From: an uncultured Bacteroides sp.
GTDB lineage: Bacteria > Bacteroidota > Bacteroidia > Bacteroidales > Bacteroidaceae
Direction: 5' to 3'
Assembly: GCA_949285075.1 (NCBI GenBank)
Contig: CASDXF010000030.1
Location: forward strand, 1-52,640
Length of the DNA: 52,640 nucleotides
Of the stretch, positions 1 to 52,640 are shown in pieces (the stretch's first letter is position 1; each line of letters starts with the position of its first letter). The translations under genes were made by a program, and so were the position numbers. The notes beneath the pieces are model-generated. The model had not been told where the DNA came from. It did not search any database and worked only from the letters and a program-made list of their open reading frames with translations.

Positions 1-127
1 CGGCCATAGCCACGTTGTATTCTATCGTCTTTGTGAAAGCTCCGCCATTTACATGTTCCGCTTTCTGAGAAAAGGCGCTCTCATGAAGCAATACAACCAG
101 TATAAACGCAATAAGATTCTTATTCAT
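1..127 (-). CDS. N-terminus of a secreted protein (cut by window edge)
   Basis: Only the first 42 codons are in the window. The start codon is the ATG whose first base is at 127. The peptide begins MNKNLIAFILVVLLHESAFS followed by Gln, a typical signal peptide with a likely cut after Ser-20, so the product is exported. The next residues (KAEHVNGGAFTKTIEYN) do not identify a family. The gene is in the same direction as the copper ATPase but is separated from it by 0.9 kb of non-coding DNA. Confidence 0.6.
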   Translation of the reverse strand, partial: MNKNLIAFILVVLLHESAFSQKAEHVNGGAFTKTIEYNVAMA

Positions 128-1036
128 TGAGTCCCACATTAAAAGAAATGCCCAAAGATAAAAAAGAAAAACAAAAAAGCAAATGACCGTAACCGTTTCT
201 TTTTGCGGGATTTATATAATCATACTGGTAGTCACTATCATAACAGTAGTATAATAGGAGATAATTTTACAGAAACGCCTCAACTTTTCACACCTGAGAC
301 CTATGATGAACGATGACTGATGAATTTATGACACGCATGACATTAGAATACTCAAGGATGAAAAAAATTTCAAATCACCTTGATACAGCGATAGGTAAAA
401 ATGTTCTATTTTTAAGATTTTCCTCAAAAAAGAGCCTGACGAAAATTCTATTTTAGACGACCGGATAGAGTAAAAAGCACATGAAAATCGCATATTACTA
501 GAAAAAATCACCTTAATTACACCCTCTAAAAGATGCCGAAAAGGGAAATCTGGGACGAGACATAGCCCTTCTGTCCGTAAGCCGTAGCCCTATTTCTCGT
601 GAGACGTAGCTCTTCCGCTCACGAGCGAAAGCCCTTTTCTGCAAATCGGACGGTAAAATTACACCTTTTACCCTCTAATCGCTCACGATTTCCGCACATG
701 ACAAAAATATCCTTATCACACCATATATACCTATTCAGTTACAATATGAAAAGTATCATACACAAAGCAAGACAAAAGCATTTATACACCACCCAATTTG
801 ATGACATTCCGAATTTAGCCAACGCCTCTATATCGCATTCTTTTCATCCGCATCGTCCTTCGGTTGGAATTATCGCATTTTTAAGGCATCAGGATGTTCC
901 ATTTTTCAAATGGTCTGTTTTTAAGATTTCGCTTAACTCTTCCGACAAAAATTCGGGCAACGCCTTTTCCGTTCTTTTCTCATTATATAACGTCTCTCCA
1001 TAAACTGGACAACATCTAAACAAACACTGAGCTCCA
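128..1036. other. Non-coding stretch with 22-base array
   Basis: About 900 bases without a convincing gene. Open frames here (for example 599-1003 on the plus strand) have no recognisable product and cross the repeat array at 543-652. On the minus strand around 890-1000 a short coding-like stretch (ALPEFLSEELSEILKTDHL) is followed by stops and could be debris of a lost gene, but I cannot name it. Confidence 0.5.
543..652. repeat. 22-base periodic array A
   Basis: Five consecutive 22-base segments start at 543, 565, 587, 609 and 631. The middle three are clearest: they start GCCCTT, GCCCTA and GCTCTT and end CCGTA, ACGTA and CGAAA. Units three and four carry CTCGTGAG (596-603) and CTCACGAG. 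The outer two units are degenerate. The period matches the four other arrays in the window. Confidence 0.7.
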
Positions 1037-3793
1037 TTATTTAAGTATATATCCTCCCGCTTTCTCCGATACCACGCTCTGAGCCTCGTCAAGGCTTATC
1101 TCCCTTGTCGATCGCAGCGTGGCTAAGGGAGGGTCGAGACGGACCTCGGCCTCTACCCCCTCGATGCCGTTTAACGCACGCTCTACCCTACTGCGACAAT
1201 GGTCGCACATCATACCCTCCACCCGGAAGGTACTTATGATAGTCGCTGACGGGGCGGATGGGGAGAGTACCTCGGAAGGCTTATCCTCCGTATCGGGGCA
1301 TAGGCTAAGCGTATAGTTCCCGCCGCATGACGACACAGCGTGTTGAGCCTCGTCAAGGCTTATCTCCCTTGTCGACCGCAACGTGGCTAAGGGAGGGTCA
1401 AGACGGACTTCGGCCTCTACCCCCTCGATGCCGCTTAACGCCCGCTCTACCCTACTGCGGCAGTGCTCACACATCATACCCTCTACATGGAAGACGCTTA
1501 TTATAGTAGGCGAAGGGGCGGAGGGGGAGGTTGGCTCGGAAGGCTCCTCGGCGGGGGTCTCACTGAGCGCAAGGTCCCACCCCAATGACTTGCGACGCAG
1601 GCGGAGACTGTTGGAGACTACGCTCACGCTGCTGAAGGCCATCGCCGCCGCGCCTATCATGGGGTCTAAGGTAAGCCCGCAGACGGGGTAGAGAACGCCC
1701 GCCGCCACGGGGATGGCTATGACGTTGTACACGAAGGCCCAAAAGAGGTTTTGGCGGATGGTGCGGAGGGTGAGCCGGGAGAGGCGGATGGTCTCGGCCA
1801 CCTTCTCAAGGCCGCCGCCGAGGATGGTGACCATCGCCGTGTCTTTGGCCGCGTCGCTGCCCTCGCTCATCGCTACGCTGAGGTCGGCCACGGCGAGGGC
1901 GGCGCTATCGTTCACGCCGTCTCCTACCATCGCCACCTTATGGCCGAGGGCCTGCATCCGGCGCACGTACTCGGCTTTCCCGGCGGGCAGGGTGGCGGCC
2001 TGATAAGCGTCCACGCCCGCCTTGCGCGCCATGATAGCGGCCGCTCCCGCATTGTCTCCGGTCAGCATACAGGTCTTGACGCCGGAGCGGCGCAGCAGCT
2101 CCACGGCCCGGGCCGAGGTGGGGCGCATCTCGTCAGCCACGCTCAGCAGGGCGACGACGCGCTCTCCGCGGGACATCCATACGAGGGTGGAGCCGTCGCG
2201 CAGCCACTCGTCGGCCTTCGCCCGCAGCTCGGGGGAGACCGACACGCCACCCTCGGCCATCAGCTCCTCATTGCCGACGAGGTAGACACGGCCTTCCGAC
2301 ACGCCTCTCACGCCGCGCCCCGGCAAGTTCTCAAAGGCCTCCACGTCGGCCTCACGCCCTTCGCCGAGCCACCGCGTGACAGCCTCGGCCAACGGATGCT
2401 CCGACCTCCGCTCCAGTCCCCTCAGGACGGGGGCGTACGCTGCGGCGAAGTCCGGCGGATAGGCCTCGACTACCCGAGGCTTCCCCTTCGTCAGCGTCCC
2501 GGTCTTGTCGAAGACTACCGTGTCAATGTCCTTAGCGGTCTCAAGGGCGACAGCGTCTTTAATCAGTATCCCCCTTTCGGCTCCCTTGCCTATGCCCACT
2601 ATGATGGCGGTGGGGGTGGCGAGGCCGAGGGCGCAGGGGCAGGCGATGATGAGCACGGTGACCATAGCCATGAGGCCCCGGGTGAAGCCTTCGTCGGGCG
2701 ACAAGGCCCACCACGCGGCGAGCACCGTCAGAGCCACGGCCATGACAACCGGCACGAAGACGGCCGCTACCTTATCGACCAACCGCTGCACAGGTACCTT
2801 AGTGCCCTGCGCGTCACGCACCATCCGGATGACTCGGGACAACATCGTGTCGCCGCCCACCCTATCGGCCACGAAGCAGAAGCTGCCTCTCTGGTTCATC
2901 GAGCCCGCCAATACCGCGTCACCTTCCCGCTTGAAGGCGGGTATCGGCTCGCCCGTCATCATGCTCTCGTCTACGGACGAGCTGCCCGACTTTACCGTGC
3001 CGTCGGCGGCGACACGCTCTCCGGGGCGTACCCGCACCACGTCTCCTACCCTCATGCGTGAGGCGGGGACGGTGACCTCGCCCCGCTCGGTGACGATGGT
3101 CGCCGTTTCCGGACTGAGGCTCATCAGCTTCCTCACGGCGGTGGAAGTCTTTCTCTTGGCCCGCTCCTCCATGAGCTTGCCCAGAGAGATAAGCGCGACG
3201 ATGGCGCTGGCCGAGTCGAAGTAGACGTGCGGCGCTATGCCTCTCGCCGTCCAGAACTCAGGGAAGAGGAGGTTGAAGACGCTGAAGAGGTAGGCTATCC
3301 CGGTACTGACGGCCACGAGCGTATCCATATTGGCCGAGCCGTGCCTGAGCTGCCTCCACGCTCCGGCGAAGAAGCGGCGGCCCAGACCGAACACCACGAC
3401 GGTGGCGAGCAGCCACACGAGGTACTTGACGTATGGGATGTCCATGAGGAACATACTGGCCGCCATGACGGGGATGGCCATGAGCAGGGCGGCCCACGTC
3501 TGTCGCCTCATCGCCCGATACCGCTTGTCGCGCTCCTCCTCCACGAAGGCCTCGCCCTCTTCCCCGCCGTCGAGCATCAGGTCATACCCCGCCTCTCGGA
3601 CGGCCTCCCTAAGCCTCTCGGCCGGGCACGCCGCGGGGTCGTACACCACCCTCGCCGTGGCTGAGGCGAAGTTGACGCTCGCCTCGTACACTCCCTCCAA
3701 TCCGTTCAACGCCTTATCCACACGGGCCGCGCACGAGGCGCAGCTCATTCCCATGACGGGAAAAGTTTCTTCCGCTTTCTTATCCTTATCCAT
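1037..3793 (-). CDS. copA: Copper-translocating P1B-type ATPase with three HMA domains
   Basis: This inner-membrane pump exports Cu(I) at the cost of ATP. Of 918 residues, the N-terminal HMA domain has GMSCASC (Cys-18, Cys-21). The ion-site motif CPC is near residue 386, the phosphorylated Asp in DKTGTLT near 428, the SEHPLAE nucleotide-binding motif follows it, and GDGVNDSAA is near 624. Family members are usually 700-850 residues with all HMA domains at the N-terminus. Here two more HMA domains sit at the C-terminus (GMMCEHC near 774, GMMCDHC near 862), made by an 88-codon tandem duplication. The base composition is very GC-rich compared with the lpx and J-domain genes. An AraC-type regulator with its own HMA domain lies 108 bases upstream in the same direction, so copper-dependent control is likely. 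Substrate copper rather than silver is inferred from the CPC motif and family. Confidence 0.93.
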   Translation of the reverse strand: MDKDKKAEETFPVMGMSCASCAARVDKALNGLEGVYEASVNFASATARVVYDPAACPAERLREAVREAGYDLMLDGGEEGEAFVEEERDKRYRAMRRQTWAALLMAIPVMAASMFLMDIPYVKYLVWLLATVVVFGLGRRFFAGAWRQLRHGSANMDTLVAVSTGIAYLFSVFNLLFPEFWTARGIAPHVYFDSASAIVALISLGKLMEERAKRKTSTAVRKLMSLSPETATIVTERGEVTVPASRMRVGDVVRVRPGERVAADGTVKSGSSSVDESMMTGEPIPAFKREGDAVLAGSMNQRGSFCFVADRVGGDTMLSRVIRMVRDAQGTKVPVQRLVDKVAAVFVPVVMAVALTVLAAWWALSPDEGFTRGLMAMVTVLIIACPCALGLATPTAIIVGIGKGAERGILIKDAVALETAKDIDTVVFDKTGTLTKGKPRVVEAYPPDFAAAYAPVLRGLERRSEHPLAEAVTRWLGEGREADVEAFENLPGRGVRGVSEGRVYLVGNEELMAEGGVSVSPELRAKADEWLRDGSTLVWMSRGERVVALLSVADEMRPTSARAVELLRRSGVKTCMLTGDNAGAAAIMARKAGVDAYQAATLPAGKAEYVRRMQALGHKVAMVGDGVNDSAALAVADLSVAMSEGSDAAKDTAMVTILGGGLEKVAETIRLSRLTLRTIRQNLFWAFVYNVIAIPVAAGVLYPVCGLTLDPMIGAAAMAFSSVSVVSNSLRLRRKSLGWDLALSETPAEEPSEPTSPSAPSPTIISVFHVEGMMCEHCRSRVERALSGIEGVEAEVRLDPPLATLRSTREISLDEAQHAVSSCGGNYTLSLCPDTEDKPSEVLSPSAPSATIISTFRVEGMMCDHCRSRVERALNGIEGVEAEVRLDPPLATLRSTREISLDEAQSVVSEKAGGYILK
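1083..1560 (-). repeat. 264-base tandem duplication inside copA
   Basis: The stretch starting GCCTCGTCAAGGCTTATCTC at 1083 recurs at 1347, an offset of 264 bases or exactly 88 codons. The copies are nearly identical through the HMA domain and remain similar through the Ser/Pro-rich linker (SPSAPS). The reading frame is kept, so this is a recent in-frame domain duplication rather than damage. Confidence 0.9.
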
Positions 3794-3850
3794 ACACGTT
3801 AGTTTTCAGGTGAAGGGCGACCGCCCTCCGCCTTGTTCTACATTCCGGCG

Positions 3851-3858
3851 CAAAGATA
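3851..3858 (-). promoter_or_regulatory. copA -7 box without a clear -33 box
   Basis: On the minus strand the spacer between regulator and copA reads TATCTTTG, a full match to TAnnTTTG, about 58 bases before the copA start. No TTTG-like -33 box lies 19-20 bases upstream. A weak -33 would fit a promoter that needs an activator, and the AraC-type gene next door is the obvious candidate. The activator link is inference. Confidence 0.5.
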
Positions 3859-3901
3859 CGCCGCCGTCAGCCCTCGGGCCTTACATTATTCTGGTTAAAG
3901 T

Positions 3902-4477
3902 TTATATCTCGTCGAGCGGCTTCAGCCGAGGCTCCCTCAGCCGCCTGAACCGCGTGGGCGACAATCCCGTCATGGCCTTGAACTGGGCGCTCAGGTGCGC
4001 CGCGCTCGAATAGTGCAGCCTGTCGGCTATCTCTCCTACGGTCAGCTCCCCATAGGCGAGCAGCTCCTTCACCAGTTCCACCCGTTGCGCGACGTAGTAT
4101 TTCTCTATGTTCACCCCTTTCATCTCGGTGAAGAGCTTGCTCAGCGCGCTGTACTCCCTATGGCATTTCCCCTGCAAGTATTCGGACAGGTTCATCCTCT
4201 CCTGCAATCCGACCTCCCTGACGAACTCAATCACTCCCACACGAATCTGCTCCATGAGCCTCGTCCGCTTATCGTCAATCACCTCGAATCCGAACTCTTC
4301 GAGCCGTCGGCGTATCGCCTCCATCCGCTCCGGGCTCAGGCTTCCCTCCACCGTGACCACGCCCAGTTCCACCTTCAGCGGAGTGACCCCGTTCTCCTTG
4401 AATACGTCCGTCACCGTCATGACGCATCGCCGGCACACCATATTCTTAATATATACGCTGTTTGTTTCCATGAACAT
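3902..4477 (-). CDS. AraC-type regulator with N-terminal HMA-like metal-binding domain
   Basis: This 191-residue cytoplasmic protein starts with an HMA-like fold: VYIKNMVCRRCVMTV has a CxxC pair (Cys-15, Cys-18), and the following beta-alpha pattern ends in GFEVIDD near residue 70. The C-terminal half (about 115-185) is an AraC helix-turn-helix: LTVGEIADRLHYSSAAHLSAQF, then the signature KAMTGLSPTRFRRLR. The normal AraC ligand barrel is absent. The gene lies directly upstream of copA on the same strand, so the likely job is to sense Cu(I) or a related ion and activate copA. Translation could also start at Met-3 (first base 4471). The metal and its direct binding are inference. Confidence 0.85.
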   Translation of the reverse strand: MFMETNSVYIKNMVCRRCVMTVTDVFKENGVTPLKVELGVVTVEGSLSPERMEAIRRRLEEFGFEVIDDKRTRLMEQIRVGVIEFVREVGLQERMNLSEYLQGKCHREYSALSKLFTEMKGVNIEKYYVAQRVELVKELLAYGELTVGEIADRLHYSSAAHLSAQFKAMTGLSPTRFRRLREPRLKPLDEI

Positions 4478-4534
4478 ACATATTGAACCCTTCTAAAGAA
4501 ATTCACTCTAAAAAAGCACTTAGTAATAATATAA

Positions 4535-4578
4535 CAAAAAGAGGTTAACATGCCGTATTATTGCATCTTAACCTCTTA
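4535..4578 (-). terminator. Terminator of tRNA-Arg
   Basis: On the minus strand AAGAGGTTAA pairs with TTAACCTCTT around a 19-base loop (arms 4568-4577 and 4539-4548), followed by a run of T. It lies just past the tRNA 3' end and fits a rho-independent terminator. Confidence 0.75.
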
Positions 4579-4583
4579 TCTTG

Positions 4584-4657
<74 letters not shown>

Positions 4658-4672
4658 GACCTTATTTGGCCG

Positions 4673-4704
4673 CAAAGATAGCGCTTTCCCATAGACCGAC
4701 CAAG
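4673..4704 (-). promoter_or_regulatory. Promoter of tRNA-Arg
   Basis: The minus strand has CTTG, 20 bases, then TATCTTTG ending 15 bases before the tRNA. The -7 box is a full match to the Bacteroidetes consensus and the -33 box differs by one base. Confidence 0.65.
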
Positions 4705-4747
4705 AAAAGCAGCATTTTTTTATACCATAGACGTTTTTATCTAATAA

Positions 4748-6202
4748 TTATACGCCTATTGGCAACCCCAACAAATACCAAACGACGAACAGCACCGTCC
4801 ATCCTCCCAAAATAGCCAATGAGTATCGCCAAGTATATTTTAATAGGAATATATAAGTAATCCGTTTATCATATTGCCGCATATATGTCAGTGCTAAAGG
4901 CATATAAAATAAGAACGGAGTTATAGCGTTTGTAGAACTATCCCCTATTCGGAATGCGCATTGAACCATGTCAGGAGCTATACCTTTCTGATAAAATATA
5001 GGTATAAAAATAAATGATAACAAAGCCCATTTGGAAGTAGCCGAAACCATTATTAGATTAATAAAAGCAGTAAATATTATAAATGTAATTAGCGCAAACA
5101 AAGGAGAAAAATCAAAAGAAGAAAATATATTGGCTGACATTATAATTAAGCATTTATCTAAATGAGAATATTCAAAACAAGAAAACATCTGAGCTGCAAA
5201 AAAAGCAATTACAAAATATTCTCCTAATAATTGTATAGGACGAGTAAATCCCTCAGCTACATTATTATCTGAATGATAACGTCCTGATACAAAGCCATAG
5301 ACCATACCTGTAATGGCAGCCCCAAAGGAAAGAAGAAAAAGGATTCCCGCAATCAACGGAGAATGCATCAACCCTCCATTTACTCCACGTAAAATCCCAT
5401 ATGGAGATAAAGCAAACCATAAAATAATTCCCACATATATACACGCTGTCACTATAGCGAATATTACACCTCGTCGTTCCTTACGCGACAATGAACGATG
5501 TTTCTCATTCCCCATGTTCCCACTATATTCCCCTAATGCAGGAAACAAATAACGTTGACTTATCCCATAGACAATAGCGGTTATAATAATTGTCGATGCA
5601 CTCATAAAAAAGTAGTTACACAAAGGTTCAGTATTTCCCTGATAACCAGTCTGAATCAATGCCGCTTCTTGAGTGGTATGGGCCAACAAAGGATCCATTG
5701 TACTCAATATTATATTTGCGCTATATCCACACGCCACTGAAACATAAGCAATAACAATTCCCGCAACGGGGTGGAGACCGACCCACTGAAACAAAATCGC
5801 AGCAATCGGTAGTAAAATTATATATCCCCCGTCACCTATCGCATTTGATAGTAAACCAAGGACTATTACTAATATAATAATCTTTCGAGTATTCTTTCGT
5901 TCACCTATCACAATACGAATACAAGCCTCAATGAAGCCAGAATGTAATGCAATTCCCACACCAAACATGGCAATGACTACCATTCCTAAAGGAGCAAAGC
6001 CAGTAAAATTTGTTATGACATTTTTTAGCCACCAACGGACACCTTCAGGACTTAATAAACTTTGGACACGAATATCTTCCCCGGTTTGTGACAAAGTTAC
6101 TTTCAGTCCATAAATATCACATATCCATGACAAGAAGACAACTGCCAATGTCAACAAAAAGAACATCGTGGCAGGATGCAAAGTATGCCACCTACTCTTC
6201 AT
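4748..6202 (-). CDS. AbgT-family transporter
   Basis: A 484-residue inner-membrane protein with many hydrophobic segments. The AbgT family moves p-aminobenzoyl-glutamate or, in some members, exports sulfonamides. The family is recognised from the opening HPATMFFLLTLAVVFLSWI, the segment WWLKNVITNFTGFAPLGMVV near residue 60, GLLSNAIGDGGYIILLPIAA near 120, and a C-terminal segment RIGDSSTNAITPFLFYMPLA typical of the family. The start codon overlaps the end of the response regulator gene by 11 bases, so the two are translationally coupled and probably co-transcribed with the sensor kinase. That arrangement suggests the two-component system and the transporter serve one pathway. The actual substrate cannot be read from sequence. 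Confidence 0.88.
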   Translation of the reverse strand: MKSRWHTLHPATMFFLLTLAVVFLSWICDIYGLKVTLSQTGEDIRVQSLLSPEGVRWWLKNVITNFTGFAPLGMVVIAMFGVGIALHSGFIEACIRIVIGERKNTRKIIILVIVLGLLSNAIGDGGYIILLPIAAILFQWVGLHPVAGIVIAYVSVACGYSANIILSTMDPLLAHTTQEAALIQTGYQGNTEPLCNYFFMSASTIIITAIVYGISQRYLFPALGEYSGNMGNEKHRSLSRKERRGVIFAIVTACIYVGIILWFALSPYGILRGVNGGLMHSPLIAGILFLLSFGAAITGMVYGFVSGRYHSDNNVAEGFTRPIQLLGEYFVIAFFAAQMFSCFEYSHLDKCLIIMSANIFSSFDFSPLFALITFIIFTAFINLIMVSATSKWALLSFIFIPIFYQKGIAPDMVQCAFRIGDSSTNAITPFLFYMPLALTYMRQYDKRITYIFLLKYTWRYSLAILGGWTVLFVVWYLLGLPIGV

Positions 6203-6920
6203 CGGGTTCTAGATTATCCAAATCAAGTATTCGTAATTCCAATGCACGAACAACCAAACGAGTCGCATTTACTCCTACCCGTTCTCCACTCTGAAATAGA
6301 CGTCCTATCAGATCGTTTTGACGTTTCTCTAGGGATTTTACTCCAAACGGCATTTCTTTCAGGTTCGCAATCATTTCCTTTGTATACCCCAAAGCTAAAT
6401 GTCGCAGAAAACGTTCATCATATTCATCTATATCATAATTAATTATCGCTTCTTGTCGCTTTGTGTCATTAATTACTGATTTCTTAAAACGCTCTACTAT
6501 TTTTTCAAGAATAGGAAGATTAAACACAAATTTCTTACCATCCATTACCGCCTGTACGTCTGTTTTGGTTAATAGCTCTCCCGTTTTAAGAATAATTCCA
6601 TCCGCCCCCGCATCGAGTACATCTACCCACAACTTCTCATTCAAAATTTCCCCTGTAAAAATAAGTACTCGGACTCCTTTATAACGTTTAAATATATTTC
6701 GACAAATGTCAACTCCTACAGTAGTTGATCCTCCTAATCCTAAATCAAGCAAAACTAAATCGGGAAGCTGTATTTCCATTAATGTCCAAAACTCATTTTC
6801 TGTCATGGCGGTACCTATAACTTCCGCATTGGGAATCTCATGACGAAAAATTTCTTCCGTACCCTTTAACTCAAGCTTCACGTCCTCTACGATAATAACC
6901 TTAAATCTTTGTTCTTCCAT
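6192..6920 (-). CDS. Response regulator
   Basis: A 242-residue protein with an N-terminal receiver domain: acidic pair Glu-12/Asp-13, phospho-acceptor Asp-59 in LVLLDLGLGG, Thr-89 in LIFTGE and Lys-112 in IILKTGE. The C-terminal part (about 165-235) contains DERFLRHLALGYTKEMIANL and then KSLEKRQNDLIGRLF, a LuxR/NarL-like helix-turn-helix arrangement, so it probably binds DNA. It lies 26 bases after the sensor kinase gene and overlaps the AbgT transporter gene by 11 bases. It is the expected partner of that kinase. Its target promoters are unknown. Confidence 0.87.
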   Translation of the reverse strand: MEEQRFKVIIVEDVKLELKGTEEIFRHEIPNAEVIGTAMTENEFWTLMEIQLPDLVLLDLGLGGSTTVGVDICRNIFKRYKGVRVLIFTGEILNEKLWVDVLDAGADGIILKTGELLTKTDVQAVMDGKKFVFNLPILEKIVERFKKSVINDTKRQEAIINYDIDEYDERFLRHLALGYTKEMIANLKEMPFGVKSLEKRQNDLIGRLFQSGERVGVNATRLVVRALELRILDLDNLEPDEE

Positions 6921-6946
6921 TGTTTATCTATAATTATCAATATCGT

Positions 6947-9900
6947 TTATTTACAAGGTATTGTAAAATAAACCGTAAATCCTTCTTCAGCCTGTTCAGC
7001 ATCAATACGACATCCACGGCGTGCGGAAAATTCATCGTGTTCACGAATAATCTGTTTACAAATAAGATATTCCGTGCCATGAAGCACTCCTTTCTCCTCA
7101 GCAATCATATGCGCTAATTCAGGATAAAACAATTGTCGCAATTCTTCTTTACTCTTATTGCGTCTCGTATCAGTAAATAAAAAGCGAATATAATCACCAT
7201 CCTTAACCGCCTGCAAACGAAGCGCTCCGCTTTCTTTAAACATTAACGCTTCATCTATTAAAACTTCTAATAAAAAACATAGTAAGTTTTTATCACCTAT
7301 CACATTTTCCATTACTGTCTCTAACATTAATTCAATAGATATACCTCCAATTCCTTTGATTTTCTTTTGGAAATATTTATCTGCGGCATTAAAAAGCTCC
7401 CCGACCGATATTATGCTCCTTCGAAAAATCACTCCTTCTAATTGTCGAGAAGCGCAAGAACTGAGAATGGTAAATATACCTTTATAATATTCTATCAATT
7501 CAACAATAGTCTCTACATCTTCTCGCTCTTCGTTTTCCGATATTTGACTTGAATTTAATTTACCAACAATCTGCTTAATTCTATTGGGATAGTAGACAGT
7601 TTCATGCTTGATAGTAGAAAGACAATTATCAAGTACCATATTTTGCACATGCAATGAACTGTCTTCCCAAGAAGCACGACGAGCTTCCTCGTGCGCTGAA
7701 TCAATATCTCGAAATTTCGCCGCCAACTTTATTATTACATTAAATACAACGATAGCTACATAACGGGCAACCAACTCTAACAAAAGCAAATCTGTTTCCC
7801 GTTCCACTCCCTCTTTTTGTTCTATGTATAGTACACCGACACATTGGCTTTTTCCCTGCTGTTCTACAATCAAAGGAACAGCACGAGAATGTTGTATAGA
7901 AAAATCTTTTGCTTGTTCAAAACACTGCTTTACAATTTCAGGCATTCTTTCATTTGCATTCGACACATATTCTAATTTACGAGCACCCTCATTATAGACA
8001 GCAATTCCCATATCTTGAACCGTCAACAATTCATTAACATTTATAAAAGATTGATTTATAATATCTTTTGGAATTTCCTTTAATATATTCTCTTCACATT
8101 GAAGAGCTTCTACATTTTCCTGAGGATGTGAAGATATTGAAAATATCTTCTGATTTATCTCAAGAATCTGTTCTAAATCCAAACGGCTCTGCAAACGCTT
8201 CCGTAAATACAAAAAGTAGTATCCTATCAATAAAATCACCAACAGCATGATGCATAAAATAATTCCGACAGTCTTATTGGTATTCGAACGCTCTAACTGA
8301 CGACAATATACTTCCAATGTACGATCCTCTCCTTGCAATTTATATAAACTAGTAAATGCCCAATTATTATAATTATATTCCTCTAATCGTTTTAAAGCTA
8401 AGAAAGCAACAGCAGCCTCATTTCTTATATCCATAATAACATGATAATCCGAATCAAAATGCTCATTCCACCATAAAATCTCTGCAGGAATCTCCTTGTC
8501 CATCAACCTTAAATAGCGTTTTATGCGCATTGGATCCGCATATCTTCTATAATGTTCATTCAACGACATCATAGCTGAGTCAATATACTGTAAAGCTATC
8601 GTATATTGTTCATCTACATTAGCAAAATAAGCAGCATTTGCATAATCAGAGGCTACATCCAAGAATTTGTCATAAGAAGAATCGGAAACTACCACAACTG
8701 AATCATTCTTTTCCACCATATTTGAAGGCATAGCTTCATAAGAACATGAATTTATTCCAATAATAAAGAATAAATAGAAAGGTAGAAGTGACGATTTACG
8801 CATTCCCAAAGGAAGACGAAAATAGAAACGGCTTCCCTTACCAATTTTACTGTCTACATTGAATGAACACACACGGAACAATCCTCCTATCTTTTTGTAT
8901 TTTTCTATAATGCCTTTGCAATTCATTAAACCAAACCCACCACCTTTACTTCTTTTCAACCCTTCCGGATCTGCAGTCTCTTTCATGCCAATCGCATAAG
9001 CATCATAAACCTTTTCACCTATAATGCGATTCACATCCTCAGCAGAAATTCCCATTCCATTATCCTCGACAGAAATCTCGACATAATCCTTTGACTTCAC
9101 CGCATAAATCTTCACAACCCCTCCCGATGGAGTATACTTACGGGCATTATCCGCCAAAGTATTAATCATAAACAAGGTCAAGGCACGATCCGCTTTGACT
9201 AAAGCGTCTGTTGGAACAACTTCCAACTTTAGTTTTCTCATGTCAAAAGTCCTTCTTCCCTTTCCTAATAAATCAAACAGGTCATTCAAGCTAAAAATCT
9301 CAATATTCAAACTCAGTGTGCCTTGCCTCATTTTTATCCAAAGAGCAAGTATATCATTATACTCATTAATTTTAGAGACCAACTCATCAATATATTGGTA
9401 TTTTTCCCTTTTTATTGTTTCATCTTTAATATAACCTTTCTCTGTCAATTTGTGTACTTCGTTCAGAATACGATCTATATAAGGATGAATACCATTTACA
9501 ATAGACATACATGCCCTCTTTACTATATTTTGTCTTTTATTCTCCGCAATATGACGTTCATAAACATAGCGAAGTTTTTCTAACCGGGTTCGCTCGTCAC
9601 TTAACGTTTCTAATGCCCGTTCGTTATCTGACGCCCATTCAATATAGGGTTCCAACACACGCATTAAAGCCTTTTCATCTCTACCACAATGATAAGATGA
9701 ATTCCATACCGCTTTTCCATCCTCCTGTACCGTTAATGTAACTCTCCCCTTCCTGAACAAGCGGTCAACTCCGTCTTGAACCAATGGAAGATTCATCGGA
9801 ATAGATGAAGTAATATCACGACATAAGGAAAGAACCAACTGAAGTCTTTTCACATCAATCTGATTCTTCATGCTCGATCGTCTATTTAAGAACCACCAAA

Positions 9901-11332
9901 GCATGACTATCAACACCATGCTAATAACGACAACAAAAAGAAGAATCCTAACTTGCTTCGCATCAGCCTCCAACGAAAGATAACGACTCTCCAACTCTTT
10001 GTCTTGTCGAGTATAATTAAGGAGATCCAAATAGACGTTCCGATTATAATCCGATGCACGCTTCATACCCAATCCCGCATAGGACACGCTCAGCTGCTCA
10101 CGAATCCTCGAAATCCATTCCGGTATCGTCTTCACTTTCTCACGCTCAATCCATGAAACACCTGAATGCAATGTATCTTCCTCGGAAAAAAGCAAGAGTT
10201 TATCTTCAGCATCCGCCAAGCGATGATAATACAAGGCGTGATGGCTATTCACGCAGTCCAACGCCCTAGACAATGTATCTAATGCTTCCGCATAGCATCC
10301 ATGCGCATTGAGATACTTGCCCATAGTCACATATACTCCCGCAATCTGGTAAAGATCATTATATTGGCGGAAAGTTTCAAGCGCACGTTGAGCCAAGCGA
10401 AAAGGGAGTAATGAATCTAACGGTAAACCAAACCTTTCTAGCACATGCATACGCCGGGCAAGAAAAAATGAGAACTCATCAGACGAGGTCATCATATCGG
10501 CTATGCCTTGTATACTGTTTCCTTCAAAATAGACTTGTCCACTTTGAACAGCTAACTTCCACGTCAAAGCCAATTCATCAAATGAGCTTAGTCTTCTATC
10601 TTCCAAAGAATCTCCCTCCACTAAAAAAGCCGCCCCCTTAATATAATGATAATAGAGCATTTGAGTAGTATCAGCTAATGATTTTCCCTCCGGGATATTA
10701 TCAAGTGAAGCCCGCGCCTTCTGCCACTGTCGCAAATAATGATAATATATGGTAGAAACAACGAAAAACTCAGAGAAAGCATAATGAAGCCGAATAGTCT
10801 CATGACGGTCTACGAACAAATCACTTTCTTCTCGAATACGTTTCATTCTCCTGAGCGCACTGTTTCGGTAATCATAAAACTCCTTATTCATGGCGGTTCG
10901 TTGATAGATTTTCATCAAGCCAATATCGGCAATCAACAACTCCAACTCGTTCGTTGTCATGCGATATACTTGCTTATAATATTTACTTGCACGTTCAAAA
11001 TCCATCCGCATAAAAGCGCAAAATCCTAAATTATTAGCAGCTTCGGCTTTCCCCGACTTATAAAGCCTCGACTGACGATAAGCGCAAAGAGCATACTTAT
11101 GAGAAGAGTCTAGGTCACGATAACGATACGCATAAGCCATGCCATTCAGTGAATCAATGACTCGAACCTCTTTTGTAGGAACCATATCGGCACATGAGAA
11201 AAAGACAGAAAACGGCAGTGCGACAAGCAACGGAAGAAAAATAAGATACAGTCCTGAGCGAAAACCATCCGGAGCCTTATGCCATTGGTTACCGCTAAAA
11301 AACAACACATGTCCAATAAAAGTCTTTTTCAT
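6947..11332 (-). CDS. Giant sensor histidine kinase, two kinase-like halves in one chain
   Basis: A 1461-residue sensor protein. Half one: hydrophobic segment ending in a lipobox-like FSVFFSC (Cys-47), TPR-like helical repeats (about 65-440), a membrane helix near 467, coiled coil with a possible phospho-acceptor His (GIHPYIDRILNEVHKL), then an ATPase domain with N box (ADNARKY, about 726), G1 (DNGMGI, 758) and G2 (GGGFGL, 799). Half two begins at internal Met-844 with another lipobox-like signal (FFIIGINSC, Cys-863), then an exported-looking region, a membrane helix near 1027, a GAF-like stretch and a kinase-like core (TIKHETVYYPNRI) whose ATPase domain lacks clear N and G boxes. This looks like the DUF5112/DUF5113 kinase family of Bacteroidales as I recall it, which I could not check. 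It heads an operon with a response regulator and AbgT transporter. Confidence 0.82.
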   Translation of the reverse strand: MKKTFIGHVLFFSGNQWHKAPDGFRSGLYLIFLPLLVALPFSVFFSCADMVPTKEVRVIDSLNGMAYAYRYRDLDSSHKYALCAYRQSRLYKSGKAEAANNLGFCAFMRMDFERASKYYKQVYRMTTNELELLIADIGLMKIYQRTAMNKEFYDYRNSALRRMKRIREESDLFVDRHETIRLHYAFSEFFVVSTIYYHYLRQWQKARASLDNIPEGKSLADTTQMLYYHYIKGAAFLVEGDSLEDRRLSSFDELALTWKLAVQSGQVYFEGNSIQGIADMMTSSDEFSFFLARRMHVLERFGLPLDSLLPFRLAQRALETFRQYNDLYQIAGVYVTMGKYLNAHGCYAEALDTLSRALDCVNSHHALYYHRLADAEDKLLLFSEEDTLHSGVSWIEREKVKTIPEWISRIREQLSVSYAGLGMKRASDYNRNVYLDLLNYTRQDKELESRYLSLEADAKQVRILLFVVVISMVLIVMLWWFLNRRSSMKNQIDVKRLQLVLSLCRDITSSIPMNLPLVQDGVDRLFRKGRVTLTVQEDGKAVWNSSYHCGRDEKALMRVLEPYIEWASDNERALETLSDERTRLEKLRYVYERHIAENKRQNIVKRACMSIVNGIHPYIDRILNEVHKLTEKGYIKDETIKREKYQYIDELVSKINEYNDILALWIKMRQGTLSLNIEIFSLNDLFDLLGKGRRTFDMRKLKLEVVPTDALVKADRALTLFMINTLADNARKYTPSGGVVKIYAVKSKDYVEISVEDNGMGISAEDVNRIIGEKVYDAYAIGMKETADPEGLKRSKGGGFGLMNCKGIIEKYKKIGGLFRVCSFNVDSKIGKGSRFYFRLPLGMRKSSLLPFYLFFIIGINSCSYEAMPSNMVEKNDSVVVVSDSSYDKFLDVASDYANAAYFANVDEQYTIALQYIDSAMMSLNEHYRRYADPMRIKRYLRLMDKEIPAEILWWNEHFDSDYHVIMDIRNEAAVAFLALKRLEEYNYNNWAFTSLYKLQGEDRTLEVYCRQLERSNTNKTVGIILCIMLLVILLIGYYFLYLRKRLQSRLDLEQILEINQKIFSISSHPQENVEALQCEENILKEIPKDIINQSFINVNELLTVQDMGIAVYNEGARKLEYVSNANERMPEIVKQCFEQAKDFSIQHSRAVPLIVEQQGKSQCVGVLYIEQKEGVERETDLLLLELVARYVAIVVFNVIIKLAAKFRDIDSAHEEARRASWEDSSLHVQNMVLDNCLSTIKHETVYYPNRIKQIVGKLNSSQISENEEREDVETIVELIEYYKGIFTILSSCASRQLEGVIFRRSIISVGELFNAADKYFQKKIKGIGGISIELMLETVMENVIGDKNLLCFLLEVLIDEALMFKESGALRLQAVKDGDYIRFLFTDTRRNKSKEELRQLFYPELAHMIAEEKGVLHGTEYLICKQIIREHDEFSARRGCRIDAEQAEEGFTVYFTIPCK

Positions 11333-11373
11333 GTTAACGAGTCTTTATTCAATATCCGCATTCAATCCTCAGG

Positions 11374-11381
11374 CAAAGCTA
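11374..11381 (-). promoter_or_regulatory. -7 box of the sensor kinase operon
   Basis: The minus strand reads TAGCTTTG, a full match to TAnnTTTG, 42 bases before the kinase start codon. I see no good -33 box. The region is shared with the divergent prs promoter. Confidence 0.45.
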
Positions 11382-11431
11382 CGAATATTTCCGATAAGTC
11401 AGCGAGAAAATCATTTTTTCTACATAGAGTC

Positions 11432-11463
11432 TTTCAGAATGATAAGATTAATTTCTACCTTCG
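11432..11463 (+). promoter_or_regulatory. Promoter of prs
   Basis: TTTC, 20 bases, then TACCTTCG. Both boxes differ by one base from the Bacteroidetes consensus. It lies 36 bases before the prs start codon. Confidence 0.55.
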
Positions 11464-11498
11464 CGCAAAATTAATACAAAGGTAACAACTATTACACA

Positions 11499-12437
11499 AT
11501 GAGCGAAAAAGCACCTTTTATGGTATTCTCGGGTACAAACTCAAGATACCTTGCAGAAAAAATCTGCGCAAGTCTGAACTGCCCTTTGGGAAATATGAAC
11601 GTCACCCATTTCGCTGACGGTGAGTTTGCGGTCTCCTATGAGGAGTCTATCCGTGGGGCGCACGTATTCTTAGTTCAGTCTACTTTCCCTAACTCCGATA
11701 ATTTAATGGAGCTTCTCTTGATGATTGACGCCGCCAAAAGAGCCTCAGCAAAAAGTATCGTGGCGGTTATTCCTTATTTCGGATGGGCTCGTCAGGACAG
11801 AAAAGACAAGCCGCGCGTATCTATTGGAGCCAAGTTGGTGGCCGATCTACTCTCTGTGGCGGGCATAGACCGATTAATTACAATGGACTTGCACGCCGAT
11901 CAGATTCAGGGATTTTTCAATATCCCCGTAGACCATCTCTACGCCTCGGCAGTATTCCTGCCTTATATACAATCGCTCAATCTAGAGGAACTCGTTATCG
12001 CTACACCCGACGTGGGAGGCTCAAAACGGGCAAGCACATTCTCAAAATATCTGGGCGTTCCGTTAGTGCTATGTAACAAATCACGCGAGAAGGCTAACGA
12101 AGTAGCCTCAATGCAAATCATTGGAGACGTGAAAGACAAGAATGTGGTGCTAGTTGACGACATTGTAGATACGGCCGGAACCATTACCAAAGCCGCCAAT
12201 ATCATGATGGAAGCAGGCGCAAAATCCGTCAGAGCCATTGCAAGTCACTGTGTAATGTCTGACCCCGCATCGTTTCGCATACAGGAGTCTGGTCTCACGG
12301 AAATGGTATTCACGGACAGTATCCCCTATTCAAAAAAATGCGCAAAGGTAAAGCAACTGAGCATAGCCGACATGTTCGCCGAGACTATTAGGAGAGTAGT
12401 CAACAATGAATCCATCAGTTCGCAGTACATCATTTAA
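11499..12437 (+). CDS. prs: Ribose-phosphate pyrophosphokinase
   Basis: Makes PRPP from ribose 5-phosphate and ATP for purine, pyrimidine, NAD, His and Trp synthesis in the cytoplasm. The 312-residue length is normal for the family. Diagnostic segments are FADGEFAVSYEESIRG, VIPYFGWARQDRKDKPR (ATP binding), the metal-binding signature around TMDLHADQIQGFF, and the PRPP loop NVVLVDDIVDTAGTI near residue 215. The gene stands alone: its own promoter lies upstream and a strong hairpin follows. It is divergent from the sensor kinase operon. Confidence 0.97.
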   Translation: MSEKAPFMVFSGTNSRYLAEKICASLNCPLGNMNVTHFADGEFAVSYEESIRGAHVFLVQSTFPNSDNLMELLLMIDAAKRASAKSIVAVIPYFGWARQDRKDKPRVSIGAKLVADLLSVAGIDRLITMDLHADQIQGFFNIPVDHLYASAVFLPYIQSLNLEELVIATPDVGGSKRASTFSKYLGVPLVLCNKSREKANEVASMQIIGDVKDKNVVLVDDIVDTAGTITKAANIMMEAGAKSVRAIASHCVMSDPASFRIQESGLTEMVFTDSIPYSKKCAKVKQLSIADMFAETIRRVVNNESISSQYII

Positions 12438-12462
12438 ACCATTTAGAGTAAATTATTACATA

Positions 12463-12508
12463 AATAAAAGCGGCTGTTCCGAGAAAATCAGGAATAGCCG
12501 CTTTTATT
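12463..12508. terminator. Bidirectional terminator between prs and dnaX
   Basis: AATAAAAGCGGCTGTTCC pairs with GGAATAGCCGCTTTTATT around a 10-base loop (one G-T or A-C position). The A run on one side and T run on the other let it stop both prs and the convergent dnaX. Confidence 0.85.
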
Positions 12509-12566
12509 CTCAAATGTCGCAGAACTAGGTTTCTTAAAAAAACGCCATACCTATATCAGCATGCCA

Positions 12567-14414
12567 TCAATAAAATTCTAAACCAAATTCATCTTTCAAC
12601 TGCATTAAGGCTTGGTTTTTCTGAACCATCATCTGAAATTTCTCTACTCTACCTACAGCCTTGACTTTTTCAGCCGGAGCGCTGATGCGCACTCTCATTT
12701 GTATCTTACTATTTTTAAGCTTTTCCTGAAGATAACTTTGTATTTCTGGAGTTAAAGCCATAAAATCTCTAGAGACAATTTCATTATCCACCACTACCTC
12801 AAAAGCCGTAGAGTTATTTATCAACATAGGGTGAATTCCTTGCATGCGCTTAGCGATAGCTATCTGCTCGTTAGGCAACTTATTCGCATACTCCTGCCAA
12901 TAATAATTCAAGTCTTCATTATTAAAAGCTTCGTCCTTTTCCGGAGAAGGCCCTGTTGATGTCGTTGATGCTTTCTGTGAAGTTTGAGTTATATGCTGCT
13001 GTTTCAACTTTGGATGCTTTATCGACATCCCTATATTGGATAATTTCATGATAGGCATAGAATTATCCGCACTGGCAGTGGAAACATCCTTTTTTAAAGG
13101 GGGCTCATTCGTGACACTTGAAGCTGCTTGAGTGGCGGAAGCGCCGTTACCCGCTTGAGCATTCGTGGAAAGTGGAGAAGGTTGAATCCTTACTTGTCCG
13201 CCTGAAGCAACAACCGCATCGCCTTTCATCGACACGGCTGACGTTTGTTCGGGACGCACAGACACGGTTTTCAGTGTTTTGCGTTCAGCGACCTGTCCTC
13301 CATTCCCCACACCATCCCCATCCGCAGTAAGTTGAGCTATTTGTATCAAAGCCAGTTCTATCAATAGACGCTTATTTTTACTTGCGCGATAATTCAAGTC
13401 ACAATCATTGCATAACTTCATTGCACGGTATAAAAAAGGCAATGGACATTTATCCGCTTGTTCCAGATAACGTTGCCTTATATTGGCTCCGACTTCTAAC
13501 AGAGAAACCGTAATCGGGTCTTTGCTTACCAACAAATCCCGGAAATGTGAAGACAATCCCGTGATAAAATGGCCGCCGTCAAATCCCTTATTCAATACAT
13601 CATTAAAAAGCAACAGAGACTCCCCGACTCTGCCTTCGAGGAAGTAATCGGTCAATCGGAAATAATATTCATAATCTAACACATTTAGATTCTCTATTAC
13701 CCCTTTATATGTAACATTGCCCCCCGTAAAGCTCACAACTTGGTCAAATATCGAAAGGGCGTCGCGCATTCCCCCGTCGGCTTTCAAGGCGATAACATTG
13801 AGAGCTTCCGGCTCTACCCTGATTCCTTCTTTTGACGCTACGTATGACAAATGACTTACCGTATCCTCAACGCTAATTCTATTAAAGTCGTAAATCTGAC
13901 ATCGAGAAAGGATTGTAGGAAGAATCTTGTGCTTTTCCGTCGTAGCAAGAATAAAAATCGCGTGATGCGGCGGCTCCTCCAAAGTCTTCAGGAAAGCGTT
14001 AAAGGCAGAAGTCGAGAGCATGTGCACCTCGTCAATAATATATACTTTATACTTACCTATTTGCGGCGGAATGCGCACTTGCTCAACCAGCTGCCTGATA
14101 TCGTCCACCGAGTTGTTCGAAGCCGCATCCAGCTCATGAATATTATAGGAACGTTGCTCGTTAAAGGCGACACAAGACTCGCATTGATTACACGCCTCCC
14201 CTTCGGCTGTAGGCGACATGCAGTTGATAGTCTTCGCGAAAATACGAGCGCAAGTCGTCTTTCCAACGCCTCTAGGACCACAAAACAAATAAGCATGAGC
14301 AAGTTTCTGAGTAGCGATAGCATTCTTCAGCGTAGTAGTCAGAGACCGTTGCCCTACCACGGACTCAAAAGTCGAAGGACGGTATTTGCGGGCCGATACA
14401 ATATAATTTTCCAT
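12567..14414 (-). CDS. dnaX: DNA polymerase III subunit gamma/tau
   Basis: The clamp-loader ATPase of the replication machinery, 615 residues. The AAA+ domain has Walker A GPRGVGKTT (46-54), the four zinc cysteines Cys-65, -75, -78 and -81, Walker B YIIDEVHML near 125, and the sensor motif ILSRCQIYDF. After about residue 370 the chain becomes a low-complexity Ser/Thr/Gln/Ala linker, and the last 120 residues (NYYWQEYANKLPNEQ onward) form the Bacteroidetes-type tau tail. I see no obvious slippery A run to make a short gamma form. A strong promoter lies just upstream. Confidence 0.96.
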   Translation of the reverse strand: MENYIVSARKYRPSTFESVVGQRSLTTTLKNAIATQKLAHAYLFCGPRGVGKTTCARIFAKTINCMSPTAEGEACNQCESCVAFNEQRSYNIHELDAASNNSVDDIRQLVEQVRIPPQIGKYKVYIIDEVHMLSTSAFNAFLKTLEEPPHHAIFILATTEKHKILPTILSRCQIYDFNRISVEDTVSHLSYVASKEGIRVEPEALNVIALKADGGMRDALSIFDQVVSFTGGNVTYKGVIENLNVLDYEYYFRLTDYFLEGRVGESLLLFNDVLNKGFDGGHFITGLSSHFRDLLVSKDPITVSLLEVGANIRQRYLEQADKCPLPFLYRAMKLCNDCDLNYRASKNKRLLIELALIQIAQLTADGDGVGNGGQVAERKTLKTVSVRPEQTSAVSMKGDAVVASGGQVRIQPSPLSTNAQAGNGASATQAASSVTNEPPLKKDVSTASADNSMPIMKLSNIGMSIKHPKLKQQHITQTSQKASTTSTGPSPEKDEAFNNEDLNYYWQEYANKLPNEQIAIAKRMQGIHPMLINNSTAFEVVVDNEIVSRDFMALTPEIQSYLQEKLKNSKIQMRVRISAPAEKVKAVGRVEKFQMMVQKNQALMQLKDEFGLEFY

Positions 14415-14443
14415 ATTTGAGCTTTCCTTTCATGCTTTCAGCG

Positions 14444-14474
14444 CAAAAGTACGTAAAAAGTAACAGCAATCAAA
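14444..14474 (-). promoter_or_regulatory. Promoter of dnaX
   Basis: On the minus strand: TTTG, 19 bases, TACTTTTG. This is an exact match to both Bacteroidetes consensus boxes, 29 bases before the dnaX start codon. Confidence 0.8.
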
Positions 14475-14646
14475 GGAGTAAACCAAAATAAGATAAAAGG
14501 CGGAACGCCGCAGGGATGCTACAGGCCATTGATAGCGAGCTTTATTCTTTTTCCAAAAAATCATACACCCCCCCTTTTTGAAGGCCTTCCACCCCTCCTC
14601 ATCAAGCGTCTTTGCAACCATCTGACTGACAAGAAGTTGTCGTTAA

Positions 14647-14756
14647 TCCCCTACGAGCACCTCGTTAGTCCCCCATGAGGGTCTCGTTAGTCCCCGACGA
14701 GCACCTCGTGTGTCCCCGACGAGGAAGCCGTGTGTCCCCGACGGAAAAACGGGGTG
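14647..14756. repeat. 22-base periodic array B (five units)
   Basis: The cleanest of the arrays: units start at 14647, 14669, 14691, 14713 and 14735, each beginning TCCCC and four of five ending in GTTAG or GTGTG. Units one and three contain the dyad ACGAG-CAC-CTCGT, unit two ATGAG-GGT-CTCGT and unit four ACGAG-GAA-GCCGT. Unit five is ACGG-AAAAA-CGGGGT. It sits between the dnaX promoter and the 3' end of the RibD-like gene. Confidence 0.85.
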
Positions 14757-14908
14757 TCTTCAGGCGGGTTAACGCTTGGATAATTCTTGACAGAAATGTC
14801 CTCTTCCCAGCACTGGCCGCAAGGTTCGGAATCTCCCCAAAGAGTATGACTACTTGAATCAAACCGACTATCGCTTGACGCCAACCACTTCCTTTTAAAG
14901 ATAATACA

Positions 14909-15592
14909 TTACCTTTTTATTGTGTATCGCAACCATACTATGTCTGTTTCCCATTGCTCTACGCTTTTCAATTTCAACCGGTAGGGATTACATCCTCTAT
15001 CCGTTATGCCGTCAAATACAGCCGTCTGTCCTTGCCGTCCGTCAATGCCGGGAGCTATCATGACGCTTACCTCATCAACTAAGCCCGCTTCAAGGAAACC
15101 GCCGCAGATATGTCCGCCTCCGACTACGGCAAGCCGCTTGACCCCGAACTGTTCTCCGAGTATGTCCATCGCCCGTGACAAGTCAATGCGGTCCCTCCCT
15201 GTGGCAATCCATGAAATGCCCCGTTCCCGCAAATGCTCCAGATATTCTTCCGTAACCTTTTCGCTTGTGATACAAAGCAGTGGATGTCCGTCTGCTTCAC
15301 CCGAAGCCCAGCGTAGCTTGCCGCGTGTATCCGTTATTATGGTATACTCATCTGAACGTTTGGCGATATGTACGGATTCCATCCCGACCGCATTGCCTTC
15401 GGACGGAAGCGCAATTTCCTCTTTCAAGGCAGTACATTCTAAAGCTGCCGTTACACGTCCTGAAAGCTTGGAGCAAAGACCAAGCTTATCCAACGCGATA
15501 TAATATTCGTCCGCACTGAGTTGGCCCACCATCGGGCAATCAATGCGACCATCGACCGAAGTCATCATGTGAACAATAATGTAAGGTTTCAT
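14909..15592 (-). CDS. RibD C-terminal domain / dihydrofolate-reductase-like reductase
   Basis: A 227-residue cytoplasmic NADPH-dependent reductase of the family that includes the riboflavin pyrimidine reductase. The start KPYIIVHMMTSVDGRID is the typical first strand plus the TSVDGRI signature. LAVVGGGHICGGFLEAGLVDEV near residue 150 matches the GGG..L..GLVDE nucleotide-binding motif, and ISWIATGRDRIDLSRAMDIL is the middle strand-helix. There is no deaminase domain, unlike full RibD. It stands alone, not in a rib operon, so its substrate may be a different carbonyl or imine compound. Confidence 0.85.
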   Translation of the reverse strand: MKPYIIVHMMTSVDGRIDCPMVGQLSADEYYIALDKLGLCSKLSGRVTAALECTALKEEIALPSEGNAVGMESVHIAKRSDEYTIITDTRGKLRWASGEADGHPLLCITSEKVTEEYLEHLRERGISWIATGRDRIDLSRAMDILGEQFGVKRLAVVGGGHICGGFLEAGLVDEVSVMIAPGIDGRQGQTAVFDGITDRGCNPYRLKLKSVEQWETDIVWLRYTIKR

Positions 15593-15814
15593 ATTTCTTC
15601 TTTTTTTAGGTTATTATGACGTTACAAAATTAAAATGCCGCATCGAAGAATAACGTGCCATTATTTGGGATATTTGTATCAATTTTACTGATTTCCCGGT
15701 ATCCCGTTATGCGCATTTTTGAATCCTATCCAAAACGAAACGATTAATAAGCATAACACGTCTTTATTCTGTTTAAGATATTAATAGAACATTTTCATCG
15801 GTCTACAAGGAGAT

Positions 15815-15837
15815 TGATGGACACGCTACCCGCCTTA
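15815..15837 (-). repeat. Distal copy of a 23-base nadE repeat (possible attachment site)
   Basis: TGATGGACACGCTACCC followed by GCCTTA matches 16445-16467 inside nadE with one mismatch. In the nadE frame it reads KAGSVSI, then NLLVDR and a stop, and weak similarity to nadE continues past the repeat. This is what a displaced 3' end would look like after site-specific integration. The interpretation is inference. Confidence 0.55.
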
Positions 15838-15897
15838 TTTAATATCAAAATATCGCAGCTTAGCTATTACACTTCAACAAGAATGATTACCTTTGTC

Positions 15898-15905
15898 TTA
15901 AACTC
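15898..15905 (+). promoter_or_regulatory. -7 box of the truncated mobile-element gene
   Basis: TACCTTTG matches TAnnTTTG fully and lies 15 bases before the ATG at 15921, giving a very short leader. The -33 box is unclear. Confidence 0.45.
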
Positions 15906-15920
15906 ATAATTAAGTAAATT

Positions 15921-16315
15921 ATGGAATACATCAACGAATTTCACAAGCGATGGATAGAACGTACCCGCCAATCAATAGCCTCTTGGAGCAAGCAGCCCAT
16001 ATCCTTAGAAGCCAAAAGGAAACAGCAAGAACGTTTGAACCAACAGAAGGCTATAAGGGAGGCCAGATTAAAGAACTCATAAAGTTTGCCAACGCTAACA
16101 ACTTATGGATTTCACTCTCTAATCTAAATGTAGAGTTTCTAAGTAAAGGAGGAGAGAATGAAGTCTATACAGGAGATAAAGACGATATAGTTGTAAAACT
16201 GAACAACTTTGAGTACGCAGGTGATGATTTGGAGAACTTCTTCATCCGCATCACAGCGCACAATAAGTTCTTTGGTAATGTTCCTTATCAAATGATACGG
16301 AGGCGTAAACGAAAC
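15921..16315 (+). pseudogene. Fragment of a polyvalent-protein-kinase-like mobile-element gene
   Basis: Two reading frames make one broken gene. The frame from ATG 15921 gives EYINEFHKRWIERTRQSIAS and a charged helix (KRKQQERLNQQKAIREARL), then stops at 16082. The next frame carries QIKELIKFANANNLWI, FLSKGGENEVY, DDIVVKLNNFEYA and DLENFFIRITAHNKFFGN, with NVPYQMI at 16280-16300. The SKGGENEVY...VVKLNNFEY pattern resembles the glycine loop and Lys strand of the polyvalent protein kinase domain found on conjugative elements and phages, a family I recall rather than could search. The chain is cut off near 16300 where it runs into the nadE terminator. It lies between the two nadE-derived 23-base repeats, so it is probably what is left of an integrated element. 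Confidence 0.6.
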
Positions 16316-16346
16316 GGCCTCCCTGACCCGTCAGTCAAGGAGGCCG
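16314..16346 (-). terminator. Terminator of nadE
   Basis: CGGCCTCC pairs with GGAGGCCG, with an inner CTGAC/GTCAG-like stem. On the minus strand it is followed by a T-rich stretch (GTTTCGTTT). It lies 25 bases past the nadE stop. Confidence 0.7.
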
Positions 16347-16370
16347 CACGTATATATAATGGAGAGGCCC

Positions 16371-18299
16371 TTATAGACTCTCTATCTCCTTCAGCCACAT
16401 GGCCGAGCTCGCATCGCTCGGCATCCGCCAGTCTCCCCGCGGACTGATGGACACGCTACCCACCTTAGGCCCGTCGGGCAGGCAGGAACGCTTGAACTGC
16501 TGATTGAAGAAACGGCGGAAAAAGGTAGAAAGCCATTTCTTCACGGTCTCTTCCGTATACCGCCCCTTGAAGGCGACGTTCGCCAAGTAGTAAATTTTGG
16601 CCGGACGGAAACCGAAGCGCAGGAAGTAATACAGGAAGAAGTCATGCAACTCGTAAGGCCCTACCAAGTCCTCGGTCTTCTGCTCTATCTCCCCCTTCTC
16701 GTTGGCGGGTATCAGCTCCGGACTGATGGGAGTGTCTATAATGTCCAACAGCGTGGCCCGGGAAACCTCATCCACGTCGTTGTTCGCCACCCACTGCACC
16801 AGATATCTGACCAACGTCTTGGGGATGCTCGCATTGACTCCATACATGGACATATGGTCGCCATTGTATGTGGCCCACCCTAACGCGAGCTCAGAGAGGT
16901 CACCCGTGCCAATGACCATCCCCCAAGTCTGGTTGGCCACGTCCATCAGGATTTGCGTACGCTCACGCGCCTGCGAGTTCTCGTAGGTCACGTCGTGCGT
17001 GTCCATATCGTGGCCGATGTCCTTAAAGTGCTGTATGCAGGCATCCTTGATACTGATTTCACGCATGGATACGCCCAACGACTCCATCAGGCTGAGGGCG
17101 TTGCGGTAGGTACGGTCGGTCGTGCCGAATCCCGGCATGGTCACGCCGAGGATACCCTTACGGGAAAGGCCGAGTTTATCGAACGTCTTGACGCAAACCA
17201 AGAGCGCCAACGTAGAGTCCAGTCCGCCGGAAATGCCTACCACGGCGGTCTTGGCTCCCGTATGCTTCAGGCGTTGCGCCAGTCCCGCCACCTGAATGGA
17301 GAAGATTTCCTCACAACGCTCGTTCAGCTCGCCGTCGTTGGCGGGAATGAAGGGGCGCGGATTAATCTTGCGAGTCAGCCGCAGTTCTTTCTGATTCACG
17401 GGTTCTGCGGCGATGACAGTCCGTTTCGTCTCCTTCAGGCCGCCTTGACTGGCAGCGAAGGTAGTATTGACCCGGCGTTCGGCACGGATGCGCTCCACGT
17501 CAATCTCGCCGATTACCAACTGCCCTTCCATGCTGAACCGTTCACTCCGGGCCAAAAGGTTGCCGTTCTCGTAGATTAGTCCGTTTCCGGCGAACACCAC
17601 GTCGGTAGAGGACTCCCCGAAACCGCAGGAGGAGAACACGTAACCGGCAATACAGCGTGCGGATTGCTGACGGATGAGCGAGGTCAGGTAGTCGTGTTTC
17701 CCAATGCTCTCGTTATCGGCGGAGAGGTTGAATATAATTTCCGCCCCCTGCAATGCAAGTGTGGAACTGGGAGGAATAGTAGCCCAAAGGTCTTCGCAGA
17801 GTTCAACGCCGAAAGTCGTGTTCAGCGTCTCGAAAAGCAGATTGTTGCCAATGGACACGGTCTGCCCACACAAGCGTATCTGCTCGACGGAAAGCTGAGC
17901 GGCCGACGTGAACCAACGCTGTTCGTAGAATTCCTTGTAATTGGGTAGGTAGGTTTTGGCCGCAATGCCCAGTATTCTCCCCTTCTGAATGACCACTGCA
18001 GCGTTGATAACCGTTGAGTTGACCGCGACCGGCATCCCGACAATAGAAATGATGTCCAGTTGGCGAGTATTGTTCAAGATTCGCATAAGCTCCGTTTCAG
18101 CCTCTTCGAGCAGCAGCTGTTGACCGAACAGGTCGCCGCAGGTGTAACCACAGATACACATTTCCGGGAAAACGATAATCTCTACCCCCTTACCCTCTGC
18201 AATCGCAATCAGATTCTCTATACATTTCGAGTTAGACTGGCAGTCAGCCACCTTCACTTGCGGTACGGCCGCCGCCACCTTTACGAATCCGTAATTCAT
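16371..18299 (-). CDS. nadE: NAD+ synthase, glutamine-hydrolysing
   Basis: Amidates nicotinic acid adenine dinucleotide to NAD+ using Gln and ATP, the last step of NAD synthesis. The N-terminal nitrilase-type glutaminase domain has Glu-46 (IIVFPEMCICGYTCGD) and the nucleophile Cys in FGVELCEDLW near 168. The C-terminal synthetase domain has the ATP loop VVGISGGLDSTLALL near 357, VIGTGDLSELALGWATYNGDHM near 460, and the conserved tail GPKVGSVSISPRGDWRMPSDA. The length (642) is normal. The 3' end is unusual only in that a 23-base piece (16445-16467) is repeated 630 bases downstream, around mobile-element debris. Confidence 0.96.
   Translation of the reverse strand: MNYGFVKVAAAVPQVKVADCQSNSKCIENLIAIAEGKGVEIIVFPEMCICGYTCGDLFGQQLLLEEAETELMRILNNTRQLDIISIVGMPVAVNSTVINAAVVIQKGRILGIAAKTYLPNYKEFYEQRWFTSAAQLSVEQIRLCGQTVSIGNNLLFETLNTTFGVELCEDLWATIPPSSTLALQGAEIIFNLSADNESIGKHDYLTSLIRQQSARCIAGYVFSSCGFGESSTDVVFAGNGLIYENGNLLARSERFSMEGQLVIGEIDVERIRAERRVNTTFAASQGGLKETKRTVIAAEPVNQKELRLTRKINPRPFIPANDGELNERCEEIFSIQVAGLAQRLKHTGAKTAVVGISGGLDSTLALLVCVKTFDKLGLSRKGILGVTMPGFGTTDRTYRNALSLMESLGVSMREISIKDACIQHFKDIGHDMDTHDVTYENSQARERTQILMDVANQTWGMVIGTGDLSELALGWATYNGDHMSMYGVNASIPKTLVRYLVQWVANNDVDEVSRATLLDIIDTPISPELIPANEKGEIEQKTEDLVGPYELHDFFLYYFLRFGFRPAKIYYLANVAFKGRYTEETVKKWLSTFFRRFFNQQFKRSCLPDGPKVGSVSISPRGDWRMPSDASSAMWLKEIESL
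16445..16467 (-). repeat. Proximal copy of the 23-base nadE repeat
   Basis: Lies inside nadE and encodes KVGSVSI near the C-terminus. It is the partner of 15815-15837 and the candidate attachment core, since elements that integrate into a gene end duplicate such a core. Confidence 0.55.
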
Positions 18300-18341
18300 A
18301 AAACCTTAATATTAAAATGTTTCTGTTTATCAACTTTCCCG

Positions 18342-18349
18342 CAAAAGTA
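18342..18349 (-). promoter_or_regulatory. -7 box of nadE
   Basis: The minus strand reads TACTTTTG, a full consensus match, 42 bases before the nadE start. A -33 box is not clear. Confidence 0.5.
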
Positions 18350-18397
18350 AGAAATACTTTTTAAAATTCTGATTTACCAAAAAATATCCGCCCATTA

Positions 18398-18429
18398 TTT
18401 GCAAGTATAGCCAAGCTTTCCTATATTTG
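18398..18429 (+). promoter_or_regulatory. Promoter of the perR-rbr pair
   Basis: TTTG, 20 bases, TATATTTG: both boxes match the Bacteroidetes consensus. It lies 38 bases before the regulator start. PerR autoregulation would place an operator here, but I see no clear PerR box. Confidence 0.75.
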
Positions 18430-18467
18430 CATCGGATTTATAATTGTAATGAGTACAAAGTTGTAAA

Positions 18468-18887
18468 GTGAAGGATATAGGCGCATACAAACGTTTACTG
18501 GAGTATAACATAAAGCCTTCCATGCAGCGCATAGCCATCATGGAATACTTAATGGAGTACCGGACGCATCCCTCAGCGGATGAGGTTTATATGGCTTTAT
18601 CTCCTTCGATGCCGACACTCTCGAAGACGACGGTCTACAACACGCTAAAGCTCTTCGCCGAGCAGGGAGCAGTGTCGATGCTGACCATCGACGAGAGGAA
18701 CATAAACTTCGATGTTGACACGTCGGTTCACGCGCACTTCCTATGTAAGCGGTGCGGACGCATCTACGACATCGCCGAGACGGAGCTGAGCGGACGGACA
18801 AGAGAGGATGTGAAGGAAGGGCATCAGGTAATGGAGACACATTATTATTATAAAGGAATATGCAGAAATTGTTTAAGTGAGCAGTAA
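18468..18887 (+). CDS. perR: Fur-family peroxide regulator, PerR-like
   Basis: A 139-residue metal-dependent repressor. The N-terminal winged helix includes SKTTVYNTLKLFAEQG (52-67). The structural zinc site is the two CxxC pairs Cys-93/Cys-96 and Cys-132/Cys-135. The regulatory site candidates are His-34, Asp-84, His-88, His-90 and Asp-101. An Asp at the position of 101 (GRIYDI), where Fur has Glu, is the mark of PerR proteins that sense peroxide by iron-catalysed His oxidation. Rubrerythrin, a peroxide-reducing enzyme, follows 35 bases downstream, which supports PerR over Fur. The possible alternative is a Zur- or Fur-type paralogue. Confidence 0.88.
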   Translation: MKDIGAYKRLLEYNIKPSMQRIAIMEYLMEYRTHPSADEVYMALSPSMPTLSKTTVYNTLKLFAEQGAVSMLTIDERNINFDVDTSVHAHFLCKRCGRIYDIAETELSGRTREDVKEGHQVMETHYYYKGICRNCLSEQ

Positions 18888-18922
18888 TATAGAATTGACT
18901 AATTAATTTAAAAGTAAAAGAC

Positions 18923-19480
18923 ATGAAGAAGTTTAGATGTACAGTTTGCGGTTATGTTCATGAGGGTGACACAGCTCCGGAAAAGTGTCCGTTGTGCAAG
19001 GCTCCGGCTAGCAAGTTCGTTGAGGTGGTTGAAAACGAGTCAGGCGCACTGACTTTCGCTGACGAACACGTAATCGGCGTGGCTAAGGGCTGCGACGAGG
19101 AGATGATTAAGGACCTGAACAACCACTTCATGGGCGAGTGCACGGAAGTGGGTATGTACTTGGCCATGAGCCGTCAGGCAGACCGTGAAGGCTATCCCGA
19201 GGTAGCTGAGGCATTCAAGCGTTACGCTTGGGAAGAGGCTGAGCATGCAGCTAAATTCGCAGAGCTATTGGGTGACTGCGTTTGGGATACCAAAACCAAT
19301 CTGCAAAAGCGTAAAGATGCAGAGCAAGGCGCATGCGAGGACAAGAAGCGCATCGCAACTCGCGCTAAAGCCCTGAACTTGGACGCTATACACGACACCG
19401 TTCACGAGATGTGCAAGGATGAGGCTCGTCACGGCAAAGGCTTCGAAGGATTGTACAACCGTTACTTCGGCGACAAATAA
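18923..19480 (+). CDS. rbr: Rubrerythrin with N-terminal rubredoxin domain
   Basis: A cytoplasmic diiron peroxidase, 185 residues, that reduces hydrogen peroxide in anaerobes. The rubredoxin domain comes first ([13 protein letters not shown] with Cys-6/Cys-9, and CPLC with Cys-22/Cys-25), followed by a ferritin-like four-helix domain with Glu-rich iron ligands ([54 protein letters not shown]). Classical rubrerythrin has the rubredoxin domain at the C-terminus, so this is the reversed form. It shares a transcript with perR and ends at a strong terminator, so it is likely the main PerR target here. Confidence 0.95.
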
Positions 19481-19497
19481 TCAGACCGGTTAAATAA

Positions 19498-19541
19498 AAC
19501 AAAAAAGGCCCGTATTTCTACCGAAATGCGGACCTTTTTTC
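19498..19541 (+). terminator. Terminator of perR-rbr
   Basis: AAAAAAGG and CCGTATTTC pair with GAAATGCGG and CCTTTTTT around TACC, ending in a T run. It lies 18 bases after rbr. Confidence 0.85.
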
Positions 19542-19578
19542 GTTTATTCGTCCTTCGGAACATTTTAATATCATTGTT

Positions 19579-20214
19579 ATGAGAAGGATACAATCGTTAT
19601 TGATGGCTTTACTCGTCGCCGCCACCGCCTCTGCGACCGATAAGGTAATTAATCTACCAAAGCCAAACTTAAACAGAACAGGGGGAACAGTAATGAAAGC
19701 ACTGTCCGAACGGCACTCCACGCGCGAATACGCGTCGAAGGAACTGAGCTTGGCCGATCTCTCGGACCTGCTGTGGGCGGCCAACGGGGTGAATCGGCCG
19801 GACGGGAAGCGCACGGCTCCCTCGGCTCTGAACAAGCAGGACGTGGACATCTACGTGATTACGTCCGAGGGAGGGTACCTGTACGATGCGAAGGAGCACC
19901 GGCTGACCTTAGTGGCGGAGGGCGACTTTCGCGGGAAGGTGGCCGGCGGACAGAGCTTCGTCAACGAAGCGCCGCTATGTTTGGTATTGGTGAGCGACGT
20001 GAGCCGGTTTGGCGATGCGGGAAACGCGCGGAACCAGCTGATGGGGGCGGTAGACGCGGGCATCGTGTCGCAGAACATCTCGCTGTTCTGCTCGTTCGCC
20101 CACCTCGCCACCGTGCCGAGAGCGTCGATGGACACTGACGGGCTGCGCAAGGCCCTCTCGCTGAAGGAGGGACAGCTGCCGCTGATGAACCATCCGGTGG
20201 GGTACTTCAAGTAA
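19579..20214 (+). CDS. Exported SagB-like nitroreductase-family protein
   Basis: A 211-residue protein with a signal peptide (RRIQSLLMALLVAATASA, likely cut after Ala-19). The rest is the FMN-binding nitroreductase fold: MKALSERHSTREYASKELSL is the Arg-containing FMN phosphate motif, followed by LSDLLWAANGVNRPDGKRTAPSA, typical of the SagB/ThcOx branch, and MGAVDAGIVSQNISLFCSF near residue 160. The substrate is unknown. An exported flavin reductase is unusual, and the flavin would have to be loaded across the membrane. It follows the rbr terminator, so it is a separate unit. The gene is much more GC-rich than its neighbours to either side. Confidence 0.85.
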   Translation: MRRIQSLLMALLVAATASATDKVINLPKPNLNRTGGTVMKALSERHSTREYASKELSLADLSDLLWAANGVNRPDGKRTAPSALNKQDVDIYVITSEGGYLYDAKEHRLTLVAEGDFRGKVAGGQSFVNEAPLCLVLVSDVSRFGDAGNARNQLMGAVDAGIVSQNISLFCSFAHLATVPRASMDTDGLRKALSLKEGQLPLMNHPVGYFK

Positions 20215-20230
20215 GGGCCGGGGTAAAGAG

Positions 20231-20270
20231 AAGGGGCGCGCGGAGAACACTGTCTCCACGCACCCCTTTC
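20231..20270. terminator. Hairpin between convergent genes
   Basis: GGGGCGCGCGGAGA pairs imperfectly with TCTCCACGCACCCC, between the nitroreductase-like gene and the convergent thioredoxin-like gene. There is no long T run, so it is a weaker terminator. Confidence 0.5.
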
Positions 20271-20309
20271 CCTTAGCGTAAGTTATGAATGTGTATTACC
20301 GTCACTCCT

Positions 20310-20609
20310 TCACTTGCAGTAGCGCCTCAGCTTGTCCATCAGCTTGTCGGCGGCTATCACACCTATCTGCCTCCACTTGACCTCCCCGTCCTTGAAGAGC
20401 AGGAGAGTGGGCGCGGCGAATATGTAGTAGTCGGACACCAAATCCTTGTGGACATCCACGTCTATCCGTACGACGCAGACCTTATCTTCCAACTCGGGCT
20501 TTAGCTTCTCTAACGTGGCGTCCATCGTCTTACTGGGCTTGCGTCCCTCTCTGGAGAAGTTGGCCAACACTGGGGTCGGCGACTGAATCAATGCTTTAAA
20601 ATCTTCCAT
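20310..20609 (-). CDS. Thioredoxin-fold protein without the CxxC active site
   Basis: At 99 residues, the length and order of strands match thioredoxin: PVLANF (first strand), LKPELEDKVCVVRIDVD, then YIFAAPTLLLFKDGEVKWRQIG with the cis-Pro loop APT near 67. Where WCGPCK is expected the sequence reads GRKPSK (22-27), so both redox cysteines are replaced by Arg-23 and Ser-26, while the Pro and final Lys are kept. It cannot act as a normal disulfide reductase. Chaperone, scaffold or binding roles are possible. It lies alone, convergent with the nitroreductase-like gene. Confidence 0.85.
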   Translation of the reverse strand: MEDFKALIQSPTPVLANFSREGRKPSKTMDATLEKLKPELEDKVCVVRIDVDVHKDLVSDYYIFAAPTLLLFKDGEVKWRQIGVIAADKLMDKLRRYCK

Positions 20610-20782
20610 CTTCTTTCTTATTAGTGTCTATGCCTTAACGTATTTACTCGCGGCTGCGAAGGGCCGAATCAAACTTAACAACAAACACCGGGCCAATTTG
20701 TTCACCGTTTAGTAACGGAATAGTCATTTTCTTGTAATTTGCACGGGTGACATTCGCGTAGGAAAATAAAAACGGAGGACGC

Positions 20783-21913
20783 ATGAGATTCTTATTTGTT
20801 GTGCAAGGAGAAGGAAGGGGACACCTGACACAGGCCATTACCTTAGAAGAGACACTGCTACGCAACGGGCACGAAGTGGTAGAGATTCTCGTAGGCGAAA
20901 GTCGTTCACGAAGACTGCCGGGATTCTTCAATCGAAGTGTGCAAGCACCAGTGAAGCGGTTCGTCAGTCCCAATTTCACCCCAACGGTGGAAAACAAGAG
21001 GGCTAACCTAAAAAAAAGTTTACTGTACAACACACTGCGCCTGCCCGAATATTTGCGAAGCATGAGGTACATCTACCACAGGATAGAGGAAACGGGAGCG
21101 GAAGCAGTTATCAACTTTTATGAACTGCTGACGGGACTGACGTACGCTATCTTCCGGCCTTCGGTACCGTACGTATGTGTCGGGCACCAATACCTTTTCC
21201 TCCATCGAGAGTTCGAGTTTCCTCACAAGGACAGGCTACAATTGTGGCTACTAAGATTCTTTACCCGTCTCACCGCACTACGGGCAGAAGAGAAACTGGC
21301 CCTCTCGTTCCATGAAATGGAGCCTGACACAGAAAGGGGCATAACGGTGATTCCTCCGCTACTACGCAGGGAAGTAAGGGCCATCCGACCTGAACAGGGA
21401 AATTACGTGCACGGTTATATGGTGAATGCGGGGTTTGCCGATAGCGTAAGGAGTTTCCACAAGGCTCGCCCCGATGTGCCTCTCCGGTTTTTCTGGGACA
21501 ATCCCGATTGTGGAGAAGTAACGCAAGTGGACAAAACACTCAGTTTCCATCAGATCGATGACACCGAATTCCTCAAAGGCATAGCCAAATGTCGGGCCTA
21601 CGCCACCACCGGAGGATTCGAATCAATATGCGAGGCAATGTATCTGGGCAAACCTGTACTAATGGTTCCTGCACACATCGAGCAAGACTGTAACGCCTAT
21701 GACGCAGTGAAAGCGGGCGCAGGCGTAGCGACTGACTCATTCAATCTCGAACCACTGCTGCGCTTCGCCCAAACGTATAGGCCCGTCAAGGGATTCTCCG
21801 CATGGGCGGATGGATGCGAGGGACGGATATTAGCCGCATTGAACCGACTGGCAGCGGGACAAAGCGCCTCCACTGAGATAACGGCAAGTCTAACTAACTA
21901 TCTACCCATATGA
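20783..21913 (+). CDS. GT-B-type glycosyltransferase family protein
   Basis: A 376-residue protein without signal peptide. FLFVVQGEGRGHLTQAITLEE is the glycine-rich start of the UDP-glycosyltransferase/MurG-like fold (GxGRGH). The C-terminal donor-binding part has FHQIDDTEFLKGIAKCRAYATTGGFESICEAMYLGKPVLMVPAHIEQDCNA style motifs: an aspartate-rich turn, TTGGFES (near 275), and a GKPVL-P...EQ pattern. It resembles proteins annotated as MJ1255-type glycosyltransferases. Acceptor and donor sugars are unknown. The stop codon overlaps the ATG of the next gene (ATGA), so they are co-translated. Confidence 0.85.
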   Translation: MRFLFVVQGEGRGHLTQAITLEETLLRNGHEVVEILVGESRSRRLPGFFNRSVQAPVKRFVSPNFTPTVENKRANLKKSLLYNTLRLPEYLRSMRYIYHRIEETGAEAVINFYELLTGLTYAIFRPSVPYVCVGHQYLFLHREFEFPHKDRLQLWLLRFFTRLTALRAEEKLALSFHEMEPDTERGITVIPPLLRREVRAIRPEQGNYVHGYMVNAGFADSVRSFHKARPDVPLRFFWDNPDCGEVTQVDKTLSFHQIDDTEFLKGIAKCRAYATTGGFESICEAMYLGKPVLMVPAHIEQDCNAYDAVKAGAGVATDSFNLEPLLRFAQTYRPVKGFSAWADGCEGRILAALNRLAAGQSASTEITASLTNYLPI

Positions 21914-22092
21914 AACTAAAAGCAAGTGACTATGAATTAGAAAGAGCCACCGACGGAGGATACTACGCTTGGTGGACATCGAACACGCACCTCAACGCCT
22001 ACGGGGAATCGCCAGAGGAGGCCGTAGCAAACCTTCAGGAGACTATCGATGAGATGATAGCCGAAATGTACATGGTAGAGGAATATGTGTGA
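21910..22092 (+). CDS. HicB-like small protein
   Basis: A 60-residue protein: LKASDYELERATDGGYYAWW, then ESPEEAVANLQETIDEMIAEM. The pattern of a strand pair with a Gly-Tyr turn followed by an EEA..NL..AI..-type helix is that of the HicB antitoxin core. There is no HicA toxin gene beside it and no DNA-binding C-terminal domain. It is joined to the glycosyltransferase gene by an ATGA overlap, so it may be a partner or regulator of that enzyme rather than an antitoxin. Confidence 0.65.
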   Translation: MKLKASDYELERATDGGYYAWWTSNTHLNAYGESPEEAVANLQETIDEMIAEMYMVEEYV

Positions 22093-22105
22093 AATCCTTA
22101 AGAAA

Positions 22106-22166
22106 AGAGGGTGTGTCAAAATTCAACTTTTGAAAATATGAACTTTTAATTTGAAATTTGAACATC
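22106..22166 (+). repeat. Left long inverted repeat flanking the rhamnosidase
   Basis: Starts AGAGGGTGTGTCAAAATTCA and continues to TTTGAAATTTGAACATCC. The reverse complement of 25764-25824 is similar along its length. The pair brackets a 3.7 kb block. Similar GTGTCAAAA-type ends occur as terminators or small mobile repeats in Bacteroidales, so the type is open. Confidence 0.6.
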
Positions 22167-22180
22167 CTAAAAGACTAAAA

Positions 22181-22223
22181 AAGGGTCGTATCAAGCTCCG
22201 TTTTGAGTAATGATACGGCCCTT
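22181..22223 (+). terminator. Hairpin after the glycosyltransferase operon (copy 1)
   Basis: AAGGGTCGTATCA pairs with TGATACGGCCCTT (one G-T pair) around a 17-base loop. Copy 2 lies at 25291-25334 after the rhamnosidase and has a near-identical loop with a matching base change in both arms. Confidence 0.75.
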
Positions 22224-22386
22224 TAAGGTTTTACCATTACAATCTATAACTTTTAGGAGTAATCATTTTCGTTTTACCTCCCTTCTACAAAAGGCTTAGG
22301 TTCACCACATTTTTCCATAATCCGAAGAAGATAAACACTCTCGAAAATCATCTCTATACAAAAAATACACGACGAAAACAAATAAT

Positions 22387-22418
22387 ATTGTACGCATAAA
22401 GAAAAAACGGTATATTCG
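22387..22418 (+). promoter_or_regulatory. Promoter of the rhamnosidase
   Basis: ATTG, 20 bases, TATATTCG. Each box has one mismatch to consensus. It is 68 bases before the start codon. Confidence 0.5.
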
Positions 22419-22486
22419 CCTGCGAGTATACATTTAGACGCACCCGCAAGTGATGAACATTAACCATAACAAACAATCATACTGAC

Positions 22487-25216
22487 ATGAAAGGAAAAAT
22501 TAAACTACTGTCCGCACTGTTATGTCTTTCCGCCATAGCCTGCACGGACAAGGGAGTAAGCATCGATCGCCCGAAAGTAGAGATGCAGCAGTCCCCATTG
22601 GGCATTGACATCAGAAAGCCCACCTTTACGTGGCAACTGCGCTCAATGCAGAAAGACGTGATACAGACTACCTATGAGATTCAACTAGCACGTTCAGAAA
22701 GTGAATTGGGCACAAGCCTTGCAGGAACATGGAACAGCGGAGAGGTCAAAAGCGATCAGATGAAGGCCGTGTATGAGGGAGATAGACTAACCTCGCAATC
22801 CGACTACTTCTGGAGGGTAAGGGTACACACCAATCGAGGGACAACTCCATGGAGTAAGGCGCAGCGTTTCTCCACAGGAGTAGCGGGAAACGAAGAATGG
22901 AAGGGGAAATGGATAGGGGAAGACGCCATGTCCAACCCCGGAGAAACACGTACAGACCTACACACCCGGCTAGCCGCACGATATCTGCGCAAGGAGTTCG
23001 ATTGTACGGACAAGGTACGCCGGGCTATGCTATACATCAGTGGACTGGGATATTATGAAGCATACATCAACGGACAGCCCGTCAGCGAAGATATGCTTAC
23101 CCCTTCCATTACTTTCTATTCTGAAACCACCTTCTACAATACTTACGACGTAACCCATCTGCTGAACGACGGGACGAACGCCATAGGCGTAACGTTGGGC
23201 AACGGACGTTACTTCTGGATACGCGGTTCAGGCGTGGAGGGCTTCGGACTGCCCCGATTACTCGCACAACTAGAGTTGGAATACGAGGACGGTAGCGTAC
23301 GAACAATAACCACCGACGAAACGTGGAAGGTAACCTCGAAAGGCCCTATCATAGCCAATAACGAGTTCGATGGTGAAGACTACGACGCATCAAGGGAGAT
23401 GAAGGGTTGGAATCGAGTGGGATATAACGATGCCAACTGGAAACGAGCCGACTTGATGTCAGCTCCCGGCGGTGTGCTCCGTTCGCAGCCCTGCCCGTCG
23501 GTGCGCGTCATGGAGCGCATACGTCCCGTCAGCGTCACCCGCGTGGCCGACGGCAAGTATCTGGTGGACATGGGCCAGAACATGGTGGGTCGACTGCGGG
23601 TACGCCTCAAGGGTAAAGCAGGACGGACGGTGACGATGCGGTTCGCCGAGCTGCTCAACCCGGACAGCACGCTGTTCGTGGCCAACCTGCGCACGGCTCA
23701 GGCCACCAACCACTACATCCCCGCCGACGACAAGCGCTTCGAGTGGGCACCCACCTTCGTCTACCACGGCTTCCGCTACGCCGAGATAGACGGCGTGGAA
23801 GGCGAACCCTCGGTGAAGGACTTTACCGGCGAGGTGATGTACGACCGCATGGAGACCATCGGCCGCTTCGAGACCTCAAACCCAGTCATCAATCAGGTGT
23901 TCCGCAACGCCTATTGGGGGATAAGGGGCAACTACCACAATATGCCCACCGATTGCCCGCAGCGCGACGAACGCCACGGGTGGCTCGGCGACAGGGCCAC
24001 CGGCTGCTGGGGTGAGAGCTTCGTCTTCGACAACGCCCTGCTCTACCGCAAGTGGCTGAAGGACATCGAGGAGTCTCAGCGTGAGGACGGGGTGGTGTCG
24101 GCCGTGTCTCCCCGCTACTGGACCATATACGCAGGCGACGTCACGTGGCCTTCGGCCTATCTGCTCGCGGCCGATATGCTCTACCGCCATTTCGGTGACG
24201 AGCGCGCCATCGTCGAGCGTTACCCCTCGATGAAGCGTTGGGTGGAATACATCTTCCGCGAGTCGATGACCGACAGCGTGGTGACCCGTGACGAGTGGGG
24301 CGACTGGTGCGTGCCCCCCGAGTCACCCGAGCTTATCCACTCGCAAGACCCCCTGCGCAAGACCGACGGGGCCATCCTGAGCACTACGACCTTCTACGGG
24401 CTGCTGCACAAGATGGCCGAGTTCGCACCCATAGCGGGCCACCCCGAGGACACTGTGGAGTACCTCACCCGGGCCAAAGCCCTGAAGGAAGCCTATAACC
24501 GGAGGTACTTCGACCCCAGTACGGCGCAGTACGGTAACAACTCCGTAACGGGCAACCTACTGTCGCTGCGCCACGGCCTCGTCCCCGAAGGGTACGAGCA
24601 ACGCGTGTTCGACAATGTGGTGCGGAAGACCGAGACCGACTGCGGCGGACACGTCAGTGCCGGAGTGGTGGGCATACAGCACCTGATGCGCGGCCTCACC
24701 GAGTACGGGCGTAAAGACATGGCCTACCGCATAGCCACCGAGACCGAGTACCCCAGCTGGGGATACATGATAAAGAAGGGGGCCACCACCATCTGGGAAC
24801 TGTGGAACGGCGACACGGCCGCCCCCGACATGAACTCGGCCAACCACGTGATGCTGCTGGGCGATCTGCTCATCTGGTATTACGAGGACCTCGCCGGCAT
24901 CAAGAACGCCGAAGGCTCCACCGCCTTCAGGCACATCGACATGTCCCCCTGCTTCCCCGACGGACTGGAGTGGGTCAACGCTTCCTACCGCTCAGTGTCG
25001 GGACTCATCGGCAGCCACTGGCGCAGGAGCGACGACGGCTTCACGTGGAGGGTCACCATCCCCGCCAACTGCAAGGCCACGGTGCGCATACCGCTCAGCC
25101 TGCACCCCTCGAAGCCAGAAGAAAAGGATGCGCATAGCGTGACCCAAGAGGGCGACCACTGGGTAGTGGAGCTTGGCTCGGGCGTGTACACCTTCAGCGA
25201 CAAGGCCGGACGGTGA
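22487..25216 (+). CDS. Alpha-L-rhamnosidase, GH78, lipoprotein
   Basis: Releases terminal L-rhamnose from plant or bacterial glycans, probably at the cell surface or in the periplasm. The 909 residues start with a lipoprotein signal (LLSALLCLSAIACTDKG, lipidated Cys-19). Family order is as expected: N-terminal beta domains (ARSESELGTSLAGTWNSGEV, WKGKWIG), the carbohydrate-binding part, then the (alpha/alpha)6 barrel with the acidic catalytic segment PTDCPQRDERHGWLGD near 490 and TIWELWNGD near 765, and the C-terminal beta domain. The first 970 bases have moderate GC, while the rest is clearly richer in GC, a switch near 23460 that hints at a mosaic gene. No susC/susD pair or regulator is adjacent, so it is an orphan glycosidase. 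Confidence 0.93.
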   Translation: MKGKIKLLSALLCLSAIACTDKGVSIDRPKVEMQQSPLGIDIRKPTFTWQLRSMQKDVIQTTYEIQLARSESELGTSLAGTWNSGEVKSDQMKAVYEGDRLTSQSDYFWRVRVHTNRGTTPWSKAQRFSTGVAGNEEWKGKWIGEDAMSNPGETRTDLHTRLAARYLRKEFDCTDKVRRAMLYISGLGYYEAYINGQPVSEDMLTPSITFYSETTFYNTYDVTHLLNDGTNAIGVTLGNGRYFWIRGSGVEGFGLPRLLAQLELEYEDGSVRTITTDETWKVTSKGPIIANNEFDGEDYDASREMKGWNRVGYNDANWKRADLMSAPGGVLRSQPCPSVRVMERIRPVSVTRVADGKYLVDMGQNMVGRLRVRLKGKAGRTVTMRFAELLNPDSTLFVANLRTAQATNHYIPADDKRFEWAPTFVYHGFRYAEIDGVEGEPSVKDFTGEVMYDRMETIGRFETSNPVINQVFRNAYWGIRGNYHNMPTDCPQRDERHGWLGDRATGCWGESFVFDNALLYRKWLKDIEESQREDGVVSAVSPRYWTIYAGDVTWPSAYLLAADMLYRHFGDERAIVERYPSMKRWVEYIFRESMTDSVVTRDEWGDWCVPPESPELIHSQDPLRKTDGAILSTTTFYGLLHKMAEFAPIAGHPEDTVEYLTRAKALKEAYNRRYFDPSTAQYGNNSVTGNLLSLRHGLVPEGYEQRVFDNVVRKTETDCGGHVSAGVVGIQHLMRGLTEYGRKDMAYRIATETEYPSWGYMIKKGATTIWELWNGDTAAPDMNSANHVMLLGDLLIWYYEDLAGIKNAEGSTAFRHIDMSPCFPDGLEWVNASYRSVSGLIGSHWRRSDDGFTWRVTIPANCKATVRIPLSLHPSKPEEKDAHSVTQEGDHWVVELGSGVYTFSDKAGR

Positions 25217-25290
25217 CGTTCCCGCCCCACCCTGAAGAGTTCACGGCATAGAGAGGGTTATCAAAAGTTAGATAGTAACGACAAGACCTA

Positions 25291-25340
25291 AAAGAGTCGC
25301 ATCAAGCTCTGTTTTGAGTAATGATGCGACTTTTCTTTTT
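25291..25340 (+). terminator. Terminator of the rhamnosidase (hairpin copy 2)
   Basis: AGTCGCATCA pairs with TGATGCGACT around a loop reading AGCTCTGTTTTGAGTAA, followed by TTTTCTTTTT. The loop differs by one base from copy 1 at 22194. Where copy 1 has a T-A pair this copy has C-G, so the stem is preserved. Confidence 0.8.
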
Positions 25341-25357
25341 GCTTTTAACACAAACCA

Positions 25358-25518
25358 CTTATTATCAACGCCTTATTTTCCGTTTTAAGAAACTGCCCTA
25401 TTTCTCGTGAGCCACTGCCCTATCTCTCGCGAGGCGTAGGGCTGTCCCTCGCGAGCCGCAGGGCAGTCTGACAAACGGGGAAAGAATTAATGTAAATTTC
25501 CCTGCTGCGGAAACGAAA
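25358..25518. repeat. Dispersed 160-base repeat, copy 1, containing 22-base array C
   Basis: Starts CTTATTATCAAC and ends GCGGAAACGAAA, like 37841-38000. Its core is 22-base units at 25373, 25395, 25417, 25439 and 25461. Units two to four carry CTCGTGAG, CTCGCGAG and CTCGCGAG. The last begins GGGCAGTCTGACAAACGG. The first unit is AT-rich. Confidence 0.85.
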
Positions 25519-25763
25519 TTTAAATTTACCTCCTATTTTAAATTGCTCATGTCGGGCAATTAATCATCTCTAATTACTTAACTGGACGTTTAGAATTACC
25601 CCGATTAGGCAAGTTCAGCTACCCGGGCAGGCATGCGAAACTATCCAACCGTAGAGACAGGGTCAATCGGCAGAATCGCAAAATAAATCCGAGCAGAATT
25701 TAGACGACAGGCTCTTAAACGACAAGCCTTTATCTTAAACGACCGATTCGGGTTTAATCAAGG

Positions 25764-25824
25764 ATATTCAAGTTTCAAATCAAAAACTCGTCTGAACTAA
25801 AATTGAGTTTTGACACAGCCTCTC
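25764..25824 (-). repeat. Right long inverted repeat flanking the rhamnosidase
   Basis: Read on the minus strand it starts AGAGGCTGTGTCAAAACTCA and continues to TTTGAAACTTGAATATCC, matching 22106-22166 with scattered single differences. Confidence 0.6.
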
Positions 25825-25855
25825 TCCCGTTTCTCCCCGAAACCTCCCGCTACTG

Positions 25856-25886
25856 TTGGCTATACGGAAAAAAAGAGGTACTTTCG
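25856..25886 (+). promoter_or_regulatory. Promoter of the purM-prfA cluster
   Basis: TTGG, 19 bases, TACTTTCG. Each box is one base off consensus. It shows that translation cannot start at the TTG at 25856 and supports the ATG at 25973. Confidence 0.6.
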
Positions 25887-25972
25887 CGGACGTATATACA
25901 TTATATTATATAGGCGAGACGGGCGGCCTCAACGTCCTGAATAAGGTAACATTAACTAAAAGCACAGCAAGC

Positions 25973-27139
25973 ATGAGCAATCAACGATACATGGCGCGGG
26001 GCGTGAGCGCCGAAAAGGAAGACGTGCACAACGCCATCAAGAACATCGACAAAGGGCTGTACCCTAAGGCCTTCTGCAAAATCATTCCCGACATACTGGG
26101 CGGCGACCCGGAGTACTGTAACATCATGCACGCCGACGGAGCGGGCACGAAATCCTCTCTGGCCTATATGTACTGGCGGGAGACGGGCGACCTCTCTGTA
26201 TGGAAAGGCATCGCACAGGATGCGCTCATCATGAACATCGACGACCTGCTGTGCGTGGGCGCCACGGACAACATTCTGGTGTCGTCCACCATCGGGCGCA
26301 ACAAGCTGCTCGTGCCCGGCGAGGTAGTGTCCGCCATCATCAACGGCACGGACGAGCTGCTATCCGAGCTTCGCCAGATGGGTGTAGGCGTATATGCCAC
26401 GGGAGGTGAGACGGCCGACGTGGGCGACCTCGTGCGCACCGTCATCGTGGATTCTACCGTGACGTGCCGCATGCGCCGGACCGATGTCATCGACAACGCC
26501 AATATCCGCCCGGGAGACGTTATCGTGGGCCTCGCCTCCTTCGGTCAGGCCACCTACGAACGCGAGTACAACGGAGGCATGGGCAGCAATGGACTGACCT
26601 CCGCCCGCCACGACGTGTTCGGAAAGTATCTGGCCGAGAAATACCCGGAGAGCTACGACCACGCCGTACCCGAGGAGTTGGTCTATTCTGGCTCCCTGCG
26701 GCTGACCGACCCGGTAGAGGGTTCCCCTCTCAACGCAGGCAAGCTCGTCCTCTCCCCCACCCGCACCTACGCTCCTATCGTAAAGAAGCTGCTCGATGCG
26801 CTCCGTCCCCGGATTCATGGCATGGTACACTGCTCCGGCGGCGCGCAGACCAAAGTGATGCACTTTGTCGACAACGTGCGCGTGGTGAAGGATAACCTCT
26901 TCCCCGTTCCCCCACTGTTCAGAACCATCAAGGAGCAGAGCGGCACGGACTGGGCTGAGATGTACAAAGTGTTCAACATGGGCCACCGTCTTGAGGTCTA
27001 CCTCTCGCCCGAGCACGCCGACGAGGTTATCGCCATATCCCAGTCGTTCGGCGTTCCGGCGCAAGTCGTCGGCCGTGTCGAGGAGTCGGACAAGAAGGAG
27101 TTAATCATCCGCAGCGAGTTCGGAGAGTTCAGGTACTAA
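25973..27139 (+). CDS. purM: AIR synthase (PurM) family protein
   Basis: Closes the imidazole ring of purines (phosphoribosylformylglycinamidine cyclo-ligase). The product has 388 residues from ATG 25973 (SNQRYMARGVSAEKEDVHNA). An upstream in-frame TTG is part of the promoter. Family features are the N-terminal ATP-binding half with MHADGAGTKSSLAYMYW, QDALIMNIDDLLCVGATDNIL, GVYATGGETADVGDLVRTV and the C-terminal half with GMVHCSGGAQTKVMHFVDN and FNMGHRLEVYL. Ordinary E. coli-type PurM is about 345 residues; this longer type is usual in Bacteroidales. It leads a cluster with a small membrane protein, prfA, pyrF and an HD protein. Confidence 0.9.
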   Translation: MSNQRYMARGVSAEKEDVHNAIKNIDKGLYPKAFCKIIPDILGGDPEYCNIMHADGAGTKSSLAYMYWRETGDLSVWKGIAQDALIMNIDDLLCVGATDNILVSSTIGRNKLLVPGEVVSAIINGTDELLSELRQMGVGVYATGGETADVGDLVRTVIVDSTVTCRMRRTDVIDNANIRPGDVIVGLASFGQATYEREYNGGMGSNGLTSARHDVFGKYLAEKYPESYDHAVPEELVYSGSLRLTDPVEGSPLNAGKLVLSPTRTYAPIVKKLLDALRPRIHGMVHCSGGAQTKVMHFVDNVRVVKDNLFPVPPLFRTIKEQSGTDWAEMYKVFNMGHRLEVYLSPEHADEVIAISQSFGVPAQVVGRVEESDKKELIIRSEFGEFRY

Positions 27140-27152
27140 AGAAGTGGAAACG

Positions 27153-27407
27153 ATGGGAAGACAAATGCTTTACATTCTTTGCGTCATCGGTTCCATACTG
27201 GTAACCATTGACGTGGGCTACCGGCTCGTCGGCAGTCTGGGCGACCTTATTTTTTCCGACTCAGCGAAACAGATTTCCACGAACAAAGCGATTATAGACG
27301 TGATACGCTCCCTCCTTGTATTTGCGGGATGGGGCTACATCACCTATCAGGTCGCGACAAGGAAGTACAAGTGGCTGAAGCGACCCGACAAGCGACAAGC
27401 CCGATAA
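27153..27407 (+). CDS. Small inner-membrane protein, unknown function
   Basis: 84 residues from ATG 27153, 13 bases after purM. A GTG at 27144 would add three residues. Two hydrophobic segments (LYILCVIGSILVTIDVGYRLV and VIRSLLVFAGWGYITYQVA) with a basic tail (RKYKWLKRPDKRQAR) predict a hairpin in the inner membrane with both ends in the cytoplasm. I do not recognise the family. Its position between housekeeping genes argues that it is real. Confidence 0.65.
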   Translation: MGRQMLYILCVIGSILVTIDVGYRLVGSLGDLIFSDSAKQISTNKAIIDVIRSLLVFAGWGYITYQVATRKYKWLKRPDKRQAR

Positions 27408-27543
27408 GCCCGACCCGTATGACAAAGCGCATCAGTATATACACGGCGTTCACCTGTCGCAAGCGCCTTCAGCGCGCCCGATATTGAAGAACGATATCCA
27501 GTACATACACGAGACATACCTATAATATTATATAGTAGCAAGC

Positions 27544-28656
27544 ATGGCAGATAACAACACGCTATTAGAGAAACTCGACGGCCTCGTGGCCCGTTTCGAG
27601 GAAATATCCACCCTCATCACCGACCCTTCGGTCATCGCCGACCAGAAAAGGTACGTCCGGCTGACGAAGGAGTATAAGGAACTCGACGACCTGATGAAAG
27701 CCCGCAAGGAGTACAGACAGCTGTTGGGCAACATCGAGGAAGCCAAAGACCTGCTCGCCAACGAGTCCGACCCCGACATACGGGAGATGGCCAAAGAGGA
27801 GATGGACAACAGCCAAGAACAGCTTCCGGCACTGGAAGAGAGGATTAAGCTGATGCTCGTCCCCGCCGACCCGCAGGACAGCCGGAACGCCATACTCGAA
27901 ATACGGGGAGGAACGGGGGGAGACGAAGCCGCCCTCTTCGCCGGAGACCTCTTCCGTATGTACGCCAAGTACTGCGAGAGCAAGGGATGGAAACTGGAGG
28001 TCTCAAGCGCCAACGAGGGAGCCGCGGGAGGCTATAAGGAAATCATTTGCAGCGTCACGGGCGACAACGTGTACGGCACGCTGAAGTATGAATCCGGCGT
28101 ACACCGGGTGCAGCGCGTACCCGCCACCGAGACGCAAGGACGCGTACACACGTCAGCAGCATCCGTAGCCGTTCTCCCCGAAGCCGAGGAGTTCGACGTA
28201 GTCATCAACGAGGGCGAAATCAAGTGGGACACCTTCCGGAGCGGCGGAGCCGGCGGACAGAACGTCAACAAGGTAGAGTCCGGCGTGCGCCTGCGCTACA
28301 ATTGGAAGAATCCCAATACCGGTGTAGTGGAGGAGATACTCATCGAGTGTACCGAGACGCGCGACCAACCCAAGAACAAGGAGCGGGCGTTGTCGCGGCT
28401 GCGCACCTTCATCTACGATAAGGAGCACCAGAAGTACATAGACGACATCGCATCCAAGCGTAAGACGATGGTGTCCACCGGCGACCGTTCGGCCAAGATA
28501 CGCACCTACAACTATCCGCAGGGGCGCATCACTGACCACCGTATCAACTACACCATCTATAACCTCGCCGCCTTCATGGACGGAGACATACAGGACTGCA
28601 TCGACCACCTGATAGTGGCCGAGAATGCGGAACGCCTGAAGGAGAGCGAGCTGTAA
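27544..28656 (+). CDS. prfA: Peptide chain release factor 1
   Basis: Ends translation at UAA and UAG. 370 residues with the usual order: helical domain, GGTGGDEAALFAGDLFRMY near 122, the PAT stop-recognition tripeptide (RVPATETQGRVHTSAA near 193) that marks RF1 rather than RF2, and the catalytic GGQ in SGGAGGQNVNKVESGVRL near 240. The C-terminus is normal. Confidence 0.97.
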   Translation: MADNNTLLEKLDGLVARFEEISTLITDPSVIADQKRYVRLTKEYKELDDLMKARKEYRQLLGNIEEAKDLLANESDPDIREMAKEEMDNSQEQLPALEERIKLMLVPADPQDSRNAILEIRGGTGGDEAALFAGDLFRMYAKYCESKGWKLEVSSANEGAAGGYKEIICSVTGDNVYGTLKYESGVHRVQRVPATETQGRVHTSAASVAVLPEAEEFDVVINEGEIKWDTFRSGGAGGQNVNKVESGVRLRYNWKNPNTGVVEEILIECTETRDQPKNKERALSRLRTFIYDKEHQKYIDDIASKRKTMVSTGDRSAKIRTYNYPQGRITDHRINYTIYNLAAFMDGDIQDCIDHLIVAENAERLKESEL

Positions 28657-28706
28657 CCCCGGTAATTCATCACTTAGAAACCATAACTTAAAACTCATAA
28701 CTCAAT

Positions 28707-29531
28707 ATGGACAAGCAACAACTATTTGAAAACATAAAGCGCAAGAATTCGTTCCTCTGTGTAGGTCTGGACACTGACATAAAGAAAATCCCCGACCACT
28801 TGCTAGACGAGGCAGACCCTATCTTCGCCTTCAACAAGGCCATCATCGACGCTACCGCCGACCTTTGCATCGCCTACAAGCCCAACCTCGCCTTCTACGA
28901 AAGCATGGGCGTGAAGGGGTGGATAGCCTTTGAGAAGACTGTGCAATACATCAAGAAGAACTATCCTGACCAGTTCATCATCGCCGACGCCAAACGTGGA
29001 GACATAGGCAACACTTCCGCCATGTACGCCCGCACCTTCTTCGAGGAGCTAAACATCGACGCGGTAACCGTAGCGCCGTACATGGGCGAGGATAGCGTCA
29101 CTCCCTTCCTCTCCTACGAGAACAAATGGGTCATTCTGTTGGCGCTGACATCCAACAAGGGTTCCCACGACTTCCAGATGACAGAAGACAAGGACGGCGA
29201 ACGGCTGTTCGAGAAGGTATTGCGCAAGTCGCAAGTGTGGGCGGACAGTGACCGCATGATGTATGTAGTAGGCGCGACACAGGGACGCACCTTTGAAGAC
29301 ATCCGCAAAATCGTGCCCGACCACTTCCTGCTCGTCCCGGGCATAGGAGCACAAGGAGGATCGCTTGAGGAAGTGTGCAAGTATGGCATGAACAGTTCCT
29401 GCGGGCTGATAGTCAACTCTTCGCGAGGCATCATCTATGCGGACAAGAGCGAGCGTTTCGCCGAGGCCGCCCGCACTGCGGCGAAAGAGGTGCAGGTCCA
29501 AATGGCCGAGCAGTTGAAAGCGATTCTCTAA
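28707..29531 (+). CDS. pyrF: Orotidine 5'-phosphate decarboxylase
   Basis: Makes UMP from OMP, the last step of pyrimidine synthesis. 274 residues of the longer subfamily. The lysine-aspartate catalytic motif is in [15 protein letters not shown] near 94. The N-terminal [14 protein letters not shown] and the phosphate loop [16 protein letters not shown] near 212 fit. It starts 50 bases after prfA and is followed by the HD gene nine bases downstream. Confidence 0.96.
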
Positions 29532-29540
29532 GAAAAAAAG

Positions 29541-30770
29541 ATGGCCTACGAAAGAAAGATAATCAACGATCCAGTATTCGGATTCATCAATATACCGAAG
29601 GGGCTGTTGTACGACATCGTCCAACATCCCCTTCTGCAACGCCTTACCCGCATCAAGCAGGTAGGACTGTCGTCGGTCGTATATCCGGGCGCGCAGCATA
29701 CCCGCTTCCAACACTCGATAGGGGCGTTCCATCTGATGAGCGAGGCTATCACCCAACTGACTTCTAAAGGCAACTTCATCTTCGACAGCGAAGCGGAGGC
29801 GGTGCAAGCCGCAATTCTATTGCATGACATCGGGCACGGCCCCTTCTCGCATGTGCTAGAAGACACGATTGTCCGGGGAATCTCTCATGAAGAAATCTCT
29901 CTCATGCTCATGGAGCGCATGAACAAGGAGATGAACGGCCAACTCGGACTCGCTATCCAAATCTTTAAGGATGAATATCCCAAACGCTTCCTGCATCAGC
30001 TCGTCAGTGGGCAGTTAGACATGGACCGATTGGATTATCTCCGTAGGGACAGCTTTTACACGGGTGTCAGCGAGGGCAATATCGGCTCGGCGCGTATCAT
30101 TAAGATGCTCGATGTGGCAGACGACCGGTTAGTGGTTGAGTCAAAGGGGATTTATTCTATCGAAAACTTCCTTACCGCACGCCGGTTAATGTACTGGCAA
30201 GTTTATCTACACAAGACTTCCGTCGCTTACGAACGGATGCTTATCAGTGCCTTGCTTCGCGCTAAGGAACTCGCTTCGCAAGGGATAGAGCTATTCGCTT
30301 CTCCCGCCCTACGCTTTTTCTTATACAATGACATCGACCATGCCACATTCTGCGACAACCCGGAATGTCTGAAACAGTTTGTCCGGTTAGACGACAACGA
30401 TATATGGACCTCTCTGAAAGTATGGTGCGACCATCCGGACAAGGTTCTATCCACGCTCAGCGCAGGCATGATTAACAGACGAATCTTTAAAGTAGAGATT
30501 TCATCTGAACCCATTGCAGAAGACCGAAAAAAAGAACTAATTTTGCAAATCAGCCAACAATTAGGCATTTCTCTTTCCGAAGCGGACTATTTTGTCTCGA
30601 CCCCCAGCATCGAAAAGAACATGTACGACCCGGCAGATGATAGTATTGACATCCTTTACAAGGACGGCACAATTAAGAATATCGCAGAAGCATCGGACAT
30701 GCTAAACATTTCCCTGCTATCTAAAAAAGTAAAAAAATACTATATCTGTTATTTAAGATTATACGGATAA
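29541..30770 (+). CDS. HD-domain phosphohydrolase
   Basis: 409 residues. The N-terminal half is a dGTPase/SAMHD1-like HD domain: HPLLQRLTRIKQVGL, GAQHTRFQHSIGAFHL near 55 (first His), ILLHDIGHGPFSHVLE near 94 (HD pair) and LDMDRLDYLRRD near 170 (last Asp). The enzyme likely removes phosphate groups from a nucleotide. The ligand is not evident. It follows pyrF by nine bases, consistent with a role in nucleotide metabolism. It is not long enough for a Rel/Spo protein. Confidence 0.88.
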   Translation: MAYERKIINDPVFGFINIPKGLLYDIVQHPLLQRLTRIKQVGLSSVVYPGAQHTRFQHSIGAFHLMSEAITQLTSKGNFIFDSEAEAVQAAILLHDIGHGPFSHVLEDTIVRGISHEEISLMLMERMNKEMNGQLGLAIQIFKDEYPKRFLHQLVSGQLDMDRLDYLRRDSFYTGVSEGNIGSARIIKMLDVADDRLVVESKGIYSIENFLTARRLMYWQVYLHKTSVAYERMLISALLRAKELASQGIELFASPALRFFLYNDIDHATFCDNPECLKQFVRLDDNDIWTSLKVWCDHPDKVLSTLSAGMINRRIFKVEISSEPIAEDRKKELILQISQQLGISLSEADYFVSTPSIEKNMYDPADDSIDILYKDGTIKNIAEASDMLNISLLSKKVKKYYICYLRLYG

Positions 30771-30850
30771 ATATAAAATATTCTGTCCGCAGGGCATATA
30801 TTTCAAAAAAAAATCCGTTATTTGTGAACTAATTAAACTAACAAAAAGAT

Positions 30851-31891
30851 ATGGAGTTCTCAGCTAAGCAAATTGCATCATTTATTGGAGGGGAAATCGT
30901 AGGAGACGAAAACGCAACAGTACATACATTCGCCAAAATTGAAGAAGGAACACCCGGAGCGATCTCTTTCCTTTCCAACCCCAAATATACACACTATATT
31001 TACGAGACCCAATCCAGTATTGTACTGGTAAATAAAGACTTTATCCCTGAGCACAAGATTAAGGCAACACTTATCAAGGTGGACAATGCTTACGACAGTC
31101 TCGCCAAGTTGCTCAACCTCTACGAAATGAGCAAGCCGAAAAAACAAGGTATAGACTCATTGGCCTTCGTCTCTCCAAGTGCGGTCATTGGTAAAAATGT
31201 ATATATCGGAGCCTTCGCATATATTGGAGAGAATGTCATTATAGGCGACAACACTCAAATATACCCTCACACATTTATTGGCGACGGGGTTAAAATCGGA
31301 GAAAACTGCCTACTCTATTCTCACGTAAATGTTTATCACGACTGCCGCATTGGTAACGAATGTATTTTGCATTCCGGAGCGGTAATCGGAGCCGATGGAT
31401 TCGGGTTCGCCCCAACCCCAGACGGCTATGAAAAAATTCCCCAAATTGGTATCGTGATTCTGGAAGATAAAGTAGATATAGGAGCCAACACATGCGTAGA
31501 CCGCGCCACAATGGGAGCTACAATTGTACATAAGGGAGCTAAAATAGATAATCTGGTACAAATAGCCCATAACGATGAAATCGGTTCAAATACAGTTATG
31601 GCCGCTCAAGTAGGAATAGCAGGTTCCACGAGAATAGGAGAATGGTGCATGTTCGGCGGACAAGTCGGAATCGCCGGCCATATCAAGATTGGCGATAGGG
31701 TCAACTTGGGAGCGCAATCCGGTGTGCCAAGTGGAATTAAGGAAGGAAGCACGCTTATAGGTACTCCTCCGATGGAGCCTACCGCCTATTTTAAAGCCGC
31801 GGTTATGGCAAAGAAGTTGCCTGACATGTACAAAGAGTTGAATAATCTACGCAAAGAAATAGAAACATTAAAACAACAATTAAATAAGTAA
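30851..31891 (+). CDS. lpxD: UDP-3-O-acylglucosamine N-acyltransferase
   Basis: Adds the second hydroxy-acyl chain to the lipid A precursor. 346 residues: an N-terminal uridine-binding domain ([19 protein letters not shown]), a left-handed beta helix of hexapeptide repeats from about 100 to 305, with the catalytic His in [11 protein letters not shown]-like segment near 238, and a C-terminal helix. It is followed four bases later by lpxC/fabZ, so the lipid A genes form an operon. Confidence 0.96.
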
Positions 31892-31894
31892 CCA

Positions 31895-33280
31895 ATGCTT
31901 AAACAAAAGACGCTGAAAAATAGCTTTTCACTAAGCGGAAAAGGCCTACATACCGGATTAGACCTTACTGTCACATTTAATCCAGCTCCGGAAAATCATG
32001 GTTACAAGATACAACGTATTGACTTGAAAGAGCAGCCTATCATTGACGCAGTGGCCGACAATGTAACAGAGACTGTACGGGGAACCGTACTATCAAAGAA
32101 CGATGTTAAAGTAAGTACTGTAGAACACGGCATGGCCGCCCTATACGCATTAGGCATTGACAATTGCCTAATTCAAGTGAATGGTCCAGAATTTCCAATA
32201 TTAGATGGAAGCGCTCAATACTACGTTCAAGAAATAGAACGTGTAGGCATTGAAGAGCAAAATGCAGTAAAGGATTTTTATATCATTAAGTCTAAAATTG
32301 AATTTAGAGATGAAGAAACAGGTTCTTCTATTATTGTATTGCCCGATGAAGATTTTAGTCTGAACGTTTTAGTCTCATACGATTCTACTATCATTCCAAA
32401 TCAATTTGCTACCCTTGAGGATATATCTAAATTCAAGGACGAAATTGCCGCTAGCCGTACATTTGTTTTTGTCCGTGAAATAGAACCTCTCTTATCTGCA
32501 GGATTGATCAAAGGAGGGGATTTAGACAATGCCATTGTAATCTATGAGCGTAAAATGTCACAAGAGAACTTTGATAAACTAGCGGATATCATGGGAGTTC
32601 CTCACATGGATGCTAACCAATTGGGCTATATTAATCATAAGCCACTAGTTTGGCCAAATGAATGCGCACGTCATAAACTCTTGGATGTAATAGGCGACTT
32701 AGCTTTAATCGGGAAACCAATTAAAGGACGCATCATAGCGACCCGTCCCGGCCATACCATTAATAACAAGTTTGCCCGTCAAATGCGTAAAGAAATTCGT
32801 CTACATGAAATTCAAGCTCCAAGTTACGATTGTAATCGCGAACCGATTATGGATGTAAATCGTATCCGCGAATTACTACCGCATCGATATCCTTTTCAAC
32901 TAGTCGATAAAGTTATCGAAATCGGAGCAAATTATATTGTCGGCATCAAAAATGTAACATCCAATGAACCTTTTTTCCAAGGACATTTCCCTCAAGAACC
33001 TGTAATGCCGGGAGTATTACAAGTAGAAGCAATGGCGCAAACTGGTGGATTACTTGTCTTAAATTCTGTAGACGAGCCAGAACGTTACTCTACTTATTTT
33101 ATGAAAATAGATGGAGTAAAATTCCGCCAAAAAGTTGTCCCGGGAGATACCTTAATTTTCCGAGTAGAGCTATTGGCTCCTATCCGCAGAGGCATTTCTA
33201 CAATGAAAGGTTATGTTTTTGTAGGAGAAAAAGTGGTTTGCGAAGCTGAGTTCATGGCACAAATAGTAAAAAACAAATAA
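31895..33280 (+). CDS. lpxC: LpxC-FabZ fusion: UDP-3-O-acyl-GlcNAc deacetylase and hydroxyacyl-ACP dehydratase
   Basis: 461 residues joining the committed lipid A deacetylase with a fatty-acid dehydratase. LpxC part (1-300): KGLHTGL with His-19, zinc His in STVEHGMAAL near 79, and HKLLDVIGDLALIG near 258. FabZ part (from about 316): RELLPHRYPFQLVDKVIE with its catalytic His near 329 and QEPVMPGVLQVEAMAQTGG with the catalytic Glu near 378. Such a fusion is characteristic of Bacteroidetes and puts two enzymes that compete for hydroxyacyl-ACP in one chain. Confidence 0.97.
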   Translation: MLKQKTLKNSFSLSGKGLHTGLDLTVTFNPAPENHGYKIQRIDLKEQPIIDAVADNVTETVRGTVLSKNDVKVSTVEHGMAALYALGIDNCLIQVNGPEFPILDGSAQYYVQEIERVGIEEQNAVKDFYIIKSKIEFRDEETGSSIIVLPDEDFSLNVLVSYDSTIIPNQFATLEDISKFKDEIAASRTFVFVREIEPLLSAGLIKGGDLDNAIVIYERKMSQENFDKLADIMGVPHMDANQLGYINHKPLVWPNECARHKLLDVIGDLALIGKPIKGRIIATRPGHTINNKFARQMRKEIRLHEIQAPSYDCNREPIMDVNRIRELLPHRYPFQLVDKVIEIGANYIVGIKNVTSNEPFFQGHFPQEPVMPGVLQVEAMAQTGGLLVLNSVDEPERYSTYFMKIDGVKFRQKVVPGDTLIFRVELLAPIRRGISTMKGYVFVGEKVVCEAEFMAQIVKNK

Positions 33281-33363
33281 CTATTACAACATTAAACGCT
33301 AAGATTAGAAAACAAGATAAAGTAACCTCAAACTTACATTTATAGTTTAATTTTTATATTATT

Positions 33364-34131
33364 ATGATAAGTCCTTTAGCGTATATTCACCCTGAAGCAA
33401 AAATTGGTAGAAACGTAGAAATTGCCCCATTCGTATTTATCGACAAGAATGTGACAATCGGAGATAATAATAAAATTATGGCTAATGCCAATATTCTATA
33501 CGGTGCACGCATAGGTAATGGAAATACAATATTCCCGGGGGCGGTTATTGGAGCCGTGCCTCAAGACTTGAAGTTTCGAGGAGAAGAAACTACCGCAGAA
33601 ATTGGAGACAATAATCTGATTCGTGAAAATGTAACCATCAATCGCGGGACAGCGGCTAAAGGGCGCACGATTGTTGGCAGTAACAATCTACTAATGGAAG
33701 GCGTGCATGTAGCTCATGACGCCCTCATAGGCAATGGGTGCATCATTGGTAATTCAACTAAAATGGCAGGGGAAATTATCATTGACGACAACGCCATTAT
33801 CAGTGGAGGTGTACTAATGCACCAATTTTGCCGCGTAGGTGGATACGTAATGATTCAAGGTGGCTGTCGTTTCAGCAAAGATATTCCACCATACATCATC
33901 GCCGGACGAGAACCTATCGCCTTTAGCGGCATTAATATCGTAGGATTACGCCGCCGAGGGTTTTCCAACGAAACGATAGAAAACATTCATAATGCCTACC
34001 GCATAATCTATCAAAGTGGATTAAACACCACAGACGCTTTAAGCAAGATAGAGGAAGAAGTTGAGAAGACTCAAGAAATAGAATATATTATTGATTTTAT
34101 CCGCCATTCGGCACGAGGAATTATAAGATAA
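33364..34131 (+). CDS. lpxA: UDP-GlcNAc acyltransferase
   Basis: First step of lipid A synthesis. 255 residues, starting with hexapeptide repeats (AYIHPEAKIGRNVEI, TIGDNNKIMANANILYGARIG). The catalytic His lies in GVHVAHDALIGN near 122. The C-terminal helical domain is GLRRRGFSNETIENIHNAYRIIYQSGL. It is transcribed with lpxD and lpxC/fabZ. Confidence 0.97.
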   Translation: MISPLAYIHPEAKIGRNVEIAPFVFIDKNVTIGDNNKIMANANILYGARIGNGNTIFPGAVIGAVPQDLKFRGEETTAEIGDNNLIRENVTINRGTAAKGRTIVGSNNLLMEGVHVAHDALIGNGCIIGNSTKMAGEIIIDDNAIISGGVLMHQFCRVGGYVMIQGGCRFSKDIPPYIIAGREPIAFSGINIVGLRRRGFSNETIENIHNAYRIIYQSGLNTTDALSKIEEEVEKTQEIEYIIDFIRHSARGIIR

Positions 34132-34145
34132 AAACAACCACAGTT

Positions 34146-34700
34146 ATGATATACAGATTTACAATTATATCCGATGAGGTAGACGACTTCATCAGAGAAA
34201 TACAGATTGATCCTGAAGCTACTTTCTATGATTTCCACAAAGCCATATTGAAATCAGTAGGGTATACAGATGACCAAATGACTTCTTTTTTCATCTGCGA
34301 CGATGATTGGGAAAAAGAAAAGGAAGTTACTTTGGAAGAGATGGATGATAATCCCGAGATAGACAGTTGGATTATGAAAGAAACCGCTATCAATGAATTA
34401 GTAGAAGAAGAAAGGCAGAAGCTACTTTATGTTTTCGACTACATGACCGAGCGTTGTTTCTTCATTGAATTGACCGAGATTATCACCGGAAAAAATATGG
34501 AAGGAGCGAAATGCACAAAGAAAAAAGGAGACGCTCCTAAACAAGTCATGGACTTTGAAGAGATGGAGTCAAAGACAAGTTCAAATATAGACTTGGATGA
34601 GAACTTTTACGGAGACCAAGACTTTGACATGGAAGACTTTGACCAAGATGGCTTTGATATGGGTGGTACAAGTAACCCTTACGACGAAGACAAATATTAA
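34146..34700 (+). CDS. pRiA4b ORF-3-like protein
   Basis: A 184-residue acidic protein. The first two thirds ([49 protein letters not shown], then [20 protein letters not shown]) match the plasmid pRiA4b ORF-3/IS1096 TnpR-like fold. The last 50 residues are very rich in Asp, Glu, Phe and Gly ([14 protein letters not shown]). In Bacteroidales such a gene often lies near lpxA and miaA. The function is unknown. The tail looks disordered. Confidence 0.8.
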
Positions 34701-34711
34701 ATTCTACACTT

Positions 34712-34807
34712 AAAACTCTCTGCCAATCAATGTCAACGCTCATTGTGCTGATAGGGCCTACTGCAGTAGGTAAAACCGAGTTAAGCCTCCGATTGGCAGA
34801 GAGTTTT
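34712..34807 (+). promoter_or_regulatory. Perfect 17-base inverted repeat around the miaA start
   Basis: AAAACTCTCTGCCAATC (34712-34728) is the exact reverse complement of GATTGGCAGAGAGTTTT (34791-34807). The 62-base loop contains the ATG at 34730, the Walker A codons and a 14-base palindrome (CCTACTGCAGTAGG, 34757-34770). In RNA it would place the start codon just inside a stable hairpin. The right arm is itself coding (RLAESF). Confidence 0.7.
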
Positions 34808-35659
34808 CATACTCACATTATTTCCGCAGACTCAAGGCAGCTATACGCTGAACTAAAAATCGGAACAGCCTCTCCTACCCCAGAACAACTTCAACGGGTT
34901 CCACATCATTTTATCGGCACGCTTCACCTTACCGACTATTACAGCGCCGCCCAATATGAACAAGAAGCGATAGAAATCATCAATCAGCTTTTCGCCCAAC
35001 ATAAAGCGGTTATCCTTACCGGAGGATCCATGATGTACATAGACGCTGTCTGCAAAGGAATAGATGACATTCCAACCGTAGATACGGAAACGCGGCAACT
35101 GATGTTAAAAAAGTATGAAGAGGAAGGATTAGAACGGCTATGTTCCGAGCTTCGCCTATTGGATCCAGAATATTACCGCAACGTAGACCTAAAAAATCCC
35201 AAACGAGTGATTCACGCTTTAGAGATTTGCTACATGACAGGAAAGACCTATACGTCTTTTCGTACTAAGCAAAAGAAACAGCGTCCCTTCCATATTCTAA
35301 AGATAGGATTGATCCGTGACCGGGAAGAGCTATACAAGCGAATCAACAGCCGCGTAGACCTGATGATGGAAGAAGGCTTATTGTCCGAAGCGCAAGCCTT
35401 GCTCCCTTACCGGGAGTTAAACGCGTTAAACACGGTAGGGTATAAGGAACTGTTCAAGTACTTTGACGGCGAATGGACGCTGCCCTTCGCCATTGAAAAG
35501 ATTAAGCAGAACTCTCGCATTTATTCCCGAAAACAGATGACATGGTTCAAACGAGACGAAAGCATCCGGTGGTTTCATCCAGAACAAGAGACGGAGATAC
35601 TTTCCTACATTCACCACTCCTTACAGGCTGTCGGTGGAGAACAACGCACGCCGTTTTAG
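34730..35659 (+). CDS. miaA: tRNA dimethylallyltransferase
   Basis: Transfers an isopentenyl group to A37 of tRNAs that read UNN codons. 309 residues. Walker A is [19 protein letters not shown] (near 8-16), followed by [19 protein letters not shown], where Asp-35 acts in catalysis, [36 protein letters not shown] and the tail [20 protein letters not shown]. Length and motifs are normal. The start codon lies inside the inverted repeat described separately. Confidence 0.95.
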
Positions 35660-35668
35660 CGTCCACTC

Positions 35669-37324
35669 TCATTTATCGGCAGAGCCTATACGCAATACCT
35701 CATTCTCAAAATCATCCTTATTGCCTATGGATTTATTCCTCATCTTCGTACGATAATTATAGACCGTACTTGTAGAACATCTTAAGAAACTGGCTATCTT
35801 GACTCCATCGTTAATACCTAAACGTAAAAGCGCATAAATGCGAAGCTCCTTATTCAACAATGTACCAGTTTTAGGTATAATTTGCTCTCCCTCTTTCAAT
35901 AAAGCGTTAAAGTCCGAAATAAAGGTCGGATAAAGATTCAAGAAAATATTATCAAAATGACTATACAAGGCATCCAACTCTTCATTGATGTTAGCCGTTG
36001 ATTTCAATTGCTTTACCAACGCTTCGTAACGACGATTTATCGCCAACTTATACAACGAGTTCTGGTACTCCTCCATTCTATTAATATAGTTGGAGCATAA
36101 GTCAAAGAACTGTGCGATAAACTGCTCCTTGACCTTATTCGTTTCTTGCAACTGTTGGTTTCTACAATGCAACTGGTCATTAACGTCATTCAGCGCCTTA
36201 TTCAAGTCCTGCAATTTCTTATTGGTAACGGAAAGCGTTTCCTTAATCTGCTTCATCTTCTTCATCTGGCGATAAATATAGATTACCAATACGACCAGAA
36301 AGACAAAAAAGACCGTTATCAATATCAGAAAGACGATTAAGCTCGACTTTATCTTGGCCTCCTGCTCCTGATAAGCGGTACTGATGACCGAATAAAACCC
36401 GTTTATCTGTGTGGCGCGAAATTGGATGCCCGAAGCTATCGCCTCGTCAATAGCTGTTTGCGTATACTTGAAGGCTTTCTTCAAGTCGTTATCATCATAG
36501 CTGATAATCGCCAGATTCTGCAATGAAACATTTTCACGTGTAGCATTGATAATATCGGCAATAGCGGATTGCATGAAATATTTCTTTTCCATTTCCGACT
36601 GCTTATTCTTCCGGCTTATCATCGCGAGCTCGCAGGTTATAATCGCATAGTCAGGACTGCCAATCTCCTCAATAGCCAACAGTTCCAACAACTGCCTTTC
36701 CGCCTCTTTCAAGTTACGGGGAGCTATACGATTGGTGATATAGCACACCTTATAGTTCGTGGTATTAGGATCCGCATTGTCAAGAAACAGATTAAGATAC
36801 TTGTCCACCTGATGCCGATATTGCTCATGCCGTGTAGTAGAGATGGAATAATACTCCCAGAAGCGACGATAAATGTCATAATAAGAAGACAGCAGCTCTC
36901 TCGATAGCTGCGAAGGATCGATGTTCTCCAATATAAGCTCGGCTTCCCTGTACATCCCCCCCATAGAATACGACCAAGACAGTTTCAGGTTAGCGTCTAT
37001 CTCCTGCTCGCGCTCCCCTAAGGCGATAGCAATGTCTACATTCCGCTTTATATAATGAACGGCGGAATCTACGTTAAACTTCTTGTACTCGTCATATAAC
37101 TTTTGATTCAACGCGTATTCCTCCAGAATACCCGCATTCTTCAGCTTCAGTTTTATTTTCTTTATACGCTCCTCCTTTATCTTAACGAAATTGCGTTCGT
37201 TATCAATAAGGTGGCTCAACGAGTCTGACAACGCCTTCAGCTCATCGTTCGCATAGCAGCAAGGAGTGAGAACGCAAAAAAATATTAGTAAATATTTTTT
37301 CAAATATTTGATATCTATGTTCAT
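35669..37324 (-). CDS. DUF6377-type membrane regulator with TPR and HTH
   Basis: 551 residues. A signal-like start (YLLIFFCVLTPCCYANDELK) is followed by periplasmic TPR-like helices (about 40-330), one membrane helix (SLIVFLILITVFFVFLVVLVIYIY near 335), a coiled coil (KKMKQIKETLSVTNKKLQDL, residues 355-405), then a C-terminal helix-turn-helix (NKELRIYALLRLGINDGVKI, FLRCSTSTVYNYRTKMR). This is the layout of DUF6377 proteins, one-component regulators that sense a ligand outside and bind DNA inside. They are usually near polysaccharide genes, here a GH36-like gene across a 1 kb gap. The ligand is unknown. Confidence 0.85.
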   Translation of the reverse strand: MNIDIKYLKKYLLIFFCVLTPCCYANDELKALSDSLSHLIDNERNFVKIKEERIKKIKLKLKNAGILEEYALNQKLYDEYKKFNVDSAVHYIKRNVDIAIALGEREQEIDANLKLSWSYSMGGMYREAELILENIDPSQLSRELLSSYYDIYRRFWEYYSISTTRHEQYRHQVDKYLNLFLDNADPNTTNYKVCYITNRIAPRNLKEAERQLLELLAIEEIGSPDYAIITCELAMISRKNKQSEMEKKYFMQSAIADIINATRENVSLQNLAIISYDDNDLKKAFKYTQTAIDEAIASGIQFRATQINGFYSVISTAYQEQEAKIKSSLIVFLILITVFFVFLVVLVIYIYRQMKKMKQIKETLSVTNKKLQDLNKALNDVNDQLHCRNQQLQETNKVKEQFIAQFFDLCSNYINRMEEYQNSLYKLAINRRYEALVKQLKSTANINEELDALYSHFDNIFLNLYPTFISDFNALLKEGEQIIPKTGTLLNKELRIYALLRLGINDGVKIASFLRCSTSTVYNYRTKMRNKSIGNKDDFENEVLRIGSADK

Positions 37325-37346
37325 GTTTGTTCCGTTTAAGAGTTAA

Positions 37347-37377
37347 CAAAGTTATAAGCATTATCTCATTTCACAAA
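37347..37377 (-). promoter_or_regulatory. Promoter of the DUF6377 gene
   Basis: On the minus strand: TTTG, 19 bases, TAACTTTG. Both boxes are exact consensus matches. The -7 box ends 23 bases before the start codon. Confidence 0.8.
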
Positions 37378-37573
37378 TTAAAATTGAATAAAAATGGTAA
37401 ATCGCTTCCTATACTTAACGTTTTTCCGATTCCACTCGCCTAATCTCAGCCGTCCCTACCCTACTTCAGGCTCAATAAAACCAAGCTCATCCCGACATAA
37501 TCGGTATCGCCCCGTTTTCATTCGTCTAACGGACAGCCATACGACACGATACGTAACGATTTTTACCCCATTT

Positions 37574-37654
37574 TCAAAAGGAGTAAACGGAGAAAAGCAG
37601 ACATACCACGGCCATAGCCATGTGTGCCCATTTCCTTTCAATTGTTTTGTTCAT
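37574..37654 (-). pseudogene. Possible remnant of an exported-protein gene start
   Basis: The minus strand codes for MNKTIERKWAHMAMAVVCLL and six more residues, then stops. It looks like a signal peptide with basic N-terminus and hydrophobic core. DUF6377 regulators often sit next to susC/susD genes, and this could be a relic of one. It might also be chance. Confidence 0.25.
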
Positions 37655-37840
37655 AATAATAATTTTGCGGTGTCTGACTCCCCTGATGCCATTTGAAAAA
37701 GTCGGAAACAAGTCTGCACACATCAAAAACTACAAGACGGATTTCTTGGTGAACCTCCACAACCTTTCAACCCAAATCAGTCATTAGAAGGACTCTTGAC
37801 AGGAACGAATACACCGCCACAACGCTCAGCGCAAAAGCAC

Positions 37841-38000
37841 CTTATTATCAACAACTTAATTCCATCCCGAGAAATAGCCCCATTTCTCGCGAGCCGCCGC
37901 CCTATTTCTCACGAGCCATAGGGCTGTCTTTCGCGAGCCACAGGGCAGGCTGACAAACGGAGAAGGTTTAACGTAAATCCTCCTCATTGCGGAAACGAAA
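37841..38000. repeat. Dispersed 160-base repeat, copy 2, containing 22-base array D
   Basis: Matches 25358-25518 across its length with one-base indels. The units start at 37855, 37877, 37899, 37921 and 37943. The central ones carry CTCGCGAG, CTCACGAG and TTCGCGAG. The last starts GGGCAGGCTGACAAACGG. Confidence 0.85.
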
Positions 38001-38130
38001 AACACGCTTGAAAGATTCTCTCTTTTGACCAGATATTTGAGGGCAGAAAACCGTATAAATATGCAGTTTTTTACATATCCGTTTCACTAAAAAGAGATTT
38101 CCGCCCAACGGATTTCGAGGCCAAATCTTA

Positions 38131-38196
38131 GAAGCTGTTTTGAATTTCTCCAAAAAGTTTTTCTTAGCTTGATATATCCGTTTTCAAAACAGCTTC
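38131..38196. repeat. Inverted repeat upstream of the GH36-like gene
   Basis: GAAGCTGTTTTGAA (38131-38144) is the exact reverse complement of TTCAAAACAGCTTC (38183-38196). The 38-base loop contains TTCTCC and AAAAAGTTTTT. It could be a transcription terminator-like hairpin or a small mobile repeat. Confidence 0.7.
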
Positions 38197-38288
38197 TTAA
38201 AAACAGCACATTTTCGCAGGTTCCGTCAATCCCGTTCAAAGCGTTTGCGATACGCCCCGAATATTCCGGATAGTTCGGATAATATGTT

Positions 38289-38296
38289 TACCTTTG
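38289..38296 (+). promoter_or_regulatory. -7 box of the GH36-like gene
   Basis: TACCTTTG matches TAnnTTTG. A TTCC about 21 bases upstream is a weak -33 box. It lies 41 bases before the start codon. Confidence 0.5.
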
Positions 38297-38337
38297 GGCG
38301 ACTTTTAAAGAAACGAACTTGAAACAAACGGAAAAAA

Positions 38338-40350
38338 ATGAATAAAGCGGGCTATTTACTTTTGGCCATTCTCATCGGCCAAGCGCTAATCGGTTGCCGC
38401 TCCGCTTCAGGAAGCCTGAAGGTGGAGGACTGGACCGTTACGTACAATCAGCAGACTAACGGCGTTGACATCCGCAAGGGGAAGTCAACGCTATGGGAAG
38501 GCGTTTATCCCTCGTTCAAGATGGACGATGAACTGATAACGCCCGATGATTACGCCACGCACAGCGTCTCCTCCCAAAGGCACGAAGACCTGTTCGGAAA
38601 AGGAAAACTCTATCGGGTGACCCATACCGGCCGGGGACTGCCGACTCTCGTCCAATCGTTTTACGTCTACCCCAAGCGGGACTTCATATTGACCGAGTTC
38701 ACGATTGAGAGCGAGCGGGAAATATCCTCCAACTACATGGCTCCGGTGAACCTCGACTCGTTTGACGGGCAGATACGGCGGGACGAGCATTGCCGCATAC
38801 TCGCCATACCTTTCGACAACGACAAGTGGGGACGATACAAGTCGCTGCCCATGCCTTGCAAGGACGTGAGGAGCTATGAGGTGACGGCCATATTCAACAA
38901 CGAGAGCCGCAGGGGTACAGTGATAGGCTCGGTAGAACACGACTCATGGAAAACGGCCGTTACCGTGGACAGGTGCTCGGCGGAGGGAATAAAGGGAGTG
39001 CGCTGCTACGGAGGAGTAGCGGACGAGCAGACGAGAGACTCAAAGGCCCACGGCCGGCTGAAAGGGAGAGTGATTAAATCGCCCAAGATACTTATCGGAG
39101 ATTTCGCAGACTGGAGGGACGGCATGGAGACGTACGCAGAGGCGAACGCCACCATCGCCCCACCCCGGGCTTGGGAAGGAAGCGTCCCGTTCGGTTGGAA
39201 CAGTTGGGGAGTATTGCAGTTCGGCCTGACGCATCAGAAAGCCGTCGAGATCTCGGATTTCTTCGCGGAACATTTGCAGCGCAACTCCTTTATCAGCCCG
39301 GACAGCACCGTCTACATAGGCTTAGACTCCGGTTGGAACAGCTTTACGGAAGAACAGCTGTCCGACTTCACAAAGCGTTGCCGGCGCAACGGACAGAAGG
39401 CGGGAGTGTACTGGACTCCCTTCACCGACTGGGGACGAGACCCGGAAAGAGACTTCGAGGACTGTCCACAATATAAATATAAAGATGTGTATCTGTACGC
39501 CAACGGAAAGCCGCAGGAACTGGACGGGGCGTATGCGCTCGACCCTACCCACCCGGCTGTGGAAGAGGCCATGAGGAAGAAGTCGGCGCTTTTCCGCAAG
39601 ATAGGCTTCGAGTACGTAAAGATGGACTTCATGACACACGGCGCGATGGAAGCCGACAGTTGGTACAAAGACGATATTCGCACGGGAATGCAAGGATACA
39701 ATTACGGCATGAAGCTGTTGGACGAATACTTCAAGGATATGTATATCAACCTATCCATCTCTCCCCTCTTCCCGGCCCAGTACGCGCAATCGAGACGAAT
39801 CGCCTGCGATGCGTGGAACAAGATAAAAGATACGGAGTACACGATGAACGCCCTATCCTACGGGTGGTGGTTGGACAAAGTGTATCAGTACAATGACGCG
39901 GACCATATCGTGCTTAAAGACGCAGAAGAAAGCGAGAACAAAGCGAGAGTCACGTCCGGCATCATCACGGGACTGTACATCTTGGGGGACGACTTCAGCG
40001 CGGGCGGAGACGACGAAGCGAAACGCAGGGTGGCGAAGTACACGACCAAGCCCGAAATAAACGCCATAGCCGACGGACAGTCCTTCCGGCCGGTAGAGGG
40101 CGACGGAGAGATGTCCGAGCACCTTTTCGTAAAGTCAGGCAGGGACGGAAACGTCCTCTTGGCCGTTTTCAACTATTCGGAAAAGGAACTGAACGAAACC
40201 GTCTCATTGGAACGGATAGGCCTGAAGGCGGAAAAGACGTACAAGGTAAAGGAGCTGTGGAGCGGAAAAGAGACGACAGCCCAAGCGAACCTAAGCTATA
40301 CGGTTCCTCCAAAAGACGTTTTGCTGTTTCAGATTAATGAGGGACACTGA
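38338..40350 (+). CDS. Alpha-galactosidase-like lipoprotein (GH36/GH27 clan)
   Basis: 670 residues starting with a lipoprotein signal (LLLAILIGQALIGCRSASG, lipidated Cys-20), so it is anchored in the outer membrane or periplasm. The N-terminal beta-sandwich is followed by a (beta/alpha)8 barrel: PFGWNSWGVLQFGL near 283, VYIGLDSGWNSF, WTPFTDWGRDP, the nucleophile Asp in EYVKMDFMTHGA near 430 and the acid Asp in RIACDAWNKI near 490. The C-terminal Ig-like domain ends VSLERIGLKAEKTY. The substrate is an alpha-galactoside or alpha-GalNAc; the sequence does not decide. Confidence 0.87.
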   Translation: MNKAGYLLLAILIGQALIGCRSASGSLKVEDWTVTYNQQTNGVDIRKGKSTLWEGVYPSFKMDDELITPDDYATHSVSSQRHEDLFGKGKLYRVTHTGRGLPTLVQSFYVYPKRDFILTEFTIESEREISSNYMAPVNLDSFDGQIRRDEHCRILAIPFDNDKWGRYKSLPMPCKDVRSYEVTAIFNNESRRGTVIGSVEHDSWKTAVTVDRCSAEGIKGVRCYGGVADEQTRDSKAHGRLKGRVIKSPKILIGDFADWRDGMETYAEANATIAPPRAWEGSVPFGWNSWGVLQFGLTHQKAVEISDFFAEHLQRNSFISPDSTVYIGLDSGWNSFTEEQLSDFTKRCRRNGQKAGVYWTPFTDWGRDPERDFEDCPQYKYKDVYLYANGKPQELDGAYALDPTHPAVEEAMRKKSALFRKIGFEYVKMDFMTHGAMEADSWYKDDIRTGMQGYNYGMKLLDEYFKDMYINLSISPLFPAQYAQSRRIACDAWNKIKDTEYTMNALSYGWWLDKVYQYNDADHIVLKDAEESENKARVTSGIITGLYILGDDFSAGGDDEAKRRVAKYTTKPEINAIADGQSFRPVEGDGEMSEHLFVKSGRDGNVLLAVFNYSEKELNETVSLERIGLKAEKTYKVKELWSGKETTAQANLSYTVPPKDVLLFQINEGH

Positions 40351-40410
40351 CTATTCAATTCCATCGAAAAGAAAATCATTAAAATATAGCGGATTATCGC
40401 ATAAATTCTC

Positions 40411-40418
40411 TACTTTTG
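40411..40418 (+). promoter_or_regulatory. -7 box of the small-protein/J-domain operon
   Basis: TACTTTTG, a full match to TAnnTTTG. No good -33 box at the right spacing. A start near 40425 would leave a 180-base leader before the first gene. Confidence 0.55.
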
Positions 40419-40424
40419 TAATCG

Positions 40425-40603
40425 GATTGAGGCAACTCTTTCCAAGACATACTTTGAAAATAAGAAGCGTTGTGCTTTTCTTGCGAGTGTAAAGCCTGAG
40501 AAACTTAACAATCGTATGACAAGAAGGCATAGTGGTTCTCACGCTATAGCGTGGGCTGCTATTACCATATCCAAGGGACTGTGAAGACAGGAGGAATATA
40601 AAT
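40425..40603 (+). ncRNA. Candidate structured leader RNA
   Basis: About 180 bases between a consensus -7 box and the ATG at 40604 without an open frame. It contains a perfect 14-base palindrome CACGCTATAGCGTG (40540-40553) and possible pairings such as CTTTTCTTG with CAAGAAGG and TGAGAA with TTCTCA, which could nest. A GGAGG-like Shine-Dalgarno site, rare in this window, ends 11 bases before the gene. No known family recognised. Confidence 0.4.
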
Positions 40604-40822
40604 ATGAATAAAACTGCTAAGATCGTCGTAACGATTATTGTCGTTTTTGCATTTTTCTTACTTTTTGCTTTGGTAAATGCAGGTAGAGAAGCATCGGGAC
40701 ATAGTACTCCGGGAATTTTAGGGTTAATTCTTTTAGCTGCTGCTTATGGCGCAATCAGAGCCATATGGAAAAGTGGAAAAGATAACAATAATAACTATCC
40801 TGATTCAATGCTCCAAAAATAA
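40604..40822 (+). CDS. Small two-helix membrane protein
   Basis: 72 residues: hydrophobic IVVTIIVVFAFFLLFALVNA, a short polar turn, ILGLILLAAAYGAIRAIW, then a polar tail rich in Asn. It is predicted to be an inner-membrane hairpin. The J-domain gene starts 11 bases after its stop, so they are co-transcribed. The function is unknown. Confidence 0.7.
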   Translation: MNKTAKIVVTIIVVFAFFLLFALVNAGREASGHSTPGILGLILLAAAYGAIRAIWKSGKDNNNNYPDSMLQK

Positions 40823-40833
40823 AGTATTGTACT

Positions 40834-42018
40834 ATGTTCAAAGATTATTATAAAATCCTTGGCATAACTCAACAAGCATCTACTCCGGAAATCAAGTCTG
40901 CTTATCGTGCAATGTCCATGCAATGGCATCCAGATAAGAATCCCGGGGTAGATGTGACTGCAATCATGCAAGATATAAATGAAGCCTATGCCATACTTAA
41001 GGATGAGGATAAACGTCGTAGGTATGATGAAGAATATGATAGATTTATCAAGCAATACCACGATGATTTGACTTTACATGAAGACAGAAAATGTAACCAT
41101 GAATCTGCCAATCAAAATCATTCGTCACGTTGGGTATATGACTATGATATTCAAGATGAAACCCTGAAAGAAGACATTAAAACAGCCAGACAATATGCAA
41201 AAGACCTCGTTGAAGAGTTCATAAAATCATTTAAGAATGCATCTAAAAACGCAGCAAAGGGGGCATGGTCTGGCGCAAAGGGTTATGTGTACGTTGCCAT
41301 AATTATGACATTGATTGGTATTGTCATTAAAACTTGTCATTCAGCAAATAATATTGCTTCATATTCAGAATTTTATGAACCAATTGACAGTTTCAATGCA
41401 CAAGTGGACGAAGAAATTGCAAAACTTCCTGTTCCTATCAAGCTTTTACCATCTTTTACAACACCTGAAAATTGGACTAAGTATGCAATAGGCAATAACG
41501 CTTTTTCGGTATCAGTTCCAAACACTGTAGAATTGCGTCATGAATACGATAGTTATACTCGTCAGTTGCAAGAATTAGGATTTGTATGTAATTCAGATAG
41601 AGTGGTATTCCAACAAAAAGGTCTCTCTCGTAAGAAAAAGGATGCCTATAACCATTATTGCAGGATTATTATTTTGCATACGATAGGAAATGCAGGCGAT
41701 TTCCCTCACTCTTATGAGGCAGAGTATATCGACTATGAAACAAAATCGTTTTTGAGAGATTTGGTTTTATCGGAATTGGGTCCAACATACAAGTTGCTAG
41801 ATGAGCCTGATTATGAGTGGATATGTATTGAAACTATGAATGCACTAGAAATCAAATACCGCAGAAGCGGAAGTGAAGGAAATACAACAGCATGTACTAT
41901 GTACTTGCTTTTCAATTATAACGAAATGGTAAAAATAGTTGTGTCTTATCGTGAACAAGAGAAAGATATATGGTTGCCAGATTTAAATAATGTAATTAGA
42001 ACTTTTAAATGGGATTGA
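40834..42018 (+). CDS. Membrane-anchored J-domain protein
   Basis: 394 residues. The N-terminal J-domain (DYYKILGITQQASTPEIKSAYR with the HPD motif in MQWHPDKNPG at 32-34) stimulates an Hsp70 (DnaK). There is no Gly/Phe region or zinc-finger domain, so it is not DnaJ proper. Near residue 155 is a membrane helix (YVYVAIIMTLIGIVIKTC), then a 220-residue domain I do not recognise, outside the membrane if the J-domain is inside. The gene is AT-rich relative to others here. It is followed by remnants of a third gene. Confidence 0.85.
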   Translation: MFKDYYKILGITQQASTPEIKSAYRAMSMQWHPDKNPGVDVTAIMQDINEAYAILKDEDKRRRYDEEYDRFIKQYHDDLTLHEDRKCNHESANQNHSSRWVYDYDIQDETLKEDIKTARQYAKDLVEEFIKSFKNASKNAAKGAWSGAKGYVYVAIIMTLIGIVIKTCHSANNIASYSEFYEPIDSFNAQVDEEIAKLPVPIKLLPSFTTPENWTKYAIGNNAFSVSVPNTVELRHEYDSYTRQLQELGFVCNSDRVVFQQKGLSRKKKDAYNHYCRIIILHTIGNAGDFPHSYEAEYIDYETKSFLRDLVLSELGPTYKLLDEPDYEWICIETMNALEIKYRRSGSEGNTTACTMYLLFNYNEMVKIVVSYREQEKDIWLPDLNNVIRTFKWD

Positions 42019-42021
42019 TAT

Positions 42022-42409
42022 ATGAAAAGAATAAAATAATATGTTTGATAGCTTTCTTTCTGTTTGTTACACATCAGTATAGATATTTATATCTATGAGA
42101 GAGGGGGACATGATGTCTATTTAGGAAAATAGAATGTAAACAAATATAATTCCAAATCTACATGGGATGAATCTGGAACGTATGAGGTGAATATAATTCA
42201 TGCAGTCCTTTTAATGCTCATGCGACCTATCCATCTGTATTGGTTGATTCAAAAAAGAAAATTTTATGGGTATTTCACGGTCAACAATATAAAAGTAATC
42301 TAGCGGTTTTTGACCTTGTAAACACATTATATGTGAATATTACAAATATATACGTGAAGATGTGAGCGATTGGTACAATAAAAATGCAAACTATATTTAT
42401 AAGGCTTGA
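42022..42409 (+). pseudogene. Broken gene for a small exported protein
   Basis: Begins four bases after the J-domain gene. The ATG at 42022 gives MKR, but a shift is needed to read NKIICLIAFFLFVTHQ, a signal-like segment. Further fragments in different frames are GGHDVYLGK, NVNKYNSKSTWDESGTYEV, FNAHATYPSVLVDSKKK, YGYFTVNNIK and EYYKYIREDVSDWYNK. At least four frame changes and stops separate them. Fragments of this form resemble small bacterial surface or periplasmic proteins with NKY/S-rich repeats, but I cannot name the family. Confidence 0.6.
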
Positions 42410-42455
42410 GAATGAGAAAATGGGAAGAAGCCAAACCTCTATTGTAATGCGCATA

Positions 42456-42594
42456 GGGAAATTGGAAGGTAAACAATAATAAAAACGCTCATTGTGTTTT
42501 TCCTTCGATAAATTGTGCTACCTTCACATATGAAGAGTTGTTTGACAGAGAAACATTGCAAATCACAGAAATCGAAACAATTTTCAAGTCATGA
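42456..42594 (+). pseudogene. Second gene fragment without a start
   Basis: An open stretch ending VFPSINCATFTYEELFDRET and LQITEIETIFKS with a stop at 42592, but no start codon and only 46 codons. It looks like a C-terminal relic. The rest of the 42410-42745 gap contains only the HAD -7 box. Confidence 0.4.
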
Positions 42595-42705
42595 TCTCAG
42601 TCTTTGAGAAAAGCTCTTTAGTGGCTTATTTCTAATCTATTCTTATTCATGTGATGGATTTTTCTAAAAAAGTGTTCCATACAAAACGGATTTAGCGAAA
42701 ACAAG

Positions 42706-42713
42706 TATCTTTG
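42706..42713 (+). promoter_or_regulatory. -7 box of the HAD gene
   Basis: TATCTTTG, a full match to TAnnTTTG, 33 bases before the HAD gene. A TTTG-like -33 box is not at the right distance. Confidence 0.5.
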
Positions 42714-42745
42714 CGCCACATATTCCGCACTTAACCAAGAAACGT

Positions 42746-43531
42746 ATGACGAAAGCCATTTTTTTTGATATTGACGGAACATTAGTCAGCTTCCGCACGC
42801 ACCATATACCCTCCTCTACGATAGAGGCTATTAAGGAGGCCCGCGGCAAAGGGGTCAAAATATTCATCGCTACGGGACGGCCTAAGATTCTGATAAATAA
42901 CCTGTCTGAACTGCAAGACCTTGACCTCATCGACGGTTATGTAACCATGAACGGAGCCTATTGTTTCGTTGGGGAGCAAGTGATTTATAAGCACGCTATT
43001 CGTCCGGAAGAGGTCAGGGCGATGGGTGAGTTCTGCGAGCGCAAGGGGGACGCATGCATCTTTGTCGAGGAGCACGCCATCTCCGTATGCCGGCCCAATG
43101 AATTAGTAAAGAAGATTTTCTACGATTTTCTCCACGTAGATGTCATTCCCACCGTCACACTGGACGAGGTGATAAACAATGAAATCATTCAGCTGACACC
43201 CTTCATCACCGAAGAGGAAGAAAGAGAAGTGCTGCCGTACATACCCAACTGCGAAATAGGCCGTTGGTATCCGGCGTTCGCCGACATTACCGCCAAAGGG
43301 GTGACCAAACAAGTGGGCATCGACGCGATTATCAAACACTTCGGTATAAAGTTGGAAGAGACGATGGCTTTCGGCGACGGTGGAAACGACATCAGTATGT
43401 TGCGCCACGCCGCTATCGGAGTAGCGATGGGGCAAGCTCGGGACGAAGTGAAAGCCGCGGTGAACTACGTGACAACCTCCGTCGACGAGGACGGTATCAG
43501 TCACGCGATGAAGCACTTTGGAATTATCTGA
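42746..43531 (+). CDS. Cof-type HAD-IIB phosphatase
   Basis: 261 residues. Motif I KAIFFDIDGTLVSF (nucleophile Asp-8, Asp-10), motif II FIATGRP, motif III Lys in FADITAKGVTKQVGI near 190, motif IV MAFGDGGNDISML near 213. The type IIB cap lies between motifs II and III. It dephosphorylates sugar phosphates or cofactors such as pyridoxal phosphate or FMN in the cytoplasm. The PIF1-like gene starts four bases after its stop. Confidence 0.93.
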   Translation: MTKAIFFDIDGTLVSFRTHHIPSSTIEAIKEARGKGVKIFIATGRPKILINNLSELQDLDLIDGYVTMNGAYCFVGEQVIYKHAIRPEEVRAMGEFCERKGDACIFVEEHAISVCRPNELVKKIFYDFLHVDVIPTVTLDEVINNEIIQLTPFITEEEEREVLPYIPNCEIGRWYPAFADITAKGVTKQVGIDAIIKHFGIKLEETMAFGDGGNDISMLRHAAIGVAMGQARDEVKAAVNYVTTSVDEDGISHAMKHFGII

Positions 43532-43534
43532 CAG

Positions 43535-45547
43535 ATGAACAATATCATAGACGCAGATAACTCCGCCTTTCAAGATGCGCTTAACCTGATTAAGTACACT
43601 CGCCAATCGGTATTCCTTACCGGAAAAGCGGGTACGGGGAAGTCTACCTTCCTGCGTTACGTCTGCGAGCATGTGAAAAAGAAGCATGTCGTACTCGCTC
43701 CTACCGGCATAGCGGCCATTAACGCGGGAGGGAGCACGATACACAGCTTCTTTAAACTACCTTTCCATCCGCTACCCCCCGACGACCCGAACCTGAGCCT
43801 GCAACGAGGACGCATCCATGACTTTTTCAAATACACTAAAGCCCATCGCAAGCTACTCGAACAGTTAGAGCTTATCATTATTGACGAGATCTCGATGGTG
43901 AGAGCCGACATAATAGATGCCATTGACCGCATCCTGCGTGTATATTCGCACAACTTACGGGAACCCTTCGGAGGGAAACAGTTGCTGTTAGTAGGCGACG
44001 TGTTCCAACTTGAACCCGTGGTAAAAGCTGACGAACGGGAAATCCTGAATCGCTTTTATCCCACCGCTTATTTCTTTTCCGCACGTGTTTTCTGTCAGAT
44101 AGACTTAATCTCCATCGAATTACAGAAAGTCTACCGGCAGACGGACTCGGTATTCATCGGCATTCTCGACCGTATCCGGAACAACGCGACAGGCGCTTCC
44201 GACTTACAACTGTTAAACATGCGTTACGGAGCTCAACCGGAGACTTCGGAAACGGACATGCACATCACGCTCGCTACTCGAAGAGATACGGTAGACGCCA
44301 TCAACGGAAAGAAACTCGCGGAACTCCCGGGAGAGGAAATCACCTTCGCAGGGACAATAGACGGAGACTTCCCAGAAGGGAGCCTGCCCACCTCGCAAGA
44401 ACTGGCATTAAAAGTCGGAGCGCAAGTCATCTTCATCAAAAACGATTTTGAGCGGCGATGGGTGAACGGAACCATCGGAGTCGTGTCCGGAATCGACGAG
44501 GAAGAAGAGACTATCTACATCGTTACAGATACCGGTAAAGAATACGACGTGAAACGGGAAACGTGGCGTAACATCCGCTACCGCTACAATGAAAAGACAA
44601 AAGAAATAGAAGAGGAAGTATTGGGAAGTTTCACGCAATACCCCATCCGCTTGGCATGGGCCATTACGATACACAAGAGTCAGGGGCTAACCTTTAGCCG
44701 GGTAGTCATAGACTTTACGGGTGGAGTGTTCGCCGGAGGACAGACTTATGTAGCGCTAAGCCGTTGCACCTCCCTCGAAGGAATCTATCTGAAGAAGCCC
44801 ATTACCCGAGCGGACATCTTTGTAAAACCGGAAATCGTAAATTTCGCTTCCCGGTTCAATAACCGTCAGGCTATAGACAAGGCAATGAAACAGGCGCAGG
44901 CCGACATTCAATACGCGGCAGCCGCTAAAGCCTTCGACAAGGGAAACATGGAGGAATGCTTAGAGCAGTTTTTCCTCGCCATCCATTCACGCTACGATAT
45001 TGAAAAGCCCGTTCCTCGCCGATTGATACGCCGGAAGCTCAATGCCATCAATACGCTACGGGAGCAGAACCGAAAACTCAGGGAACAAATGGCGACCCAA
45101 CAGAAACAGTTGCGCCGATACGCCCTCGAATATGTGCTGATGGGGAACGAATGTATTACACAAGCCCACGACGCACGAGCCGCAATAGCCAACTACGACA
45201 AGGCGCTCAACCTCGACCCCGACTGCATGGACGCTTGGATACGGAAAGGCATCACGCTATTCAACGAAGAAAAATATTTCGACGCGGAGAACTGCTTCAA
45301 TAAGGCCGTCCATCTCCGTCCTACCGACTTCAAGGCTATCTACAACCGGGGAAAGCTCCGCCTACAACTAGACAACACGGACGGCGCGCTCGCCGACTTG
45401 GATAAGGCTACCTCCCTAAAGCCTGAACACGCCGGAGCGCACAAGCTCTTTGGCGACGCCTTGCAGAAAGCGGGAAAAGAGGACGAGGCCGCTCTGCAAT
45501 GGCGAATAGCGGAAGAGCTGAAAAAAAGGAACTTAAACAAACGCTAA
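43535..45547 (+). CDS. PIF1-like superfamily 1 helicase with C-terminal TPRs
   Basis: 670 residues. The helicase core: VFLTGKAGTGKSTFLRYV (Walker A, 28-37), VVLAPTGIAAINAGGSTIHSFF (motif Ia), LIIIDEISMVRADIIDAID (Walker B near 113), LLLVGDVFQLEPVVK (motif III), and a late RecD/PIF1-type segment IRLAWAITIHKSQGLTF with FAGGQTYVALSRC near 400. After residue 450 is a helical linker, then three TPR-like units (about 535-660: AIANYDKALNLDPDCMDAW, AENCFNKAVHLRPTDFKAI, ALADLDKATSLKPEHAGAH). A helicase with TPRs is common in Bacteroidales. The role in DNA repair or replication fork handling is inferred. Confidence 0.9.
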   Translation: MNNIIDADNSAFQDALNLIKYTRQSVFLTGKAGTGKSTFLRYVCEHVKKKHVVLAPTGIAAINAGGSTIHSFFKLPFHPLPPDDPNLSLQRGRIHDFFKYTKAHRKLLEQLELIIIDEISMVRADIIDAIDRILRVYSHNLREPFGGKQLLLVGDVFQLEPVVKADEREILNRFYPTAYFFSARVFCQIDLISIELQKVYRQTDSVFIGILDRIRNNATGASDLQLLNMRYGAQPETSETDMHITLATRRDTVDAINGKKLAELPGEEITFAGTIDGDFPEGSLPTSQELALKVGAQVIFIKNDFERRWVNGTIGVVSGIDEEEETIYIVTDTGKEYDVKRETWRNIRYRYNEKTKEIEEEVLGSFTQYPIRLAWAITIHKSQGLTFSRVVIDFTGGVFAGGQTYVALSRCTSLEGIYLKKPITRADIFVKPEIVNFASRFNNRQAIDKAMKQAQADIQYAAAAKAFDKGNMEECLEQFFLAIHSRYDIEKPVPRRLIRRKLNAINTLREQNRKLREQMATQQKQLRRYALEYVLMGNECITQAHDARAAIANYDKALNLDPDCMDAWIRKGITLFNEEKYFDAENCFNKAVHLRPTDFKAIYNRGKLRLQLDNTDGALADLDKATSLKPEHAGAHKLFGDALQKAGKEDEAALQWRIAEELKKRNLNKR

Positions 45548-45550
45548 TCG

Positions 45551-45581
45551 TTTGTTTTTTATCCGTGAAAATGTACTTTTG
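45551..45581 (+). promoter_or_regulatory. Promoter of the S8 protease gene
   Basis: TTTG, 19 bases, TACTTTTG. Both boxes match consensus exactly. The -33 box is at the very end of the helicase gene. Confidence 0.8.
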
Positions 45582-45625
45582 CGGAAAGATATACACCTTC
45601 TTGGTTAATTATTTAGAAAGTAAAT

Positions 45626-47416
45626 ATGAAAAGACCTCTTTTTTTTCTCCTGATAACCGCAGTGGGACTATACGCCTGTACAGACAATGACGTTTCCTAC
45701 ACAATGATTGCAAACGACAACACCCAGTATGAGCTTTCCGAAGATGACATTATTAAAGGAAGAATGCGAATCAAGCTAAAAGAAGAGCCGGAACAAGCGG
45801 GAGTAAGAAGCGCCGATGGCAAAATAAGTACGGGTGTACGCTCTTTGGATGACATCGCTTCCGGACTGCGCATCACACGTATGGAGCGCACATTCCCCTA
45901 TACGGAAAAGTTTGAGGAACGCACTCGCAAAGAAGGCTTGCATTTGTGGTACGACGTATGGTTCTCGGAGGAGATCACCACTACCCGAGCGGTCGAGGAA
46001 GTCGAAGCTATAGAAGATATAGAAATAGCGTGCCCTGTACGTAAAATCAGTTCACGCTCGGTCTCTTTACCGTGGAACGACCCTTACCTCTCCTATCAAT
46101 GGAATTTCTCAAATCCCGGAACAGAAAACTGGCAAGCGGCGGAAGCGGACATACGGCTTTCTTCGGACACATGGGAAAAGTATAATGGAGACCCAAGCAT
46201 CATTGTCGCTATCGTAGACGAAGGTATCTATATGGAACATCCCGACTTACAGGCAAACATCTGGACTAACCCGGAAGAAATTGCGGATAACGGAATAGAC
46301 GACGACGGGAACGGATACGTTGACGATGTAAACGGATACAACTTCTATAGCGGCTCTCCCTCTATGGACGTTCCTTACGACCACGGAACGCATGTAGCGG
46401 GTATTATCGGAGCCGTCAACAATAACGGCGTAGGCGTATGCGGCATTGCCGGAGGAAACGGAGAACCGAATAGCGGAGTCAAGTTGATGTGTTGTCAGAT
46501 TATCGCATACGACAGCTACAACAACAAAGGCGCAGAAGCCATCAAATACGCAGCGGACAACGGAGCCGTAATCTGCCAGAATAGTTGGGGATACACCGGA
46601 GAAATAGACCCTGCCGACAAAGCCGCAATTGATTATTTCGTTAAATATGCCGGGTGCGACAATGAGGGCAACCAACTTCCTGACAGCCCGATGAAGGGAG
46701 GTATAGTTTTGTTTGCCACCAACAACCATAATACGTCAAGTGCCAGTGACGCTACTCCAGCCGATTATGAGAATGTAATAGGAGTAGCCGCTTTGAGGCC
46801 AGACTATCAAAAGGCTTCCTATTCCGATTACGGCGATTACATTGACATCAGCGCTCCGGGTGGAGAAAGACCGGCAAATATAATGGATGCGGAAGGAGCA
46901 CAAATTTACAGTACTGTAGAATACGGGGATTATGACTATCTGTTCGGAGCTTCTATGGCATGCCCTCACGTCTCCGGAGTGGCCGCTCTAATCATCGAAA
47001 AGTATGGGGTAGAGAAACCGGGATTTACCGCTGAACAGCTAAAGGAAATCTTACTTGGCACAGCCTATGCCATAGATGAGTATAATCCCCGATACGTAGG
47101 AATGCTAGGTAGCGGATGTGTAAATGCGTCAGCAGCGTTGAGTGACGATTCGCCCGTAGCAAACAGCCAATCATTTCTCATAAGGACAAATCCTGTAACT
47201 GACGGGACATTAAGATTTCGTGCCGGCTCGGCTTTGGCCGGAGACGCGACAATATCTATATACAATAGTATAGGAACTGTCGTTCTGCGCACGAACATCC
47301 GAACAAGTCAGTACATTGACAGCTCAATAGATATTAGTAAATTGTCAGCCGGATACTATACGTTAACATACGAGCATGACAGCAATACGATAAAAGAAAA
47401 ATTCATCAAGTATTAA
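45626..47416 (+). CDS. Subtilisin-like S8 lipoprotein protease with sorting-type C-terminus
   Basis: 596 residues. A lipoprotein signal (LFFLLITAVGLYACTDND, Cys-16) leads a pro-region (about 20-150) and an S8 catalytic domain: Asp near 198 (IVAIVDEGIYMEHPDLQ), His near 256 (DHGTHVAGIIGAVNN) and Ser near 443 (FGASMACPHVSGVAALI), with Asn in CQNSWGYTG. The final 80 residues (TISIYNSIGTVVLRTNI, IDISKLSAGYYTLTYEHD, KEKFIKY) are like a type IX secretion C-terminal domain of type A. The neighbour is a damaged PorV-like gene. Having both a lipid anchor and a sorting domain is unusual. Confidence 0.88.
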   Translation: MKRPLFFLLITAVGLYACTDNDVSYTMIANDNTQYELSEDDIIKGRMRIKLKEEPEQAGVRSADGKISTGVRSLDDIASGLRITRMERTFPYTEKFEERTRKEGLHLWYDVWFSEEITTTRAVEEVEAIEDIEIACPVRKISSRSVSLPWNDPYLSYQWNFSNPGTENWQAAEADIRLSSDTWEKYNGDPSIIVAIVDEGIYMEHPDLQANIWTNPEEIADNGIDDDGNGYVDDVNGYNFYSGSPSMDVPYDHGTHVAGIIGAVNNNGVGVCGIAGGNGEPNSGVKLMCCQIIAYDSYNNKGAEAIKYAADNGAVICQNSWGYTGEIDPADKAAIDYFVKYAGCDNEGNQLPDSPMKGGIVLFATNNHNTSSASDATPADYENVIGVAALRPDYQKASYSDYGDYIDISAPGGERPANIMDAEGAQIYSTVEYGDYDYLFGASMACPHVSGVAALIIEKYGVEKPGFTAEQLKEILLGTAYAIDEYNPRYVGMLGSGCVNASAALSDDSPVANSQSFLIRTNPVTDGTLRFRAGSALAGDATISIYNSIGTVVLRTNIRTSQYIDSSIDISKLSAGYYTLTYEHDSNTIKEKFIKY

Positions 47417-47483
47417 CAACTTAGCGAGAGGATAGGCATGAAGGTCAGTTTAAGTTTTTTCGCTTAACGGAATAACATTCTTT

Positions 47484-47571
47484 ATTCTTGTACAACAAGC
47501 TACAGACTCTTGTACATCAGTGTCCTTACTCATGTACAACAATCGAACAACTCTTGTACATGAATAAAAGC
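47484..47571. repeat. 22-base periodic array E (four units)
   Basis: Four units at 47484, 47506, 47528 and 47550. They start ATTCTTGTACAAC, ACTCTTGTACATC, ACTCATGTACAAC and ACTCTTGTACATG. The centre TTGTACAA or its one-base variants is palindromic. The sequence is unrelated to the other arrays but the period is the same. Confidence 0.85.
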
Positions 47572-47621
47572 ACTTATGCGCATCCTAATTTATATTGCAG
47601 TATTTATATAATTTGAAAGAT

Positions 47622-48537
47622 ATGAAAATGAGAAAAATATTTGTCGGACTCCTTTCTCTTTGTTTTTCATTGGAGCATTCTATAGCCCAAGATGAAATCA
47701 CTCCCATTAATACGGGAGCGGCAAATTTTCTAACGCTCATGACCAACGCTCGTTCCGCAGGAATGGGAGGCGTATATATACCGGAGAATAACGACGCTGT
47801 TTTCCAGAACGGGGCTATGGCAGCGATTAATCCCCAAAAGGGAGGCCTCACTTACAGTTTTTCATCAATCATGCGTTGTTATGAATCGGGACATTCCCTC
47901 AATAGTGTCGCAGGCTTTTATAAGCTCAGTCGCTATGGCGTTGTGTTAGGTGGATTTAGGTATTATCACTACCCCGAAGTGATAATGAGCGACTACAACA
48001 CGGATATTTCATACAATATCCGGCCTAAAGAATGGGCGATTGATTTAGAGCCTCGGAGAAGCTAAAGCCGCCAATGCGGCCGCATTTGATTTAGGGGCTG
48101 TCTATCAACGTAATATTCATATTTTAAATGGCGGATATTGGACGGTAGGAGCGCAAATCAGTAATTGGGGAACAAAAATTAAATATATAGATAATGCGGA
48201 AGCCTTGCCGACCTCCGTGAAAGCAGGCGGTTCTTTTGACGTCTCGTTCCTTCCCGAGCATCATTTAATGGTAGCCGTCGATTTGGGCTATCGACTATCT
48301 CCCTCCGACGTACAAGCGTTAAATGTCAACGCAGGCGCAGAATATGCATTAAAGGAGCACCTTATGCTTCGAGGAGGTTACCACTATGGAGATAAAAAGA
48401 AAGGAGACACCAGTTACGCCACAGCAGGAATAGGCCTGCAATATTATGGAATACAGGCCGATTTCTCATGGTTGTTCGCAGACGAAGAAACCCCTTTAAG
48501 AAATTCATTGCATTTCTCTCTTGGCTATTCATTTTAA
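47622..48537 (+). pseudogene. PorV/PorQ-like outer-membrane protein, disrupted
   Basis: The first part from ATG 47622 has a signal peptide (IFVGLLSLCFSLEHSIAQ), then the PorV-like opening GAANFLTLMTNARSAGMGGV and beta-strands, ending in frame at WAIDLEPRRS and a stop at 48063. The second part in a new frame (about 48045 onward) reads LGEAKAANAAAFDLGAVYQR through VKAGGSFDVSFLPEHHLM and LRNSLHFSLGYSF, the end of the barrel. The join lacks roughly 20 residues that family members have at this place, so a frameshifting deletion has occurred near 48048-48060. Family members are outer-membrane shuttle proteins of the type IX system. Sequencing error is an alternative. Confidence 0.7.
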
Positions 48538-48581
48538 AATGGCGTGATGAAGTTTGCATAAGCCATAATATATAGCGCATT

Positions 48582-50987
48582 ATGAAGAAAAGATTAAAGA
48601 TCACAATTACAATATTAGTAAGTTTCGGTCTATTAATGTTCTTGCTCCCTTTCGCACTTCAGGGAAGAATATCAAAAACTCTGAAAGAGAAAGGCCATGA
48701 AAAGCTCAATGCGCAATTCGATTTTAAAAGAGTTGATATCAGCTTATTCCGAAATTTTCCGAAGGTCTCCGTTATTCTTGAAGATTTTTATCTGAAAGGA
48801 ATTGATGATTTCGCCTACGATACACTCATACAGATTCCCAAAGCCACTGCCGTCATTAATATATTCTCGTTATTAAGAAATAATGAGTACGACATCTCGA
48901 ACATATGTATTGAGGATGCCCGTATACACGGAATAGTACTCCCTAACAATCAAGCAAATTGGGATATTATAAAGTCTGATACTGTGATAAAGACTAAGAC
49001 AGGAACAAACGCTAAAACAGCACGGCCTACACACAACATCAAGCTGCAACATTTATCTTTTGAGAACTTGGATTTGATATATGATAATAAAAAAACAAAC
49101 AAATATGTTTCCACTCAAGGAATCAACATCTCTTATTCAGGAGATTCTAAAACAGAAGGTTCTGAATTACATCTTAAATCAAAAGCAAAGGCGTTAACTT
49201 ACAAGATTAACAAGGTTACTCTTCTTTACAATGCCAAAGCCTCTACCGATATCAATATAGACACAGATTTCGTCAACCGAAAATTTATTTTAAAGAATAG
49301 CACATTCCAAATAAACGCCGTTCAAGCGAGTCTTGACGGTTGGATTGCCTTTAAAGATACAGGAGTGAATCTAGACTTAAAGTTAAATACAGATGACATT
49401 AAATTTAAAGATCTACTATCATTGACGCCAACGATTTACGACAAAAGATTTTCTTGCTCAAAAACAGAAGGGACTGCAAGATTAACCGCATTCGCTAAAG
49501 GTAAATTACATAAAGACACTGTACCCGCGTTCGGCGTTGACCTGACGATAGAAGACGGTATGATTCACGGTCCTTCTCCATCTACTGGTATAGAACATAT
49601 CAATGTCAATATCTGTGTTCAAAATCATGGAGGAAACATAGATAAGACAATTGTTAACATCCAACCTATCAGTTTTCACATTTCAAAGAATCCTTTCTCT
49701 TTTACAGCGACAATTAAAAGCCTGAAAGACCCTGATTTTAACGTCAGGACAAAAGGTATTATCGATTTGAGTATGTTACAACATATATATCCGATAATCG
49801 ATACGCCCTTAAGCGGTGTTATCAAAACGGATATAGAAGCATCGGGCAAACTTTCTGACATTGAGAAAGAGCTGTATAATAAAGTAAAAATGAAGGGGAC
49901 AATGGAATTGAACAATCTGAAAGTTACAATGAACAACATGCCTGACATAGATATTAAGAATTCGCTACTTACGCTTACTCCTCAATATGTCCTATTTAGT
50001 CAAACGAACATAAGCATGGGAAACAATAACCTATCCGTTAATTGTCATCTTAAAAACTATATGGGATACTTATTAAAAAGACATACGGTGAAAGGCACAT
50101 TAGACATTCAATCAAATTTATTAAATTTAAATGAATTAATAACGGGAAATAATAATAAGAACGGTAACAAAAATAACTCATCTACCGATACTTTATCAAT
50201 AACTGTTGCGGAGACAAAAAAAAACACAGTTATAATTCCGGAAAACATTGATATTCAGCTAAACGCGAAGTTGAACCAAGTATCACTTGATAAGACAGTA
50301 TTTGACAATGTAAACGGAGAGATTCATATTAAGAATGGAATAATCAACATGAAGGGGATTTCCTGCAATTTATTAGAAGGAAATATCGCAATAAATGGCC
50401 ATTACGCTACCACGAATATGGAAAATCCGAAATTGAAAGCCAATCTCAAGCTTACAAACATAAGCTTTCAACAAAGCTATAAAGAAGTGGAAATGATACG
50501 GAAATTAGCTCCAGTCTTCGAAAACATCAATGGTTATTTTTCCGGTGATATCCATATTGAAACCCAATTAGACAAGAACATCAATCCTATATTAGAGACA
50601 ATGCAAGGAAAAGGAACTTTAGAAGTTCATGACATCAGTCTTAACGGAGTAGAGGTTATTAATCAAATCGCACATGCCATTAGACAACCCGACCTCAAAC
50701 ATGTAGAAATTAAAGATACAAAGGTAAATTTCACATTGCAAAATGGACGAATAGCGACAGAACCTTTTGACATCAGAGTGGGAGAATATATCTTAAATTT
50801 ATCCGGCTCTACAGGACTAGATCAAACTATCGACTATACAGGAACGCTCAAAATCCCCATATCGAATCAACAAATAGCGATTGGACTGAAAATAAACGGA
50901 CAACTCTCTTCTCCAAATGTGAGTATTGATAAGCATAGCCTGACTAATCAGGCTATAAAGCTCATGGCAAGAAAGTTCTTTCAATGA
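48582..50987 (+). CDS. AsmA-like protein
   Basis: 801 residues with a signal anchor (KRLKITITILVSFGLLMFLLPFAL). The following FDFKRVDISLFRNFPKVSVILEDFYLKG is the AsmA N-terminal beta pattern, and the C-terminal 300 residues (NVNGEIHIKNGIINMKGISC, FQQSYKEVEMIRKLAP, INGYFSGDIHIETQLD) are AsmA_2-like. Such proteins form long bridges that move phospholipid between inner and outer membranes. The gene has a poly-Asn patch near 522 (ITGNNNKNGNKNNSSTDT), a low-complexity linker. The downstream gene starts 15 bases after its stop. Confidence 0.85.
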   Translation: MKKRLKITITILVSFGLLMFLLPFALQGRISKTLKEKGHEKLNAQFDFKRVDISLFRNFPKVSVILEDFYLKGIDDFAYDTLIQIPKATAVINIFSLLRNNEYDISNICIEDARIHGIVLPNNQANWDIIKSDTVIKTKTGTNAKTARPTHNIKLQHLSFENLDLIYDNKKTNKYVSTQGINISYSGDSKTEGSELHLKSKAKALTYKINKVTLLYNAKASTDINIDTDFVNRKFILKNSTFQINAVQASLDGWIAFKDTGVNLDLKLNTDDIKFKDLLSLTPTIYDKRFSCSKTEGTARLTAFAKGKLHKDTVPAFGVDLTIEDGMIHGPSPSTGIEHINVNICVQNHGGNIDKTIVNIQPISFHISKNPFSFTATIKSLKDPDFNVRTKGIIDLSMLQHIYPIIDTPLSGVIKTDIEASGKLSDIEKELYNKVKMKGTMELNNLKVTMNNMPDIDIKNSLLTLTPQYVLFSQTNISMGNNNLSVNCHLKNYMGYLLKRHTVKGTLDIQSNLLNLNELITGNNNKNGNKNNSSTDTLSITVAETKKNTVIIPENIDIQLNAKLNQVSLDKTVFDNVNGEIHIKNGIINMKGISCNLLEGNIAINGHYATTNMENPKLKANLKLTNISFQQSYKEVEMIRKLAPVFENINGYFSGDIHIETQLDKNINPILETMQGKGTLEVHDISLNGVEVINQIAHAIRQPDLKHVEIKDTKVNFTLQNGRIATEPFDIRVGEYILNLSGSTGLDQTIDYTGTLKIPISNQQIAIGLKINGQLSSPNVSIDKHSLTNQAIKLMARKFFQ

Positions 50988-51002
50988 AATAAACATAAAT
51001 AA

Positions 51003-51620
51003 ATGAGTATGCTTTTAAAACTGTATGACAAGAACAATGACCCGCAAGACCTGCAACAAATCGTTGACACGCTAAATGACGGAGGAATCATTATCTATCC
51101 GACAGATACCATGTACGCTATCGGATGCCACGGACTAAAGGAACGGGCTATCGAACGTATTTGCCGCATTAAAGGAATAGACCCGCGAAAGAATAATCTT
51201 TCCATTGTCTGCTATGACCTAAGCAGCATCAGCGAATACGCCAAAGTAGACAACAACACATTTAAATTAATGAAACACTGTTTTCCCGGGCCTTTCACAT
51301 TCATCTTAAACGGCACAACCCGCTTGCCTAAAATCTTCCGCAACCGTAAAGAAGTGGGCATTCGTATGCCAGACAATAACATCACCCGTGAGATTACCCG
51401 ATTACTGGATGCTCCCATCATGACTACCACTTTACCTCATTCCGAGAACGAGGATTTGGAATATCTGACAGACCCTGAATTAATAGAGGAGAAGTTCAAC
51501 GATATGGTAGATATCGTAATAGACGGCGGTATCGGTGGCATAGAGCCTTCAACGGTTATCAAATGCACAGGAGAGTTTCCCGAAATCATCCGCCAAGGAA
51601 AGGGAATACTTGAGCTTTAA
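51003..51620 (+). CDS. Threonylcarbamoyl-AMP synthase (Sua5/YrdC family)
   Basis: 205 residues. Makes threonylcarbamoyl-AMP from Thr, bicarbonate and ATP for the t6A modification of tRNA. The sequences GGIIIYPTDTMYAIGCHG near 27, KNNLSIVCYDL, CFPGPFTFIL and IEPSTVIKCTGE near 180 are typical. The length is that of YrdC without the Sua5 extension. Met-3 could also be the start (51009). Together with miaA it makes two tRNA A37-modification genes in the window, but they are 15 kb apart. Confidence 0.93.
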   Translation: MSMLLKLYDKNNDPQDLQQIVDTLNDGGIIIYPTDTMYAIGCHGLKERAIERICRIKGIDPRKNNLSIVCYDLSSISEYAKVDNNTFKLMKHCFPGPFTFILNGTTRLPKIFRNRKEVGIRMPDNNITREITRLLDAPIMTTTLPHSENEDLEYLTDPELIEEKFNDMVDIVIDGGIGGIEPSTVIKCTGEFPEIIRQGKGILEL

Positions 51621-51625
51621 ATATT

Positions 51626-51670
51626 TTGGCTAGTCCCTAATACTTATATAAGTATTATAGAACTAGCCAA
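51626..51670. terminator. Bidirectional terminator
   Basis: TTGGCTAGT pairs with ACTAGCCAA, enclosing an inner stem AATACTTATATAAGTATT. It lies between convergent genes. Confidence 0.75.
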
Positions 51671-51693
51671 ATTCTAACCTAACCTAACAATAT

Positions 51694-52455
51694 TTACATC
51701 CTACGAATCCATATATTACGGAAACTGATTGGCTCACTCGGGTCTCCATGACTTTGCAGTAAGATAGGACCCGCTCCGTGTTTCACCACTCTAGGAAATC
51801 CGATATATTCCGTAGTTCCTAATATCATTGTATTATTCTGCAATACAACTCCATTCTGAATTACGGTAACCCTCGGATGCGTCCTATATGTTCCATCCTC
51901 CTTGAATACCGGCGCAGTATAAATAATGTCATACACATTCCATTCTCCCGGTTTACGCATGGCGTTTGCCAAAGGAGCGGTCTGCTTGTACATACTTCCA
52001 GCCTGTCCATTCACGTATGTAGAATTGTTATAGCTGTCCAACACCTGCAATTCATACATTCCTTGCAAATAAACGCCGCTATTTCCACGTGACTGACCCG
52101 TTCCTTGTATCGTTTTGGGTATTCTCCACTCAATATGAAGCTGAAAACTATCAAACTTCTCCTTCGTCTGAATATCTCCTTTACTTTTGTCTACCGTAAG
52201 AACGCCATCCTTCACTTTCCATTCAGCCGGTCCACCTTGCGTATTCTCCCATGCGGAAAGATCTTTTCCATCAAATAAAATAATGGCGTCTGAAGGAGCG
52301 GTAAAGCCTCCTCCGGGGAGATCCTTCCCCGGAGTTACAACAGGCGGAACAGGCTCGTAAAACTCAGACATTTCAGGTTTCATTCCTTCCTGCGCTGAAA
52401 CGGCCAGACTACCTGTACAGGCTAAAAACACACCTATAAGAATTTTGGTATTCAT
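51694..52455 (-). CDS. DUF1080 (3-keto-disaccharide hydrolase family) exported protein
   Basis: 253 residues with signal peptide (KILIGVFLACTGSLAVSAQ). The DUF1080 fold is recognised by IILFDGKDLSAWENTQGG, SFQLHIEWRIPKTIQGTGQS, RGNSGVYLQGMYELQVLDSY, KPGEWNVYDIIYTAP and the C-terminal ILLQSHGDPSEPISFRNIWI. Family members act on 3-keto sugars made by oxidative steps or bind glycans in the periplasm. The next gene upstream is another DUF1080 protein, 13 bases away, so this is a tandem pair. Confidence 0.9.
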   Translation of the reverse strand: MNTKILIGVFLACTGSLAVSAQEGMKPEMSEFYEPVPPVVTPGKDLPGGGFTAPSDAIILFDGKDLSAWENTQGGPAEWKVKDGVLTVDKSKGDIQTKEKFDSFQLHIEWRIPKTIQGTGQSRGNSGVYLQGMYELQVLDSYNNSTYVNGQAGSMYKQTAPLANAMRKPGEWNVYDIIYTAPVFKEDGTYRTHPRVTVIQNGVVLQNNTMILGTTEYIGFPRVVKHGAGPILLQSHGDPSEPISFRNIWIRRM

Positions 52456-52468
52456 CTTATAGCCTTAG

Positions 52469-52640
52469 TTAATCCATCACTTTCACCCTGATATTCCTGA
52501 ACCACACGTCGTCACCGTGATCTTGGAAACCGATGAAACCCTCGTGGTTGTCGCCGCCACAGTTGTTCAGAAGGCTGAAAGCCAAGGGCCACTTCTCCTC
52601 GCTGAACTTGCTCGCCTGAAGCATCTCCGTCCACTGGGGA
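52469..52640 (-). CDS. DUF1080 protein, C-terminus (cut by window edge)
   Basis: The last 56 codons: QWTEMLQASKFSEEKWPLAF, then NHEGFIGFQDHGDDVWFRNI and RVKVMD. The GFQDHGDDVWFRNIRV ending is the DUF1080 C-terminal strand. It lies upstream of the other DUF1080 gene on the same strand. Confidence 0.8.
   Translation of the reverse strand, partial: PQWTEMLQASKFSEEKWPLAFSLLNNCGGDNHEGFIGFQDHGDDVWFRNIRVKVMD

Follow-up and report, generated by a model that had tools for sequence, protein, structure and literature searches.

Tandem arrays with a 22-base period are a real feature of the 52,640-nucleotide stretch of Bacteroides DNA analysed here (the window) and are more extensive than first noted. 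Judged from sequence, they may be double-stranded DNA binding tracks for a putative dimeric, sequence-specific protein placed every two helical turns, a reading to which we give about an even chance. The five arrays originally predicted in the window are the following.

Array A, 543..652, + strand: family F1 (CTC-RY-GAG), with degenerate ends.
Array B, 14647..14756, + strand: family TCCCCGACGAG-N3-CTCGTGTG.
Array C, 25373..25482, + strand: family F1, with flanks CTTATTATCAACG ... TGACAAACGG.
Array D, 37855..37964, + strand: family F1, with flanks of the same kind as array C.
Array E, 47484..47571, + strand: family TTGTACAA.

A sliding 66-base autocorrelation test at lag 22, with a cut-off of at least 38 matches, marks exactly five sites in the window, and these are arrays A to E (peak matches: A 38, B 52, C 46, D 45, E 43). 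If bases were independent, 38/66 matches would arise by chance 0.0014 times in 52,640 positions. Array E is high at lag 44 as well. Tandem Repeats Finder reports period 22 for arrays A, B, C and E, not for D. Identity between neighbouring units, out of 22 bases, is 6, 15, 11 and 9 in array A, 17, 15, 18 and 16 in B, 9, 16, 16 and 11 in C, 7, 17, 15 and 10 in D, and 14, 13 and 15 in E. Where four to five units had been counted per array, the period stands but the solid core comprises three to five units, the outermost units being weak in A, C and D. Similarly, the motif had been described as differing by locus; B and E are indeed distinct, whereas A, C and D form a single family, which brings the number of unit families in the window to three rather than five. 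Some short open reading frames called by a crude finder run across arrays.

The units do contain the dyads named in the original prediction, but of the window arrays only E, with a p value of 0.003, passes a strict 8-pair dyad test at p<=0.01; the values for the others are 0.460 (A), 0.357 (B), 0.177 (C) and 0.120 (D). The test is insensitive for F1, and at this threshold it was failed by 38/40 F1 arrays and 21/43 non-F1 arrays, dyads thus being detected in about half of the latter. We read the outcome in the window as reflecting the shortness of the F1 and B dyads. By eye, TGTAC arrays resembling array E occur at four further loci (L039, L044, L049 and L050).

A 450,397-bp sample of this Bacteroides genome contains 49 period-22 arrays and 4 with a period of 23, and none at periods 19–21 and 25–29. 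A Markov-3 control yielded 0 arrays at periods 18–26. Genome-wide, family F1 has 660 unit matches compared to 23 in the control, and the family of array B has 21 compared to 5. Several unlike units occur together in one genome.

The binding reading draws mainly on a family with the unit GAAAC-N4-GTTTC, to which both the half-site conservation test and the pairing test were confined. Of 129 genomes of the genus, 42 are positive for this family, and 291/328 of its unit steps are 22 bp. In 80 of its arrays, the half-sites change 2.6–4 times slower than centre and spacer. Changed positions were counted in 19 orthologous alignments, the pairs having been selected for the presence of retrieved arrays at the two loci, and the visible change was limited by the rule that counted units match at least 8/10 half-site bases. 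In the near group, 36/616 half-site positions had changed, compared to 56/248 in the centre, 100/395 in the spacer and 519/3419 in the flank; the corresponding counts in the far group are 38/315, 40/125, 105/219 and 670/1987. Fisher tests of half-site against centre plus spacer give p values of 9e-21 (near) and 2e-18 (far), which are optimistic since loci L282, L284, L285 and their partners were reused or near-identical and the counts are not independent. On the proposed reading, each 22-bp unit would be one dyad of two inverted half-sites about one helical turn apart, so that dimers would sit side by side on one DNA face every two turns. Binding of the protein would be cooperative and dependent on the 22-bp step, the word and its binder would change together between lineages, and the other families would act like the GAAAC family. 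The likely role would be local nucleoprotein assembly in non-coding DNA, which could serve insulation, the control of supercoiling or of domains, or the regulation of the array-carrying element. HU-family paralogs are put forward as candidate binders as an idea only.

Whole units have been gained and lost in several orthologous arrays, and five of the 19 alignments contain a gap of 22 or 66 bp. Such changes also suit a purely mutational origin, in which palindromes give rise to slippage or template switching and the 22–23-base step comes from a replication or repair enzyme, without selection on binding. A freshly homogenised copy (L393) and the sharing of one period by unlike sequences agree with this. 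However, a mutational product predicts equal divergence at all unit positions, contrary to the slow GAAAC half-sites. In addition, period 22 with other palindromes recurs among Bacteroidales samples, but samples from beyond that order show it seldom or not at all: no such arrays were found in an E. coli sample (150 kb) and one in other Bacteroidota (263 kb). We regard the mutational origin as improbable. Carriage by phage or plasmid was also considered and set aside; one IMG/VR contig came up, as did four plasmid-labelled B. finegoldii records, the latter matching 26–42% of one array query at 60–80% identity.

The units might instead act as transcribed RNA made of small hairpins, serving as an sRNA, as a terminator or to stabilise 3' ends. 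Most GAAAC arrays are located downstream of genes, and units of this family could form 5-bp stems with 4-base loops. Their substitutions, however, carry no pairing signal in wobble bias or compensatory change: on the transcribed strand, 25 changes keep G.U pairing compared to 23 that break it (p 0.89; 33 compared to 26 with T.G and C.A cells added), and one compensatory double change stands in 2,040 pair cells against 229 one-sided changes. Dyads like TTGTACAA leave no room for a loop, and F1 arrays show no preferred orientation, 11 pointing the same way as codirectional genes and 10 the opposite way. No Rfam match was found in the arrays or element copies examined, a cobalamin riboswitch in L413 lying outside the element. 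The FopS sRNAs, rejected as array RNAs, are about 65–70 nt long with a terminator, and the words 'repeats' and 'tandem' are absent from that text (PMC11697453). A hairpin RNA is thus very improbable. The original interpretation, a mechanism that reads spacing, is partly supported: the GAAAC half-site constraint favours its dimeric DNA binder every two turns, whereas its alternative of small RNA hairpins is disfavoured by the pairing counts. Concerning placement, GAAAC arrays avoid divergent gaps (9/77 compared to 48/131, p 9e-5) and F1 arrays do not clearly do so (5/31 or 9/35 placed arrays); placement thus does not point to one common genomic role.

F1 arrays are dispersed within larger elements of more than one type; array A lies in the window copy of one of these.

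Array A element, 402..928, + strand: dispersed non-coding element of about 510–540 bp with direct repeats of TGTTCYRTTTTTMAGATT at both ends, the right one at 911–928.

Counted over both element ends, the leader pattern has 91 genome matches at up to 3 mismatches and 0 in the control, and 24/36 right and 22/36 left F1 flanks resemble those of other copies. The nearest relative also has this element, with the array at the same place and period and a largely different unit, as seen by comparing 20 leader loci of the present genome with 8 G110 elements. The claim that the period is kept rather than the motif is thus supported, also inside one element common to two species. Since the nearest relative is only 81% identical at lpxD-lpxC, it is too distant for an empty-site comparison of F1, which was abandoned; synteny with kin breaks near arrays C and D.

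This dispersal, the terminal direct repeats of the array A element and copy numbers that differ strongly between species are what the main rival explanation builds on. It takes the units as transposase or recombinase sites mobilising small non-autonomous elements, with 22 bp as the enzyme footprint and no host function. The IS5-like ends of BrickBuilt, a repeat of Porphyromonas gingivalis, point the same way (PMC4596501). Half-site conservation in orthologous GAAAC arrays that kept their place and the several unlike units within one genome argue against such a selfish repeat, which we consider unlikely. Another rival, scarcely credible on the present evidence, makes the units crossover sites of a serine-type recombinase, with half-sites flanking a 2-bp centre and units gained or lost by exchange. 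Whole-unit indels would suit it, as would the RY dinucleotide often present in the middle of the dyad (90/104 F1 and 84/122 G110 positions) between variable arms, a feature that also counts in favour of the binding reading; the GAAAC units, however, have by eye a 4-base centre with other dinucleotides, and 22 bp is generally tight for tandem recombinase sites.

REP/BIME repeats resemble the arrays in being short palindromes between genes, with a sequence particular to each genome, but they form imperfect hairpins and keep no fixed 22-bp period; their RAYT enzymes are Y1 transposases. The present genome has one Y1 gene (G000:C4:12029), located between two arrays. A RAYT/REP reading was rejected, as the GAAAC array-rich genomes G001, G009 and G062 lack a match to Y1_Tnp, the one transposase family searched, and a Y1 transposase is thus not needed. 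A REP-type hairpin with conserved pairing is equally at odds with the GAAAC pairing test. In R6K-type iterons and ArgR boxes, binding sites likewise lie about two helical turns apart on one DNA face, but there they serve regulation by a single known protein; here unlike motifs share the spacing and are dispersed. A CRISPR-like array was dismissed, the units being contiguous and imperfect, without spacers.

If a protein does read the proposed binding tracks, an abundant gut lineage would have an undescribed nucleoid or regulatory system in which the word changes and the spacing is kept. Arrays are locally dense, the 450-kb genome sample having 53 of them, and the testable questions are what binds and how the word of a binder could shift at many sites simultaneously. 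More tentatively, and at less than even probability, there may be a general Bacteroidales DNA-spacing code: lineage-specific putative binders would occupy 22-bp dyad tracks (23 in some families), protein–protein contact would set the spacing, word and binder would turn over together, and one mobile non-coding element would be refitted with different words per species.

That no described class shows this pattern was an overstatement, as BrickBuilt is a described relative in kind (PMC4596501). Searches of open PubMed Central text showed nothing on 22-bp Bacteroidales arrays besides that paper and PMC5771137. BrickBuilt is a MITE/minisatellite of P. gingivalis with contiguous imperfect 23-nt intergenic units (consensus AGAYCATARTATCCTCTCRTRTG, 1 to 22.8 units), known as one family from P. 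gingivalis and P. gulae, with short inverted IS5-like ends (GAGACCTTTGCA) and bidirectional promoter activity (Klein et al. 2015; PMC4596501). According to its authors, repeats of 22 and 23 nt had already been observed in strain W83. Both systems occur in Bacteroidales as dispersed, contiguous imperfect intergenic units, and the leader and tail common to scattered BrickBuilt copies have a counterpart in F1. However, the main BrickBuilt period is 23, compared to 22 in all five window arrays and in most arrays of the 450-kb sample; by eye, the window units do not match AGAYCATARTATCCTCTCRTRTG; the array A element ends in direct rather than inverted repeats; and BrickBuilt has 19 copies in a genome, compared to the hundreds of F1 unit matches here. 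The accessible portion of that paper contains no half-site test and no claim of unlike units sharing a period across Bacteroidales (PMC4596501). A protein reading the tracks would also provide a frame for BrickBuilt, whose degenerate consensus, on our own reading, would permit a TCTCATATGAGA dyad straddling the junction between units.

The five 22-base arrays claimed in the original prediction are all present in the window sequence, and in a sliding 66-base test they are the sole places in the window with at least 38 matches at lag 22. The same score is reached at lag 44 by two overlapping places, at lag 54 by two and at lag 60 by one elsewhere.

402-928: window copy of a non-coding leader element, which contains array A
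543-652: array A, unit family F1
14647-14756: array B, separate family
25373-25482: array C, unit family F1
37855-37964: array D, unit family F1
47484-47571: array E, separate family

Tandem Repeats Finder detected four of the five arrays, missing array D. Judged by the identity between neighbouring units, A, C and D have weak outer units. The F1 unit is ordered as CTC-RY-GAG, 3 bases, TAG-SS-CTA and 3 bases. Lag 44 is often almost equal to lag 22 (window 47484-47571 and 14640-14743; loci L419, L428, L432, L434 and L435), and where it is strong two variants seem to alternate between adjacent units.

The own genome (3.19 Mb, 75 contigs, 86.5% complete, with the window as contig C30) is inferred to belong to Bacteroides from its LpxC/FabZ kin; of 80 retained loci, that of B. 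bouchesdurhonensis is closest, at 94% amino-acid identity. A sample of the window and 20 further stretches (450,397 bp) holds 49 arrays at period 22 and four at period 23, with 0-4 at each remaining period from 10 to 66 except for 21 at the harmonic 44, while its third-order Markov control holds none at periods 18-26. Allowing up to three mismatches, F1 has 660 matches in the own genome versus 23 for the reversed pattern, and 36 F1 arrays in the sample have at least two clear units. At one mismatch, 262 own-genome matches compare with a single match, equal to the control count, among 59 other genomes of the genus, and at two mismatches 16 named kin genomes do not exceed the control. Family B has 21 matches versus 5 in the control, and palindromes unlike F1 also occur in the sample at period 22 or 23. 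In a dyad permutation test (p<=0.01), the 43 non-F1 arrays with a 22- or 23-base period yield 22 passes (own 7/13, genus 6/10, kin 9/20) and the 40 F1 arrays yield 2. Period-23 arrays, each with its own palindrome and some longer than the 22-bp ones, lie at L041:1111-1451, L041:9631-9899, L043:14662, L048:123 and L366:5588. The sole Y1 (RAYT-like) transposase match of the own genome (G000:C4:12029-12376; L067; L048:11897-12475) has an F1 array on one side and a CTGTAC array on the other, and lies among GGACGG...CCGTCC hairpin repeats that look like REP elements of that transposase.

Beyond this genome, 80 LpxC-anchored loci (1,358,874 bp) hold 19 arrays at period 22, one at 23 and none at 19, 20 or 25. 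Other periods are common, namely 18 (27), 21 (18) and 54 (68), also 14 (9) and 24 (8); repeats within coding sequence should account for many of the periods divisible by three, and one period-21 array (L128:5336) is apparently non-coding. None of the 19 falls in the eight most distant loci (123,421 bp), taken as non-Bacteroidales from their titles with Draconibacterium borderline. Five other Bacteroides (400,000 bp) hold 10 arrays at period 22 and 4 at 21, 14 stretches of other Bacteroidota families and classes (262,847 bp) hold one array, and 150 kb of E. coli K-12 hold none at the ten periods tested. Within these samples, period 22 keeps appearing in Bacteroidales and is rare or absent beyond them. 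In another Bacteroidota family, one genome has a three-unit 22-base repeat (GGTGGCTGAGGTTCTCGAATTA; L330:11789-11904) that shows no clear dyad by eye. Four further Bacteroides genomes have period-20 arrays close to Y1 transposase genes (L071:1212, L072:1929, L074:1283, L075:2068).

The leader pattern TGTTCTRTTTTTAAGATTTTCC is the start of the non-coding element, with 91 matches in the own genome, 10 in G110, the closest relative within the genus (81% identity at lpxD-lpxC), and 0 in the control, counting both left and right element ends. The end repeats are spaced 502-541 bp in 19 own copies and 516-522 bp in four G110 copies, and 9 of the 10 leader copies of the 450-kb sample have a right repeat at such a distance. 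In all ten the leader is followed by a period-22 signal that scores 32-47 out of 66. Of periods 20-24, period 22 scores highest at 19 of the 20 own leader loci with the best matches and ties at the remaining one; 17 of the 20 contain CTC-RY-GAG. Of the ten G110 matches, L396 is another copy's right end, L394 lacks an array, and the other eight are elements with an array, in which period 22 is best in seven and tied in one. The G110 unit has GTCAGC or GTTGGG arms flanking TAACCTTT; AACCTTT is present at least three times in 8/8 element arrays and CTC-RY-GAG in 0/8. G110 holds 19 arrays at period 22 in 400 kb, most of them built from this unit, and 6 at period 23. The words of F1 and G110 are not entirely without relation: GAGCCG, an F1 arm, recurs in 4 of the 61 G110 units typed, and GTCAGC is also present at the ends of F1 arrays. 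RY is the central dinucleotide at 90/104 F1 and 84/122 G110 positions. Among 49 typed pairs of arms flanking the G110 core, 33 consist of unlike arms, a pattern consistent with arms chosen independently and not with hairpin pairing.

Across the genus, the leader at up to two mismatches is found in 28 of 157 genomes (two matches in the control), and 9 of 28 loci from other genomes have a period-22 array (at least 38 matches) within 420 bp, where about 1% is expected. A second leader motif, checked in 13 of those 28, is missing in L414, L420 and L429, which all precede one and the same gene and may therefore be unrelated. Six loci (L413, L419, L428, L432, L434, L435) combine it with arrays that between them use three or more further words, told apart by eye and sometimes mixed inside one array. 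The motif is also present in L423, which scarcely exceeds shuffled sequence, and in L409, L412 and L415, which do not exceed it. Because the leader similarity in these genomes spans just 37-97 bases (E 2e-7 to 2e-4, matched 22 bases included), homology is likely rather than certain, and on this reading one kind of element would bear about five words at one period. The leader regions of L412, L415, L423, L432 and L434 contain GCATAAATTAATGCA- and GCAAGAATATGC-like words resembling an operator, and a cobalamin riboswitch (L413:1621-1856, Rfam E 1.7e-17) lies directly outside the leader element in genome G066.

The GAAAC family (GAAAC-N4-GTTTC arrays) has GAAACTNNAGTTTC at 22-bp spacing in 42 of 129 Bacteroides genomes, where control matches occur in three (6, 7 and 1 per strand), and in 0 of 60 other Bacteroidota genomes. 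The 80 arrays retrieved contain 328 unit steps: 291 of 22 bp, 15 of 21, 13 of 23 and 9 double. Mean information in eight genomes peaks in GAAAC and GTTTC, except that some half-site positions reach only 0.8 bit and two G034 spacer bases up to 1.7. Orthologous arrays (19 pairwise alignments over both groups) changed at 5.8% of half-site, 22.6% of centre, 25.3% of spacer and 15.2% of flank positions in the near group, and at 12.1%, 32.0%, 47.9% and 33.7% in the far group. In-array gaps in a set of four alignments measure 22 bp three times and 66 bp once; such gaps occur in 5 of the 19, and other lengths (1-79 bp), inside or near the array, are equally common. When codirectional arrays are read on their transcribed strand, 25 changes leave a G.U pair and 23 abolish pairing; adding the less frequent T.G and C.A cells makes this 33 versus 26. 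The 2,040 pair cells include 229 one-sided changes, one two-sided change that retains pairing and three that do not. Counted units matched at least 8 of 10 bases of the half-sites. This pattern preserves the half-site word and not the pairing, and for this family the suggested RNA made of small hairpins is not upheld. One GAAAC array lies on an IMG/VR contig listed as viral (L231:11435), possibly in host flank.

Dyads at a constant spacing of roughly two helical turns, with constrained half-sites and free spacers, are the pattern expected of a dimer-site array, in which protein dimers would occupy successive units. Because the array sites are dispersed, the main rival is a selfish element with an enzyme of its own that binds the track. 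The closest described case is BrickBuilt, the 23-nt minisatellite of Porphyromonas gingivalis, which is probably the same kind of thing; the present arrays are not members of it by unit, period or ends.

Gene context was taken from a crude ORF finder. F1 shows no clear avoidance of divergent gaps (5/31 placed or 9/35, by short-ORF treatment), but GAAAC arrays do avoid them. The 77 placed GAAAC arrays are 48 codirectional, 20 convergent and 9 divergent, versus 56, 27 and 48 of 131 comparison gaps, and 3 of 34 other non-F1 arrays are divergent, compared with roughly one gap in four (p 0.025).
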